Part shown: in pieces, positions 1-64,000 of the stretch
How the letters are laid out: the number at the start of each line of letters is the position of its first letter
Position numbering within the stretch: the stretch's first letter is position 1
Assembly: GCA_001792895.1 (NCBI GenBank)
Contig: MARA01000012.1
Span: forward strand, 248,001-312,000
Reading direction: 5' to 3'
DNA length: 64,000 nucleotides
Source: Lentinus brumalis
Taxonomy: Eukaryota > Basidiomycota > Agaricomycetes > Polyporales > Polyporaceae
Notes under the pieces: model-generated
Told to the model about the DNA's origin: nothing
What the model saw: the letters and a program-made list of their open reading frames with translations, nothing else
Database searches by the model: none
Made by a program: the position numbers and the translations under genes

Positions 1-1065
1 CGGCGGGTGCGCGTCCACAGAGACCTCTCGGGCTTTTACGACCACGAGAATCCCCGAACAAACATTGAGGATCTACTTAATGCACTCGCTGGTTGCCCGG
101 AGCTCGTCCGGCTCGAGCTCAGCAGGGTGCTGCCGCACGAAGACGATATACGCCGCCTTTCGTCCAGAGCAGCTCATACGGTCGCTTTGCCTGCTCTGCA
201 GAGATTCCATATCGAGGGAAGTCCATCGGAAATCGTTGCGCTCATGCCGCGTTTCATCCTCCCTCCGACTGCTTGCGTCCGTATCCACGATTGTACCTCA
301 TCTTCCGGGATGTGGGACCTCTGGAAGTATCTGAAGGCCGCGATGCTGTTCTCGGGTGTCGATCGTGCAGATTTCACGATGAGACGATGGATCAACAAGT
401 CTGTGCTGGATTGTTACGCCGGTGGTCAGGAACGTCTCCAGATCACATCCTCCCTCCCCACGACAATCCCAGATATTGCCGACGCTTTCCGAGCCCATGC
501 GTCTGTCACACAGCTGACGTGGATGTCCGAGATGGACTACCTGCATGAGCACCATACGGGGCTGCGTCTGCTGCTTCCCTACTTGCCACATCTCAAGTCC
601 CTCACGATTTTGAGCTCAGGCCCCGCTGGCGTCGTGGCCCTCAGCACACTCAAACCCTTCGACGACATCACCGCAGAGGATGTGGTCTGTCCACATCTGG
701 AACGGCTAACCCTTGTGTTGTGCTGGTCGCAGATCATCTACGAGAGTCAGTGCCCTCTTCCTCGGGGCACCGCAGACATGCAAGAGAAGGAGGCAGTCGC
801 ACGGTTTTCCGACCGTTGCGCGGATCTCCAGTCGGTTCTGAGTGCTCGCGCCTCGCGCCTTGGCACTCGACTGACGTATCTGCAGTACCACGAGTGTTAC
901 TCCGGGCCCGTAGAAGGGTCGGAATCGTCCAGGCGCATATTCAAACTCGACGAGACGGCCCCATACTGGAGTATTGTCGAGCCGGCGATTCGCGCTGTGC
1001 GAGACTTGGTGGATGGACCCTTCAACTTTGCTGGATGTAATCCGACAGAAATGGACTTTTACTAA
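1..1065 (+). CDS. F-box/LRR-like protein, C-terminal part (cut by window edge)
   Basis: The reading frame is open to the left edge and stops with TAA at 1063-1065, so only the C-terminal ~354 residues are seen. I see no F-box here because the N-terminus is outside the window. The fragment matches, segment by segment, the single-exon F-box gene at 42849-44606: a leucine-rich 'LxxLxLxxVLP' stretch near the start and the ending with a V(V)DGP-F-F/S-G motif before the stop. In this fungal superfamily the N-terminal F-box binds Skp1 and the LRR-like C-terminus is presumed to bind substrates; that role is inferred. It ends 387 bp before the convergent acid protease gene. A second 5'-truncated relative lies at 23728-24798. 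Confidence 0.75.
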   Translation, partial: RRVRVHRDLSGFYDHENPRTNIEDLLNALAGCPELVRLELSRVLPHEDDIRRLSSRAAHTVALPALQRFHIEGSPSEIVALMPRFILPPTACVRIHDCTSSSGMWDLWKYLKAAMLFSGVDRADFTMRRWINKSVLDCYAGGQERLQITSSLPTTIPDIADAFRAHASVTQLTWMSEMDYLHEHHTGLRLLLPYLPHLKSLTILSSGPAGVVALSTLKPFDDITAEDVVCPHLERLTLVLCWSQIIYESQCPLPRGTADMQEKEAVARFSDRCADLQSVLSARASRLGTRLTYLQYHECYSGPVEGSESSRRIFKLDETAPYWSIVEPAIRAVRDLVDGPFNFAGCNPTEMDFY

Positions 1066-1451
1066 CATGGACACGAGGACTATCGGGCGGCGGGAAGTCA
1101 TGTCTCTGATGTTCGTGAATGAGTAACTTACACACATCGTTAGCGGTGTCTCGAAGCACTGGATGCGGTCGGGGATGTGCTGCTCTATATAAGTACTGCA
1201 GCGACTAGTAGGTACCAGCATGAAGGCCGATTGATAGTCCTCGGCTCCTGGTCATGCTGTTCTGCGAGGGGAGGGGAGGGGAGTTGAAGCGTTCCCACTG
1301 CGGAAGTCGAGTCCAGTTCAGGCAGGTAGCATTGTGGTTAAACATACATGATGAACGGTGTAGAGAAATCATGACGGTCATAGAGGGTCTGGTACCATCT
1401 GGCATCTGCTCCTCGGAGACGCAACTCGGTGAGCCCGGTAGTCGTATGTCG

Positions 1452-4256
1452 TCAAGCTTGTAACTCGGGTTGTCCACGGAGCACGGCCTGCATGTTAGGA
1501 GGCAGGTCGGCGTGGATCTCTAGCTCCCACGGACCGGCGAGTTTGATACCACTGGTCAGGATTCTCTGTGGCGCGAATTGGATGTACGGAGCGACTTGAC
1601 CGGGCACAGGTCGGTCCCCGCGGTGCGTTGCGTCGAACCTCACAAGACTGGTCCAGAAGAAGTTCTGTGAACGTACAAAGGGCCGACACATGCTCAGCCA
1701 CGCGTCGAACGAATAGAAGAACATGCTCACCATGCCGAGAATGAACGGACCCTGGTCCTGAACTGACTCTGCGAAACAGGCCAACCGGCCGGGGAACCCG
1801 TCACTTGGATTCCAAGGGCTGTCGAGGAAGTCTTGCGCGCTGCACCTCAAGGTGGTGGTCGTTCCGAAAAAATCTTGGAATTCAAACAAGATGTCATGTT
1901 TGGAGAAGTCGCGTGCGTGGCGCATGAAAACGGCTCGCTGTGGATAGGACTGTATGTCGTTGTAGAACCACTGCGTCCATATTGCCTGTAGGACAGCTCT
2001 CGGTAAGACAGAGCACGTTGCGCCTGCATCCCATGTATTAGTATCGAGGTTGTGAGCTCATGTCTCGTAGCACTTACCGGAATCGAAGATGACGGAGACG
2101 CCTCCAGATGTCCCCGTGGTCGAAATCTCTCCCACTGGAATGCGCCTCGGAAACCACTCGAGGAAGTCGGATGTTTCGTAGTTGGGGAAATCGACCAAGG
2201 GTTCCAGCAGGGTTATGGAGAGCAGCTGCATAGTCCACCAGCGAAACGTTTGCACGTCTATGGCGTCAGGGAAGATATACAGCCGCGGCGTATATTCCGG
2301 GATGACGATTTTGCCGTTATATCCGAGGAACCCGCAAGGGGCTCCGATCCCGTAGTACAGGAAGCTTTGTTTTTAACGTAGAGCATATGGTTATAGCAAC
2401 CAAAAACACTGACACTCTGTGATTCGCACGAGCCAACGCGTACTCATTTGGTGGAAGCAGTCGCACCGTTGCGCACATGGGCTGTACGATATAAGAGGAT
2501 GCCAATGATACGTGGTATGAAGAGGAATGATAACCGACGTACCTTTGGCACAACCCCAGGGCCGTGGTTCAACACATCGAAGAACGTCTGTGCGGTGACT
2601 GCTCAGTGCCGTAGACCTAGACTTCGTATAAGTAGTATCTTACCGCTCTATCTTTGCTCCCGGCAAAGGACCAGGGCTGCCGCCACCTAGAGAGTCCTGC
2701 ATGAGACGACATTGAAGGCATTGCAGAAGACTAGGGGACAACACACCCAGGTACGCCCAACCCGAGCTTGCCGTCGACACCTTGAGTAGCCGTAGTAGTG
2801 TTCACAGCGTCCGCCAGGACCCGCGCAAATTGGAGTCTTTGATCTGGCAATGAGTGCTCTGACTGCCCAACGATCCAGTTCCAGACCGGTGCTTTGAACA
2901 GCAGATCCACGCCTGGGTTGGAGAACCATCGCTTGACTCCTGGTTACGACGTCGGTCAAGGGCTCGTATCCGTTAATCACGTAAAGACTCACTCAATTCT
3001 CCATTGTCCCCGTACTTCAGCATGGATATTTCTGCGATAGGCGCCGCGCTGGGAGGGATTGCTCGACGCCTTCTGACCCTCTGTCTCAACTGCAAGGGTA
3101 CATCCGACCAATCGGTCGTGATGTACTTGTGAGTCTCGTTGAGATTATCCGTCATTTCCTCTCGCAGGAGACGGACGAATTGAAGCTTCTGGAAGTTCTT
3201 CTCATACATCCAACTATCTCCGACTGTCAGAGATGATGCGAGGTGATGAACCGAATGTCACGCACAAGCTGCAATCGCCTATCTATGAATGTGCATGTGT
3301 TCGTGTCTCGGTAGTGACGGAGATTCACTCACCGGTATCGACTGCAAGTTTGTATTCTTTACCTTTCATCGGAGCCAAGTCCCACTCACTGTTGTCCAAA
3401 ACCTGGCAACGAACCATTAGACATTCTCCTGGAGCCCAGAGAAGACTGCAATTACGCACAAGGTTCACCGTATACACGAGTTCTGAACAGAAAGGATATG
3501 TCAGCACTCACAACAACGGCCCACGCCAATATGATACGTACCGTACACCGTGCTGCCGTCGTCGGATGGGTATACTTCATACTCAAAATTGCTCTGAATG
3601 AGCGACGCATTGTCGATGTCTTCGAGTTCTTTCTGAAAGTGATGCACTTGTTCGGCGGTGACCTGCGTCCGGCACATAGAAGAAACCTTGCGTGGCGCGC
3701 GTGCGGCCCAGGGCACGTTGTCTGTCGCCTTGTACAGCTCAGTACCGACATGTGCCAAACAGCAGATCGAAACTCACAGAGGCAGTGGGGCGTTTGTAGT
3801 AGCGGCTAGCGTGTATCGTCGACGGGGCCGAGGAACGTAGAGGATCCATCCGAGGCAATTTGACTGCTGGACTGCTATTGAGCTTCCCGGCATTCCCTGA
3901 ACATTGATTCAAGGCGGGACGCTGATTTGAACCGTCCGCATAGGGGGCGGTCTCGTCCGAGCCTGCGTGAGATGCCGGGATACTCCCCGAAGGACATACT
4001 CTTTGACGGAGGAGCTAGCCACAGGTGCGGAGCCAGTAGCGGGAGAGCCGGAAGTCGGAGTTGGATCACAAAGTACCCCGGCATACCTACTGTGCCGTGC
4101 TCTGCTCGCCTGGATTACCGCGCCATGTCAGTAAATACGATTAGCATGCATAAATCCATAGGAGGTACTCGCCAGTCCAAGGCTCCGCAGCTGATTTATG
4201 TCGCGTGCAGACGCAGTAGGAGTTTCTATGCGCAAGAGAAGACCTTCAGGCGGCAT
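1452..4256 (-). CDS. A1-like (pepsin-fold) acid protease, copy 1, with a likely frameshift
   Basis: About 12 exons on the minus strand, from ATG at 4256 (MPPEGLLL...) to TGA at 1452. It is recognised as a pepsin-type aspartic protease from weak but ordered signals: VDT at the exon 4 donor (~3343), a DGKLGLGVPG strand motif (~2750), IFDSGATCSVLP (second catalytic Asp, split by the intron near 2030), and FILG near 1745. There is no signal peptide; the first ~200 residues before the first Asp are S/T/A-rich and mostly unstructured-looking. Oddities: the first intron would start with GC (ctg|gcgagt) where the two paralogues have GT. The first catalytic motif reads DTVGDSW if the nearest in-frame acceptor is used. 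Exon 2 is one base short of copy 2 between about 3965 and 4020, which breaks the frame. Substrate and location are unknown. It is divergent from the F-box gene at 4841. Confidence 0.6.
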
Positions 4257-4840
4257 GGGCGCGGTGAATAGTGGTCCGGACTTGGGACTTCAGGGAGAGG
4301 AGAGCGCTCTGGGGATGGGTTGCCGCTTCAACGACACATCCCAGCTTTTATCTGCACAAACACAATTATTACGGTCATGGTGACGATGTGTTGGGGGGAG
4401 AAACAATCACATCGGACCGAACAACGCTCGGTCCCGCCGGCTCAAGCACAAGAAGTTCCAGGAAACGGACACAAGACTCCCCTTCTTCCCGGTCCTGGCT
4501 TACTGTGCTGCCCAATGAAATAAGGTGCTCTTGTTCTGAATATGGCTCCCAGAAGAAGGTAACGTACAAGAGCAAGTAGAAATGCCAGCGATGTTGAAGC
4601 CCTCAGACTGAGATTGATAAGTACAGATGTCGTGTCAATCCTGCGGGACAACACAAGGGCACCGTTCATAATTTCGTACTGGCAATGCTGCATCGGCAGT
4701 ATAGACAATAACGAGGAGGAGTTGGAACAGAAGAAGGAGGAGGCGCTGACTAAGCCTCGGTCTTGTCGTGTAAGCGCTGTTGACCAGGTCATGATGGCCG
4801 CTTGCGGGTCGAACCCCTTCCTCCAGGTCTCTCCTCCGCT
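4257..4840. promoter_or_regulatory. Shared intergenic region of cassette 1 (protease leftward, F-box rightward)
   Basis: 584 bp separate the two start codons, so both promoters must lie here. The last ~95 bp before the F-box ATG hold two blocks also present upstream of the third-cassette F-box gene: gactaagcc-cggtcttgt and taagcgc-gttgaccaggtca (4748-4790 here; reverse strand near 38245-38310 there). No convincing TATA box was picked out. The small ORFs in this interval are not conserved between cassettes. Confidence 0.45.
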
Positions 4841-6716
4841 ATGCGCTCTGTAAGGAAGAGAGTTGCCTCCTTCATAACGCTACTTGTATCTCGGAAACGA
4901 CGGGAAGTCTTACCTCCTTCTCGCGAGGATGAAGAACCCGAAGTCTCTCCGCTACATTCATCTCAAAGGGCTCCGCACACGTAAGTGCCGCTGCATATTC
5001 AAGAGATACATATCATCTAATCAGACTCAATGACAGCCTGGAAACACTGAACTTAGACGTTCTTCGCGAACTTGCGTCCGTTTTGCGACAAGAACGGGAG
5101 ACGAGTGCGCTTAAAGCTCTTGCCTCTTGCTCTCGTGGGCTTCGCGAGACGCTATCTCCTGTGCTCTTCTATCACGCTTGGTATTTCTCTGGATACGATG
5201 AGCACGATCCTCCAGAGGCGGTGCGATATCTCATCCGGTTAGTGCATTATTCTGTTTCTGCCTCGAGTGATGCTGACAGGGCGCCCGAGGAAGACGCCTC
5301 CGGGTCAGGCTGCGCATCGAAACCAGCGTCGCTGCCCAACTCTTTATGTCCATCTTGGGACGCCTACCGAACCTCGCTGCGATAACGTTTGACGCCGGAT
5401 TTTGCAGTGCAATGGACATCATCAAGCGTTGCCTTACCCTTCCTCATGTCACGTCCATCACATTCACCGAAGAAGCAAACACGTTCACCGCTAACGAACC
5501 TCCCTCAACACTTAAGGTGGTCGCCAGTTCGCCGATACCCCTCACCAGCTTCTCCTTGATCATGCCCGTCTGGCGAGAGCAGCTCTTCCAACTTCATAGA
5601 GTCACGCCAGAGACGCATTTCAAACGCGAACAAGAGTGGTTGTCTGCGCTTATTCCCGGAATGGCGAGGACTGTGCAGCAACTTACAATACCTATGGAAA
5701 CCTCGCCAATATACGCCATGGCTGACCTATCGTGGCCGAAGCTGCAAGACCTGTCCATACGCGGCCGCTACTCCAGTGTGGAGCAGAGACAAGCACTTGC
5801 ACGGTTTCTTGCGTCACTACCTCGCTTACGCACGCTAATGGTGACAATTTGCAGGCGCGGTCGCTCCGCCCGCCCCCCAATACTCGGGACCAGCAGCACG
5901 TCTCGTACGACAATAGCTGGGCTCCGCTCCCTTACTGTTGCTTACCCGGACCCAGACGACAACATCTTCTCCATCGACGCAACTCACCTACTCCACCTGT
6001 CACTCTGCGACGCTCCGCGCTTCTACCATGATCGTTCCAAAGATGACAGAGTCTGGAGCACATTCGCCATACCGATCCTCAGCTCCGCCGAATGCCTGTC
6101 TATTCTGCGACGGATGAACATGCCCGCGCTCTCCAGCCTCGAACTTGTCTATCTCGCAGGTACTGCCGGCGCCGATGACGAGCTCCTCTCCTACGTCGCG
6201 CAAACCTTCCCGCATCTCTCGCGCCTCGAATTGCACAGGTATCGCGCAAACCGGGAGGAGGTCGTCGACTATGTAGGCGTCGTTGTTGAGCTGTCTCTCC
6301 AAGCACTCGTCTGACACCCTTTCCAGGCACATATCGCTGAGATGCTTACGGCAGCGCGTGGTCTCCGTAGCGTGCGGCTCAACCTTGACTTCCACGACGA
6401 CATCGGGCCGTACAGCGATTGTGCTGTATCTGTCGGACGGGAATGGCAGGCGAAGTTCCGGGAAACCCGCGGCCCAGAGATCGTTGCGATCCTGGAAGCG
6501 TGTCCGTGGCTAGAATATGTGGAGCTCCTGTACCACGACCACGCATCGTGGTCCTCAAGGTGGACCACATTCCCTACATCGCGATACCCCGGGCCTCGCT
6601 TCATCGACCCCGATGACGGCAGCACTCGGTGAGTCACTTGCGCTTGGTTTGTCGCCTTGTCTTCGTCTCATCTCCTCTTCAGTGATTCCCAACCGATTCC
6701 GGGTCGGGGGTGGTGA
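4841..6716 (+). CDS. F-box-like/LRR protein of cassette 1 (551 aa)
   Basis: Five exons: 4841-4980, 5037-5237, 5294-6272, 6327-6628 and 6683-6716, joined in frame and giving 551 residues. The basic N-terminus (MRSVRKR...) is followed by a LETLNLDVLRELASVLRQE / ALASCSRGLRETLSPVLF segment. This has the spacing of an F-box-like helix pair, though the family is divergent and I do not see a textbook F-box. The rest is leucine-rich repeats ending in CPWLEYVELLYH and PTSRYPGPRFIDP. Start and splice sites are supported by two paralogues (11429-13208, 36335-38207) with identical 201-nt and 979-nt exons 2 and 3. The exon 3 donor is gtaggc, weaker than gtgagc/gtaagc in the paralogues. The role as a Skp1-linked adaptor is inferred from the family resemblance only. 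Confidence 0.75.
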
Positions 6717-7780
6717 ACCGTCCGCCGCACAGCCTGTAGCGTCGCTGCGGTTCCGTAATGCTTGTGCTGTCCTGCCTATTCCCCGTGACTCTGTTAGAAA
6801 TGTGCGCACATCCATCTGTCACTCGAGACCCAGCTGATGACGTCCCGTCAGATACCACCATATCTGTATTTTATGACCCAGTGACATTCTCTGCGATAAT
6901 CGCGACCACAAGTCATGTCACATATGATACAACGAGTATATGATCCATGCGTTACATTGTAGAGTGCGTTCACGAACTTTGTGTCAAGCTGTCGACAGGC
7001 TCAGAAACGGCGGCCTCGCTCGTCTCTGCCAATACTGGGTCGTCGCGCGTCGCGCTCGGCACTCGTCTAATCCCCCAAATGTTTCAAGCGCACCCTGACA
7101 CTTTGTCCTACTAATTCACCTTCCCTATCCACCACGTCAGGCTAACAGTACTGATAACCATGCCCTCCGCCGTGTCAAATGACTCTTCCAAGGTAGACAT
7201 GATGGCATCGATGCATGTGGACTCTTGCGACCCCGCACGACGGAAGGTAGTACATGACTACGATAGTACCTATTTGAGATGAGAGAGAGCAATGTGCACG
7301 ATCAACATTTGAACACGCTCGGACGTCCCCATCGCCTGAGAGGGCGGCTGCACGCGCCCATACACCATCTCCATAACGATGCGAATGCGGCCCCCATCCT
7401 CGGCCGTCACGCTTGATCACCCCGCCGGCACGCAGGGCGGGGATGGTGTACTGCGACGCGACAACCCCTTACTGGAAATCTGACACATTAGCGTTCCGGA
7501 CTGTACGGCAATTCTTTTCTATAGCACTGTGCGCGGGATATGACCGCAGCGGCGTCGGACGTAAACGACCATAGCAGGAGGGCACTCCCGCGGAATCGCT
7601 GGAGGCGAGCGCAAACGAAAACGCACTGAGTATTCTCTCTAATGATGCGGGCCGACGCAATCATGGCCTGTGAGACAGCTTGATTCACGGGGTATATGAA
7701 TACATGCGTGTAGAGGAGTATCTGGGAGCTCCGCCGTCGGAAGAGATCAGGAGCCGGGGGAGAAAGTCCAACGTTCGCGT
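6717..7780. other. Spacer between cassettes 1 and 2
   Basis: About 1.06 kb between the ends of the F-box gene and the next protease gene. I see no conserved ORF, RNA or repeat; it presumably holds the two 3' UTRs. Short ORFs here have no counterpart in the third cassette. Confidence 0.5.
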
Positions 7781-10635
7781 TCAGGCTTGCAACTCGGGTT
7801 GTTCGCGGAGCACGGCCTGCATATCAGGAGGCAGGTCGGGATGAATCTCGAGACTCCAGGGACCTGCAAGCTGGAAGCCGTCGGACAGGATCCGCTGTGG
7901 GGCGAGCTGCATGAACGGTTTGGCTTGTCCGAGCATGGGCTTCTCTCCGCGATGCGTCCCGTCGAGCCTCAGGATGCTGGTCCAGAAGAAGTTCTTGCCA
8001 GCGTTGACAACGAGTCAGCCACGCCGATAAACATGAAGCGATCCATGCTCACCGCGCCCAGGATGTAAGGTCCTCCTCCATGTCCAGGATCCGCAGGGTC
8101 TCCTGTGGCCTCTACGAAACAGGCTAGCGACCCGCCATATCCGTCGTCCGGTTTCCAAGGGCTGCCGAGAAATTCCTGCGCCCTGCACCTGAAGGGAGTG
8201 ATGGTTCCGTGCAAGTCTTGGAATTGGAACACGACATCATGCCTCGAGAAGTCGCGGAAGTGGCGCAGAAAGACGACATCGCCGATGGGATAATTACGGA
8301 CGTCAAGCTGGAACCACTGGGTCCATATCAATTGTAAGACGTTCTTGGGCAGGACCGAGCAAACGGAGCCTGGATCATGAGCCGTCGCAGCGGTTTTTGT
8401 CAATGAGGGTCGCAACATTTGAGGCCGTAGCGACTTACCGGAGTCGAATATGACGCGAACACCAGTCGAGGCTCCTCGTGGCAAGCCTTTTCCCAAGGAA
8501 ATACGCCTCGGCATCCACTGCAGCGGGTCCATTCCCGCATGGTCTGGGCTGTCGACCAGGGGCTCCAGCAACGTTATGGACAGGAGCTGGAGAGACCACC
8601 AGTTGAAGTCGTGCTCATTGAGGAGATCGGGGTAGATATACATCTTCGGTGTATATTCCGGGATTCGAATCTTGTCCTCTACGAATTCAAGGAACAGACC
8701 GCACGGCGAACCGACACCGAGGTACAAGAAGCTCTGTCTGTGGAGTTCGTCAGCCTATAAAGCATCGCACAGCAACAAACACACTCACACTCTCTTGTTC
8801 GCGCGAGCCAGCTGGTATTCATCTGGCGGAAGCAGTCGCATCGTTACGCACATGGGCTGCATGGTCACAACGGTATCGTTTTACTGGAGGCAACGGGGTG
8901 ATAGATATGGCTTAGGACGTACTGTCGGCACAAGGCCAGATCCATGGTTGATTATATCGAAGAACGTCTGGGAGATGACTGGTCAGGTTTCGTACACTTT
9001 ACTAGTCTTCGGAAGTGTACGCACCGCTCTGTCCTTTCTTCCGGCGAGTGACCAAGGTTTCCGCGACCTGTCGTCGGATTACGCCTCATCAGTTCGGACG
9101 TGTGAGGCTGCACGAAAGCAGACTGGCAACATACCCGGGGACTCCCAATCCCAGGTTACCATCGACTCCTTGGCCGGCGGCATCCGCGTTGACAGCATCC
9201 GCTAGTATCCGCGCAAATCGGAGAGTATGGTTGGGTGAGTATGACAACTGCCCATTGACCCAGTCCCAGATCGGTGCTCTGAACTGCAGGTCCACGTTTG
9301 GGCTGGATAGCCACCGCTTGACTCCTACATGTTCCGTCAGTAAAGGGAGGATTGAAGCAGTAGTCGAGACACATACTCAACTCTCCGCCGTCTCTGTACC
9401 CAATTATGCCCCATTCTGCGATCGGCGCAGTGCTGGGAGGGACCACTCGATGTCTTCGACACCGTTGTTGAAAGTCCAAAGGTGTGTCAGACCAGTCCCT
9501 CTGAGTGTACCGGTAATGCATGCCATCCACCACTTCCTCTGGAGGGATCTGAACCCGTCCAAGCTGCCGGAAGTTTTTCTCAAAAAACCAGCTTCAAGAT
9601 CTATCAGCCAACGTTCGAAGAGGGAAATTTCACATTCTCACGCACAAGCAAGAATCGCCTATCGAGGAATGAGCATGTATCCATTATTAAAGGAGGGTAG
9701 AGCACTCACCAGTGTCGACGGCAAGCTTATACACTCGCCCCTTCTTGGGAGCCACGTCCCATCCATCGCCATCCATGACCTAGGGTGCGAATCTCAGCTT
9801 CAATTCACAAAGCGAACGCAAATAGCGCACCAAGTTCACGGTATACCACAATTCTCCTGATGAGAGGCGAAGTGAGTATCAAAGACTACTCACTGAACCA
9901 GGAGAGTGTGTACTCACCGTGCAGTCTTGCATCGTTGGCCGACCGATAAATACCATGCTTAGGCTCGAGCTGAATGAGGGACGCGTTGTCTATATCCTCA
10001 AGTTCGTTCTGAAACTGCACTACTCGTTCGGGTGTGATCGGCATCCGGCACCCAACAGAGAGCATGCGGGGCGCGTGCGCCACCCACGGCATGCCGTGTG
10101 TCGCCTAGGAACAGTCAATGAGTACCGACATACGTCAAGGAATATACTAGAACTTACGACCGGGGTGCAGCGTTTGTATGGGGAAGGGGAAGGCACGCCA
10201 TTCATAATGATACGGTAGGGTTCCTTGATTGCGATACCGTTGAGTATTCCAGTAGCATGTTCTGAGGTAGCAGCGTGTTCCAGACTGTCAGGAGATCTCA
10301 GAGACGAGCGGTCCGTGAGAGGACTCTCGTCCGGTCCAACATGGGTCGCGGTCTTGTTCCTGATGACCGAGCCGCTTTCCTCGGAGGAGCTAGCGGCAGC
10401 CTCTGGCTCAGTGACGGGAGCTCCGGGGGTGGAGAAAGCTTTGCTTCCCTGGCCAGTGTACCTGCTGTGCCGTGCTCTGCTCGACTGTGTGATATTGCGT
10501 CGTATCAGCGAATGAAAACCAAGGGGCGTATAGTAGGCTATAAGTACTCACCAATCCGATGCCCCGCAACTGTTCGACGTCATTTGAAGATGCAGTTGGA
10601 GTCTCTACGATCAGGAGCAGACCTTCGGGCGGCAT
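7781..10635 (-). CDS. A1-like (pepsin-fold) acid protease, copy 2
   Basis: Minus-strand multi-exon gene from ATG at 10635 (MPPEGLLL...) to TGA at 7781. It has the same exon order as copies 1 and 3: a short first exon with a normal gtgagt donor, then a disordered S/T/E-rich exon beginning SSRARHSRYTGQ. These are followed by THGMPWVAHAPRMLSVG, the VDT at the next donor (~9715), GVDGNLGLGVPG (~9150), IFDSGSVCSVLP (second Asp, ~8440) and PYILGA. The C-terminus (ELEIHPDLPPDMQ-type, ending ELQA) is nearly identical to the other copies. The join between exon 4 (GAC ACT G|gtgagt) and the exon starting at the WFFEKNF segment is off by one base with canonical sites. Copy 2 may therefore be broken at its first active-site motif, or may use a splice site I did not find. 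The remaining exons join in frame. Confidence 0.62.
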
Positions 10636-11428
10636 TATGGGCTGGATCAGACTAAGACACGATGGAGGTTCTGGCAGCTCCCGCCGCACCTCTCAGTATT
10701 TATCTGGAGCAGCAGAGTCGCAATGACCATGGCAAACAATGGATAATCGATCTCAGCGGAGCAACGCTTGATCCCGGTCACAACAAGCTCCACGAAGCAA
10801 ACGCGGAAATGATCAGACTCTTGTGACGAGCAGTCCCTAGCTGTACAGAACAATAGCGTGTCCTTCTTCTCCGCAGAGGCCTTGAATTTCTAGAAGCCGG
10901 CTCGGATGGATGTCGTTGTTTGCGACGCCATGACTTCCTGTAAACAAATCAGACGCTAGTGTTAGTGGATACGTAGTCCGGCAACTTGAGTGTCCATGAA
11001 CAAGAAGACTGACATAGGTGCGAAATTCAAATCGGTCTCGCTTCAGCTCCTTCGCCCTGTCTTCCCCACATGGCACATACTAGATACGAATCACACTGCG
11101 TGCCACCGGACCAAGCTGGATGAGTATACGTTATACTTACTTACTGCCCGCCGTTGTCCGACAGGTCCGTGCCAAATCTTGGCGTTGATGCCGGCCGCCT
11201 GGAGTAGATCTATCTGCATCCAGACAAGAGCGTGCATCAACGTCCACGCCGACGATTTCGCAATAGACAATAAGGAGAGTCGGATGCGGAGGACGAAGAG
11301 ATGTGCAGGCTGATTAGGCCGTAGCGCTCAGTGGTGCTCTTGTTGCAGCAGCACAGCTTGTACAGGCGCCGTGTCCTGGCGGCGCGCGAGCCACTCCCGA
11401 CCTCACTTCGAAGACCCACTCACTCCCC
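10636..11428. promoter_or_regulatory. Shared intergenic region of cassette 2
   Basis: 793 bp between the protease start (10635, leftward) and the F-box start (11429, rightward). It must contain both promoters. The blocks shared by cassettes 1 and 3 upstream of the F-box gene are not clearly preserved here, in line with this F-box copy being the most diverged of the three. Confidence 0.4.
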
Positions 11429-13208
11429 ATGATGCGCTCTGCAAAGAAGAAAATTACATCCTTTCTATCCCTCCTCATTTTTCGCAGACGTCGAGCCCGA
11501 ACTTCACTGATTTCTCCTGATGAAGAACACGAAATTGCGCCGACGCCACTGGCACAGTTGTGTCGAAAACCTCCTCCGACGTGAGTTTATGTGATATACA
11601 CCAGATCGTTTGTTTTAACATTGCCCAGCTTTGATAGCTTGAATCTAGACGTTCTTTATGAGATAGCATCGGTGTTGCGAGAGGAACGGGAGAAGACTGC
11701 GCTTGCAGCTCTTGCCTCCTGCTCTCGTGCGCTCCGCAGAACGCTATCTCCGGTTCTCTTCTATGAAGTCCGGTACCTTACTGGCTATGATGAGAATGAT
11801 CCTCCGGAGGCAATTCGCCATCTCGTCCGGTTGGTGTATCGTTTTGTCTCCGCACCGACTGTGCTGACATCGTTCTGGATAGACGTCTCCGTGTCGAGCT
11901 CCGCATGGAACACAGCGCGGATGTCCAGCTCTTCATGTCCATCCTCGGCCGCTTACCGAATCTCGCTGCCATTTTGTTCGAAGCTTCATTTCGCAATGCG
12001 ATTGACGTCGTCAAGTATTGCCTTGCTCGTCCTCGGATCACGTCGATCGCATTCGACCGTTATGCAAGCACGTTCACTGGCTCCGAGCCACCGGTAGCAC
12101 TGAACACGATCTTTCATGCCCCGGTCCACCTTACCAGCTTCTCCTATGTTGTTCCTCTCTGGCGAGAACAGTCCTGGCAACTCGCGGGATATAAGCCCGA
12201 GATGTTCTTCCTACGCGAAGAGAAGTGGCTATCCGCGCTTGTCCCCAGGATGGCGAACACCATCCAGAAACTTACACTGCCAATCGAAACCTCACCAATC
12301 CTAGCAATGGCTGACCTATCGTGGCCTGCGTTACAGGAACTCTCGATATGTGGGCGATATCTCAGCGAAAAGCAGAAAGAAGCACTTCCGCTCTTCCTTT
12401 CGTCCGTTCCACGATTGCGCAAGCTTTCCATCACAATCTCCAGGCTTGGTCCCACTACCCGCCCTCATATACTGGGTCCCAGCACCGCCTCTCACAAAAC
12501 CATGACTGGACTGCGCTCCCTCACCATCGCCTATCCAAAACCTGACGACAACATCTTCTCGATCGATGCCACTCATCTCTCCCACCTATCCCTCCGCGAC
12601 TACCCCCGATTCTACCATGACTGCGCCAGAACACCGGTAGTGACCAGCATGTTCACGAGGCCAATACTCCGATCCGCCGAATGTCTGTCTATCTTGCGAC
12701 GGATGGACATGCCCGAACTCTCCAGCCTCGAACTCGTCTACCTCGCAGACACCGCTGGCTGCGACGACGAGCTCCTCACTTACATCACGGAAGCCTTCCC
12801 GCATCTCTCCGAGCTCGAGCTGCACAGGTACCGCGCCAACAGAGAGGAGGTTGTGGACTACGTGAGCACCATACCGTCGTTGCGAGACTTCTCAATCACT
12901 CTTCTGACACCCCGTGCAGGCGCACATCGCAGAACTGCTCGCCGCAGCGCGTGGCCTCCGCAAGATCCGCCTCAACCTGGACTTCCACGACGACCAGGGC
13001 CCGTACTGCGGTCGCGGATTCAACTACAGCATATGGCAATCGACCTTCAGGCACCGCGGTCCTGAGATCGTCGAGATCTTGGAGGCATGTCCGTGGCTGG
13101 AATATGTAGAGCTCTTGTACCACGCGTACAATGGGTCAAGGTGGACCAAATTTCCCACCTCACGATACCCTGGGCCTCGCGTCGTCGACCCGATGACGGC
13201 ACCACTTA
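11429..13208 (+). CDS. F-box-like/LRR protein of cassette 2, with C-terminal frame change
   Basis: Exons 11429-11580, 11629-11829, 11883-12861 and 12920-13208; a second in-frame ATG at 11432 fits the paralogues better. Exons 2 and 3 are exactly 201 and 979 nt, as in the other two cassettes. It has the same basic N-terminus, SLNLDVLYEIASVL segment, LRR body and PTSRYPGPR ending. At the end it has GACCCG where copy 1 has GACCCCG (about 13188-13192), a single missing C that changes the frame. Unspliced, it stops at 13216. If the last intron is removed (acceptor before 13272), the shifted frame stays open to 13960 and adds ~229 residues unlike either paralogue. I regard the long extension as an artefact or lesion, not a true domain. 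Confidence 0.7.
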
Positions 13209-14021
13209 GTGAGTAATCTGTGCTTGCGCCGTCGACGCTGTGGTCTTGTATCAATACTGCTTGCTTTGCAGCGATTCGGAAATGCTCCCCCAAAGATTAT
13301 GAGTCCATGAGAGCGATGCATAGCACCGCCGTACGTGACTACGTGGTCCGCCACGACTTTGCAATGGAGACGTACGTGCAGGCTCTTCGGTCGACGACGC
13401 TGCCTTCAGACATCCTCTCGCTGTATGCTCACTACCTCACATATCTGCGATACCCTTTCCCGCTGCGTAGCATGCCACTATTACGCATGACTGTACACAT
13501 ACCCTCGCACAAATTCATGTTTCGTCTTCGTTTGAGAATCCCTACGGCGGGGTTCGGCCCGGCACGTTATCGAACACCGCCAGCACAACGCACACACTTC
13601 GCCTTGAAGCCTCTCGCACAACATTCCACCGAAAGAGCGTCTGGTTGCATATGCGCCCACGATCAGTTCAATGCCTCCACATCTTGCGGTGCCTGTATAC
13701 AACATCGATATCTTCCGAAAACCATTACTCAAACACAGCATGCAGCATGCACGATTCCCAGAGACGCAGAACGTATGACGGTGACGGTGATGATGGAGAG
13801 GCGTGAGCGTGAACGACAGTATAGTGAGTGTCCGACGAGAAAACAGAATGAGCACGGAACGGAATATGTGGAGGCGAAGTCTAGAGACGGCCGCAGGCGT
13901 CGGCGATGCGGAGATGATATTAGCAGTGCAGGGCGTGGCGTGGGTGGTGGCTTGACATGATAAGTAGAGATGCAGGGACGGTATTGAAGGTGATGGCAGG
14001 AAACAGACGCAAGAGAGGACA
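13209..14021. other. Convergent spacer before eIF2A
   Basis: Holds the possible last F-box exon (from 13272) and the 3' flanks of two convergent genes. A long open frame (to 13960) continues from the frame-shifted F-box end. Its composition (arginine-rich, no recognisable motif) does not suggest a real protein. Confidence 0.45.
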
Positions 14022-16195
14022 CTATGATGAGATACCGAGCGCGGAGAGCTCTTTCCGGATCTCTGCCTCAGTGTCGATCTTCTTGAGCTGCGTCGCCTCT
14101 AACCGCTCGCCCTTCTTCTGCTTCTCTTTCAGCTCGTCGATTGCCTTGAGCTGTTTGCGCACAGCGATGAGAAAACTGATACGAGTGGACAGACGTGAGG
14201 TGACGTACCTTCTTACTCAGATTCCGAACCTTCTTCGCGATGGGGTCGAGCCCAAGATCCGCGCCGCCAGGCGTCGGTGGTACAGAGGTCGCGCCGTTGA
14301 CCGCGAGCTCTGCCTCCCCGTTGCCGTTGGCCGGAATTTCTATCGACGGCAGCGCACTAGCATCGGCGCCGTCCTTCTTCGCCGCACCGTCCTTCTTGCC
14401 CTCCTTGTCCTTAGCGCTCTTCCGCTTCCGCCCGCGCTTCTCCTGGTCAGCACCAGCTTGCCGTACTGGCGAAGGCGACGTAGGGGCACCGGGTACGTGT
14501 CTCCGGCCGTTCTGGAAGCGGCCTGGCGCCGGACTCCTGCTATAGCGTCCGTTGGGAGTCGACTGCCCGCTGGGCGAGTCGTCCTCTCGCTTGTATACGG
14601 AGGATGCCTCCAAGCCGCGTGCGCCAGGGGGGCGGTATGCACCAGCAGGTCTGGTGGGAGTGGGCTTCGCAACTGCGACGTGCTGCAAGACACTGGACGA
14701 GGGAGGGGGGCTTGGCGGGATGTTCTGCGGGAAGGGAGGGGCTGCGTCCACAGGAATCGGCCGCCACGACGTCTGATAAAGCTCTTCGATGTGCTGAATG
14801 TGGACCAGAGGACCGGTGCAGTGCCAGATCTTGATGCCGTTGTCCACCCGCAAACGAGGGGAGAGCGTTGCGGTGAGGAGGAAACGGCCGTCGGGGGACC
14901 ACTCGCAGTGAGACGTGTTGGAGGCGTCAATGGTGGTGACCTTGGTGAGCGTCCGGCGGTCAAAGATGTCGACTTTGCCCGCGAGGTTACCAAAACCGGC
15001 GAGGGCGATTAGCCGGCCCTGAGGGTTGAAGGAAAGGAAGTTGCAGAACGCGGTGCCGAAGTCGTGCAGGCTGCGTGCGCGCTGGTCGAAGAGCATCGTC
15101 TTCGCAGGCATGACTGGGCGCGAGGTAGGTACGAGCACAAGCAACGGAAGAGGGACCACTCACATCCATAGACCACGCCGAACTCCTTCGAGTTGGGGCT
15201 CCACGCGAGATCGTGCACGGGCCCATCCTTGTCGAGCGTCACGCGACAGTCGAAGTTGCCTGCAGCGCTGAGGAGGTAGAGACCGCCAGTCTCGCCGTAG
15301 TAGCTCTTGTTGGCCTGGTCAACGTCTGTCTGGGTGAGGACGAGAACTTGAGTGCCGAGCGTGTTCCACTTGATTTGCGAACTCTGCGCCTTGAAGAATG
15401 TCTTTTGGCAGGTCGGAAGGCCGCCAAGTGACGCGAGGCTGTAGATCTTGACGCTGGCGGGTTGTCCCTACGTCGCGTGGGTCAGTCCCGATGGACGGGT
15501 GCGTGTAGAATGGAGGGCATGGGGGGCAGAAAGCCGAGATGACGATAGATGCTCACCTTTTTCTCGGCGACGAAGACCGCCACGGAGGGGTTGAGCCCCG
15601 GGCTGAGGGTAACGGAGGTCGCACCCTCGACCTTCAACTTGTCCACTATTCCCTTCGACCACTCCGCGGGCTTGAACACCTGGATCTCCTGCCCAACGAG
15701 ACGGACGGCGTGCGACTCGGAGATGGTGTACTGGAGTTCCCACCCCTCCTGCGACTTTTGCGAGAAGGCGATGAGCTCTTCGCCAGTCGAGGCGGAGAAG
15801 ACGCGGAGGTTCTTGTGCTGCGTGCCGTCCTCGAACTTTTGGGGCCTCTCCCAGGTAGACAGGTACGTTCCGCGGGGCGAGAAGCTGATGTCGACGATGT
15901 TCGGAAGGGTGAGCTCCTGGATGAGTTGAGCGCTCTCCGCCTGGAAGATGCGGACGCCTGTGGGGATGGCGTATGCGAAGAGACGGCCGTCGGCGCTGTA
16001 CTGGTACGTCCTTGCGGGTACTTCGGGGGCTTGAAAGGTCTCGATGGGGTCGTAGTTTGGCGTACCACCGACGAGACCGAAGCTCTTCTGCGCACGGACT
16101 GCAAGGGTCATCCGGGCGGGTCAGATTTTGGGTGGAGACTTGGCAAAAGCGGGCTCGAACTGACAGGCGTACTGCTGAGACAATTGTGAGGCCAT
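14022..16195 (-). CDS. Eukaryotic translation initiation factor 2A (eIF2A)
   Basis: Minus-strand, at least four exons. The first exon starts at ATG 16195. A T|gtcagt donor joins it to the exon below 16111, giving MASQLSQQYAFRAQKSF, the N-terminus typical of eIF2A. The N-terminal part is a WD40-like beta-propeller with motifs such as PARTYQYSADGRLFAYA, NIVDISFSPRGTYLSTW and FNPQGRLIALAGFGN. It is followed by a G/P/A-rich linker and a charged coiled-coil C-terminus (KQLKAIDELKEKQKKGERL) ending at TAG 14022. eIF2A is a cytosolic factor that can deliver Met-tRNA to 40S subunits independently of eIF2. It is divergent from CDC73 across 310 bp. The antisense ORF of 351 codons over its last exon is a shadow. 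Confidence 0.93.
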
Positions 16196-16505
16196 TTTGC
16201 GTGCGAGAGGGTGCGAGAGAAGCAAGCTAATGCTTCAGACGGTCGAGGGGGAGGACAAGGTTGAGTCTGACCCGCGATCAGCGTGCATCACCAAAAAATG
16301 TGAAGGGCAAGCGCCGACTATGATAAGTCGCCGATAAGTAAGATACTTAAGAAACTTGTTAGGTCGGGCTGTAACAACTACGTATTAAGGTTGTTATCAA
16401 CTGTTAACCCGACGCGCGCTGCATCTCTCCTTGCTCTCGTACTTGCTCTCTCGTACCTCCATCTCTTGGCTTTACTGCTGGCTTCCAAGGGCCTTACCTG
16501 GTATC
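16196..16505. promoter_or_regulatory. Bidirectional promoter region of eIF2A and CDC73
   Basis: Only 310 bp separate the two start codons. The stretch contains a short AT-rich section around 16320-16400 and a pyrimidine-rich tract (ctctccttgctctcgt) just upstream of the CDC73 ATG, as is usual near basidiomycete transcription starts. Confidence 0.45.
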
Positions 16506-18323
16506 ATGAGCTCGGACACGGATGTTCTACTTGCGCTCAAGCAAACTGTTAGCGTGAAAGCGCGTAACCGGCCACAGATAGGATTCAAGAAGGGTTCTGC
16601 CACCGTCTCGTCCTTCAAGGAAGCTACGCATCTCGTCCTCGCCAACGACTTGACCGTCCCCAAAGATGCCCCAACGCGACTACGGAAGCCTGGTGCCTCG
16701 TCCACAGATCCCCAAGCAAACCCCGAAGACTTCATCTCACTCGGCGCCGTATATCTCGCATGGAAGCTGCGGGAGGTTCCTGGTGCTGAGTACATGAAGC
16801 AGGTCCGGGAGAATGGATATACAACAGGCTTCATCAGCGTGACGGAGAAGAAGGGGGTGGCTGACTGGCTGCAGAACAAGTCGCAGAGGCTGCCAGGGTT
16901 GATATCGGTCCAGGGTGAGTGTTCAGGTCACAAGCGCTGGTTGCTACTGCTGTGAACTCAGAGACGAGTGCAATGTTGTATCTTCGAGCTTCGTACAACT
17001 GAATACAAGTTTGATTCCCCGATAACCACTCGTGTTGCTACTCTTTGCTCTTGAACCTTTGACGCTTCCCCGAGCACGGTATACGGTGCTAATTGTTCTC
17101 CAGCCGAGTCTACAACACCTCCTGGATCACCACCGCAATTGCGTGGCTCAGCATCTCTACCATCTGTCGCCTCACTATCCAGAGGCGGGGACTCCACTTC
17201 CAGTCCGCTGAAGAGGAGATACGTGGCCGACACTGCCGACATCGAAGTCGTCAAGAAGATCAAGCAGAATGAGATTGAGCTGCAGGATCGCAACACGGTG
17301 CTTCGGGGAATCAAGCCAAATGTTCGTATACAATCATTCGTTCTCGTGTCTGTGCTAACCCTTTTCAAACAAGAACTTCACCAGCTTGAAGGACTCGTTC
17401 GCGGAAAGGCTGAAGAAACTCAAGGAGGGCGGACGGAGTAGCACGATGTCAAGTTCACTTACCCCTGTACCCGGTAAGTCCAATCGACCCATGGCTGGTT
17501 GCATGTGTTCTCATCTCTCTACAGACTCGAAGATGCAACCACGGAAACCCAGTAAGTGCTGCTCTTGCTTGCCGTCGGTGCATCCGTTCATCGTCTGTTC
17601 CAGAGAACAATTACCCTATTATTATGATTTCCTCTTCGCCGACATCCCTCATCACCATGCACAACGTACGACGGTTCCTGCAAGATGCTGTCTTTGAGTC
17701 TTCCCAGGATGCGAGGGCTCGCGCTGCTTCGGAGGGTAATGCGCGGCCGGAAGACATGATCCCCATATACCGAAAACGGACGACCATCGACTCTTCGGGA
17801 CGAGAGACCGAGATGCAGACAAGGTGCGTCGCGGAGCCTTAACGTTCGGTCTCTCGCTGAGGGGCTCCCCGTCAGATATTTCGTTGTGGACAGCACCGAA
17901 GCCCTCGCGAAGTTCGGTCCTGACGCGTGGGATCGTGTGGTGTGCGTGATGACTACAGGGCAAGCATGGCAGTTCCGACCATACAAGTGGACAGAACCCA
18001 AGACGCTCTTCCATCATGGTGAGTCTGGCACGCGCACTCAATGGCGGAGATTTGCGAGTACTGAAACCCCCGTCCGGCAGTGAAAGGTATCTACTTCTCG
18101 TGGACCAACGACCCTCCGAACCCGAAGATCAAGGACTGGAACGTTACGGAACTCAAGGTGTGTCTGTGTTGACCCCTTATCGGGCTTACCGCGACACCTT
18201 ATCACCGTCGCTTCGCAGATCGATCCGAACCGCCGCCATGTGGACAAGTCGGTAGTTGCGCACTTCTGGCGCATACTCGACCAGTGGACGAGCACATACA
18301 AACCTTCGCTCGTGCAAGGTTGA
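16506..18323 (+). CDS. CDC73: CDC73 / parafibromin, Paf1 complex subunit
   Basis: ATG at 16506 (MSSDTDVLLALKQ) and TGA at 18321-18323, with seven or more short introns. The N-terminal part contains the domain found in fungal CDC73 (DFISLGAVYLAWKLREV and GYTTGFISVTEKKGVADWL). A central basic and charged linker carries SPLKRRYVADTADIEVVKK. The C-terminal Ras-like domain is unmistakable: WDRVVCVMTTGQAWQFRPY, then FSWTNDPPNPKIKDWNVTEL and RRHVDKSVVAHFWRILD. The protein acts in the nucleus within the Paf1 complex, coupling RNA polymerase II elongation to histone modification. The length and domain order are normal. The gene shares a promoter region with eIF2A and converges with the F-box gene at 18554. 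Confidence 0.95.
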
Positions 18324-18553
18324 CTTGCTCTTTCAACTCCCTTGAGCTGCTGTGCTGATAGTCGTGCTTCCTCTGCTTCATTGATTGTATTGTTTGTCGA
18401 CCGAGTAAACATTGCTTCTACTCAACAACATTGGTGCTCTGCGAGCGAGCTACATATACACACTACCTCGTGTTGCGCGCACCGCGAACTCCAGACCACT
18501 CTGACTTCTACACAAGCGTCATGAGGGAACATTCGCAGACCGAAAAGTCGTCG

Positions 18554-20185
18554 TCATACAGCGTCAATAACGGCTATTCGTCTTGCGCCAGTCGTGATAT
18601 TGTTCAGCAGCAAGCACACACGCCCAGAGCTCTCCTCCAGACACAAGTTCACCAGATGCTCTTCCGGATCGAGCGTGACACTGAACGAGCCCAGCTTGCC
18701 CCGCGCCCACAGCTCTCCCGGCTCGTAGTCCGGGTCGTCCTCGCTCAGGTCCAGGATGGAGCGCGGCAGCGAGAATGTGCGGAAGTGTACATGGAGCGAG
18801 CCGTTTCGCGTCTCAGTGCAGTCCCAGATCGCCCGTCGCAACCCCACGGCCCCGAGCCCCATGTACCCGATCTCGGCGCCGAGCACGAGCGGGTACGGGA
18901 TCTCGCGGTAGTCCACCTGCGAGTCGGGGTGCACACGGATGACGTGCAACGCGCGGGTTCCTGCAATGACGAGGGGGCGTTGTTGGGGCTCGTCGCCGAG
19001 GCCTGTGCCTGCGCTCCAGGAGAAGGGGCTGATGCGATAGATGCCGGAGCCGATGTCGCAGCGGCAGCTCCAGACCGGTCGGACTGAGTGGATGAGCGGA
19101 GGTGCTGCCTCAGTGTCGCTGGGGGATGAGGACGGGTCGACCGTCGGGAGCGGGGGTATCTCGTATATGAACAGTCCGCCGTGGTACGAGAGCATGAGTT
19201 GGTGCTCGGAAAGGACGGAGATGGTGAAGTCTTCGTCTGCCTGTATTTGAGTTCCGGGACTACATGAGCTCAAAGTCACTGGGGAGATGATGCACGGTAC
19301 TATTACTTACCGACCACGGTCCTATATTGAGCGAAACCTGCAGCTTGCGTGCTCCCGGACGGGTATATTGCTGTCCAATGGGGCAAACATGGAGGATCAT
19401 GTCTCCGCCTCCGCTTTCGAGCCCGTAGACGAGGAGCTGCCCGCCGGAAGCGCAACACCACACGGAGCCAGCAACGGATATTTTTCCGATGAGCAGGAAG
19501 GCGGGAGATGGTTCAACGACGGCGACACGGTAGACGTAAATATTGCATTGACTGTGCGGCAAGGTTTGACGTGAGTCATCATGAGAGAGTGGGAAGAGTA
19601 GACGCACTTGTACCGCACACCCATCTGTAGGATGAGTATGTCCTCATGGTCGTTAGTCAGAGACACGAAGGAGCTCAGGTAGATAACGGACTCGTCTTCG
19701 GTGAGTGACGGTGGCATGATGACCGCTGGAGTCTGAGCGCCGAGTTCCTGCAGCTCCAAGGAGCCATCGTATAGGACGATGATGAGCCAGTTTCCACCCG
19801 CGACCAGGCTAACGTGCTCTACAGTCCTGTCGCGGTGGAAGCTCCTGATCAGCCGGGGACGGTAATCGAGCGCGTGCCACAGTCTGTCCAAGCGGGCTGC
19901 TTGTAGGACTTCGTGCTTGAGCTCCTCCACCGTCAGCCTATGAAGGCGCCGCGTGAGCTGTGGCTGGGGGAATTGTAGGAGGAGGCGGGATAGAGCACGG
20001 TGCCACATAGAACGGTCGGTCAGCAGAGCCTGCAAAGCCTTGCATGTCTGCGGACGGTTCCCGTCGCATTCAAGATCTTTCGGGACAAAAAGCGGACAGG
20101 TACCCACCGCACAAAGTCTCAGAATGTCTCTGGTATTCAGCAGGCGAACGACGGAGAGTTGAACATCATACGGGAGACGATGCAT
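18554..20185 (-). CDS. F-box protein with beta-propeller-like C-terminus
   Basis: Minus-strand gene of four exons, start ATG 20185, stop 18554. The N-terminus MHRLPYDVQLSVVRLLNTRDILRLC is a canonical F-box. A 70-nt intron (donor gtgggt) joins it to TCKALQALLTDRSMWHRAL, completing the F-box signature. The remainder has repeated strand-rich units such as SLVAGGNWLIIVLYDGSLEL, WCCASGGQLLVYGLESG, LMLSYHGGLFIYEIP and PLVIAGTRALHVIRV, as in propeller-like domains. Proteins of this kind are common in agaricomycetes and are presumed SCF substrate adaptors; the target is unknown. It differs completely from the LRR-type F-box families elsewhere in the window and is convergent with CDC73. Confidence 0.8.
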
Positions 20186-21655
20186 CGTGGATGTCGGAGG
20201 GGGAGGAAGGGCGTCCGGCGAGACCGGACAGCTATATTGTAGATATATCCTGGGACAATCAGCCGCTCAGGGCCTGACAAGCTTCCAAATGTCGGGTCCC
20301 ACGAGAGGGAATGACGCATGGTGTCGAATTTGCGAGGAGGACATTGCCCATGGCGGTTCAGACGCTGTCTGGACCAATGACGAACACGGCCTTGTTGAGT
20401 TCGCCGCTCGTGGCATGTGGGAACTGTGGAGTGTCCACGCTCCGTGCGGGCATACTGGAACCATCTGAGCGGCGAAAGGCCTAGAACTCGAGCTGCAGAC
20501 TCACTGGTCCATGCCGCTGCCCTACGAGCCACATTGCCATCCAACCGTGCTGGACTACAACCGTTCCCTTTCTTGCTCATCACCGGCAATCGCCGCCCTC
20601 CCATGCAGGGCCACAACTCCCGCGAGGCACGTCCTGGGCCCTTTCGGAAAGGCACAGTTTGAATTGTGTACCGTGTGTCGCCGCGGAATTGCGACGCTTG
20701 TTGTACACAACCGCGTGTACTCCGTGCTAGCGGTGAGGCTGCGTCACCTCGGTCCTCGGGATCGGCACCGTGACGGCGGTGAATCGCGTGAGTTTCTAGC
20801 GACCCTCTATTCCCGTCAGAGACTTGATACAATCGTATATGGAACGTTGAATCGCACCTTCTGACCTGAGCTACAGCCAGACGGCCTAAGACTCCCAATT
20901 AGAGACTACCACCGAGACGTCTCGTGTCTGGCGAGTTTGATAGTGGAGTCCACGCACTACGCACGCTTCCTGTCCCCACTGTCTCGGCGGGAGGTCCACG
21001 TAAATGCTTGCGGGCTTTGCGCATGATACAAAAACTTGGTGGCCGCACAGAGAGACCGCAGTACCTAGATCGAAGTGCGAACTTGCAACCATGCGCGTTT
21101 GTCAAGGTGTGTGCGAGCCCGATCTAGGCACCAGGTGCTCCATACCATATATGATCGTGTCCTTGATCTTGATCTTATGAGCTTCCTCCTGCACTCTTAC
21201 ACAAACTTAGTATGTACAGGCTACAGCACTCCGTCATCTTGCCTACAGGTCATTCATTCACCGGCGTCCCCTTCAAGATCCAAGTCATGTCGGAGGTCTA
21301 CTTGTGTCAGTTGAACTAGGTTGAACTGGAGGTGCGAGCAGATGTTCTGATCTAGGAAGTACTTACAACATGCTTCCGCACCGCAGATTGGGAAAGCAAG
21401 AACCGGACCATGGAGGTTCGGGAGATCAAGACCTTTGAGGCGCTTACGAAGCGCTCCGTTCGAAAGGGTAAACATCATATCGCAATCATCCATTAGTCTC
21501 ACGTAACGGGCCGATGAAGCGCACTATATAGCCTCTATGACTCCAGGTTTCTTCCCGGCGGGGTTTCTTAACCGCGACCACGACGACCCGACCCCCACAT
21601 CTCGTTCAAAAGCCCGCTCGGGGCACGAAACTTACGAAAACACAACCGCAAGGAG
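20186..21655. other. 1.47 kb without a recognised gene
   Basis: This lies between two diverging genes and must hold both promoters. A GC-rich part (20270-20870) is open for up to ~250 codons on the minus strand and ~117 on the plus strand. The translations are low-complexity, overlap the F-box start, and match nothing I know. I leave it unannotated. Confidence 0.4.
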
Positions 21656-23722
21656 ATGGATGCTACAGAGGAGAGCCCGTTGCTCACGACGCCGGCCTCG
21701 GCCGATTCTGAAACGTTGAAGCACGAGCTTTTATACAAGCGCTTTACTCCCAGCGAGAAGAAAGTCATCGTGGCAGTCATCTCATGGGCTGCGTTTATAC
21801 CATGTGCGTTACGTTGTCGAGCTTCTCAGGCGAGGTCGGCTGACGTCCTCATAGTTCTGGCCTCGGGCTCCTTCATACCCTCAATTCCGGAGATTGCGCG
21901 CGAGCTAGGTAGCACCGGTCCAATAATCAAGTATGGTATATTCTTCACTGCTGGTGAATCCATCCTACCTCGACTGACTGTTCCATGCTCATCTAGTCTG
22001 GCCGTGAGCCTGTCACTTACTGCTGTGTCCGTCGGCAGCCTTATATGGGCCACATATTCTGGTACATGTGAGTCTCTTTCTCTGACAGTCCGACTCACTG
22101 TATCATGTGGCGCTTCTGACATATCGTACAGATGGACGTAGGGCCGTCTTCCTCGGCTCCCTGCCATGCTTATGCGTCGGCTCGATAGGCGTCGCGACTG
22201 CACAGTCCGTCCCAGTCCTCATGTTCTGGCGGGCCGTCCAGGCCTTCGGTGCGTCGAGCGGCATGTCCGTCGGAGCGGGCGTGATAGGCGACATCTACAG
22301 GCTGGAGGAGCGCGGAACTGCAATGGGTATCTTTTTTGGTGTGAGTGCCCCAGTCGTATTGTCGTTGGTGTTGGCACTCACAGAGATCCTCAACATAGGC
22401 CTCCCTCCTTGGTCCAGCCATCTCCCCATTATACGGTGGCATTGCGACACACTACGCGTCATGGCGCTATGGACAATGGGGGCTGTTTGTAATGGGCCTC
22501 TTTGCTTTCGTTCCTGTCTATCTCTGGCTCCCGGAGACACTGGACCCAGAGGTCCTGAACCGCAACAAGGAGCGCGGCAGGTGGCTCACGTTTATCAACG
22601 TGAACCCCTTCAGCAGTCTAGGACTGCTTCGCAGCCCGAACATCTTCGTGTTGGTGTGTACAGCTGATGTTCATGTTAGAGCAATAACTTATCCCCTTGC
22701 AGACTCTCGTAGGGACGGCGGCATTGTTGACAGATTTCGGTGACTAGGTCTCAACACTACCACTTTGCCTTGTAGCTGACGAGTCCCTAGTCATGGCGAT
22801 TCCGCTTGCGTATACAATCGTGCGTCGGACGCATGCTAGCCTGCTGACCGTTACTGATCAATGATGAATATTTGCAGGGAAAGGAGTATAACATCTCGAA
22901 CGAGGCTCTCATCGGAGCCTTTTTCCTCCCGCAGGGTCTCGGTAACATCAGTGGGTATCATATCATTCCCCGAGCGTACACCAGCTCATCCAAATACTTT
23001 TTTTTTATTGCAGTCGGTGCGCCCACGGCGGGCCGCATATCGGATAGAACCGTCATCTACTGGCGCAAGCATCGCGGCGGCGAGTGGGTACCCGAGGACC
23101 GTCTGCGTGCCGCGCTCTGGGGCGCAGGCTTCTACGTGCCTGTGTCTGTGCTCCTCGCGGGCATCACGATCAAGTACGTTCCCGGAACACCCGGCATCAT
23201 CCTCAACCTCATCTGGCTGTTCATGAACGGCATCGGGGTGTGTGCACAGTGCCACCCTCCAGCGACGGTTTTGCTGACGCCATAACATACTACTTCGTTG
23301 CGTATGTGGCCCTGTAGGTTGACTTCACGCTCACGCCGCTGTCGTCGTACTACGTCGACATTCTGCACTCCCGCAGTGCTCAGACGATGGCCGCCGCCGC
23401 GTGAGTCGGCCGTGCTCGAGCTCCTGCCACGCACGCTGACAACGACACGCTTGACAGATCGTTCCGCGCGCTCATCATCGCGTTCACGACCGCGGGATTG
23501 CTCCCCCTCATCAACAAGATCGGGGTATGTGCGACGGACGCGCTGTTCGCTGGCATCGCCTGGCTGGGCTTCGGGTGCGTATGATCTGCATGAGTTTAGA
23601 ACGAGAAGCTGACAGGTCCTCGCCTGCGACTGCTTACCAGGTTGCTTCTGCTCACGATCCGGTATGGCGACCGGATGCGCGCATGGGTGGACATGGGATA
23701 CTCTACCGTCCGCGATAACTGA
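21656..23722 (+). CDS. MFS multidrug/H+ antiporter-like transporter (DHA1 type)
   Basis: Start ATG 21656 (MDATEESPLLTTP), stop TGA 23720-23722, about ten short introns. Typical DHA1 signatures are present: WAAFIPFLASGSFIPSIPEI (helix 1), YGRRAVFLG after helix 2, the long helix 4-5 region FWRAVQAFGASSGMSVGAGV, and ASLLGPAISPLYGG. A cytoplasmic PETLDPEVL loop follows. The second half contains GAPTAGRISDRTVIYWR, VDFTLTPLSSYYVDILHSRS and the SFRALIIAFTTAGLLPLIN helix. These match plasma-membrane drug or polyamine exporters of basidiomycetes. The substrate cannot be told from sequence. It is immediately followed by a 5'-truncated F-box gene. Confidence 0.87.
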
Positions 23723-23727
23723 TAGAT

Positions 23728-24798
23728 GCACGGACTCATTACGCGCAATGTCATGGCACTGGAGAGAATGACGAGTCAAACCGCATTGCCCGAATCGTTG
23801 AAGCCCGGGACTTCCTCTCCACCCTTGCACGATGCCAAGTCCTGCAGACCTTGCAGTTACGCTCCGTCTTGCCGGAGATAGGGTATGGCGCTGCCGGGGA
23901 TCGTGTCCTCCTTCCGACGTTGCGTTCGCTGTATATAGAAGACGACGCTGCACGCGTAGGGAGTGCCCTGTCTCATCTGGATATCCCGGCCAACACCTGC
24001 ATACACCTCCGGGAAGTGCACCATCGTGGAGAAGACAAAGACACGGCTCGGGGTCGGTTGCTGCAGATGCTCCCGCCCGGCGGCCACGGCATCCCGTGCA
24101 TTTGGATCACTCGTTTGATCCTCATGTTCTGGTTGAGCGATATTAACTACCCATGTGTTGCCATGGTGGCCCGCGACGATGATCAGGAGTATCTACGCGT
24201 CGACCTCTACGTGTGGACCTTCAGGCCCTCCGGCATCGTCAACGTCTTTCCTGGCGCATCGCGCCTCACGCATGTCTCCATCCTGCACCTCTGCACCAGG
24301 CTAATCGACTGGTCCTGGGATGTCCTCTTTCTCGCATTCCAGAATTTTGTCAGTCTCGACGTTCAGGGGCTCTACGTCGCCGATATCATCCTTGCGCTGG
24401 AACAGACGTCAAGTCCTGAGGGTCGCGTCGCTTCTCCGGTCCTCAGCTCAGCACGCGTGGGATTCGAAGTGGCTAGGGAAGGCATAGACGAGCAATGCCT
24501 ACAAGAAGACGTCGTTTCCGACATTGAGACACTCATTCGCGCGCGAGTTGGCGTACTTTACAGGATGCTGCGGCATCGAGAAGAGCGGGGTGCCCGTCTT
24601 ACGTCGTTGGAGTTCTTCGACACGCAATATGGGAGGTCAGCATACAACTGGGATGTCCCTCCAACCACACCAATCGATATCGTAGTGTTGAATACGGAAG
24701 TGCCCAACGAACCGGTCATTGATCAGCTCCTGGAGCCCCTGCGCGCGCTGGTAGACGGGCCGGTCGTTTTTGGTGGTTACAGGTTAGTCCGGCGGTAA
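23728..24798 (+). pseudogene. 5'-truncated F-box/LRR gene copy
   Basis: An open frame runs to TAA 24796-24798 with no plausible in-frame ATG near its start. Its N-terminal end lies only a few bases after the MFS stop codon. Residues can be aligned to the 42849-44606 F-box gene from about its RVRLYRDRM...DNPEAN segment onward (here ARTHYAQ...ENDESNRIA, then FLSTLARCQVLQTLQLRSVLP). They continue to the shared VDGPVVFGG ending. The N-terminal ~240 residues of that family, including the F-box, are missing. The frame is otherwise clean, so the truncation may be recent. A non-ATG or spliced start cannot be excluded. Confidence 0.65.
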
Positions 24799-25028
24799 CA
24801 ATCCAATGCTGCCTGGGACTCACAATGCACCGCTTGACAGACGACCCAATGGTGAAGAGCACAAGCATGTGAGCCACTGGTACCTCCGCAATCTTGAGGA
24901 TATGGCGTGAACGCATGTGGTAGGTACCAAGTGTGTCACTCAAGGTCGAAGAGGAACGGTCAATAATATTGATACAGGACAGTACAACTAAACCAGATCT
25001 ATGCCATGTCATGAGAGCCATTGATATA

Positions 25029-26623
25029 TTACTGTAAGCGATTACCGCATCCCGCCCGAGTAACGTTGCGATAATCGCCGAACTCCCAGTTGAAGCAGTC
25101 CTGTAGTATATCAGCACTACCGAACGCCAGCCAACCTAACACAAGGATACAACACTCACCACGCAGTCCTCCTCCGTCGTCAACGCCGGCACAGTCTGGT
25201 TCTTGCCAACGGAGTCGCCCCAGTCTATGTCATCCCTCGACAGAACACCGTCAATGAGCGCTTGAATACCGTGGTGGATCACGTTCGCGCTCCACCCGAG
25301 TTTCGTGACGGTGTCGTAGCGGATGACCTGCCCAAGATGACAGCGGGTCTCGATAGCGATACCGGTTATGCCGCAGGTCGATGAGACACCGGTACAGGTA
25401 CCCATGGGAATGGGATCAGCGGTGTTGTAGACGTGCGTGACGTGCTGGGTAGATGGCTGCACAAAGGTCAGCAGTGCGACATGAGCTCGGGAAGCATACG
25501 ACTTACTGGTGACGGAAGGTGGAGTCTCGAGGCAGCAAGTCGCTCGGCCGGCGCCTCGAATGCAACTACGGGGACGCCGAACGTGACTCCAACGAGCGAG
25601 GCTAGTGCGCCGCCGAGGGAATGCCCTGAACCGTCGTCAGCACGAGTCCAGGGAGAGCAGTGTGATGACATACCGATCATCCAGATATTAGCGTTGGGAT
25701 ACATATAGGTAACATTGTTATACAAATTCTACGGAAGTTGTCAACGAGAGGGAATGCGAGGTCAGCAAGAGGAGACTCACAATTCCGATCGAATAGAATA
25801 AGCTCTCCTCCGCCAGACTCCTCTCTAAGCACCCTTGATCGCATTTATAGCTGCCTTCGTAGCAGTCACATACGGTACTCCAAGTCGGTCCGACGCGAGC
25901 GCAGCAGCACGAGAACAAAAGGTTGTCGTTAAGCTTGTCCTTGCGCTGAGTCGGACCGCCTCCACCAATCGGCCAGAAGATAGACGTTCCCTTCACGGAG
26001 ATGATGACCGTCGAGTTGTCTGGAGTGGCAAAGATATGACCGCGGAAGCCGTCTGCGTCAGGCTCCCATCCAAAGGGATAGCTCTACGGGGTCTCAACTG
26101 CATGCCGCGATAGAGAGGCTGCGATTGGACTCACATTGTTCCAGTCAGGCCCGATATCATACCAGTCCTTGGCTCTGGGTTCGGTGTAGGCATTGTTAGC
26201 CATCTTGGCGAGTAACAGAAGCGCCTCTCTGTCCTGAACGTCTGGGCCATCGACTTCCGTCGTATCCCATGTCAGGTCGCCACTGCGGAACCTGACTCCC
26301 GACAATGCTTGTGAGAGAGGCTTGTGGACACTGGTGCGCTTAGTGCGTATGGCAGAACTATCCAGTCCAAGCCGTGCGGAAGGAGCTACGTCCGACAGTA
26401 CAACTCGCGACGTATTGGATAGAGCATGTTCGTGACGTAGCTCGAATTGCAACCTGGTGTCCGGTGGGCTCGGTAGAGGCGGTGACCAGAGCAAGGATGC
26501 TAGTAGTAAGTCCAAAGTCCTCGGCAAGAAGTCATAAAGCATAATCAGCACAATCTGGGTATAGAGTAAGAGGATAGCCCGGTAGGGAGATAGTGGTCGA
26601 GAGTCAAGATCGAGCGCGGACAC
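25029..26623 (-). CDS. ATG15: ATG15, vacuolar phospholipase of autophagy
   Basis: Minus-strand gene with about six exons, start ATG 26623, stop TAA 25029-25031. An N-terminal hydrophobic anchor ([18 protein letters not shown]) targets it to the multivesicular body pathway. Family hallmarks follow in order: [30 protein letters not shown], the cysteine-rich [12 protein letters not shown]...VCDCY, the nucleophile elbow GHSLGG (formed across an intron at ~25660), [12 protein letters not shown], and [12 protein letters not shown] with the catalytic Asp. [15 protein letters not shown] comes before the catalytic His region, and the end is [18 protein letters not shown]15 degrades autophagic and Cvt body membranes inside the vacuole. 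Length (~400 aa) is normal. It is divergent from RFT1 across 474 bp. Confidence 0.93.
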
Positions 26624-27097
26624 CTCGAGGATCGCACTGCGCAGCTTACGTCATGTGTCACGCGTGAGCACGGTCATGTGAGTGTGACACGCGGCGTAAG
26701 ACGTGGCAACCACGCGTTCTCGCTTGCCTCCGACCTTCACCTTCGCCTCACGACCCGGGACTGACGCAATATAGGTGAGCGTGGTTAAAGTGAATTGTAA
26801 ACTTGAGATGAATAGGCAGCCGTGATAAGTCGGCATACCATCTTTATGACAGAAACATGACGCGACTTACGAACGTTGTACGAGAAAGATGCTGAAGTAG
26901 CATGTCCTGCTTTCTGTTCAACCGCGTCGTCTCTCGCGTCCCACTACCGCCTTTTCGCGTGCCACTACCGCCTTTTGTGTCTCACGTACTCAGGCTGCGA
27001 CTGATTGCTACTCCACAACAGGTCTACCTACGGCTGCCAGATGGGACAGATTACTGGAAGATAATAATCAATCGCGATCTACGCACAATATAACGAC
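26624..27097. promoter_or_regulatory. Bidirectional promoter region of ATG15 and RFT1
   Basis: 474 bp between two start codons. It contains a direct repeat of a 19-nt unit around 26940-26975 (c-cactaccgccttttcgcgtg followed by ccactaccgccttttgtgt) upstream of RFT1. No known binding site could be assigned. Confidence 0.4.
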
Positions 27098-28842
27098 ATG
27101 GTCCAAGAGAAGACCACCTTGCTGTCCGCTACGCTTGCCTCTGGGCGCAGTCTCGTGCTCCTCCAGCTCTTCTCGCGCATTGTGACGTTTGTCCTCAACC
27201 AGGCCTTGGTCAGGCTTGTGTCACCGCAAGTCTTCGGCACCACCTCAATCCAGTTCGAACTACTATTGTCGACCATCCTCTTCCTTTCGCGTGAAGGCGT
27301 CCGCAATGCGCTTCTTCGAGCCCAGACCTCTTCTGAGGCCGAGCAGTCGTCAAGTGGCGACGCAAGCAGCCCGCTTGTCACCAACATCTCGCTCCTCCCC
27401 GTTTTTCTCGGCATTCCGACTGCGCTCGGATCGGCACTACTGTATCTTGGCAGCAGCTCCTCCACAACATCCTCGCAGCCGCACTTCCGCGCCAGCGTCG
27501 CCCTCTATGTCATCGCGGCGCTCTTCGAGTTACTCTCTGAGCCCATGTACATTCGCACCCAGAACGAGCTTCGTTTCCATGTTCGTGTGCGTGCAGAGGG
27601 AACGGCGGTGATGCTGAAGACGATCACTACCTTTCTGGTCCTCGTTTCTACTACAGAGGAATGGGCATTAGTGGCATTCGCGTTGGGCCAGACTGCATAT
27701 GGCTTGACGATGTTTTTGTCCTTCGTTGCTGCATGTCGCGACAATCTCGACTTCCGGCTCAGACGCGTCCCTATTACCATCCATGACCAGTGAGTTGCAT
27801 GCGCTCCTCCGTGATGATGATGCTTATGAGATCCCAGCACCGAAAACATATACTTTGATCCTTCCTTGTTCAATCTCTCGGTAGCAATGACGGGGCAGAG
27901 TCTCATCAAGCACTTCCTCACTGAGGGCGACAAGTTCCTCGTCTCACGCTTGAGTCCGCTGGCAGACCAAGGTGGATATGCTGTCGCCGCCAACTACGGG
28001 TCACTTGTGGCGCGGATCGTTTTCCAGCCTATCGAGGAGACGGCCCGAGTGTTCTTCTCCAAAACCTTGGCAACATCCTCCCCCTCCACGATGGACGAGA
28101 AAACCCCAACCTCGCAGCCGAAAGAAGCCCTGCAGACCGCGTCCACCGTCCTACTCACGCTTCTCCTTGCGTTCACGCACCTTCTACTCCTTCTGATCAC
28201 CTTCGCTCCTCCTTACCTGCCACTCGCACTCTCGCTCGCCCTACCCCGGAAGTACCTCGCGACCTCCGCTCCGGGGATCTTGAGCGTATATATCTACTAT
28301 ATCCCGGCGATGGCGTACAACGGCGTCCTCGAGGCATTCTTCGCCTCCGCAGCCTCGCCTGCCGACCTACGCGCACAGGCGCGCTGGATGCTCGTCTTCT
28401 CCGCCGCCTTCGTCGCCGGTGCGGCAGCGCTCGCACGGGGGCTCGGGCTGGGCGATGCGGGGCTCGTATGGGCCAACGTCGCAAACCTGGCGCTCCGGGC
28501 AGGCTATGCCTGGGCGTTCGTCCGCCGCTTCTTCAGCGCGCGCGGGGCGACGGTCGAGTGGAGGCGCGCACTCCCGCCCCTGCCTGTTCTCGCGTCGTTT
28601 GCTGCGGCCGGGGCGGCGGTGCGTGTCAGTGCGGGGGCGTATGTAGGCGCGCCTGTGAACTTGCTCGCGCAGAAGGGACACGTTGCGGTCGGCGTGGCGG
28701 GCGTGCTTGGGTGTCTGGTGACCTGGTGAGTCCTTCTGCAGGCTGTTCGGATTATTGTCAGTCGGCTGACCGGGTCCGTAGTGTGTTATTCGAGCGGCGG
28801 AGCGTGATGCAGTTGGTGGACTCGCTGCGAAAGGCCCGTTAG
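27098..28842 (+). CDS. RFT1: RFT1, ER lipid-linked oligosaccharide translocation protein
   Basis: Exons 27098-27789, 27838-28725 and 28782-28842 join in frame to 546 residues. The start MVQEKTTLLSATLASGRSL and the multi-spanning helices match the Rft1 family: LVLLQLFSRIVTFVLNQALV, TSIQFELLLSTILFLSREGVR, the conserved ALFELLSEPMYIRTQNELRF, and MTGQSLIKHFLTEGDKFLVS. Rft1 is an ER membrane protein needed for N-glycosylation, acting at the step where Man5GlcNAc2-PP-dolichol reaches the lumen. The second half has A/L-rich helices typical of high-GC basidiomycete sequence. Short introns of 48 and 56 nt fit the rest of the window. Confidence 0.93.
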
Positions 28843-29547
28843 GGCAGGAGACGGTGCGACTCTTGTTCAAATCGATGTGGACGTGTGTACGGAGAAGCCA
28901 TTTGATGTTGTCGGTAGCATTGCAGCACATTGCGATAGTAGTAGCATTCGTCGATTCGACAGGACCGCGGGAATGCGCAATCTGGATTCGCGTCGCGCAA
29001 GGTGGCCGTCGAGAGAGTGTGGTTTCTTCTGTACTCATCTGGCTGGGAGGGGCAGCTGTCCGGGTGAAGCGTTCTGCCACATCTTCGGACGAGAAGTACG
29101 GTGTCCACGGTGAGGGGAAATCAAGCCCGTCCGCACAGTTGGGAAGATCTGGTGGAATATATCGTGTGGCATGATGATTATGATATGATGAGACGAGATG
29201 CGACGAGAATGTGTGCGTAGCTGTAAGTGGAACATCCTGCGCGAGAACACGAGGCGTTATGAAGTTTCCCCGAATCTACCGGGGTTGGGGATGAGTCCGA
29301 CCGGAACGCGGACAAGACGACGACGAATTCATGACGTAGATGGGCACAGATGGGAAAGATGATACGGAGCACTCCAGAGGTAGAGAACGAATGCGAAGTC
29401 GAAGTCCGAGTGCAGAGATGAAGATAGAGATGCATGCATGTCGACTAGATTGTGAGGCTAAAATAGGTTAGTTGGAATAAGGTAGGCATATGCACGAGTG
29501 ATATGATTTTGGTTGTATGGCAGGGGTAACGCAGAGAGTTGTACGGG
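28843..29547. other. Convergent 3' spacer
   Basis: 705 bp between the ends of RFT1 and the minus-strand gene at 29548. I see only short shadow ORFs, a few ATGAT-rich bits around 29165-29200 (tgatgattatgatatgatgag), and no gene. Confidence 0.5.
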
Positions 29548-30950
29548 TCAATAGCGCAGCACTTCAAGCTCGGTGAGCCAGATGTTCTTGTTGGCAGCGG
29601 CGACACTAATAAGCCACAGGTTATCTATGGTGATACCGGGTTTCGGACTGTCTGCCGCGGTGATTGTCCAAAACCTATCCGGTTTGGGCGGCGGTGGTGC
29701 TCTCTAGGGAGTGACGGAGAACTGTCAGTCACGGTTGGTCCGTTCATCGGAGAAGGAGTGGCAAACTCACAACAGCCTTCTTCATGTACTCCGCGACATA
29801 TTCGCAGATCTGTTTGGCAAGCTCTCCCCGGGTGATGTAAGTGCGCGTGTCCTTGTCTTGAATAGCGATATATCTATCTTTAGACAACTTCTCTGGGTAC
29901 CCAGGCCACTGCAGGACGAATGACGGGAACGCTGAGTACAGGAGACGGAGTTCCGTGGGCGCGAAAACTCACCTGGATTGTAACGCGGATCTGACGATGG
30001 CCGGTTTGCTCTAGGACGCGTTCATCGTGGCCGTCAAGCGTGACGTCGCCGTTGAGGACATCAACCACGCGCACTCCCGGAGAGCCGCCCGAGAAGAAAC
30101 GCTCCTTATGCGAGCGATTTCGCTTCGGGCTGAGCTTGATCGCCTGTGGAACGCGGTGGCGCTTCGCGGATGGTGCCCGCTGCTCGGATGCGGACGGCTC
30201 ATAACTGGCAGGAGGGAAGTACGGCATCGCGGCACGCGGGGATGCCGTGGCTGCGATGCTGTGGAAGCTAGATGTGGACGCCATAGCAGGGGAGTTCAAG
30301 CTGTAGAAGCTCGCCGGAGATGCCATAGACGAAGGGGACGCGGGATACAGGTTCCGGTAACCTGAGAGGTAGGGATCGCCGGGGGATGCGGGATAGAGGT
30401 TCTGGTATCCTGAAGGGTAGGTGTCGCCAGGGGAGGAGTAAGTTCGAGGCGATGAGCCCATAGGCGAGACCTGCACGTATGGACTGTTGAAAGGTGACGG
30501 TACCGGTAGATACGATGACGAAGGAGATGTGTATGTATCCGAGGACAGGTGAGGGCTAAGCTCTGCTATGTTAGAATATGGCGTGTGGTAGACGGATTGG
30601 GGTGAGGGTAGCGAGATATCCGGAACGGCAGGAGAACTGGAGGCCACGACGATGTCCGCGAACGTTGAGTGCACCTCTGGCAAGGGCAGAGGCGACAATT
30701 CCTGTGATGAAGGTAAATCATCGCGGCGAAGAGAACGCGCTATGCCACACACCGAAGGATCTTGTGAATACGCTTGCGACATGTCCGGCATGATGGGGAA
30801 ATGTTGCTGTACATTCCAGTGGTGGACCTCTGCATGAGGCGCGTTGGAAGGCGAACATAAGTTCGTCTCGGGGTACACATCACATGGCGGGTATCCTCCC
30901 GGCATAGTGAGGTCGAGCTGCTGCTGCTGCTGCTGAGGGCGCCAAATCAT
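29548..30950 (-). CDS. Conserved basidiomycete protein with low-complexity N-terminus (423 aa), function unknown
   Basis: Exons 30950-29973, 29908-29771 and 29703-29548 join in frame. The N-terminal 270 residues are rich in P, S, Y and Q: a Q6 run (CTG/CAG-type repeat near 30920), many SPSS/YxSP patterns, and a 16-residue tandem repeat GD-YPSGYQNLYPASP (about 30347-30425). A basic stretch (SAKRHRVPQAIKLSPKRNR) looks like a nuclear localisation signal. The C-terminal ~150 residues are ordered: a strand pair leading to VTIQWPGYPEKL (across an intron), then YITRGELAKQICEYVAEYM and ITIDNLWLISVAAANKNIW. I recall this WPGY / ITRxxLAxQI pattern in many agaricomycete proteins with regulatory-looking N-termini, but no function is known to me. 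Confidence 0.8.
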
Positions 30951-31910
30951 CAGTCAAAAAAGCATCACGTCACTTGAGTGCAGCAAAGACGCACGCTATC
31001 CCAGAACCAGTGTGCGGCGGGGTCTGGAGGATGGGTACCGTCATCGCGACTCGAGCAGTCAGAGTGCGGGTATGGGTAGTCTTGGCTCATATAGGGACGT
31101 CGCGGCCAGGGCCAGCTCCGGGTGGGAGACGAGGTCAAGCCCGGGGAGTTTTATATGTGAATGCCCCGCGGCGGGAACGTGTACGAGCTCGCTCCGAGCA
31201 GGCGCAAGGCGATGAAATTAATCATGGCCAGCCACAGCTTCTGTCGCGTTGGAGTGGACAGAGAGTGCGACGTCCGAGCTTTGCAGTGGGTTGATGGCAT
31301 GGAAATCTGGTCGGAAGGAATAAACATGATGTAAACACGAGTGCGGAGGGAGGACTGACGAGTTTGATGCTCACCGACTTCCAGAATGCGCACAGGTCGG
31401 GACAGACTCGACGTATCTGGACGTGAGTGGGCGAACATGGGGAGATGTTACGAGAGAGGACCTGGGCGAAATATGTCTCGGGCTGTGTGGGAGCGTCTAC
31501 CTACCGTCGAGGGCAGTACGGGTGTGAGCGAAGCATTCGATCTCGAATTCGAAGTCAATGCGAAGGCGTACCGTGGGCATACCATGCACGCTGAACAGCT
31601 CACATGTCCGACGGTTCCCGGGCTGACATCAGAGCACAGAACAGGCAGGCAGCGCCCTTTCTGCCGGAGAGATCACAAGGGCTGTGTTCTGTCGTACCTT
31701 AGCCCGCCGTTATTGAACGCCCTGGGTAAGTGGGCGCCCTGGCCGACGCCCTGTCCTGCTCCGTTGAGATGATGATTTCGTTGGCCGGAACAATTCTGCA
31801 ACAGGCCCCATCCGGAGGGTCTTCCTGGAGCTAGAAGGCACCGAGCTCGTTGCAGAGGTGAGGCAAACGCGTGTTGCTTGATGCATGCATCGCCGGTCCT
31901 TCAGAGCATC

Positions 31911-32048
31911 GCTGTGTCGGATAGCTCTGTAAGATCTAAGAGGGGCGTTGGACGGATGAGTGCCAGCCAGATGTAGCTCGCTGTGTCGGATAGGTCTGTA
32001 AGATCTTAGAGGGGCGTTGGACGGATGAGTGCCAGCCAGATGTAGCTC
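31911..32048. repeat. 69-bp direct tandem duplication
   Basis: Two adjacent 69-nt units (31911-31979 and 31980-32048), each starting gctgtgtcggatag and ending cagatgtagctc, differ at only two positions that I can see. The unit contains an 'agatct(t/a)a' palindrome-like core. High identity implies recent duplication. Confidence 0.9.
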
Positions 32049-32565
32049 ACCGGTGCCGATACGAGAAGACGTCCGCGACTCGAAACGAACGTACAAGTTG
32101 ACGTTCGGGAGAGCGGGAGTCACTAGTCACCACTAGCACCGATGAGTTTCGCTGGCGTGGATATCCTGCAAAGCATTCTGAATCAGTTGGGCCGTTCATT
32201 TGAACACACGAGTTCCACTCTTTCTGAACTGCTTAGTGGTGCATTAGGAAGCTCTGCAGTCAAGCTCAAACCAATTGTTGTGATCATGAGTACTGGTATA
32301 CATACCTGTACTTTCAGTGTGCCAGGTAGGCCAGGTAGTATGACAGTGATGCCCAAGTGAGGCCAAGGCCAAGCAGGCCTCGTCGCAGGTAAGTAGACTG
32401 TAAGTTCATGTTATGGAAGCTAATGCCATAGGGGACCTATGAATAACGACTTAATCGAGGTTTCTTATCCAGGTAAGTAAATCATAGTAATGGAGTAACA
32501 AGATTAACACAAATCGGCTAGATTGAACCTTGAAGTCGTACCACTTCCACCCTTACTCCGCGCAG

Positions 32566-32612
32566 GTCGCGACTGCGACAACGACAACGACAACGACTGC
32601 GACAACGACCCA
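32566..32612. repeat. Imperfect (GACAAC)n microsatellite in a 5' leader
   Basis: Repeats of gacaac with two gactgc interruptions lie just upstream of the ATG at 32625. In frame they would read (D/C-N)n, but the downstream ATG is the better start because the family begins shortly after it. Confidence 0.7.
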
Positions 32613-32624
32613 CCTCTCTCCACT

Positions 32625-35599
32625 ATGCCTCGTGTTCCGTCTGTATCGCCCGCAACGGGCAAGCAAGTCCCCTCGCACTTTATACACACCGCGGAAGCTC
32701 AGTTCGTCGACAATGCCGGTCGCACTGTGCTCCTTCGTGGCATCAACCTTTCTGGCGCAGACAAAGCACCGGTTGGTGCACAGTCACAAACACTGGAGGG
32801 CTTTTGGGAAGCGGGAGAGAGCGGAAATACGAGCTTTGTTGGGCGACCTCTGAACCTCGACGACGGCTCCGCGGACGTGCATCTGGCACGCCTCAAGGGT
32901 TGGGGTTTCAACATGTTGCGTTATGTGGTTACTTGGGAGGCCCTTGAGCACGCAGGACCGTGAGTTTGTGCATTGGTGAAGTCAACAGAAACTTATATCC
33001 CTGCGTAGCGGGAAGTATGACCATGAGTTCATGGACTACACGGTCCGTGTCCTCCGGAAGTGCAAGGAGTACGGCTTCAGAGTGTATATGGACCCCCACC
33101 AAGACATCGTGAGTGTTTTCTCTACTCGCGACTCCGTAGACTTTGAGGGCGTTTGAATGATTCGCGAGGAGCATTCGGCTCCTGCCATGCACTCTTTCCT
33201 CTCGCGCTGTCGAGTGACAGCACCAAGGCGTACAGGAGCGTCTATGCAAGCTGAAGCATGTATAGTAAAGACTTGAAAGCTTGCTGGACTGCCACGCAGT
33301 ACTCGGAATCTGTCGATGCCATGCAATGGGTAGCGTCCGCTGCGGCACGAGCTTCTCAAGCCTCATGCAACCCTGCTGCGTGATCTCTGTCCTTATATGC
33401 TAACTCTGTGTTCATCTGCAGTGGTCGCGCTTCTCCGGAGGTTCCGGTGCACCATACTGGACCATCCTCGCATGTGGTATCAACCCACGTAACTTCACTG
33501 CGACCCAGGCTGCTATCGTGCACTCTGAGTACCCTACTCCTTCTGATCCGACACCCGCTGAACTCCCAGCCATGATCTGGAGCACAAACTACGGCCGTCT
33601 TGCGTCTCAGACCCTTTTCACGCTCTTCTTCGCCGGCCGGGAGTTCGCACCGAAATGTGTCATCGACGGCGAGAACATCCAGGATTACCTTCAATCCCAC
33701 TTCATCGCCGCCATGGGCCAGCTCGCAGACCGGATCCGTGATGCGGGAGACCTCGTAGAGGAGTGCGTCATCGGCTGGGACAGCATGAATGAGCCATTCG
33801 AAGGGTTTTGCGGTTACGCAGACCTGAACACGGTGCCGACGAAGCAGGGTTCTACGCTGAAGAAGGGCCCGTTCCCCTCCCCTGCACAGTCTCTCCGACT
33901 TGGCATGGGTACCGCTCAGACCGTTGATAACTGGACGTTCACGTCCATGGGTCCGAAGCGCGAGGGGACGGTCACCATCGACCCAAAGGGAAAGAAGCTC
34001 TGGGCGGACCCTGAGACCGAGCCCGACGGGGTACATCCGAAGTGGGGATGGAAGCGTGACCCGGGGTGGAAGCTTGGGACGTGCATATGGGCACAGCATG
34101 GCGTCTGGGATATCGAGAGCGGTACCGTGCTTGCGCCAGACTACTTCCGCTATTCCGCCAGCGGAGATGAAGTCGTCTTCATCGACGACTTCTGGCGACC
34201 GCACTTTCAGGCGTTCGCGACCCGTATCCGCGAGTCTCATCCGGAGGCCATCCTCTTCGTTGCTCCTCCTGTCTTCGCTCCTCCCCCTCAGCTGGACGAG
34301 CGCTATCTCAAAGGGCGGTGTTGTCTGTCAACGCACTACTATGATGGCCTCACACTTCTGACGCGTCATTGGAACTGGTTCAACGCGGACGCTCTGGGCA
34401 TCATCCGCGGCAAGTACTCCTCGAACTTACCTGCGGTGAGGATCGGCGAGAAGGCCATCCGCAAGTCGTTTCAGGAACAACTCGGTTACCTGAAGGACGA
34501 TGCTAAGATCCTCGGCGCGTACCCTACTATCATCGGCGAAATTGGCATACCGTACGACATGGATGGCAAGAAGGCGTACGGGTACACGGACGACGGCAAG
34601 TACAAGGGCGACTTTTCGAGTCAGCAGAAGGCGCTCGATGCGAGCATGAACGCCTCGGACGGGTCGAACGTGCTCAACTACACGATTTGGAACTACTGTC
34701 CGGACAATTCGCACCAGTGGGGCGATGGTTGGAACTTGGAAGACCTGAGTGTCTGGAGCGCAGACGACCTCAAGCCCACGTCACAGTACAGGATGGCTGC
34801 GAGTGACTCCTCATCGGCCTCCTTGCTGAAGAAGGGCCAGGCAAGTGTCTTTCCGTCCGCGTCCGCATCCAATGTCTCTCTCGCCACGCTGTCCCCTGGG
34901 GAGACCTCTTCCGACGACAAGACCCTCGTATCCAAGCGGTCGTCGCCATCATTTCTCTCGGACTGGGACAACGTCTACGACTTCCTCACGGACGGTGCTC
35001 GCGCGGTGAAGGCCTTCTGCCGTCCCTACCCCACCGCTGTCGTCGGCATTCCAACAGACATCCAGTTCGATATCTCGAAGGCGGAGTTCAAGCTGAAGAT
35101 CACCGTGCGCCCGGAGGATGCACCGCAGAGCGCGCGGTTGGGACTCTCATCTCCCGACTCCGAGAACCCGGATGAGGCGGAGCTTCCTACGGAGATCTAC
35201 ATCCCTCTGGTGCACTATGCAAGCGATAAGGTGCTCTCTGACGTCCAGCGCCAACTCTCGCCTGTGTCCGGCTCCGTTACCCCCAACGTCACAGACGGGC
35301 TCTTGTCCAAGTCGTCCTCCGACTCCTCTCGGTTCTCAGGTGACCTCACCGCGGACCCGCTCCGGCTAGCATCGTACGGCAACCCTCTTCTGTCGCTTGA
35401 CGTCGACGTGTCGGGAGGCCGATGGGCCGTCGATGGGCAGACGCTTAAGTGGTGGTATCCCGTACCCGCGACAGGACCCCGCGAGTACACAATCACCGTG
35501 AAGCGTGCGGGTGGTGTCATCAAGACGGCGGAGGAGAGCGCGAGCGCATCGGCCTCGTTCTGGAGATGGTGCCTGGATGGATGCTGTAGCGTGATGTAG
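32625..35599 (+). CDS. GH5 steryl beta-glucosidase / glucosylceramidase-like (EGCrP2/EGH1 type)
   Basis: Exons 32625-32959, 33009-33108 and 33422-35599 give 870 residues. The N-terminal motif [15 protein letters not shown], the [20 protein letters not shown] segment, and [18 protein letters not shown] (joined across two introns) define the GH5 barrel. The acid/base Glu lies in [11 protein letters not shown] and the nucleophile in [30 protein letters not shown] follows. A C-terminal beta-sandwich-like domain ends with cysteines ([12 protein letters not shown]), a possible palmitoylation or membrane-anchoring tail. Fungal homologues hydrolyse ergosteryl glucoside (EGCrP2/EGH1) or glucosylceramide (EGCrP1). 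I favour the steryl-glucosidase branch from the overall length and motifs. The second intron is 313 nt, far longer than others in the window. Confidence 0.9.
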
Positions 35600-36334
35600 G
35601 CGGTGGGTGGGAGGAGTTGTCGCTTTGCATATGGACATTGCTTTCTTGTAGTTTGATTGGAAACACGTATGTACTATAGACATCGGTGGATTGGAATCTC
35701 TGTTACGCTTCGCTCGTATTTCCGTGTGTATCGACTCCTCATGATCGTCGCGGCCGGAAGTGCGAATGCACGCGTATGATAGCGACAGGGATATTTGCAG
35801 GACGTCATCAGTCGATTGAAGCCCTCACCAGGTACGCATGTCTAACTCAAAGAGTCATTGAGCACCACGGAGGGCGTCCGTCGCAACTCGGAGTGGCTGG
35901 GCAGAGATGAGTTGGGTGAATCACCGCCCTCAGGTGCCGACTTGATCTTTATCGGAGGCATAGCTGTCAGCCCTTCTTGATCCCTCGAGTTCGTCATCAC
36001 CCTCTACTCGTACGACCAGCTGATGAAACTTACATCTCTGCCGGAAATGTCACGAACGACTGCCCGGAGGTATACAGAGAACGCAATGGCCGTTTATGGT
36101 GGATAACTTCGTGACATCGTGAGTAATAGGACTTATTGTGTCAAGGGGTATCGCAGAGTAGTAGAAGGATACAGCGGTGGTGGTACATATCTCATGGGAC
36201 GTCATGAGTAGTGCAGAAGAGCAGCAGGTGCGCACATGTCTTACAGAGTCGCCGGTGAAGGCTGGACGTCGGAAGGGCGTAAGAACCACAGCTGAGGCAG
36301 AGTACATGCTGCTCGGGGGAGGCTTTCCGGAGGT
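35600..36334. other. Convergent 3' spacer
   Basis: 735 bp between the GH5 stop and the end of the inverted F-box gene. No gene or repeat is recognised. Confidence 0.5.
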
Positions 36335-38207
36335 TCACCACCGACCCGGGATCGGTTCAGAATCACTGTAGAGCAGGAGGTGTCACTAAAAAGTGACGGA
36401 GTTGACGCACCGAGCACATGTTACTCACCGAGTGCTGCCATCATCGGGGTCAATGAAGCGAGGCCCGGGGTATCGCGAAGTGGGGAACTTGGCCCATCGT
36501 GAGGACCACCGCGCGTGGTACAGGAGTTCCACATATTCTAGCCACGGGCACGCCTCCAAGATCGCGACGATCTCGGGACCGCGGTGTTCCCGGAGCTTCG
36601 ACCGCCATTGCAATGCAACGGACTCATCACAATCGCTGTACGGCCCGTGGTCATCGTGAAAGTCAAGGTTGAGGCGAACGCTACGGAGATCTCGCAGTGC
36701 CGTCAGCAGTTCTGCAATATGTACCTGCAGGGCGGGTCAGCTCAAGTCGGACCAGGCACGTAAGTATGACGCTTACATAGTCAACGACCTCCTCCTTGTT
36801 TGCGCGATACCTGTGCAATTCAAGGTGCGAGAGATGCGGAAATGTTTCAGTGACGTAGGTGAGAAGCTCATCGTCGGCGCCGGCGGTATCTACGAGGTAA
36901 ACGAGTTCGAGGCTGAGAAGCTCGGGCATGTCCATCCGCCGCAAGATTGACAGGCATTCGGCGGGGCTGAGGATCGGTACGGCAAACTCGCTCCAAACAG
37001 CTTCGTCCTGGTTACGGTCATGATAGAATCGTGGAGCGTCGCAGAGGGACAGGTGAAGGAGACGTGTCGCATCGATGGAGAAGATGTTGTCGTCTGGGTC
37101 CGGGTAAGCCACCGTAAGGGAGCGGAGCCCAGCTATCGTCGCATTAGAGGTGGCTTTGGAACCGAGTAAAGACGGGCGGGCGGTACGACCGCGCCTGCAG
37201 AGTGTGACCGACAACTTGCGCAATTGTGGTATTGACGAGAGAAACTGCCGAAGCGCGTGTTTCTGCTCCTCGTCCATATAACGGCCACGTATCGACAGCT
37301 CCTGCAGTTCAGGCCATGTCAAAGCAGCCATCGCCAGCATTGGCGACGTCTCCATCGGCACGGTAAGCTGCTTGACGGTGCTAGCCATGCCGGGAATGAG
37401 CGCAGACAGCCACTTCTCTTCGCATTTGAAGGGCTCGTCGGTTCTGAGTCTCGCCACTCGGAAGAGCTGCTCCCGCCAAAGAGGCATGATGTAGGAGAAG
37501 CTGGTGAGGGGAGCCGGCGCATCGCTGATTGCGTTCAATGCTGATGGGGGCTCAAAAGCGGTGAATGTGTTTGCCCGTTGAGTGAAAGTGATGGACGTGA
37601 TGTGCGTAAGGGCAAGGCAACGCTGGATGACGTCTACGGGAGCGCAGAATCGGGTGTCAAATATTATCGCAGTGAGGTTAGGTAGGCGTCCCAAGGTGTG
37701 CATGAAGTGCTGGACAACTGCGATGCGCTCTATATGGACCCTGACTCGGAGACGTCTTTCTCGGGTACCCCATCAGCACCATTTGCTGCGGTGACATGAC
37801 AAGCCACTAACCGGATGAGATAGCGTATTGCTTCTGGAGGATCGTTCTCATCGCATCTACCGAGGTATCGAGCGTGACAGAGGAGCATGGGACGTAGTGT
37901 TTCGCGAAGCACGCGAGAACAGGATGCAAGAGCTTTGAGTGCAGTCGTCTCCCGTCCCTTCCGCAGCACGGAACCGATTTCTCGAAGGACATCTAAATTC
38001 AATGTTTCCAGGCTGTCGATTCATGATAGTCTCAATTGAACGTATCTCGCACATATGCCAGAGCACTTACGTGGGAGGAGGCCTTCGACTCGGTGGCTGT
38101 GGAGGAGAGACTTCGAGTTCTTCATCCTCGCATGAGATGTGGCCTCGTCGTTTCCGACGTAGAATCAGTGTCACAAAAGACGCAAGCTTCTTTCTTACGG
38201 AGCGCAT
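36335..38207 (-). CDS. F-box-like/LRR protein of cassette 3 (547 aa)
   Basis: Five minus-strand exons: 38207-38071, 38012-37812, 37755-36777, 36724-36429 and 36365-36335. They join in frame, with exon 2 at 201 nt and exon 3 at 979 nt, exactly as in cassettes 1 and 2. The protein starts MRSVRKKLASFVTLILRRK, continues LETLNLDVLREIGSVLRKG, and ends with PTSRYPGPRFIDPDDGSTR plus a short last exon (DSEPIPGRW) also found in cassette 1. The frame is intact throughout. The amino-acid match is closest to cassette 1. Intron positions are fully conserved, so the cassettes come from duplication of genomic DNA, not from retroposition. Confidence 0.76.
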
Positions 38208-38979
38208 ACTGAAGGAGAGTCTTGGGTGGAAGGGGACTCAAGGAGTCCGACACTGACCTGGTCAACGGCGCTTATAGTACTACACGTTTGCAACAACAAG
38301 ACCGTGGCTTAGTCAGCATGCCTCCTTGTCCTGAGGCAGGGACCCGCTCAGCTGGCTGACCTTCTTTCTGATCATTTTTTGCCGAGCATCGAACAAGGCG
38401 GACCCAGGCAGGGTTTCTCCCAGGCGGCAGTGTCAAGACCCAACCTACTTTCATTGACACTAAGTAACCCAGGGAACTTGAGTCTCAAATACCGGACCCG
38501 TTTGATTTACTTACTGTCAAGGAGGCTGTGGATGTCCCGAGCATAAGTATATCGGATTCACGGTGAGCAGGGAATATGAAGCTTTTGGTATTGCACACGT
38601 CACTGACTTTGTTTCACGTCCTAGGCGCAGGGTTCCGGCCCCCGTCGGCCGGCAAGCTCGTGCCAATAATTGTGCAGTAAGTCTCAGAGCATCGCGACAT
38701 CGCTTTTGGTTGTTCTCGAACATTATGTCACCCCAGAAATCGCATGTAGAACAAGATCTCCAAGTATGCAGCTTGGCCTTGGCCAGGACCGAGAAGACGG
38801 GCAGTTGCGGTGTCCGATGTGTGGACCTGGGCGTTGTCTCGTACCGCCCACCCTTCGTCGTCATGGTCGCCACCAATTGTATTCATACAAGTCAAATACC
38901 GGGCTGCATTTCTGAGGATGCAACTCACCCGCAACAGTGCCCTTCTCTCTCTGAAGTCTGCAAACCGATTCGCTGTCCA
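38208..38979. promoter_or_regulatory. Shared intergenic region of cassette 3
   Basis: 772 bp between the F-box start (38207, leftward) and the protease start (38980, rightward). Near the F-box end, on the reverse strand, it carries gactaagcc-cggtcttgt and taagcgc-gttgaccaggtca, matching the cassette 1 region. An open frame of ~139 codons runs in from 38563 and is contiguous with the protease ATG; I treat 38980 as the start because it equals the start of the other two copies. Confidence 0.45.
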
Positions 38980-41837
38980 ATGCCACCCGAAGAACTCCTC
39001 CTGCTCATAGAAACCCCAACCGCATCCCCGCGCGACGTGGATCAGTTGCGGGCTCTTGGACTGGTGCGTTTGATGCAAGACTGCCGGTAGACGAGTAGAC
39101 GGCGTACTCTTGCACTGCTGCAATACAAGTTCGGCAACCATCCGCTGATCCGGTATACTTGACACAATCTAGATGAGCAAAGCACGACACAGTAGATTTG
39201 CCGGCCGACAGCGCGGTTCAGCCTCCACTGCTGGCTCGCCCAGTGGCTCTGTCCGTCAGGGGAAGGACATAGTGGCTTCCGAGCCCGCCCAGTCGCATGA
39301 GACCACTCACATTGCGTACGGTTTACGTCAGCGGCACACCGATACACCGTTGCATGCTGCCCATTCAGACTGGGCAGCTGGGGGACTCAACCACGGCGTA
39401 GCGGCGAAAGTGCCTCAGACGGTTTCCATGCGTTTCACACCCCGTGCTACGATTCACGCTGGTCGCTCGTACAAACGCCATACTCCTTCCGTGAGTTGCA
39501 AACCGTCCCATGGCATATCCTGGTACTGACCCACGAAAGGTCGGGGATGCCATGCCTTGGGCGGCGCACGCCCCACGCATGCTCTCTGTCGGGTGCAGAA
39601 CGCATGTTACCGCCGAACAAGTGAATTTCTTCCAGGGGCAACTCCAAGACATCGACAACGCGTCGCTCATACAAAGCGGCTTCCAGTATGAGCGCTATCG
39701 AGGCGCCACGGGCAAAATAGGTCATGGTATGTATCACTATTGTGCGGGCCGTACTTGTCAGTGCTGACATCTCCTGTACCGTAGAACTCTGGTATACTGT
39801 CACACTTGTATGTTACCCGACTCTCTTCCCCGTTCGCGAGGAATATCTGACGTCTCGAGTCCGTCAGATTATGGACAGCAATGAGTGGGATTTGGCTCCG
39901 AAGAAAGGCAAAGAGTACAAGCTTGCCGTCGATACGGGTGAGCCTTTTTTCGTTTCCGCTGAGACTTTCATACGGGCTGATTCATCGTTAGGCGATTGCA
40001 GTTTGTGCGTGGTTCAATGTTTCATTTTCACGCGTCATTGCTAACGAAGGAGGTACTAGTTGGTTTTACGAGCAAAACTTCCAGCAGCTCCGATCCGTCC
40101 GTCTTCTACCAGAGGAAATGACGGGCGACGGCGCAACCCACAAGTGGATAATGAGAGATTGGTCTGATCTACCTTTGCAGCTGCAACAACGAGTTAGGCG
40201 GCGTGGAGTGATCCCTTACAGTGCTGCGCCTATCGCAGAAGTATCCATGTTGGAGTACGGGGACGGTGGGACGCTGAGTAACTCTTCCTGTGTATAAGTA
40301 ACCGATCTATCTGTTCACTAATGAACGGCATGATCAGGAGTAAGGAGATGGCACTCCAGTCCAGGAGTGGATCTGCAGTTCAGAGCACCAGCCTGGGACT
40401 GGGTTCACGGGGCATCGGAGTTTTCACCGACTCACCAACTCCAATTTTGTCGGGTCTTGGCGGACGGTGCGACCGCCGCCGTTGCTACCCAGGGCATCGA
40501 TGGCAATCTCGGTTTGGGAGTGCCTGGGTATGTCGTTTCAAAACTCTGTACTGCCTTCGGCGTTGGACCTAACGCAGGGATTACATAGCTGGCGGACGCC
40601 GTGGTCCTTGGCGGGAAAGAAGGATAGAGCGGTATGCAGTATCATGGTTTCTTGATTCGTCTGTGTCTCATCAAGTCTTCGCACAGACGTTCTTTGATGT
40701 GTTGAACTACGGACCTGGGTCTGTGCCCAAAGTACGTCGTATAACCATACCATACGTTTGCGATAACCCTGACACTGCACAGCCCATGTGCGCAACGTTG
40801 CGATTACTCCCACCAAATGAGTACGAGCTGTCTCGTGCAAATCCCAGAGTGTGAGTATTCCGGTTGCTACAGCTCTCCCTATACGCTAATTTCATATGCA
40901 GACAGAGCTTCCTCTACTATGGTATTGGAGCCCCTTGTGGGTTCCTTGGGATATTCGAGAAGATTGTCATCCCGGAGTATACACCGCGGTTGTATATCTT
41001 CCCTGACGTCGAACGACAGCATACGTTTCGTTGGTGGACTATGCAGCTACTGTCCATAACCCTGCTGGAACCAATGGTCCACTACCCCAACTACGCCAGC
41101 ACAGACCCGCTTAAGTGGTTTCCGAAGCGCATCACGTTGGGAGACATGTCGGAAACGGGGTCCCCCTTGGTATCCGCACCCTCTTCGACTCCGGTCAGTC
41201 CCTTCGGCATTGTCTGCTCGGAGATGCGCTGACGAACACGACATGATGACTTGGTCTACAGGTGCAACATGCTCCGTCTTGCCGAGAGCCGTCCGGCAAG
41301 CAATTTGGACGGAGTGGTTCGCCAACGACGCGCAGTCCTACCCATGGAACGAGCCCTTTTTGCGCCACAACCGCGACTTCTCCGCACATGACGTCTTGTT
41401 CGAATTTCAAGACTCCGCCGGAAGAGTCGAAACCTTGAGGTGCAGCGCTCAAGAGTTTCTCAGCAGCCCATGGGTCCCACTTGACGGATCACCCGGCACG
41501 TTGGCCTGCTTCGCGGAGCCTGATCATGACGATGATGAGGGTCCCTACATCCTGGGCGCGGTGAGCATGTTTTGCTACTACTTAGTTCCGGCCTGTGGCT
41601 GATCATATGGCCGCCCTTTCATAGAACTTCTTTTGGACCAGTATCGTGAGGCTCGACGCGACGCACCGCGGGGACCGACCAGTGCCCGGTCAGGCCGCGC
41701 CCTACATGCAATTCGCACCACAGAGAATCTTGTCTGATGGTTACAAGCTCGCCGGTCCGTGGGAGCTAGAGATCCACGCCGACCTGCCTCCTGACATGCA
41801 GGCCGTCCTCCGCGAACAACCCGAGTTGCAAGCATGA
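38980..41837 (+). CDS. A1-like (pepsin-fold) acid protease, copy 3 (~706 aa if frame restored)
   Basis: Twelve exons: 38980-39063, 39173-39490, 39540-39726, 39785-39937, 40050-40277, 40338-40527, 40589-40631, 40687-40731, 40783-40850, 40902-41193, 41262-41560 and 41625-41837. They total 2120 nt, one short of a whole number of codons. The missing base lies in TCCCCCTTGG at about 41161-41170, just before the second catalytic motif, where copies 1 and 2 keep frame. Pepsin-like marks: LWYTVTLV, VDTGGTSWF (first Asp near residue 246), GIDGNLGLGVPG (near 380), LFDSGATCSVLP (second Asp near 535) and PYILGA (near 635). The Asp-to-Asp spacing is longer than in pepsin. No signal peptide is seen, and ~200 N-terminal residues are disordered. 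Intracellular action and any link to the partner F-box protein are inference. Confidence 0.65.
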
Positions 41838-41989
41838 CCGCGCAGATATATTGCGACTCATCCCGTCTGTTCTTCAAGGAGTAGGAACTAGTAGACACCC
41901 TGCTACCCGCATGTATTCAGATTTCCCCTTCTTCCATGTTTCTGTACCAGCAATCATGCCGCCGCTTACCTGCACCGGATAGCTCAGCA

Positions 41990-42328
41990 GATGAGTTTGT
42001 CTTCTGTCCACTCGCGTTTGCGTCCAGTTGTGTCGAGGAGCACACGACGCCAGCGACGACAGATGTGGCCCAGGCGTAGACTTTGCCGCTCCTGTCACGC
42101 ATAAGTGAATATGTGGGAGAGCCCTTCGTCCGGGAGGCGAAGAACGGGCGCGACGAGGTTGTGTATGGCGACGAGAGCTCGCAAACAATGCCGGCATTCC
42201 TCTATCTTGGCCATGGTCCACGAGCGCATTTCGGTGTCGGACAAACCGGAAAGGATGGTGCGGTCGGCATCGGGGAGAATCGACGCAAGTTCAGGAAATG
42301 ATGGGTGGTCCTTAGCGACTGAAGCCAT
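41990..42328 (-). pseudogene. F-box gene fragment (N-terminal part)
   Basis: From ATG 42328, 77 codons align with the start of the F-box gene at 42849-44606: SVLPITDR/SILPDADR, LSGLSD, RSWT, the F-box core LRLPDEGLSHIF. A stop follows; in another frame the next segment (HICRRWRRVLL) continues the same alignment to about 42000. No LRR part follows, and the acid protease ends only ~150 bp away. This is a decayed tandem duplicate of the neighbouring F-box gene. Confidence 0.75.
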
Positions 42329-42848
42329 CTGAGTCTGGTACGTTGTAGTGTAAGTTGAAAAGGCAGCTTACGCGAAAGATAGGGTATGCACTCACGTACT
42401 CAATTCGTCGCCAAGTTTTGAAGTGGGGTGAACACCTGAACACACACAACGCAGACGGCAACACAGTCACTAATGTTAGTTGATAGGGTAGGTAGCTGGA
42501 TAGTCAAAGTCTGAACAACTTAGAGCCTCAGGAGGTTAATTACCCCGGTCGGTGCCGGGCGGGGCCTCAACATCAAAGCCCCCTTCCTTCGAAACTTCAA
42601 TACAGTCAGTAATCTCGCGGCATCATTGTACCTACGTTGCTATGTACTTGAGTATGTCAAGCAGTGAGGACAACTTATGTACATCCAATATCATGTACGC
42701 CACTGAATCGCCTGCAGTCTACGAGACATTGGAGTCGGCGTGTACATCAAGGATCTTAGGTCAAGCCATACGGTATGCACAGGACGTAAGCACAGGATCC
42801 CTGAGTCCGGCGAGCCCGTCCTCGACCTAGTCCTCGCCCTTCCTCGAC
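42329..42848. other. Spacer between F-box fragment and F-box gene
   Basis: 520 bp with no recognised gene; near 42823-42860 there is a short direct repeat of cctcgacctagt. Confidence 0.45.
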
Positions 42849-44606
42849 CTAGTACACGCCCTTCCTCTTGAACCCGCTGAAAATTACAGGCCCGTCTACC
42901 ACTACACGGAGGGCCTGCAAAGGGCTCTCATTAATAGATGGTGGGATAGCGTCCGGAGACACGATGAGGAATGGCCTTTTGTCGTCGCATAGGTCGTCCT
43001 TCTCGTCGAATTCCAGGTACGTCAAACGACTGCCGAAGAGCGACGCACGAGGTCCGATGGCTGACTGAATCTGCGCACAGCGCATGAAAAGTTGCCTGGT
43101 TGCCTCATCCGGTGGGAGCGTGCCATCTTGAGCCTGTGACATCGAGTACCAGAAGTCTAAGAAGCCAAGAGTAAGTTCTTTAAGGCAAGGACAGACCAGC
43201 CCCTGTGCAGCGATGCCGTCTGCGGGTCGTAAAACGTTGAGGGCCGCTTCGGTTTCCGCGCCGCGAATTACCAGAGATGTGATATGCTGCGAGGCACAAA
43301 GAAGCAAGCACAGGCCGTGTTCTTCACGAGCATAAGATTTCGTCGAAGTCCATCTCAGCTCTGTCACCGTAGCTCTGGTTCGCAGAGCATCAGCCAGTGC
43401 TTCAAAGTCCTCTCCCATGATGCAGTATCCGATGTAAAGGCGTTCGTCCCCTTCGGCGTAACATTGCAGCACGGTGCAATCACGAAATGTTACGGCTACA
43501 CAATCAACTCCTGCGAGGACTGTGTTCATCAACGAAGTCGGTCGCAGCCACTTCGTGAGACCGCAAGGCGGTGAATTGTAGTGATAGTGATTGCTCTGGA
43601 CGCGGACATGAGCAATGGACGGGGAGATCAGGTATGTCATGATGGCCGATATCTGAGATAGCCCGTCCTTTATACTGAATGATTGTAGCGCGGGAAGGGT
43701 GACTGCAAGCTCTTCCGGAGATGTGGTGCCGTACTCGCGGCCTGGGTCCGGCAACGCAGTGACGAGCTCGAGACTGGCGAGTCCCTCACATCTCGCAAGC
43801 GCAGGCAGGAAGTTGTCCATGTTTGCCTCGGGATTGTCGTGGTCGGACATACGATCTCTGTAAAGGCGTACACGTCTGAGAGAAGGGACGGCAACTTTCT
43901 CCATGAGGCATGCAGGGAGCTCGGCGTGTCTGAGGCGGGGAAGCGCATTCAGTGGCACTGGATCCACGTCAAGAGAAGTCTCATGCCAGACACGATCCTC
44001 CAGCGAGCAATCGCATTCCTTCGGCTCGTACTGGACAATGAGCCTCTCGAGAACGGGCATGCCTCGGCGAAGTATGTCAAGCAGCCATATCACTTCATCC
44101 GAGGTCTCGACATCGATTGCGAGCGTGGTGATCCTCCAGAGATGTGAGTCCAGATCTTCGGCTAGCGTCCTGGTGAAGTGGACAACATCGAGTCGCATTT
44201 GCAGAGGGGTAGATCTGTTTAAGATGGTTGCGACGTACTCAGGAGGGTCCCGGTACTGCCCGTCCGCGTAGAGGTATTCTCCTTCCACTGCGTCTACCCA
44301 AAACTCCGGGGTAGCGAGAAGGACACCACGCCAACGGCGGCATACGTGAGCAATGCGAAGACTATTCCGGTTCTTCCAGCAGTCGGCCAATATGTGGGAT
44401 AAAATCTCGTTGGGAAAGCGGTGGATGGCCGCGATGCTGTTGTGGATAGCGAGGAGAGCAAGAGCAAATTTGCGATACTCGTCGGCTCTGGCCACGGTCC
44501 ACGAGCGTGTTTCGAAGTCGGAGAGACCGGATAGGCTCTGCCGGTCAGTGATTGGGAGAACCGACGCGAATTCAGGGAATGGCAGGCCGTCCGTGATGTA
44601 CTCCAT
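42849..44606 (-). CDS. F-box/LRR protein (585 aa, single exon)
   Basis: Uninterrupted frame from ATG 44606 to TAG 42849. Residues ~1-55 contain the conserved LSGLSDFETRSWT leader. An F-box follows at about 58-100 (HRFPNEILSHILADC, then IAHVCRRWRGVLLATPEFW), then LRR-like repeats ending in RVVVDGPVIFSGF. In such proteins the F-box docks Skp1 in SCF ubiquitin ligases and the LRR part is thought to choose targets; nothing here names a target. It is the most complete member of the family also represented at 1-1065, 23728-24798 and 41990-42328. Having no introns, unlike the cassette F-box genes, it belongs to a different subfamily. Confidence 0.85.
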   Translation of the reverse strand: MEYITDGLPFPEFASVLPITDRQSLSGLSDFETRSWTVARADEYRKFALALLAIHNSIAAIHRFPNEILSHILADCWKNRNSLRIAHVCRRWRGVLLATPEFWVDAVEGEYLYADGQYRDPPEYVATILNRSTPLQMRLDVVHFTRTLAEDLDSHLWRITTLAIDVETSDEVIWLLDILRRGMPVLERLIVQYEPKECDCSLEDRVWHETSLDVDPVPLNALPRLRHAELPACLMEKVAVPSLRRVRLYRDRMSDHDNPEANMDNFLPALARCEGLASLELVTALPDPGREYGTTSPEELAVTLPALQSFSIKDGLSQISAIMTYLISPSIAHVRVQSNHYHYNSPPCGLTKWLRPTSLMNTVLAGVDCVAVTFRDCTVLQCYAEGDERLYIGYCIMGEDFEALADALRTRATVTELRWTSTKSYAREEHGLCLLLCASQHITSLVIRGAETEAALNVLRPADGIAAQGLVCPCLKELTLGFLDFWYSMSQAQDGTLPPDEATRQLFMRCAQIQSAIGPRASLFGSRLTYLEFDEKDDLCDDKRPFLIVSPDAIPPSINESPLQALRVVVDGPVIFSGFKRKGVY

Positions 44607-45075
44607 CTAAAAGTCTGGTGGGACCATGTGTTAGCTGGCTGGATGTTAGCAGACGAGTAGTTCCACATACTCACAGATACAGTAATTGAGAAGCGCAACT
44701 CAGGTTTTCTGTGGGAGGTGGTGGAAGGAAGGAGAGAAAGTTCAGGTCGCACATCAGACCATCATGTGCATCGCGCGAGGGCCGCGAGGCTGCCGCATGG
44801 CGGGGAAGAGTTGTGAGGTTTTGCGAGTCGGAGCTGCATCACGTAACGGCAGAGAGCGCTCACGCGAGCCGGAGTATCTTGTTTTCGTATGGGCTGCGGC
44901 AGAGATATGCGGTAAGGAACACATCGTGCGGATAATCCTGTCCGAACTAATCATGCAGATTGAGAGGCCACAGGTCGCGGAGCGACCTCACCAGTGGAGG
45001 TGAGAGCGCCCCCATCTCCCGCGCCTTGGTCGCGCTCCTCGTCACCCGTCGCTATATCCTCCATGGGATACTCCG
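44607..45075. other. Spacer upstream of F-box gene and downstream of DUF6533 gene
   Basis: 469 bp that must include the F-box promoter; no gene or repeat recognised. Confidence 0.45.
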
Positions 45076-46692
45076 TCAACTTATCCCCTCGAAGGACTGA
45101 GACACACCCGTTAAGGACTCCGGAGACTCCATGTAGGATCCCAAGGACCCGACGAATCTCGCGAAGCTGATGGTTCCCGAGGTGTGGCTGAACTCGTCCT
45201 CCTGGTTGACGGTGTTGAGAGGGTCTCGCGAGTCGAGCTTGAGCGCATCACGATTCGCGGACTGGAGGTCGAGGAGGAACCGCGAGACGAGCACGGCTGT
45301 GGCGCTGCGTCCGGTATGCTCAGCGTGAGCCGACCAAGAGGGTGTTGTGGAACATACGGTTCTGTGAACTCAGTGACGAAGCTGACGGGGTCGAAGACAC
45401 CGACGACCTTCCGCATTTTAGTACAGCGTCGACAGTATCGCACAAGAAGTCGCTCACCGAGATCAAGGTGAATACTAAGTGGAGGACGTTCAGGATGAGC
45501 AGAACTCTGCGATCATCATGTCAGCTTTGTAACAACTTCCAACTGGAGACTCGCGCTTACACGAAGTATATGGTGCCTTGAATACTGGGGTGAGCTCATC
45601 GTACGACACGGCGACTAAGGCACGTACCATCACGCAGTAGGACGGTAGAAAAGGACAGCGTGTTTCGAGAGCCCGGAGGGTTCCTTCGAGGCAGCGTATA
45701 CCAGGTGACGAAGACGAGTATCAAGTCGGCAGCCATCAGGGTTGCCCGGGAAGCGATTGTCACTGCAAGGTGGACTGAATGAATGACTTGAAACCATATG
45801 CCAGAGTGAACGCACGACTTCATAACGGGTCAGAACTACCAAAGGACAGCAGGATAATGTTGGCCACACTTACGTCTTAGCCATGGAAGGGGTGAGATTG
45901 ACTCCGGCAGAGCACCCGAACGTAGGGTCGTTGTAGCCGTCCAAGCCGAAACCATATTGGACCTGTTTAGCCTCAGTCGTGGGACCGATCTAACATTGGG
46001 CATGCACATACAAAGTTTATCGCAAGCGGAGTGATACCGAGCAAGAAGACGAAGACAGACAGCGGGATATTCCGTCCAGTGAGTGCGAAGGCGCGTAGGG
46101 CGGAGAACGCTGCAGGGAAACGTGGTCATTCAAATCTGACCGTTACGGTGCAGGCTCCATGACGACTGACCGGCCCAGGGGAGGAATTGGATCCAGCTGA
46201 TTGCAGCTTCTCCCTTCACCAGCAGCGAACAGCTGAACGGCCTCCGGTCAGATCGGACATATACCCGCAGCAGAGCGGACTGAGATACCTCTGGCAATGC
46301 CGGTGAGAAGCGGTACGGAGAAGCCTCGAGCCGACCAAAGCTTACCTTGTCAGACATCGGCACGAACTCGCACATGATAAGGATATAACTGATCAAGGCG
46401 AGGTATCTGTTGAGGAAGAACAGGGCGGATGCGCCCGTCCACTTCCCCTCCAGAAGAGATGCACCTCCTGCCCGAACGTGATGAGGTACTCGTAGACAAG
46501 GAAGGCTGTCGCATGACGGTGAGATAGCGTCTACACTGATATTCCGAAGGGCTCACTTGTGCCAGCGAATGTGCAGCAATTGTCGACAAAGCTACGCGGG
46601 ATATGCTCTGTCAACGAACGGCCGCCAGCGTAAACCGAGATAGGCACTCACAGACTCTCGTAAACGACATCTAAAGCCGGGTCAGACGCCAT
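45076..46692 (-). CDS. DUF6533-type multi-pass membrane protein, with one frameshift
   Basis: Minus-strand gene of eight or more exons, start ATG 46692 (MASDPALDVVYES), stop TGA 45076. The N-terminal DUF6533 signature is clear: AFLVYEYLITFGQEVHLFWR, then KWTGASALFFLNRYLAL. Further helices follow: WIQFLPWAAFSALRAFALTG, NIPLSVFVFLLGITPLAINF, IASRATLMAADLILVFVTW, LLILNVLHLVFTLIS, and the family motif EPATAVLVSRFLLDLQ. The pattern predicts six or seven membrane spans and a cytosolic tail. These proteins are very abundant in agaricomycetes and have no known function. The two halves of the DUF6533 signature are in different frames: one base is missing in the C run at 46443-46451. All other exons join cleanly. 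Confidence 0.8.
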
Positions 46693-46998
46693 AGTTTACG
46701 GCGAGATAGGGCTCTTGAGCAGCTGGAGGGCACGACGGGGGACATCCACGATGCTATCTTGCTTTGCATGGCTATATATGCGACGCGGGTACTATGTGGG
46801 GACCAGAGCTTCTGTTAGAAAGCTTCACAAAGCTTCCGACCGCATGGCCGCAGCCGTGCACCGTGATTTACGATTCAAGCGAGCGCGTCGCCCGATACTC
46901 GCGCCGCAGTCAGTGGTGAAGCGTGAGCAAAATTAGTATGACATTCAAGATTTCTACTGTACCCAAGTAGTGACTATATGCAGGTCCAACGAGCTCTA
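46693..46998. promoter_or_regulatory. Short spacer with the DUF6533 gene promoter
   Basis: 306 bp; a TATA-like tatatatg lies at about 46773-46780, ~80 bp upstream of the DUF6533 ATG on the transcribed side. Nothing else is recognised. Confidence 0.3.
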
Positions 46999-47850
46999 TC
47001 ATGCCGGCGCGGTGGGCGGTGGATCCGTAGGATGAGACGGCGTGTCTGACGATCCGTCTGAAGAGCCTAACGGATAGGATGTAGGGGTGGGTGGTCTTCT
47101 GGTGAGGTCAACGTGCGGCAGGGCTAACGGCGTACCCTCGAACTCGGCCCATCCGCCTCGCAGACCGATCTCCACGACGCGTTGCAATATTCGGGCCAAC
47201 TCGTCATGCCTGTACCACAGCAAGGTCGGTGAGCATGAGAAGCTTGCGCCAGAAACGACGAGACGTACCGCATCGACTCCTCTGCCATGCGCTCCTCCTG
47301 TTGCCTCGCAAGAGCATCTACCCTCTTGTTGAGACCCTCTACGCTTTCCCGGAGTTCGTCTAGTTGGTCGTCCACCGCGTCCCTCCGTTTCGACGTGTTC
47401 CGTGAAGAACGCCATGTCTCCCCGATGATCAGACCGCACGCGACTGTGAACAAGAAGCCTTCCGCAAGCGCATTCGCGCCGTTCTCGATGGCCCTTGAAA
47501 CACTCAGACAACGTCGACTGCTATCTGGGTGGCCACATACCTGGTCTCTGAGAGCGGACGAACATGCTTCGCAGGTTCTCCCAAGAGGTTCGTACGCATC
47601 CTCATCTCCGTCTGGTACATGCGCTGGGCGAGGCCGACGCAGAACGAACGGAACTTCTCATGCCTTGTCCAGTCCCACTCAGCACGCTTCGTGCACCAAC
47701 GAAGAGAGACAGCGACTCACTGCTTCGCCTGAATCTTGATTTGATTGCTTATGGGTTTCGCTAGTGTCTTGCATCGTTCAGAACAAGGAAAAGCCACTTG
47801 TCGTCAGGACTCACTCGGATGACAAGCGACGCGATCTTCGCGGAGGCCAT
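46999..47850 (-). CDS. OPA3-like mitochondrial protein
   Basis: Minus-strand, five exons from ATG 47850 to TGA 46999, about 205 residues. The small first exons read MASAKIASLVIR, TLAKPISNQIKIQAKQ and HEKFRSFCVGLAQRMYQTEM; these are the OPA3 N-terminal signature (SLxxRTLAKPI...IK...A). Next come the hydrophobic stretch EGFLFTVACGLIIGETWRSS and a coiled coil (DAVDDQLDELRESVEGLNKRVDALARQ, rough extent 110-150). The end is P/S/T-rich. OPA3 is a small mitochondrial membrane protein; its precise role is unsettled. It is divergent from the DUF6697-type gene, sharing a short 5' region. Confidence 0.85.
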
Positions 47851-48069
47851 AATCAAAGCAGCGAAAACAAGGGGGTTAGACTATGTCTTGTCGTCGAGCG
47901 AGATGGTGGTCGGCATGTAAGGAGGAGTTCGGCGTCGTGGTTGTCGACGACAAGCTCTGCCGCGGCGTCGCGTCGCGTCGGCCAGTTCGGGAGCGCTCAC
48001 GGCTTCTCTCCTACCACCACCACCTCCGGAATCTGCGTATGCTTTGGATACTCTTGGATTTTGAACACG

Positions 48070-49950
48070 ATGTCTGTGGTCAGCATGACGGACGATGTGG
48101 TTATTACTTCCGCATCATACAGGTCGGGGGCGGTTCTGACGTTCACAACTCAGCATCAAGATAGGATGGCGATGGACTACGAGATGGTGATACGTCTGGA
48201 ACGGCTTCGCGTCCAGGAGGCCCTGAATGCGCGCGACGTCGCTGTTGACCGCCTCGCAAGTGCCTGTGCTTCTGTGCGCGAGAAGACGAGCGCCGTGGAC
48301 AACTTGCGTGAGGAGAAGGAGAGGCTCCAGGACCAGCTGAACGTGTTAGGCAGCAAGGACCGCGGCGAGGTCGACAAGGAGAATCGGAGCGTAACCGTTG
48401 AAACCACGGGGAGAGAAGATTGTGTAGTGCCGGAACCCTTGAAGTCTATAGAGGACCGTTTCGCCCTCCTCCAGGTCGACGACGTCGGGCTGGGAGGATG
48501 GAACGGCGGTATGGCGTTTAACCTGAAGGTACGACATATGCCATACGGTGTAGTCTCTGTATGCTAAAACATTGAAAGATACCGTCTACGTATGAATTTG
48601 AACCACCTCAAGCCGCATATACACCCACCTCCGATGTGCTCAGGGATGCGTCGAACGCGGCTGTCAATCATCCCCCACCGCCGCAGAGCCCCTTCGATGC
48701 GCTGAGCCCTCCGGGTTTGGACACGCCCGATTCCCCGTGGACACCATTCGAAGGCAGTCGTCAGGTACGTACTCGGCCACATATCTGGCCTCACTCACCT
48801 TGTTCTCGCGCAAGGTCACCCTGCCGACCCTGAACACCTCAGAGAAGATCGAAGCTAGATACTCTGTCCTTGCGTCGCTTCCGCTTCCATCTGGCGTACC
48901 GGAGGATTCGCTCACACCCGTCTTGATACCTCCCCCATACACGCTGCATGACTTCATCGGAACGACGTCTGGGGTGAGTCTGTCTCCCTATACAGCGGGA
49001 TGGCACTTCTTACTAGAAAACGCCTGAAGCTGTTACGCTACCAGTGAGTGTATTCATTTCTGCAGCCCTGAGGACATAGCGCATATATCCAGGCTGGGCA
49101 ACTATCGCGTGTTCCAACAATCTACCACGACCTGGTGCCCGGATCGCGAGGAACACGGCTACTACCTGGCACCTCTCTTCAAGTGTAGCACCAATCCGCG
49201 GGTCACCACGGCTCATCGATGGGCTGCTGACGATGTCGACGCGACGTTGGACATCCCTACAGGTGAGTGTCATCCCGGTCTTTGCAGGGTACTTCATTGC
49301 ATACCGTCGCAGAGTGCTTCTTCAACAAGGACGGGAAGTGGTATTATGCCGGCATCTACAAGCCGTTCCGCCTCGAAGATCTGTGCAGCCAGGAGTGGGA
49401 GTGCCTCTCAACTGAGGTGCGTGGCCCGCTCATAGCGCATCACCTATTGGTCAATGCATTGGACCACTTCTCCCCTCAGACTTCCTCCGCCCTCATCAAG
49501 GAGACGCTCGCGGCGCGCAAGAACACGTCACCGCAGAACATCTACGAGACCAGTCAGCTATACTCTGCCGGCGCTCTCAAGGTCGCCTGCATCGGTCTAC
49601 AGTGCATCGGCTTCAACAACACGCTCTACCGCGGCCTCCTAGAGCACGCCGCGCTCTGCACGCATACCGGCAAGTGGCGCATGCCCACCGGCGGCTACAA
49701 CAGCAACATCAGCCCTAGCCCGGGACTCGGACTCGCCTCTCCTGCCGCTGGTGGAACGACCTGGAGCGGCCCTGGCAGTCCCGCCAACCCGATGCTGTCG
49801 CCCCCGCAGGTGCAAGCTGCGAACGTGGGCGTAGGCGTGATCGGACGACCGCCGACCTCCCAGCCGCCGACCCCGACATACCGCATTTTGCAGCATGGTG
49901 CTCACGAATTCTCGGCGAATTGTGGCGAGCGGCTTTCTGGCGCGACGTGA
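48070..49950 (+). CDS. DUF6697-type protein with coiled-coil N-terminus
   Basis: At least five exons. The start is uncertain: ATG 48070 (MSVVSMTDDV) or ATG 48168 (MAMDYEMVI), because the frame is open further upstream. A coiled coil (MVIRLERLRVQEALNARDVA ... LREEKERLQDQLNVL) is followed by a proline-rich linker. The C-terminal domain has LISPEDIAHISRLGNYRVF-type sequence (across an intron near 48975-49064), WCPDREEHGYYLAPL, then GKWYYAGIYKPFRLEDLCSQ and LKVACIGLQCIGFNNTLYRG. That combination of 'yyxGxYkxxrxxxLxxxEW' and 'xCIGxN' matches the agaricomycete DUF6697 domain as I remember it. Function is unknown. The tail after ~49700 is low-complexity G/P/S. Confidence 0.7.
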
Positions 49951-50779
49951 TAGCGGGCTTGGACTTGTCAGAAGACGATGACTTCGACCGTGACGCGTAC
50001 TTTCTGGTGTCCTGTTCTGGTATCTGATTGTCCTCCCCCTCAGCAAGGCAAAGACTCTGTATCATAGGTCTCGGTGATGTAATTGTGGCTTGTCTGAAAT
50101 TTGAAGCATAGTAACGCATCTGTATCAAGCCAATACGCCTGGTTCGGACCTGTTGGATCAGTGCTGGACTGGAACGGTCGCGAAATGGCATGCCACCCAT
50201 GCCGCCAAACGTCTAAGTAACTTAGTAAGTATTCCGCGTTGATACATAAGCTGCGAGCACCTGGAGACCTCCGGCAGAAGTTGTTCGAGATGTTTGGACG
50301 ATGGAGCAATCACTAGTCACTACCTTCGAATATTGCTCGTTGTTGTACATTTGACATACGCAGACTGAGAGACAGAGTTGTCCGTTCGTCTAAGCGCCAC
50401 GTGGCTTCACGACTGCTGGCACGGTGGCACCGTCGAGTTCTCTGCAACCACGACTACGGGCCTACTCTAATTCCGCTCGTCTCTGGATTGAATGTCGGTG
50501 CTACTCATCAATGTTTGTGCTTGCACACGAGCTAATCAGACGTTGTCTCACAGATCCCACGACAACCGCGTACTGACGACGACGGACGCGTACGTAGCCA
50601 GCGCACTGAACCATTACCCAACGATATACTGTGTCCGACGTCCTCTCGAGCCTGTAATAAGTAAGCCATATACCTCATCCGATAGACACATACCTGCTTG
50701 CTGACGCTTAGTCGATTATCCATGATAGAGGTATGATACGCAGTCTTTCCGCCGCCGACGGTCTCGCCCCGAGGACAGG
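49951..50779. other. Spacer upstream of F-box gene
   Basis: 829 bp. A short ATG-initiated frame at 50734 (MIRSLSAADGLAPRTG) may be part of the next gene's 5' end, since it resembles the family's SVLPxADR leader but in another frame. Otherwise nothing is recognised. Confidence 0.4.
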
Positions 50780-52585
50780 GTGTGTGTGACTGGACTCAAT
50801 CATGTCCAAGTCCAATCATGGTCCTTGTTGCGGATTGAGGAGTACAAGGCGCGCATCTGTGCACTCAGCTTCGTCCACAACACCGCCGCGCCCATTAACC
50901 ACTATCTCCCGCCCGAGGTTTTGACACGTATCTTCGGGTTTCTCCATCCGGACTCATATCACCAACTGCAGTACCTCCGCGTTTGCCGTCAGTGGCGTGC
51001 ATTGATGCTGCACACTCCACGCTTTTGGGCGGACATCCTCAGTGCTGTCCCCCTCGACATGGAGTGCCTGGATACTTCGCAGTCGAGATATCGGCGCTTC
51101 GAGTTCTTCTTAGGCCATTCCTCGCCGCGACCCTTCGACATCACCCTTCGCGGATTCTCGACACCTGCCATGGAGGCACTTGCTCCTCACACTCACCGAC
51201 TTCGTTCAATGACCCTGTCTATCAAGACATCGCAAGTTGAGCATCTGGACCGCCTTTTGGCGGTCGGCATGCCGCTGTTGGAGCATCTCTCGATTGTACA
51301 GCTGCTGCAACGGGTGTGCGCGGTTGCCAAGTGCGACGGGCTCTCCGCTACACCCATTCATCTCAGTGCCTCCAAGTACCCTCGACTACATACCCTGCGC
51401 ATCGCGCGACCTCTCTTCACTACGGTCAACGCCGTTCCAACCATTCGGGATCTGGTGCTCACGAACTGGGAGTGCTCTTGCACCGATGGCCTCTACTGGA
51501 GAACGAGGACGCTAACTCCCCTCCTTGACGCCCTAGATATGTGTCCTGCTATTGAGACGGTACATGTCAAGAACTCTTTACCACCGCTCGACGCTGACCC
51601 TCCGACCCCCGCCCCCGACCGCATTGTTTGCCTGCCAGCCCTGCGAGACTTGAACATCGAGGGTGACTACCTCCGCACGTCAAAGTTCTTATCCCATATC
51701 GACTACCCACCGACTGCATCAGTCGCTGTTGCAGGCATTCAATTCTGGCACGACTCGGACAACTTCAAGCGTGCCCTGCCTCCAGACTTGACACGCTTCC
51801 ATCCCGTCGCACATGCTACCGAAGTCAGCCTGAAGTTCGGTCACACCATCGTCCTCGCAACGTATGCAGGAGGATGCCCGCTCCTCACCTACACGGTCAC
51901 CGGGAGCGAGCAGCGGCGCTCTGCTGGAGACCGATCGATGCGCTATGTCTCCGAGCTCGCGAACATCTTCGCACCCGTCAGGACCATCACAGTCCTGAGC
52001 ATCTTTGTCGAGATGTTGGTAGACGAGGATTGGGTTCGCCTACTGAGAGCGCTCCCCAATCTGGTGAGCCTTGACTCGAACGGCGGCTGCGGCGTACCCG
52101 GCCTTCTCCCATCGCTGAGTTGGGGCTCAAACACTGAGGGTTGCCTGTGCCCGGCGCTGGAGGAGCTCGCCTTCTACTGGAACTACAATAACCAATTTCT
52201 GTGTCACAAGGATCACCAGGATGACTTTATCCGCACCCTCATGGGGCAAATGAGGATGTTTCCGGTGGGTCGCAGAGGAAGCGACGCAGAGGCGGAACGC
52301 TTAGCCGGCAAGTGGAAGCTCAATAGGTCGGCTTGGGAAGCAGAAAAGTGGCATCCGTCCTACCCGGCCGTAACGGTTTTTCGTTCCGTGGTGGCAGCGA
52401 TGCTGAAGAACAGGGCGGAACATGGTACACCTTTGAAGGTTCTCTCTGTCTACATCCCCGAGCCTCGCTTGGTTTTCCTCCGTGCAGGCCTGTGGGGCAC
52501 TGAGGAGCTGAAGGAAAGGCTCGGGAAGGGGCTGGAAGGAATGGTTGGACAGCTCAATGTTATGTACGTATACCCTCCCAAATAA
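50780..52585 (+). CDS. F-box/LRR protein (~600 aa), start unresolved
   Basis: A single long frame ends with TAA 52583-52585. The F-box lies at the start: INHYLPPEVLTRIFGFLHPD followed by YLRVCRQWRALMLHTPRFW. LRR-like repeats follow, with LPALRDLNIEGDYLRTSKFL and YPPTASVAV mid-protein and a KGLEGMVGQLNVMYVYPP end. No in-frame ATG precedes the F-box: the frame begins at GTG 50780 next to 'gaggacag|gg', so an upstream exon, a frame slip, or a non-ATG start is needed. This subfamily is also the source of the decayed copy at 57558-58625. Skp1 binding is expected from the F-box; the target is unknown. Confidence 0.8.
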   Translation: MCVTGLNHVQVQSWSLLRIEEYKARICALSFVHNTAAPINHYLPPEVLTRIFGFLHPDSYHQLQYLRVCRQWRALMLHTPRFWADILSAVPLDMECLDTSQSRYRRFEFFLGHSSPRPFDITLRGFSTPAMEALAPHTHRLRSMTLSIKTSQVEHLDRLLAVGMPLLEHLSIVQLLQRVCAVAKCDGLSATPIHLSASKYPRLHTLRIARPLFTTVNAVPTIRDLVLTNWECSCTDGLYWRTRTLTPLLDALDMCPAIETVHVKNSLPPLDADPPTPAPDRIVCLPALRDLNIEGDYLRTSKFLSHIDYPPTASVAVAGIQFWHDSDNFKRALPPDLTRFHPVAHATEVSLKFGHTIVLATYAGGCPLLTYTVTGSEQRRSAGDRSMRYVSELANIFAPVRTITVLSIFVEMLVDEDWVRLLRALPNLVSLDSNGGCGVPGLLPSLSWGSNTEGCLCPALEELAFYWNYNNQFLCHKDHQDDFIRTLMGQMRMFPVGRRGSDAEAERLAGKWKLNRSAWEAEKWHPSYPAVTVFRSVVAAMLKNRAEHGTPLKVLSVYIPEPRLVFLRAGLWGTEELKERLGKGLEGMVGQLNVMYVYPPK

Positions 52586-53014
52586 CGCACTTGCGTACCG
52601 GTCACGTCTATGATCATGTAGCCAGTGTGAGACGTCATGGTTACCTCAATGTCGAGCGTGCTTGGACGCTCTCGAGCACCAGGGGCGGCATATGAGTGGT
52701 ATAACCATACATGTCTGCTCTGCTGAGTCCTGACCGGTGACCCGTCCATGCGTTCGATTGACCACCTTCTGCATCGTGCTGCTTCGCTTGGAAACCGCGC
52801 AAGTTGCAAATCAGTTGTACTGTCACCGCATGCTTTTCTGAGCAGCGCCGTTCACGTCTTGATCGAGTCAGGCGGATCTCGGACGCAAGAGGTGATAGGA
52901 TGTTCTATTGATACAACGCAAGAAGGGTAGAGTGGGGGTCTATGCACATCCGCTACCGTGGTCTAGATTATGATCGTACTTTCAAACCGCGCTCATCGTC
53001 CAACAGCTCGCCGT
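52586..53014. other. Convergent 3' spacer
   Basis: 429 bp between two convergent genes. No feature recognised. Confidence 0.45.
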
Positions 53015-53659
53015 CTAGCTTTGAGCTACCACCGGCTTCGCACCCTTGCTCCCCTTCGACTTGCCCTTCGCCTTCGCGTTCTTCAGCTTCTTCGAGAGAG
53101 GCGCCGTCGTTGTCGCAGTTGCGGGAGACGTCGAGGCTAAGGTCGAGGTCGGGGCGGCCGCGGAGGTCAACGCCGACGGGATAGCGCTCGGGCTCAGGCT
53201 CGCCGAGCTGGTGGGAGGGCCGGAAGGTTGAGTAGGTTCCGCAGGGGCAGGAGGAGGGGCGATGGCGACGAACGGTACAATAGGCTCGATGGGCTCGGCG
53301 GGGGCAGAATGATCTTGTTGAGGCGGACCGACGTAGGACACGTAGTTCGGCGCACCTGCGTCTGCCCGCCGGCCGTGCTCGTGTGCCCACACGTCGTCCG
53401 AGCGTTCGACGAGGAACTTGGCGTAGGGTCTGGGGCTCGCGAAAGCGCGGTACTTGGCGTATGCCCGGTACGCACGAGGAACGCGAGCGCGAGAGGGCTC
53501 GCGGCGCTCCTGGATGGTGTAGGGCCGTCCAAGCAGCGTTCCAGGCTCCGCGGGGGCGTGGCTGGAGTCGAGAGAAGCGGTAGGTGCACCGGCGGGTCGG
53601 CCCTGAGCCAGCGGGGCGAAGGAGACGGTGAGCGCGACGATTATGTAGGAAAGTAACAT
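53015..53659 (-). CDS. Secreted low-complexity A/P/S-rich protein (214 aa)
   Basis: Single-exon frame from ATG 53659 to TGA 53015. The N-terminus MLLSYIIVALTVSFAPLAQG is a good signal peptide with likely cleavage before RPAG. A region with RAYRAYAKYRAFASPRPYAK follows. The C-terminal half is built from A, P, S and T and closes with a lysine-rich tail (KKLKNAKAKGKSKGSKGAK). The protein resembles small secreted proteins of fungi but I recognise no family. A dibasic-rich middle (RRxxxRAR) might be a processing site. It is downstream of nothing co-oriented except SUV3, whose stop is 230 bp away. Confidence 0.6.
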   Translation of the reverse strand: MLLSYIIVALTVSFAPLAQGRPAGAPTASLDSSHAPAEPGTLLGRPYTIQERREPSRARVPRAYRAYAKYRAFASPRPYAKFLVERSDDVWAHEHGRRADAGAPNYVSYVGPPQQDHSAPAEPIEPIVPFVAIAPPPAPAEPTQPSGPPTSSASLSPSAIPSALTSAAAPTSTLASTSPATATTTAPLSKKLKNAKAKGKSKGSKGAKPVVAQS

Positions 53660-53889
53660 GATATTAGTCGAGATAGTGTAGTAGTGCGTCGTGTCCCGAT
53701 GAGGTCGACGAGCGGGTGGACCAGCCTAGACGGGGTGAGGATGGGCGAGAGCGACGACGAGCGCGGGCGGGGCGGCGACGAGATGGTTGAGGGAAGAAGA
53801 GACGTCGCTCGATCGCGCGTACTTGAACCACTGTGGACAGGCGCCCAAAGAAGTGCAAACACTAGGTGAAGGGATGTGACGGGCACACT

Positions 53890-56431
53890 TCACCGAACAA
53901 CGCTGAGATGCCACGGACCTAGAAATATGTTCGCTTTAGCAAGCAACATATGCGACGACGAGGAGAAAGACACACCGTTCGGGTCGTAGTAGTTCTCTGT
54001 GTACGCGTTCGAATTAAGCTTGCCGACGATCGTCTCCTCAGACACCCCGGATACCTCGTCCTCTTTTTGCTGCGGCCGACGATGCATGACAGCCTTGCGA
54101 GCCTCCGCAGCCGCATCGCGCGACCCGACACGCGTCTGGTGCAGCACCTCCAAGCACCAGTCCATGGCCAGCTCCGTCAGCTGACGGATATCGAATGCGT
54201 TCTTCCGGTCAGGGAACGCAACCGCATACCGGTAGCTGAACCAGAGGTACAGATCCAGCACTTTGTGGACCGTCTCGAGCGTGTTCAGCACCTGAACGGT
54301 CGTCATACTGTCCGGGGCCGGGCCATCAGCCTGCATCAGCAACAGGGCGCGGTTCAGCTTGTGGAGCAGCCGCCCGCGGTGCAGCGCCTCCTCCACGCGC
54401 ACTTGCAACTTCTCGCGATATATCTCCAGTATTGCCCGAGCACCATCGACTGCGTAGTTATCGCGCCAGGGGCATGGCGAGTTCTGCACAACGAGGCGGC
54501 TTGGGATCGTAAGGCAGTCTGCGAAGGAGTCGATGGTCTTCATCGCATCATTGATCTCGTACACGTCCTGGAACTCGAACATGTGCGCCATTTTCGACAC
54601 ATAGAGGAAGACATCCCCGATGGTTGCGCCCTTCGCGTCCCATGGAAGTGCGCGAACGATCGGGGTGACCGTCTCGACAGACATGTGGAGGCGCGCATAT
54701 TGAAGAGGCTCAAACGGGGCTGGGAGGGCCTTGCGCACAATTTCGAGATCAGGTTCGTGGAGGGTGGTGACCACACCCGCCGCGTCCGAGTCGTGCAGAC
54801 CGAAGCGGCCAGCACGACCAGCGATTTGCTTGATCTGCGACGTCGACAAGACCCGCATGCTCCCTCCGTCCCATTTGTGAACGGCTTCGAAGATTACACG
54901 CTTGATTTTCCTAGCATATGCATTTGTCAGTGTCACTGCTGGTCGCACGAGGAGAAGCAACGCACAAATTCAGACCCATGCCAATAGCATCACTGCCGAC
55001 AATGACACGGTAGTCGCTCTGAGGGTCGTTGAATAGCGCGGCTTGCTCGCTCCGAATCTCCGGAGGCAGACGTCCGTATGCAAGCGCACACCGCATCTTC
55101 GTAGCCTTCTCGATGCTGTGCTTGAGTCCGAAGAGACCACTCCTGGAGAACGCCACCACGCAGTCACCCTCTTGAATCTTGCTGAGATCGCCTCCCAGAC
55201 TTTTATCCGCGACCACGAGAGGGGTGAGGCGGTTGTAGCGTTGCACCTCGAGCGTGTCGCCCAGCTCGCGGACGATGGACTCGATGAGCGGGATGGCAGA
55301 CTCCTCGCCGCACAGGTGGATCTCCCCCGCGTTGAGCCCGAGCACCGCGGCCGTCCACGCACCTCCACGCTGCCTGTCCGCGATCAGCTGGATCTCGTCG
55401 ATGACCGCGACGTCCCAGTACGTGGACAGCGGCGTCATCTCGACTGTGCAGCTCAGCAGCGTCGCATCCTTCGACACGATCTTCTGCTCCTCGCCCGTCA
55501 CCATGTTGCACGGCCGGACGAACTGAGGGTTGCCCGTCTTCGTCACCACGACCTGCTGCTTTCCCGGCGCCGCGTCCTCGCCGATATCGAAGTTCGTCTG
55601 TGAGTCCGGCTCCGCCTCAACGGGCGGCTCCGCTCCGAGCGGCACGATCTGGCCCTTGTTCAGCCGGTCGTAAATCTCGTGTGCGAGGAGACGGAGGGGC
55701 CCGGCGTAGATGCCGCGCTCGGCGGCAGCGAGGGCGCGCAGCGCGTTGTGCGTCTTGCCGCTGTTCGTGGGCCCGACGTGCATGATGAACTTGCGCGGGG
55801 GCGAGCAGCGCGTGATTACGTACTGCCAACTCACTTTCGAGAGGTCGGCGGCGTGGAAAAGGGCCTGCATGCGGGAGACCACTTCGGCGGGGACGGTGCT
55901 CTCGAGTGCCTGCTGTCCCTGCGGGAGGCTGGCCCATTCGAACAGGATTTTCGTGTAGTACCGGTCTGCGGCGGACCTGTTCCCAGACGAGAGGTCGCGG
56001 GCCATCCGGGCGAGGTTGTCCTCCCCGTATTCCAGGTCGCGGAACACGTCTCCGGCCTCCATACGCGTCCGGTATACCTTGAGCAATGGCTTCAAGGCGT
56101 CCTTGGGGACACCGAAACGGTGGAGGCGCTCCGCTGCTTGTTGGCCATGCTTGGTGAACCAGTCAGACACGTTCTGCTCCAGATAGTCGATGACGTTGCC
56201 AGGGGAGAGCCTGAGCTTGCTAGTGTGTTCCTGTTCGACAACATGTTGTCGCGGCGCGGGTGGCTTTGGGTTGAATGAACGCGCTCGAGTCGAACGTTCG
56301 CGTCCTTTGGAGGCCTTGCCGGTCCGCGTCCGAGCTAGGACAGGTGGAACGGACGCGACGCGCTTGGGCAGGGTGCAAGGAGCAAGGGTGCGTGCATGGT
56401 GTATTCCGCTGAGTCGACGTATGCACAACAT
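53890..56431 (-). CDS. SUV3: SUV3, mitochondrial ATP-dependent RNA helicase (828 aa)
   Basis: Two minus-strand exons, 56431-54966 and 54910-53890, joined across a 55-nt intron (aattt|gtgcgt ... gctag|g). The first ~80 residues are basic and hydroxylated with few acids, as expected for a mitochondrial presequence. Helicase motifs: I HVGPTNSGKTHNALRAL; II VIDEIQLIADRQRGGAW; motif III region LCGEES; V IVGSDAIGMGLNLKIKRVIF; VI QIAGRAGRFG. The C-terminal SUV3 domain follows (FLYVSKMAHMFEFQDVYEIND and MDWCLEVLHQTR). Suv3 unwinds RNA in the mitochondrial degradosome with an exoribonuclease. Length is normal. It faces mS33 across a repeat-rich promoter region. Confidence 0.95.
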
Positions 56432-56666
56432 AGGCGATCAGTCGTGAAGTGTGAGTCTGCACCATCACTCGGTCAGTACAGGTATGCCACGCAGTTGGTT
56501 TCATACGCACATTTTTAACACTTCCGCACTCCCACAGTCTCCGCTCCCAGTTTCCTATCTTTGAGAGGTCTCCGCGCAGAGTTTCATGTACGAGCAGAGG
56601 ACGTGGTGACAAGGAACGAAGGAGGAGGAAGACAAGAGCGAGGCGCCTACATTTTGCGCGTTCATC

Positions 56667-56993
56667 TTTACTTACTTACTTGCTTACTTACCTGATTACT
56701 TACCTACCTGCTTGCTGACTTGCTTGCGTACTTACTTGCTTACTTGCTTACTTACCTACTTACTTACTTACTTCTTTATCTACTTATTTACTTACTTACT
56801 TACTTACCTGCTTACTTACTTACGTACTTACTACCTACTCAATTACTCACTTGCTTACATACTCCGTATGCTTACTTGCTTGCTCAGCAGTAAACATACT
56901 GACATACTTACTTACTCAACCTACTTACCTGTTTGCTTACTGACCTGTTCACTTACTTACTTATGTACTTACTCACTTACTTACTTGTCTACT
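56667..56993. repeat. ~330-bp imperfect (CTTA)n microsatellite
   Basis: Long run of cttacttacttg/cttacctacttg variants with occasional interruptions (for example 56840-56890). It lies between the SUV3 start (56431) and the mS33 start (57065), so it is inside the shared promoter or 5' leader region. ORFs of 130+ codons across it (poly Leu-Thr-Tyr) are products of the repeat. Confidence 0.92.
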
Positions 56994-57064
56994 GCTTCAC
57001 CTCCTCCACCATCCGACTCCGACTACACTCAACACCGTCGTCGACGGCTCCTCCTACCCGCACG

Positions 57065-57446
57065 ATGGCAGCCGTCGCACCCTCCAGAATCGCCGCGCTC
57101 ACTCGCCTAAGATGCGAGCTTTTCCAGACGTCCTACAACCCAACATCCGTGCGCACTGGCGCGAAATACCTTCGCGCACGTCTGCGTGGCCCGTCCATGG
57201 TCCAATACTATCCCCAGCAGCTCACTGTTGCCGGCTTCAACCGCATGGGTGGTGGCTTTAAGATTCAGGACTGGGACGAGCACCAGCGACTTGCGGACGT
57301 GGAGGAGAAGAAGAGGAGAGGGAAGGGTGCGCCGAAGAAGGCGAAGTCACCAGGTGCGTGCTCCTGTTCTATCGCGTCCATATCCTTCCTGATCCCAGTT
57401 TATGAACTGCTCAGCGGAGAGCCGACGGATGTCTAAGAGGCGGTAG
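57065..57446 (+). CDS. Mitochondrial small ribosomal subunit protein mS33 (106 aa)
   Basis: Exons 57065-57353 and 57415-57446. The start MAAVAPSRIAALTRLRC, the signature FQTSYNPTSVRTGAKYLRARLRGP and the basic end KKRRGKGAPKKAKS match the MRPS33/Rsm27 family. The acceptor before 57415 gives PAESRRMSKRR, which fits the family's short basic tail. An earlier acceptor would give a different 12-residue end. mS33 is part of the mitochondrial 28S/37S small subunit. It is divergent from SUV3, another mitochondrial gene. Confidence 0.9.
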
Positions 57447-57557
57447 CGCATGGGGCCTTGCATCCATACACATACACAATGCCATCCGTTGTATGATGCT
57501 CTCACATGAAGCTTAAGAAGGCCTCTCGAGCGATGGTCACCCCGTGAGTAACCTTCT

Positions 57558-58625
57558 TCATGCAAGAGCGTCGAGCGATCCGAGTTCGCGGTGCATTTCG
57601 TTGTCACACCGCAGACAGTCTGCGGTCGCGTTGTGTGGACGTTCCATTGCATCGTTGGTATAAACTCGGCTAGCGAATGATACGTCCAACTCCTCGACCA
57701 GTCCTTCCAATTCCTTCCACATATGCTCCCTCAGTTCCGGGGGCTCCCATTTCTGGTCGTCGATGTATGAGTCAGTGACCTCGCAAGCTATGGGTACCGA
57801 CAATTCCTCAAAAGACGATCCCGCACCGCTCTGTACCGCAACATCTCAGCGATTCTGCCGCAATAGGTATCAAAAAGACGGATCCGAGGCGTCGGCGGTC
57901 GGACGAACGAGGCCCTCGCGCCGGACGCGCCATCACTAACACATCCAAGGGCAGAAATGACTGGTCAATCAAGGGTTGCCAGTAGATGGAGAGTCTCGCA
58001 TCCGCGGACACAAGCACTCGCTGGTGTCCATCTCCCGACGATTCGGCCCCGTTCAGGATCGCGATGAGCCAGTGCCGAAAGTCCCAGCCCAGCATATCGC
58101 GCTGCACGAGCACGCAGAAGCTCGCAGAAGTATTCTGCGTCACCTTGACCGAAGCTTGGGGGTTTGTAGCTGTTGGTGCCATGTAGGATCAGGGCTGTGA
58201 CGGCATTGACGTTAGAGAATGCGGCGCTCAGGCCTTCTGCGCGTCCTGCCTGTCATGTTGGACATTGTCTCGGAGCCGTGCTTGGAGACGCGTGATCGTG
58301 GCCGCTGTACCGTAAATTGACCTTGACACGGTCTGCCCATACTGGTGGGCGGGAAGGATGTAGTCGGCAGCACGTCGAGACATGGCAGGTAGGAGGATAG
58401 GCGAGGCTGGCTAGTATCTCCTTCACGAGTGCAGATCGGCAGTCACGAATATGCAGGCGAGCGAGGCTCGAGTGGACCATGCGTTCGACGTCAGTGCCTT
58501 CAATTGCCATGGGATCACGTTTCGTTTGCAGGGCCGTGGTCAACGATAACATGAGTGTCTCGAGGACGCTTCTCTCGATGTCATGGGTTGTCTGGTAAGT
58601 ACAACTTAGAGTAGTACTTCGTGTA
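57558..58625 (-). pseudogene. Decayed F-box/LRR gene copy
   Basis: Several minus-strand reading frames line up in order with the C-terminal half of the F-box gene at 50780-52585. They are SSLARLHIRDCR...ASLAYPPTCHVS (58253-58552), HWLIAILNGAES (57808-58182), FDTYCGRIAEMLRYRA (a third frame near 57850), then FEELSVP...WKELEGLVEELDV (57558-57803). At least two frameshifts separate them and the N-terminal F-box is absent. It is a relic of a duplicated gene. Confidence 0.6.
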
Positions 58626-59816
58626 TTCCTGCAAAGTCATTTAACTCCTTTCCGTCATAATCGGCAGCTTCCTGACTTACAGCTGTTTGCGAAATGCTTG
58701 CTTTTTGAACTCCGACGACGCGCGCGCGCGAACAATGCGAATAAATACATAAATTACAGGCGAGGCCAATGCTTCACTTGCGCATCGTTCGAGGGATATG
58801 AACTCCACCAAAGCTCTTGTGCAAGTCCCTAGGGGTGTATACGTCGCTCACGAAGTTGAATGGAGTGCATAGCACATCCCGTTTGCGAGATACTACTGCC
58901 AGCTCACTAAATCAATGCTCTGATTCCACATGAGGTTATGGACGTTTCACTCTCCCAGTTCTAGCTGCAGTACTATTTAACACCAGGTTGCGTCTCTTCT
59001 GATGTTATTTGGTGGTCGGGATGGCTGCTGAAGCGTGATTACAGCGGGGAAGTTCCTGGCGGCCCTCGGCGCCTAATAGGGCATTCTCTAATGCGACACA
59101 TATGAGACGATCGTCTTCATTCACGGTCTCTATAGGCACTCGAAGTCGAGCATAATATGTAGGAAAGGATTCAAGGCCTTCGGATTAGGAGAAGCGGAGG
59201 TGAGCTCGCGGCATGAGCTGGTGACCAGCCTCAGTGCCGCCAGCGACAAAAGCTCTCCAGCTCACCCTCTAGCCATGCTTTACGGTTCGCGCAAGCTCGT
59301 AGACGATGCTCTAGCATATGTCAAAAGCCTTCGATCTCTGCATATGAAGATAAGGAACGTCTTACGAGCCCTCTGAAATCGTTCGAGTTTTTGTACGAGG
59401 CGCGCGTCCACAGTGCTGCAACCGCGGCCGACTTGAAGGGCCCGTTCCTCACTCATTTTCCAGCAGAATCGCTGCAACCTTCGCACACTGTTTGCTCATG
59501 ACTGCAGCTACCAGTCTATGTACTTCTTTCGACCTGAAGACTACTACGCCGGGTCTCATTGAATAAATGAATTGATCGTATTTGTTTGATTTTCTCGCGT
59601 CGCGTACTGGAGTGCTTGCACATTCTCTACGTTCACCTAAGAGAACAATCAATCATCTAATCTCACAACCTGCGATGAAGAACAACGATCCTGATACCAC
59701 GGCTGGGAGTAGTTGTAATTTAATACTGTTTGAACGGCCTATATAGCATACACAAACCAAGCCTGAACGTCACGGCCACCATCCCTCCCAGACGCGATTA
59801 TCAATCCAGAGTTTCA
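58626..59816. other. 1.19 kb without a recognised gene
   Basis: AT-richer than average, with only short ORFs (the longest is 67 codons at 59449-59652, minus) and no repeat or motif I recognise. It presumably holds 3' sequence of the HET gene and other untranscribed DNA. Confidence 0.45.
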
Positions 59817-62625
59817 TTATGCTGATGCGAGATCCTGGAAAGGGCCACGCCATAGATGGACGATAGGTCGTGCGACAAACATCAGTGCTTTAACAACGTA
59901 TGTGTAGAAGGATGCGCCGGTTGGCGTAACCGCGGTGGATGGCTCGCCAGCGACGATGACAGCGCTCGTGGTTGCCTGTCTAGCCTGGAGATGAGAGAGC
60001 GTGGCTTCCATGGTGTCGACTCGGGAAGACAGCGCGATATGTTGTGATGAGAGCTCAGCTATCTCATTCCGTATAGCGCTGTCCTCGCGTCGCAGTGCTT
60101 GGACCGCGTCTAGACTGGCGTATGGTGCATCCGCGCGGCGGCCGACAGATGGTTCAGCGCCTTCACAAGATGGCGCGGATGGGGCACTTAGGGTCGTTGG
60201 CTCAGGAGGTTGCGATGATAGATTGTCTGGAAGAAGAGAGTCTTGGCGAGTCCCTTCAGACAGCTCGCTGCGGGGCGTGTTGCCGCGCCCAGTCAGGGTT
60301 CGTCGACTGGCACGACCAGCTCTCCCAGGGGCCGTTTCTTCTTTGCCTTTGCCAACGACCTCTGGCGAGGGATGCTATGATACACATCGGCCATCAACAC
60401 CTGTCATCATAAACCGAAGCCCAGATCCTCACCGTGAGCTGAAGATGCTTGCGACCAATCAACTTGTTCAACCGAAGCGTGTTAGAAACCTCGACGGAGA
60501 GCCAGAGCACCCGGGGTGGGAGCGCTTCCGAACCTTCCAGAGGGCGGTCCAGCGCAATCCGTAAGATTCGCAGGTCAGACGCGGTTGTGTTTGGGGCAGC
60601 CTTGGAACGTATAATGAATTCGGCGTCGACCGGTGCGAATGCTCCTCTGGTGCTGAAGGCCTCGGAGTGAAACAGTGACGTGCGGCTACCTCTGTTGACG
60701 TCGGCAACAGGTGTTCCCTGTGATACACCGGGGGAAGAGCCGAGTGGAGGATCTCCGCGAGTGTCTTCGAGAGGAGGCAAGCTGTCCGATGATATGAAGT
60801 AGTCGACGCTTGCAACAGAAAAGCGTGCCTCGACATCCGGGTCCGGCGCCACCCCGAGCAGAGTAGTTCCAAGGGTGCTTGACATGCGTGCCCTTTGTCT
60901 TTTGAGGATTAGTTCTAGTCGAATAGTCGGAGGGGAGCTACTCGGCGAGGGCGTAAATGGGCGGTGGGAAGTCAGAGATGCGGCCAGGAGAATCTCGTCC
61001 GTTGGCGAACGCTGACACACAAGGGGAGCAGGGGTGAAGCCGAGCGCTTCCAACTGCTCCGTGCAGCGAGGGGAGAGTCGGAAGTCGGCCCCATCCTCCC
61101 CGTCCTTAGGCCAAAATAAGTTAGGGCTGCGCGACGGAGAGATCTCTGAAGGAGAAGGAGAAGTGATGCTGCGCTCCGGAGTAGCTGGGCCATGGTGGAG
61201 AAGGGAAACTCGGATAGGGTCTGACGAGAGATATTGAAGAGCCTCCGTCAACGCCTCTTTGGTCAGACGGATAGTGTGGTATGAGTCGTGCAAGTCGCGG
61301 CAGGGATTGTGCGTTCCGATACGAAGGCCTCGGCGATCGTCCGCTCCGGCTGGTGGCTTACACAGCGGAAGGGCAATGAGAGAACCGTTCTGGTCTTCGC
61401 ACTGGAGGAGGGCGAGCACGTGAGCGTGGCCGAGTCGCATACACGTCTCGCAGACCGGCTTCTTCCCCTTGACATGAACAAAGAAGAGCTGGAAGATCTG
61501 TGGGATTGAGGAAAGATCGATACACAAGACTTGCATTTCAATTCCTTGCGGTGTGAAGATGCTGTGTAGGGGTGGGACATCCTCCACCTTGCGTCCAAGG
61601 CGCGAGGCGAACTCTGCGGTAGACAGGGCGTTGACAGCCCCGGGGGCGAAAGGCCGCATGCCATAGTCAGTCCCGCCGGCGAATGGCCCGAAGTCTCGAG
61701 GTGAGCGAGCGAGGAGACCGAAGCTATGCGAGCTGCCTGGGGTAGTGTGTCTGGTGCAGGTGCTCAACGATGTCAAAGTGCGGTCGCGTCCCCATGCGAA
61801 GATGCTCTGGTCAGGGATGGTCCGCATAATCTCCTCTTGGAGTCGGAGGAAGGCATTGTGACCCTCTCCATAGATTGTAGGCATGTGTACGCTGAAGATT
61901 CCAAGAAGCGAATATGCTCGGTCCTCGACTCGCGTTGTTTGACGTGTGGCAGCCCACCCTATCCTCCGTGCGACTGCCACAGAGTCCAGAGTGGCGCGGC
62001 CGGTCAGAATGTCAAAGTCAACGCCAGTTATCTCCTCCAGGATGAATGCAAGTCCGAGCTTCGTACCCAGGAAGCGCCACGACTGCGTTAAGAACACTGC
62101 TCGCCTCGGCGCGACAAGTTCCTGCAGCGTCCAGCCCCGCGTATGCCATCTGCTCTTTTTGAAGTGCGAGTCGGAGTGATCGGGAACGTCACCGTCGGGT
62201 ACATCCTCGAGATAGACGTAGCATACATCTGCGAGTCGGTACCATTCGTACATGGAGTTGATCGCCTCGGAGAGCTCCGCGCTGCTGGACTTGTCGATGC
62301 AACAGGCGTCGTTCCAGATAAGCCGGTATCCCGCGTTTCGTGCGACCTCGCAGACACCCCTGATTTTGTCCGAGAGCCTGGGGTAAGAGAAGATGGTGGG
62401 CTCTGGGGCCTTGGAAGCATCACTGGTCGCGCCGGTGGAGGACGCAGGGCCCGAAAGGTTCTTTGCAGCTTCTACTTCGGCCTGGAGCGTCCGGATATCG
62501 TCAAAGGTCTGTTCACCGCCTTGCTTTGGGGAGCGCCAGGTGTGAGACAGGATGGCGTAAACGGCAGTATCTGGATTGTTCTCCCATACGAATTGGCCTG
62601 TATGTGTGTCCAAAAAGCGCGGCAT
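59817..62625 (-). CDS. HET-domain protein with coiled coil and C-terminal hydrophobic segment (916 aa)
   Basis: Exons 62625-60433 and 60374-59817; the 58-nt intron (acg|gtgagg ... catag|cat) joins in frame. Residues ~1-250 form a classical heterokaryon-incompatibility (HET) domain: VYAILSHTW, GYRLIWNDACCIDKSSSAEL, WYRLADVCYVYLED, SRWHTRGWTLQELVAPRRAVF and RVEDRAYSLLGIF...YGEG. The middle is S/P-rich. The second exon adds AVQALRREDSAIRNEIAEL, a predicted coiled coil, and near the end a hydrophobic segment YTYVVKALMFVARPIVHLW that could be a membrane anchor. In ascomycetes HET domains trigger cell death on non-self contact. Their basidiomycete roles are not settled, and the tail's function is inference. 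Confidence 0.87.
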
Positions 62626-64000
62626 CTTACTACATCGCACCGGGGAAACAATTACAGCTCATCCGTGCGTGAATGATAGTGGTCTGGAAGCTCACAATTG
62701 CACCGATTCAAGTGATGTGGACAAGAAAGATTCGTCGAGATAGAGGGGTCGAGGGGGGGAGAGCTTCGAGTTGCCAACTGGGGGTACGATGTGCTTCAGA
62801 TATATTGACAGCACACGCGGCGCCCTGCTCGTGGACATGCCGGGCATGAGAGTGACCTATGGATCGTGACACCGAAAATGACCTGTCATCCACCCCGCAG
62901 GGTCCAAAGATAACTGTTCGTCTGCGCTCACGAGCTGCCAGTGATTTTCATGTGAGACTCACATACTAGATCTGGCTGGACACCGTCCACCTAGTCGTTC
63001 GCACATTACATATATTCGGCTATTGATCTTCGCATCTTGCACCTGGAAATGTATGAGAAATGTCAGATTGCAGAGCCTAGCTTGGGCGCTATTGCGCGGC
63101 GACTCCGGAAGTACTTCGACATATTTCTATGACCTCTACCACGACCCAACCTTGTGCCAGATCCTACAGTGACGCTCCTGCCGTCCACCACGAGCTATCC
63201 TGCAAGCGTGTGCATGGGTGGTGAACATGAGCGTTCATATTTCATATTACTAATCCTGCTAACCGGCTGCAGTGCGCATGCAAGCGGACTTGCATCCTCC
63301 AAACAGGACATATGCAAGAACATCCACTGGCAATATGCACACATGCCGGCTGGCGGCAGCCAAATGATCTCCGCTCCGTCAGAACTGCGATGCAGAACGC
63401 AGGATGGCAAAGACCGGGTTGTCAACTTGAAGGCGACCGGCGTGCGCCAAATCCACTGAAGACCACGTTTGTCCGCGTACGGTACGAGCATAGGACAGGA
63501 ACTGACGCGACGTGCTGCAACAATGCGCGAAGGACGGAGCTGCGTCGGAGCAACCTAAGGACTAGGGATCGTACATGTGACTTACTTTCCGTATTGCCTC
63601 CGCACTCCCGCGAGCACCGCTACCAATTGTTCTCGTCGTGAAGCCCTCGAGCACATATTGTCATGCGAGCAGAGGACGTGCACACGAGGAAGAAGAAGAG
63701 CGCAGGAGGAGGAACTGGATCACTGCAGCCGTACTTGATGAACAATTGATGACTTACTTCAAGTTAACCGTGGGCAAGTAAGTATGCACCTTACATAATC
63801 ACCGTCCGTGCGAACTTGGAGCTTAAACTAAGCCCCTTACACGCTACTGTGAGCTTGAGCTCTAACCACATCCGTTTGGCGAGGTCTTGAAACATAAACT
63901 GCAAAGCGTAAGCTGAGAACGATTCGTGTGAAGTTATCTGAAATTTCACGTGTGTACAGCGCTCTGGAAGCAGTAAGTACCACTGCCAGAAGAACGGTGC
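62626..64000. other. 1.37 kb to the window edge without a recognised gene
   Basis: Contains the HET gene promoter. Short frames (63154-63459 plus, 63195-63491 minus) overlap each other and have no recognisable motif. The segment 63595-63715 resembles the SUV3 upstream sequence 56520-56640. Confidence 0.4.

Follow-up and report, generated by a model that had tools for sequence, protein, structure and literature searches.

Members of a probable pepsin-like gene family and of one F-box-type gene subfamily form an old co-inherited pair in Lentinus brumalis

In a stretch of 64,000 nucleotides of the Lentinus brumalis genome (the window, C24:248001-312000 in the 53.4-Mb genome), a gene for a probable pepsin-like protein (P) and a gene for a probable F-box protein (F) lie head to head in three copies, A, B and C. 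P and F are an old co-inherited pair: 14 out of 14 P genes found in the genome lie at most 2.5 kb from members of one F subfamily, and the gene trees of the two families agree in most supported clades. We give a probability of roughly 0.4 to the reading that P and F form a module of two genes, duplicated and passed on together, in which F would hold the linked P in check via ubiquitination. The features of the three copies, together with two further genes next to them, are the following.

7-1065, plus strand: second F-box-like gene (3' part only), facing P copy A in convergent orientation, recognized by its similarity to the gene at 42849-44606
1452-4256, minus strand: P gene, copy A, putatively pepsin-like (core 3849-1452, 13 exons, 575 aa)
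4257-4840, no strand: spacer of copy A between both start codons, from the three-spacer alignment
4841-6632, plus strand: F gene, copy A, putative F-box/LRR type (4 exons, 541 aa)
7781-10635, minus strand: P gene, copy B (core 10205-7781, 13 exons, 576 aa)
10636-11431, no strand: spacer of copy B, from the three-spacer alignment
11432-13216, plus strand: F gene, copy B (4 exons, 541 aa)
36425-38207, minus strand: F gene, copy C, inverted (4 exons, 538 aa)
38208-38979, no strand: spacer of copy C, from the three-spacer alignment
38980-41837, plus strand: P gene, copy C (core from 39428, exon plan as in A and B, frame break in exon 11)
42849-44606, minus strand: second F-box-like gene, convergent with P copy C (F-box-like match with E 5.3e-5, 23.4 bits, cut-off 24.3)

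Comparison of the window with itself by blastn recovered the block three times: 1237-6948, 7603-13289 and, in inverted orientation, 36096-42048. Copies B and C gave one continuous alignment with 63% identity, and A and C were 68% identical on the P side and 73% identical on the F side. This bore out the initial annotation, which had described the head-to-head pair three times with the third copy inverted. The exon sizes of 201 and 979 nt that it had reported for F were exact in all three gene models (140/201/979/306 nt in A, 149/201/979/297 nt in B, and 137/201/979/300 nt in C). The matching P intron positions were also recovered: the P cores of copies A and B consist of 13 exons, and the 12 short GT-AG introns lie at corresponding places in the core models. 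A micro-exon of 13 nt is present in all three P copies (3266-3278, 9646-9658, and 39992-40004). It is located inside the first active-site motif and encodes the residues that directly follow the first catalytic Asp-Thr. In A and B, the spliced first motif has the same position and length as in P0001 and P0002, which are deposited models.

Because P0001 of Cerioporus (676 aa) aligns beyond the modelled core in the upstream direction, the P start was placed further upstream. Based on this similarity, it is probably located near 4256 (A), 10635 (B), and 38980 (C); the N-terminal exons between these starts and the cores were left out of the models. In exon 11 of P copy C (40902-41193), the reading frame breaks by 1 nt ahead of the second Asp motif. 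This exon has a length of 292 nt, compared with 287 nt in A and 299 nt in B. The break may indicate either a pseudogene or an assembly error. With the similarity-based P starts, the spacers between P and F comprise 585, 794, and 773 bp in copies A, B, and C. The sequence between the two start codons may be a shared promoter region, a function on which the alignment of the three spacers has no bearing.

Pepsin-type aspartic proteases (Pfam Asp, PF00026) constitute MEROPS family A1. The label "acid protease", which P had been given initially, is plausible, but the evidence for it is weak. P carries landmarks in the order typical of pepsins, i.e. DTG..W, a Y-G-D-G flap, DGxLGLG, FDSG...LP, and LGxNFFW. 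A pattern of chained motifs matched copy A and 0 of 200000 shuffles, which counts little because the pattern was designed with A in view. Better support for a pepsin-like identity comes from the remotest relatives, two on C115 and one on C2, which have kept both D[ST]G motifs; both are also present in A, B, P0001, P0002, and C73_275. The second motif is lost or changed in eight members (C73_247, C58_203, C93, C73_287, P0007, P0006, P0003, and P0004, with the readings TTG, QLG, DTC, DSC, DSA, and DNG among them), which argues against protease activity throughout the P family.

The Pfam Asp model scored below its cut-off with copy A (E = 0.016, 15.1 bits versus 19.9), had no match on copy B, and matched one of six database relatives weakly (P0001, E 0.093). 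A genome search with this model yielded no match on contig C24, and such a search is thus blind to the P genes of the window. When P was compared with the genome's own pepsins at the profile level, at most single motifs were aligned. No related sequence was found in the PDB, where the profile search returned a TatB protein at E 0.74, a chance match. AlphaFold2 models of P were unusable (mean pLDDT of 34.2 and 36.4) because the relatives were few (six and seven sequences), and Foldseek with the second of these low-pLDDT models gave 0 matches at E <= 0.001. P resembles pepsin-type proteases in the order of the landmarks and in the two motifs of its remotest relatives, but differs from them in scoring below the Pfam cut-off, in the size of its full-length relatives (554-676 aa), and in the loss of the second motif in several members. 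P is probably a pepsin-like protein and a putative aspartic protease. Inspection of the P N-termini by eye revealed no signal peptide.

For F, the designation as an F-box protein was likewise only partly confirmed. The alignment shows an F-box-like block at the N-terminus, LExLNxDVLRxIA...LASCSRxLRxxxSPxLF, which is conserved over 25 aligned rows, selected as rows with more than 25 filled places. UniRef names the F relatives F-box domain-containing proteins, and LRR models match F weakly, below their cut-offs. These three features resemble F-box/LRR receptors of SCF ligases. In contrast to such receptors, the Pfam F-box cut-offs were not reached: the model had 0 matches on the three F proteins of the window, and the relative P0033 remained below the cut-off with E 0.062. 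From the alignment and the names of its relatives, F is probably an F-box protein.

The number of copies turned out to be larger than the three initially noted, namely 14 loci genome-wide. A genome search with P copy A (E <= 0.01) yielded 11 P loci (3 on C24, 4 on C73, 1 on C93, 2 on C58, and 1 on C1). Three more, of which two lie on C115 and one lies on C2, came from a profile search of the fetched F loci. Both C115 genes were also retrieved with a P gene of C58 in a search that did not involve F (E 2.1e-7 and 7.3e-5), and the C2 gene came solely from the F-loci profile run (E 2.5e-4). Consequently, 13 of the 14 P genes were found by searches without F and are free of F-guided bias. Outside the known loci, no further P was detected at E <= 0.01 with copy A in the whole genome, or at E <= 0.1 with queries of the P0006, P0007, C115, C2, C73_259, C58_203, and C73_247 types; the match counts of the genome searches are lower bounds.

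In the genome of the window, no P gene without a nearby F was found (0 of 14), in agreement with the initial claim that the partners are kept together in every copy. The two features expected of a toxin-antidote system, tight linkage and a toxin that is not found without its antidote, were thus observed, with this genome as the scope. The orientation was not uniform. For 10 of the 14 P genes a divergent F lies within 2.5 kb; two of these P genes (C73_247 and C115_1408) also have a convergent F, which is the closer of the two. Within the same distance, the P genes of C1 and C73_259 have a convergent F only, and those of C58_203 and C58_500 have a same-strand F only. The P genes of C1 and C58_500 are fragments. 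The orientation bears on the view that P and F are an ordinary developmental pair, co-switched from a shared promoter in fruiting and acting in separate steps. The spacers of 585-794 bp in the window would fit this, as would Flammulina filiformis, for which 80 of 210 F-box genes are reported to be developmentally expressed (PMC7567395). However, the 4 P genes without a divergent F could not share a promoter with F, and we regard this view as very unlikely.

A genome search with F showed that its family is larger than that of P. P is located within 2.5 kb of 16 of the 27 tabulated F loci, and F without P is common. Eight F loci had no P in the fetched flanks (L018, L019, L022, L023, and L024, as well as L026, L027, and L029 for the upstream side only); the fetched set excludes weaker F matches on C48, C46, C59, C50, and at C1:3.04M. 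Two near-identical F genes, L015 (C58:199210-201077) and L019 (C58:237393-239226), differ in that one adjoins P and the other, judged within its 8-kb stretch, does not. The two have about 300 bp downstream in common, and L019 looks as if P had been lost or never received.

A chance neighbourhood in an F-box-rich genome was rejected. At 5 kb, the 27 tabulated F loci cover 0.6% of the genome, and 0.083 of 14 P genes would be expected near F, versus 14 observed. Even with 200 loci the expectation would be 0.618 of 14. The positions used for these counts were compiled by hand from the genome search results, and the genome contains 149 Pfam F-box-like places as a lower bound. A block of more than two genes was rejected as well. 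A tblastx comparison of the fetched flanks with the window revealed no third gene consistently common to blocks on different contigs, and A and C alone add the convergent second F-box-like gene. The other tblastx matches were short and of low identity and were dropped as chance, the listed E-values being sums over joined pieces. Some tblastx pieces lie next to near-duplicate F genes (L015/L019, L020/L021, L028/L029, and L015/L024).

The distances in the P and F trees were correlated. FastTree trees of 13 pairs gave r = 0.787, and a set of 10 pairs, which omits C1, C58_499, and C73_258, gave r = 0.914; in both cases, 0 of 20000 permutations reached the observed value. Careful maximum-likelihood trees were calculated for 15 pairs, 12 from this genome and 3 from other species. 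Common to both trees are the clades of A and C, of B and Cerioporus, of C93 and L. brumalis (contig 1109946), and of both C115 copies, as well as a five-row clade around C93. The trees disagree inside the C93 clade and over C73_246, C58_202, and the long branch of C73_258, and in the F tree the base of A, B, and C is not resolved. The matching topology that the initial annotation had proposed as a check is thus found in most supported clades. At the C1 locus, the P fragment is placed with C73_247 in the P tree, and in the F tree the convergent F of this locus is placed with the F gene that neighbours C73_247 on the convergent side. This mismatch is as expected if half of a block, P with the convergent F, had been copied.

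Ratios of dN/dS were calculated according to Nei and Gojobori, with exons 1-10 only for P comparisons involving copy C. They were 0.254 (A-B), 0.244 (A-C), and 0.204 (B-C) for P and 0.259, 0.255, and 0.234, respectively, for F. The dS values for P were 1.12 (A-B), 0.86 (A-C), and 1.49 (B-C), and those for F were broadly similar (1.00, 0.68, and 1.11). These results show that both genes are under purifying selection and have been maintained over a long time.

Agreement between trees indicates co-inheritance and does not imply joint function, since co-duplication alone would also lead to linkage and matching trees. Therefore, one half of the "functional module" proposed initially holds, namely that the partners are kept together (no P without F, agreeing trees), and the other half, the function, does not follow, as copying of whole blocks gives the same picture. 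Mere co-duplication is a real possibility and nearly as likely as restraint of P by F: P and F would belong to a block that is copied whole within an F-box cluster evolving by birth and death, and, apart from a shared promoter region perhaps, nothing would connect their functions. The clustering of the pairs is consistent with this, with three in the window and four P genes on 45 kb of C73, and so are F genes on both sides of P in several places, the abundance of F-box genes (at least 149 places), and the C1 locus, which resembles half a block, namely P together with the F that is convergent at the C73_247 locus. On the other hand, dS is about 0.7-1.5 even between the window copies, much older copies on other contigs are still paired although their other flanks are not in common, and F sheds P, yet P was not found without F.

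The variable active sites raise the possibility of a role in innate immunity, in which partly dead P proteins would bind foreign proteins or protease inhibitors as decoys and F would send the catch to the proteasome. P and F would then act on a common target and not on each other. Repeated duplication and the variability of the P active sites are in line with this, and a role in the innate immunity of nematodes and plants has been proposed for expanded F-box families (PMC12680543). However, whole-gene dN/dS gave no sign of positive selection, and we consider a decoy role rather unlikely.

Restraint of P by F, the reading that we prefer, would involve the following steps. P would be a cytosolic pepsin-like aspartic protease, degenerate in several copies and usually head to head with F. 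Within an SCF ubiquitin ligase, F would serve as the substrate receptor, with the linked P, the most economical target, as its substrate. A new P would be tolerated only when it arrives with its own F. Such restraint would account for the finding that P was not found without F while F occurs alone. The constant proximity of F to P, the correlated trees, the purifying selection, and the sharing of two genes only were counted in its favour, as was a worked-out parallel in nematodes. The 4 of 14 P genes without a divergent F (2 convergent, 2 same strand) were counted against it, as was Polyporus arcularius HHB13444, which is listed with seven F and no P. In addition, the loss of the second catalytic motif in several P genes would be odd if P needs restraint because it is active.

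An F-box gene tied to a harmful partner has precedents outside fungi. In Caenorhabditis tropicalis, the KSS F-box antidotes bind and degrade the linked toxins KLMT-1 and PZL-1, and the antidote phylogeny mirrors that of the toxins (PMC12680543). The P-F pair resembles this system in that an F-box gene adjoins its partner, the module is duplicated, and the trees mirror each other; the KSS F-box family is also described there as large and fast-evolving, a further likeness. In contrast, the nematode toxins derive from a tRNA synthetase and their binding, degradation, and killing were shown, whereas P is pepsin-like and known here from its sequence alone. The same paper mentions the rice F-box antidote HTA and the self-incompatibility F-box loci of plants, where an F-box gene is likewise tied to a harmful partner; those partners are unrelated to P, and killing or rejection was shown there.

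By analogy, the pairs could be poison-and-guardian or self/non-self modules, in which the protease would be harmful unless F marks it for destruction. Such a system would occupy at least 14 loci of this genome, some of which would since have degenerated to catalytically dead forms. The age of the pairs and the purifying selection on both genes speak against a young selfish element, and this is an unlikely, minority view.

In the open-licence literature of PubMed Central, no report of a P-F-type pair in fungi was found. The gene arrangement points to a subfamily of F-box receptors that may have a genetic tie to a single partner family, in this case a pepsin-like one. Mushrooms have very many F-box genes with mostly unknown targets, and a subfamily that so often adjoins one partner family would provide a candidate substrate per receptor. 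That P was not found without F, together with frequent F without P, is the pattern that a dependent partner and its guardian would produce.

P and F relatives on contigs of identical size were also found among database entries. In Cerioporus squamosus, P0001 and P0002 (P) and P0008, P0010, and P0012 (F) are on contigs of identical size (104316), as are P0005 (P) and P0015 (F; 14441). Contigs equal to the base were inferred to be one contig. Two L. brumalis pairs, P0006 with P0022 (1000096) and P0007 with P0026 (1109946), share contigs of identical size in the same sense, and on contigs of about 1 Mb such co-occurrence says little about the closeness of P and F. For P0003 and P0004 (contig 318662) no F is in the list, and P0005, which is nearly identical to P0004, has one. 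The database lists contain seven F relatives and no P for Polyporus arcularius HHB13444. F relatives are also present in Daedaleopsis, Earliella, Ganoderma, Fomes, Lenzites, and Trametes, genera in which word-based database searches found no P. Judged from the database relatives, the window falls into the Polyporus/Lentinus group. A profile search beyond Polyporaceae returned the same 7 P proteins; with 7993 candidates scored and a dependence on shared words, it does not demonstrate absence of P elsewhere. Among the named entries of the searched database, the P family appears to be confined to Cerioporus and Lentinus.

Further F-box-like genes surround the pairs. The second F-box-like genes at 7-1065 and 42849-44606 are 56% identical at the DNA level and 36% at the amino acid level over 352 residues, and the paired F genes are unrelated to them in this comparison. 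An F-box-like match at C24:247440, just upstream of the window, precedes the gene part at 7-1065. Convergent-side F-box-type genes also stand next to several other P genes, e.g. at C73:249671-250995 and C115:1409940-1411234. Beside P copy C, the segment 41993-42357 is a second version of the 5' portion of the neighbouring F-box-like gene (44271-44637), with 64% DNA identity, and an F-box-like match with a stop was found inside this fragment at C24:290029. Two F-box-like ORFs of other subfamilies are located at 50780-52585 (E 1.9e-8) and 19397-20185 (E 1.5e-4, below the cut-off), and the same F-box-rich stretch contains a gene with a HET (heterokaryon incompatibility) domain at 60394-62640 (E 3.1e-12). 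A gene with a glycoside hydrolase family 5 C-terminal domain lies between the blocks (33518-35599), and a Suv3-type helicase gene follows them (54911-56431). Lastly, the window contains a 69-bp tandem duplication with 97% identity (31909-32046) and a CTTA-type low-complexity stretch (56656-57005).
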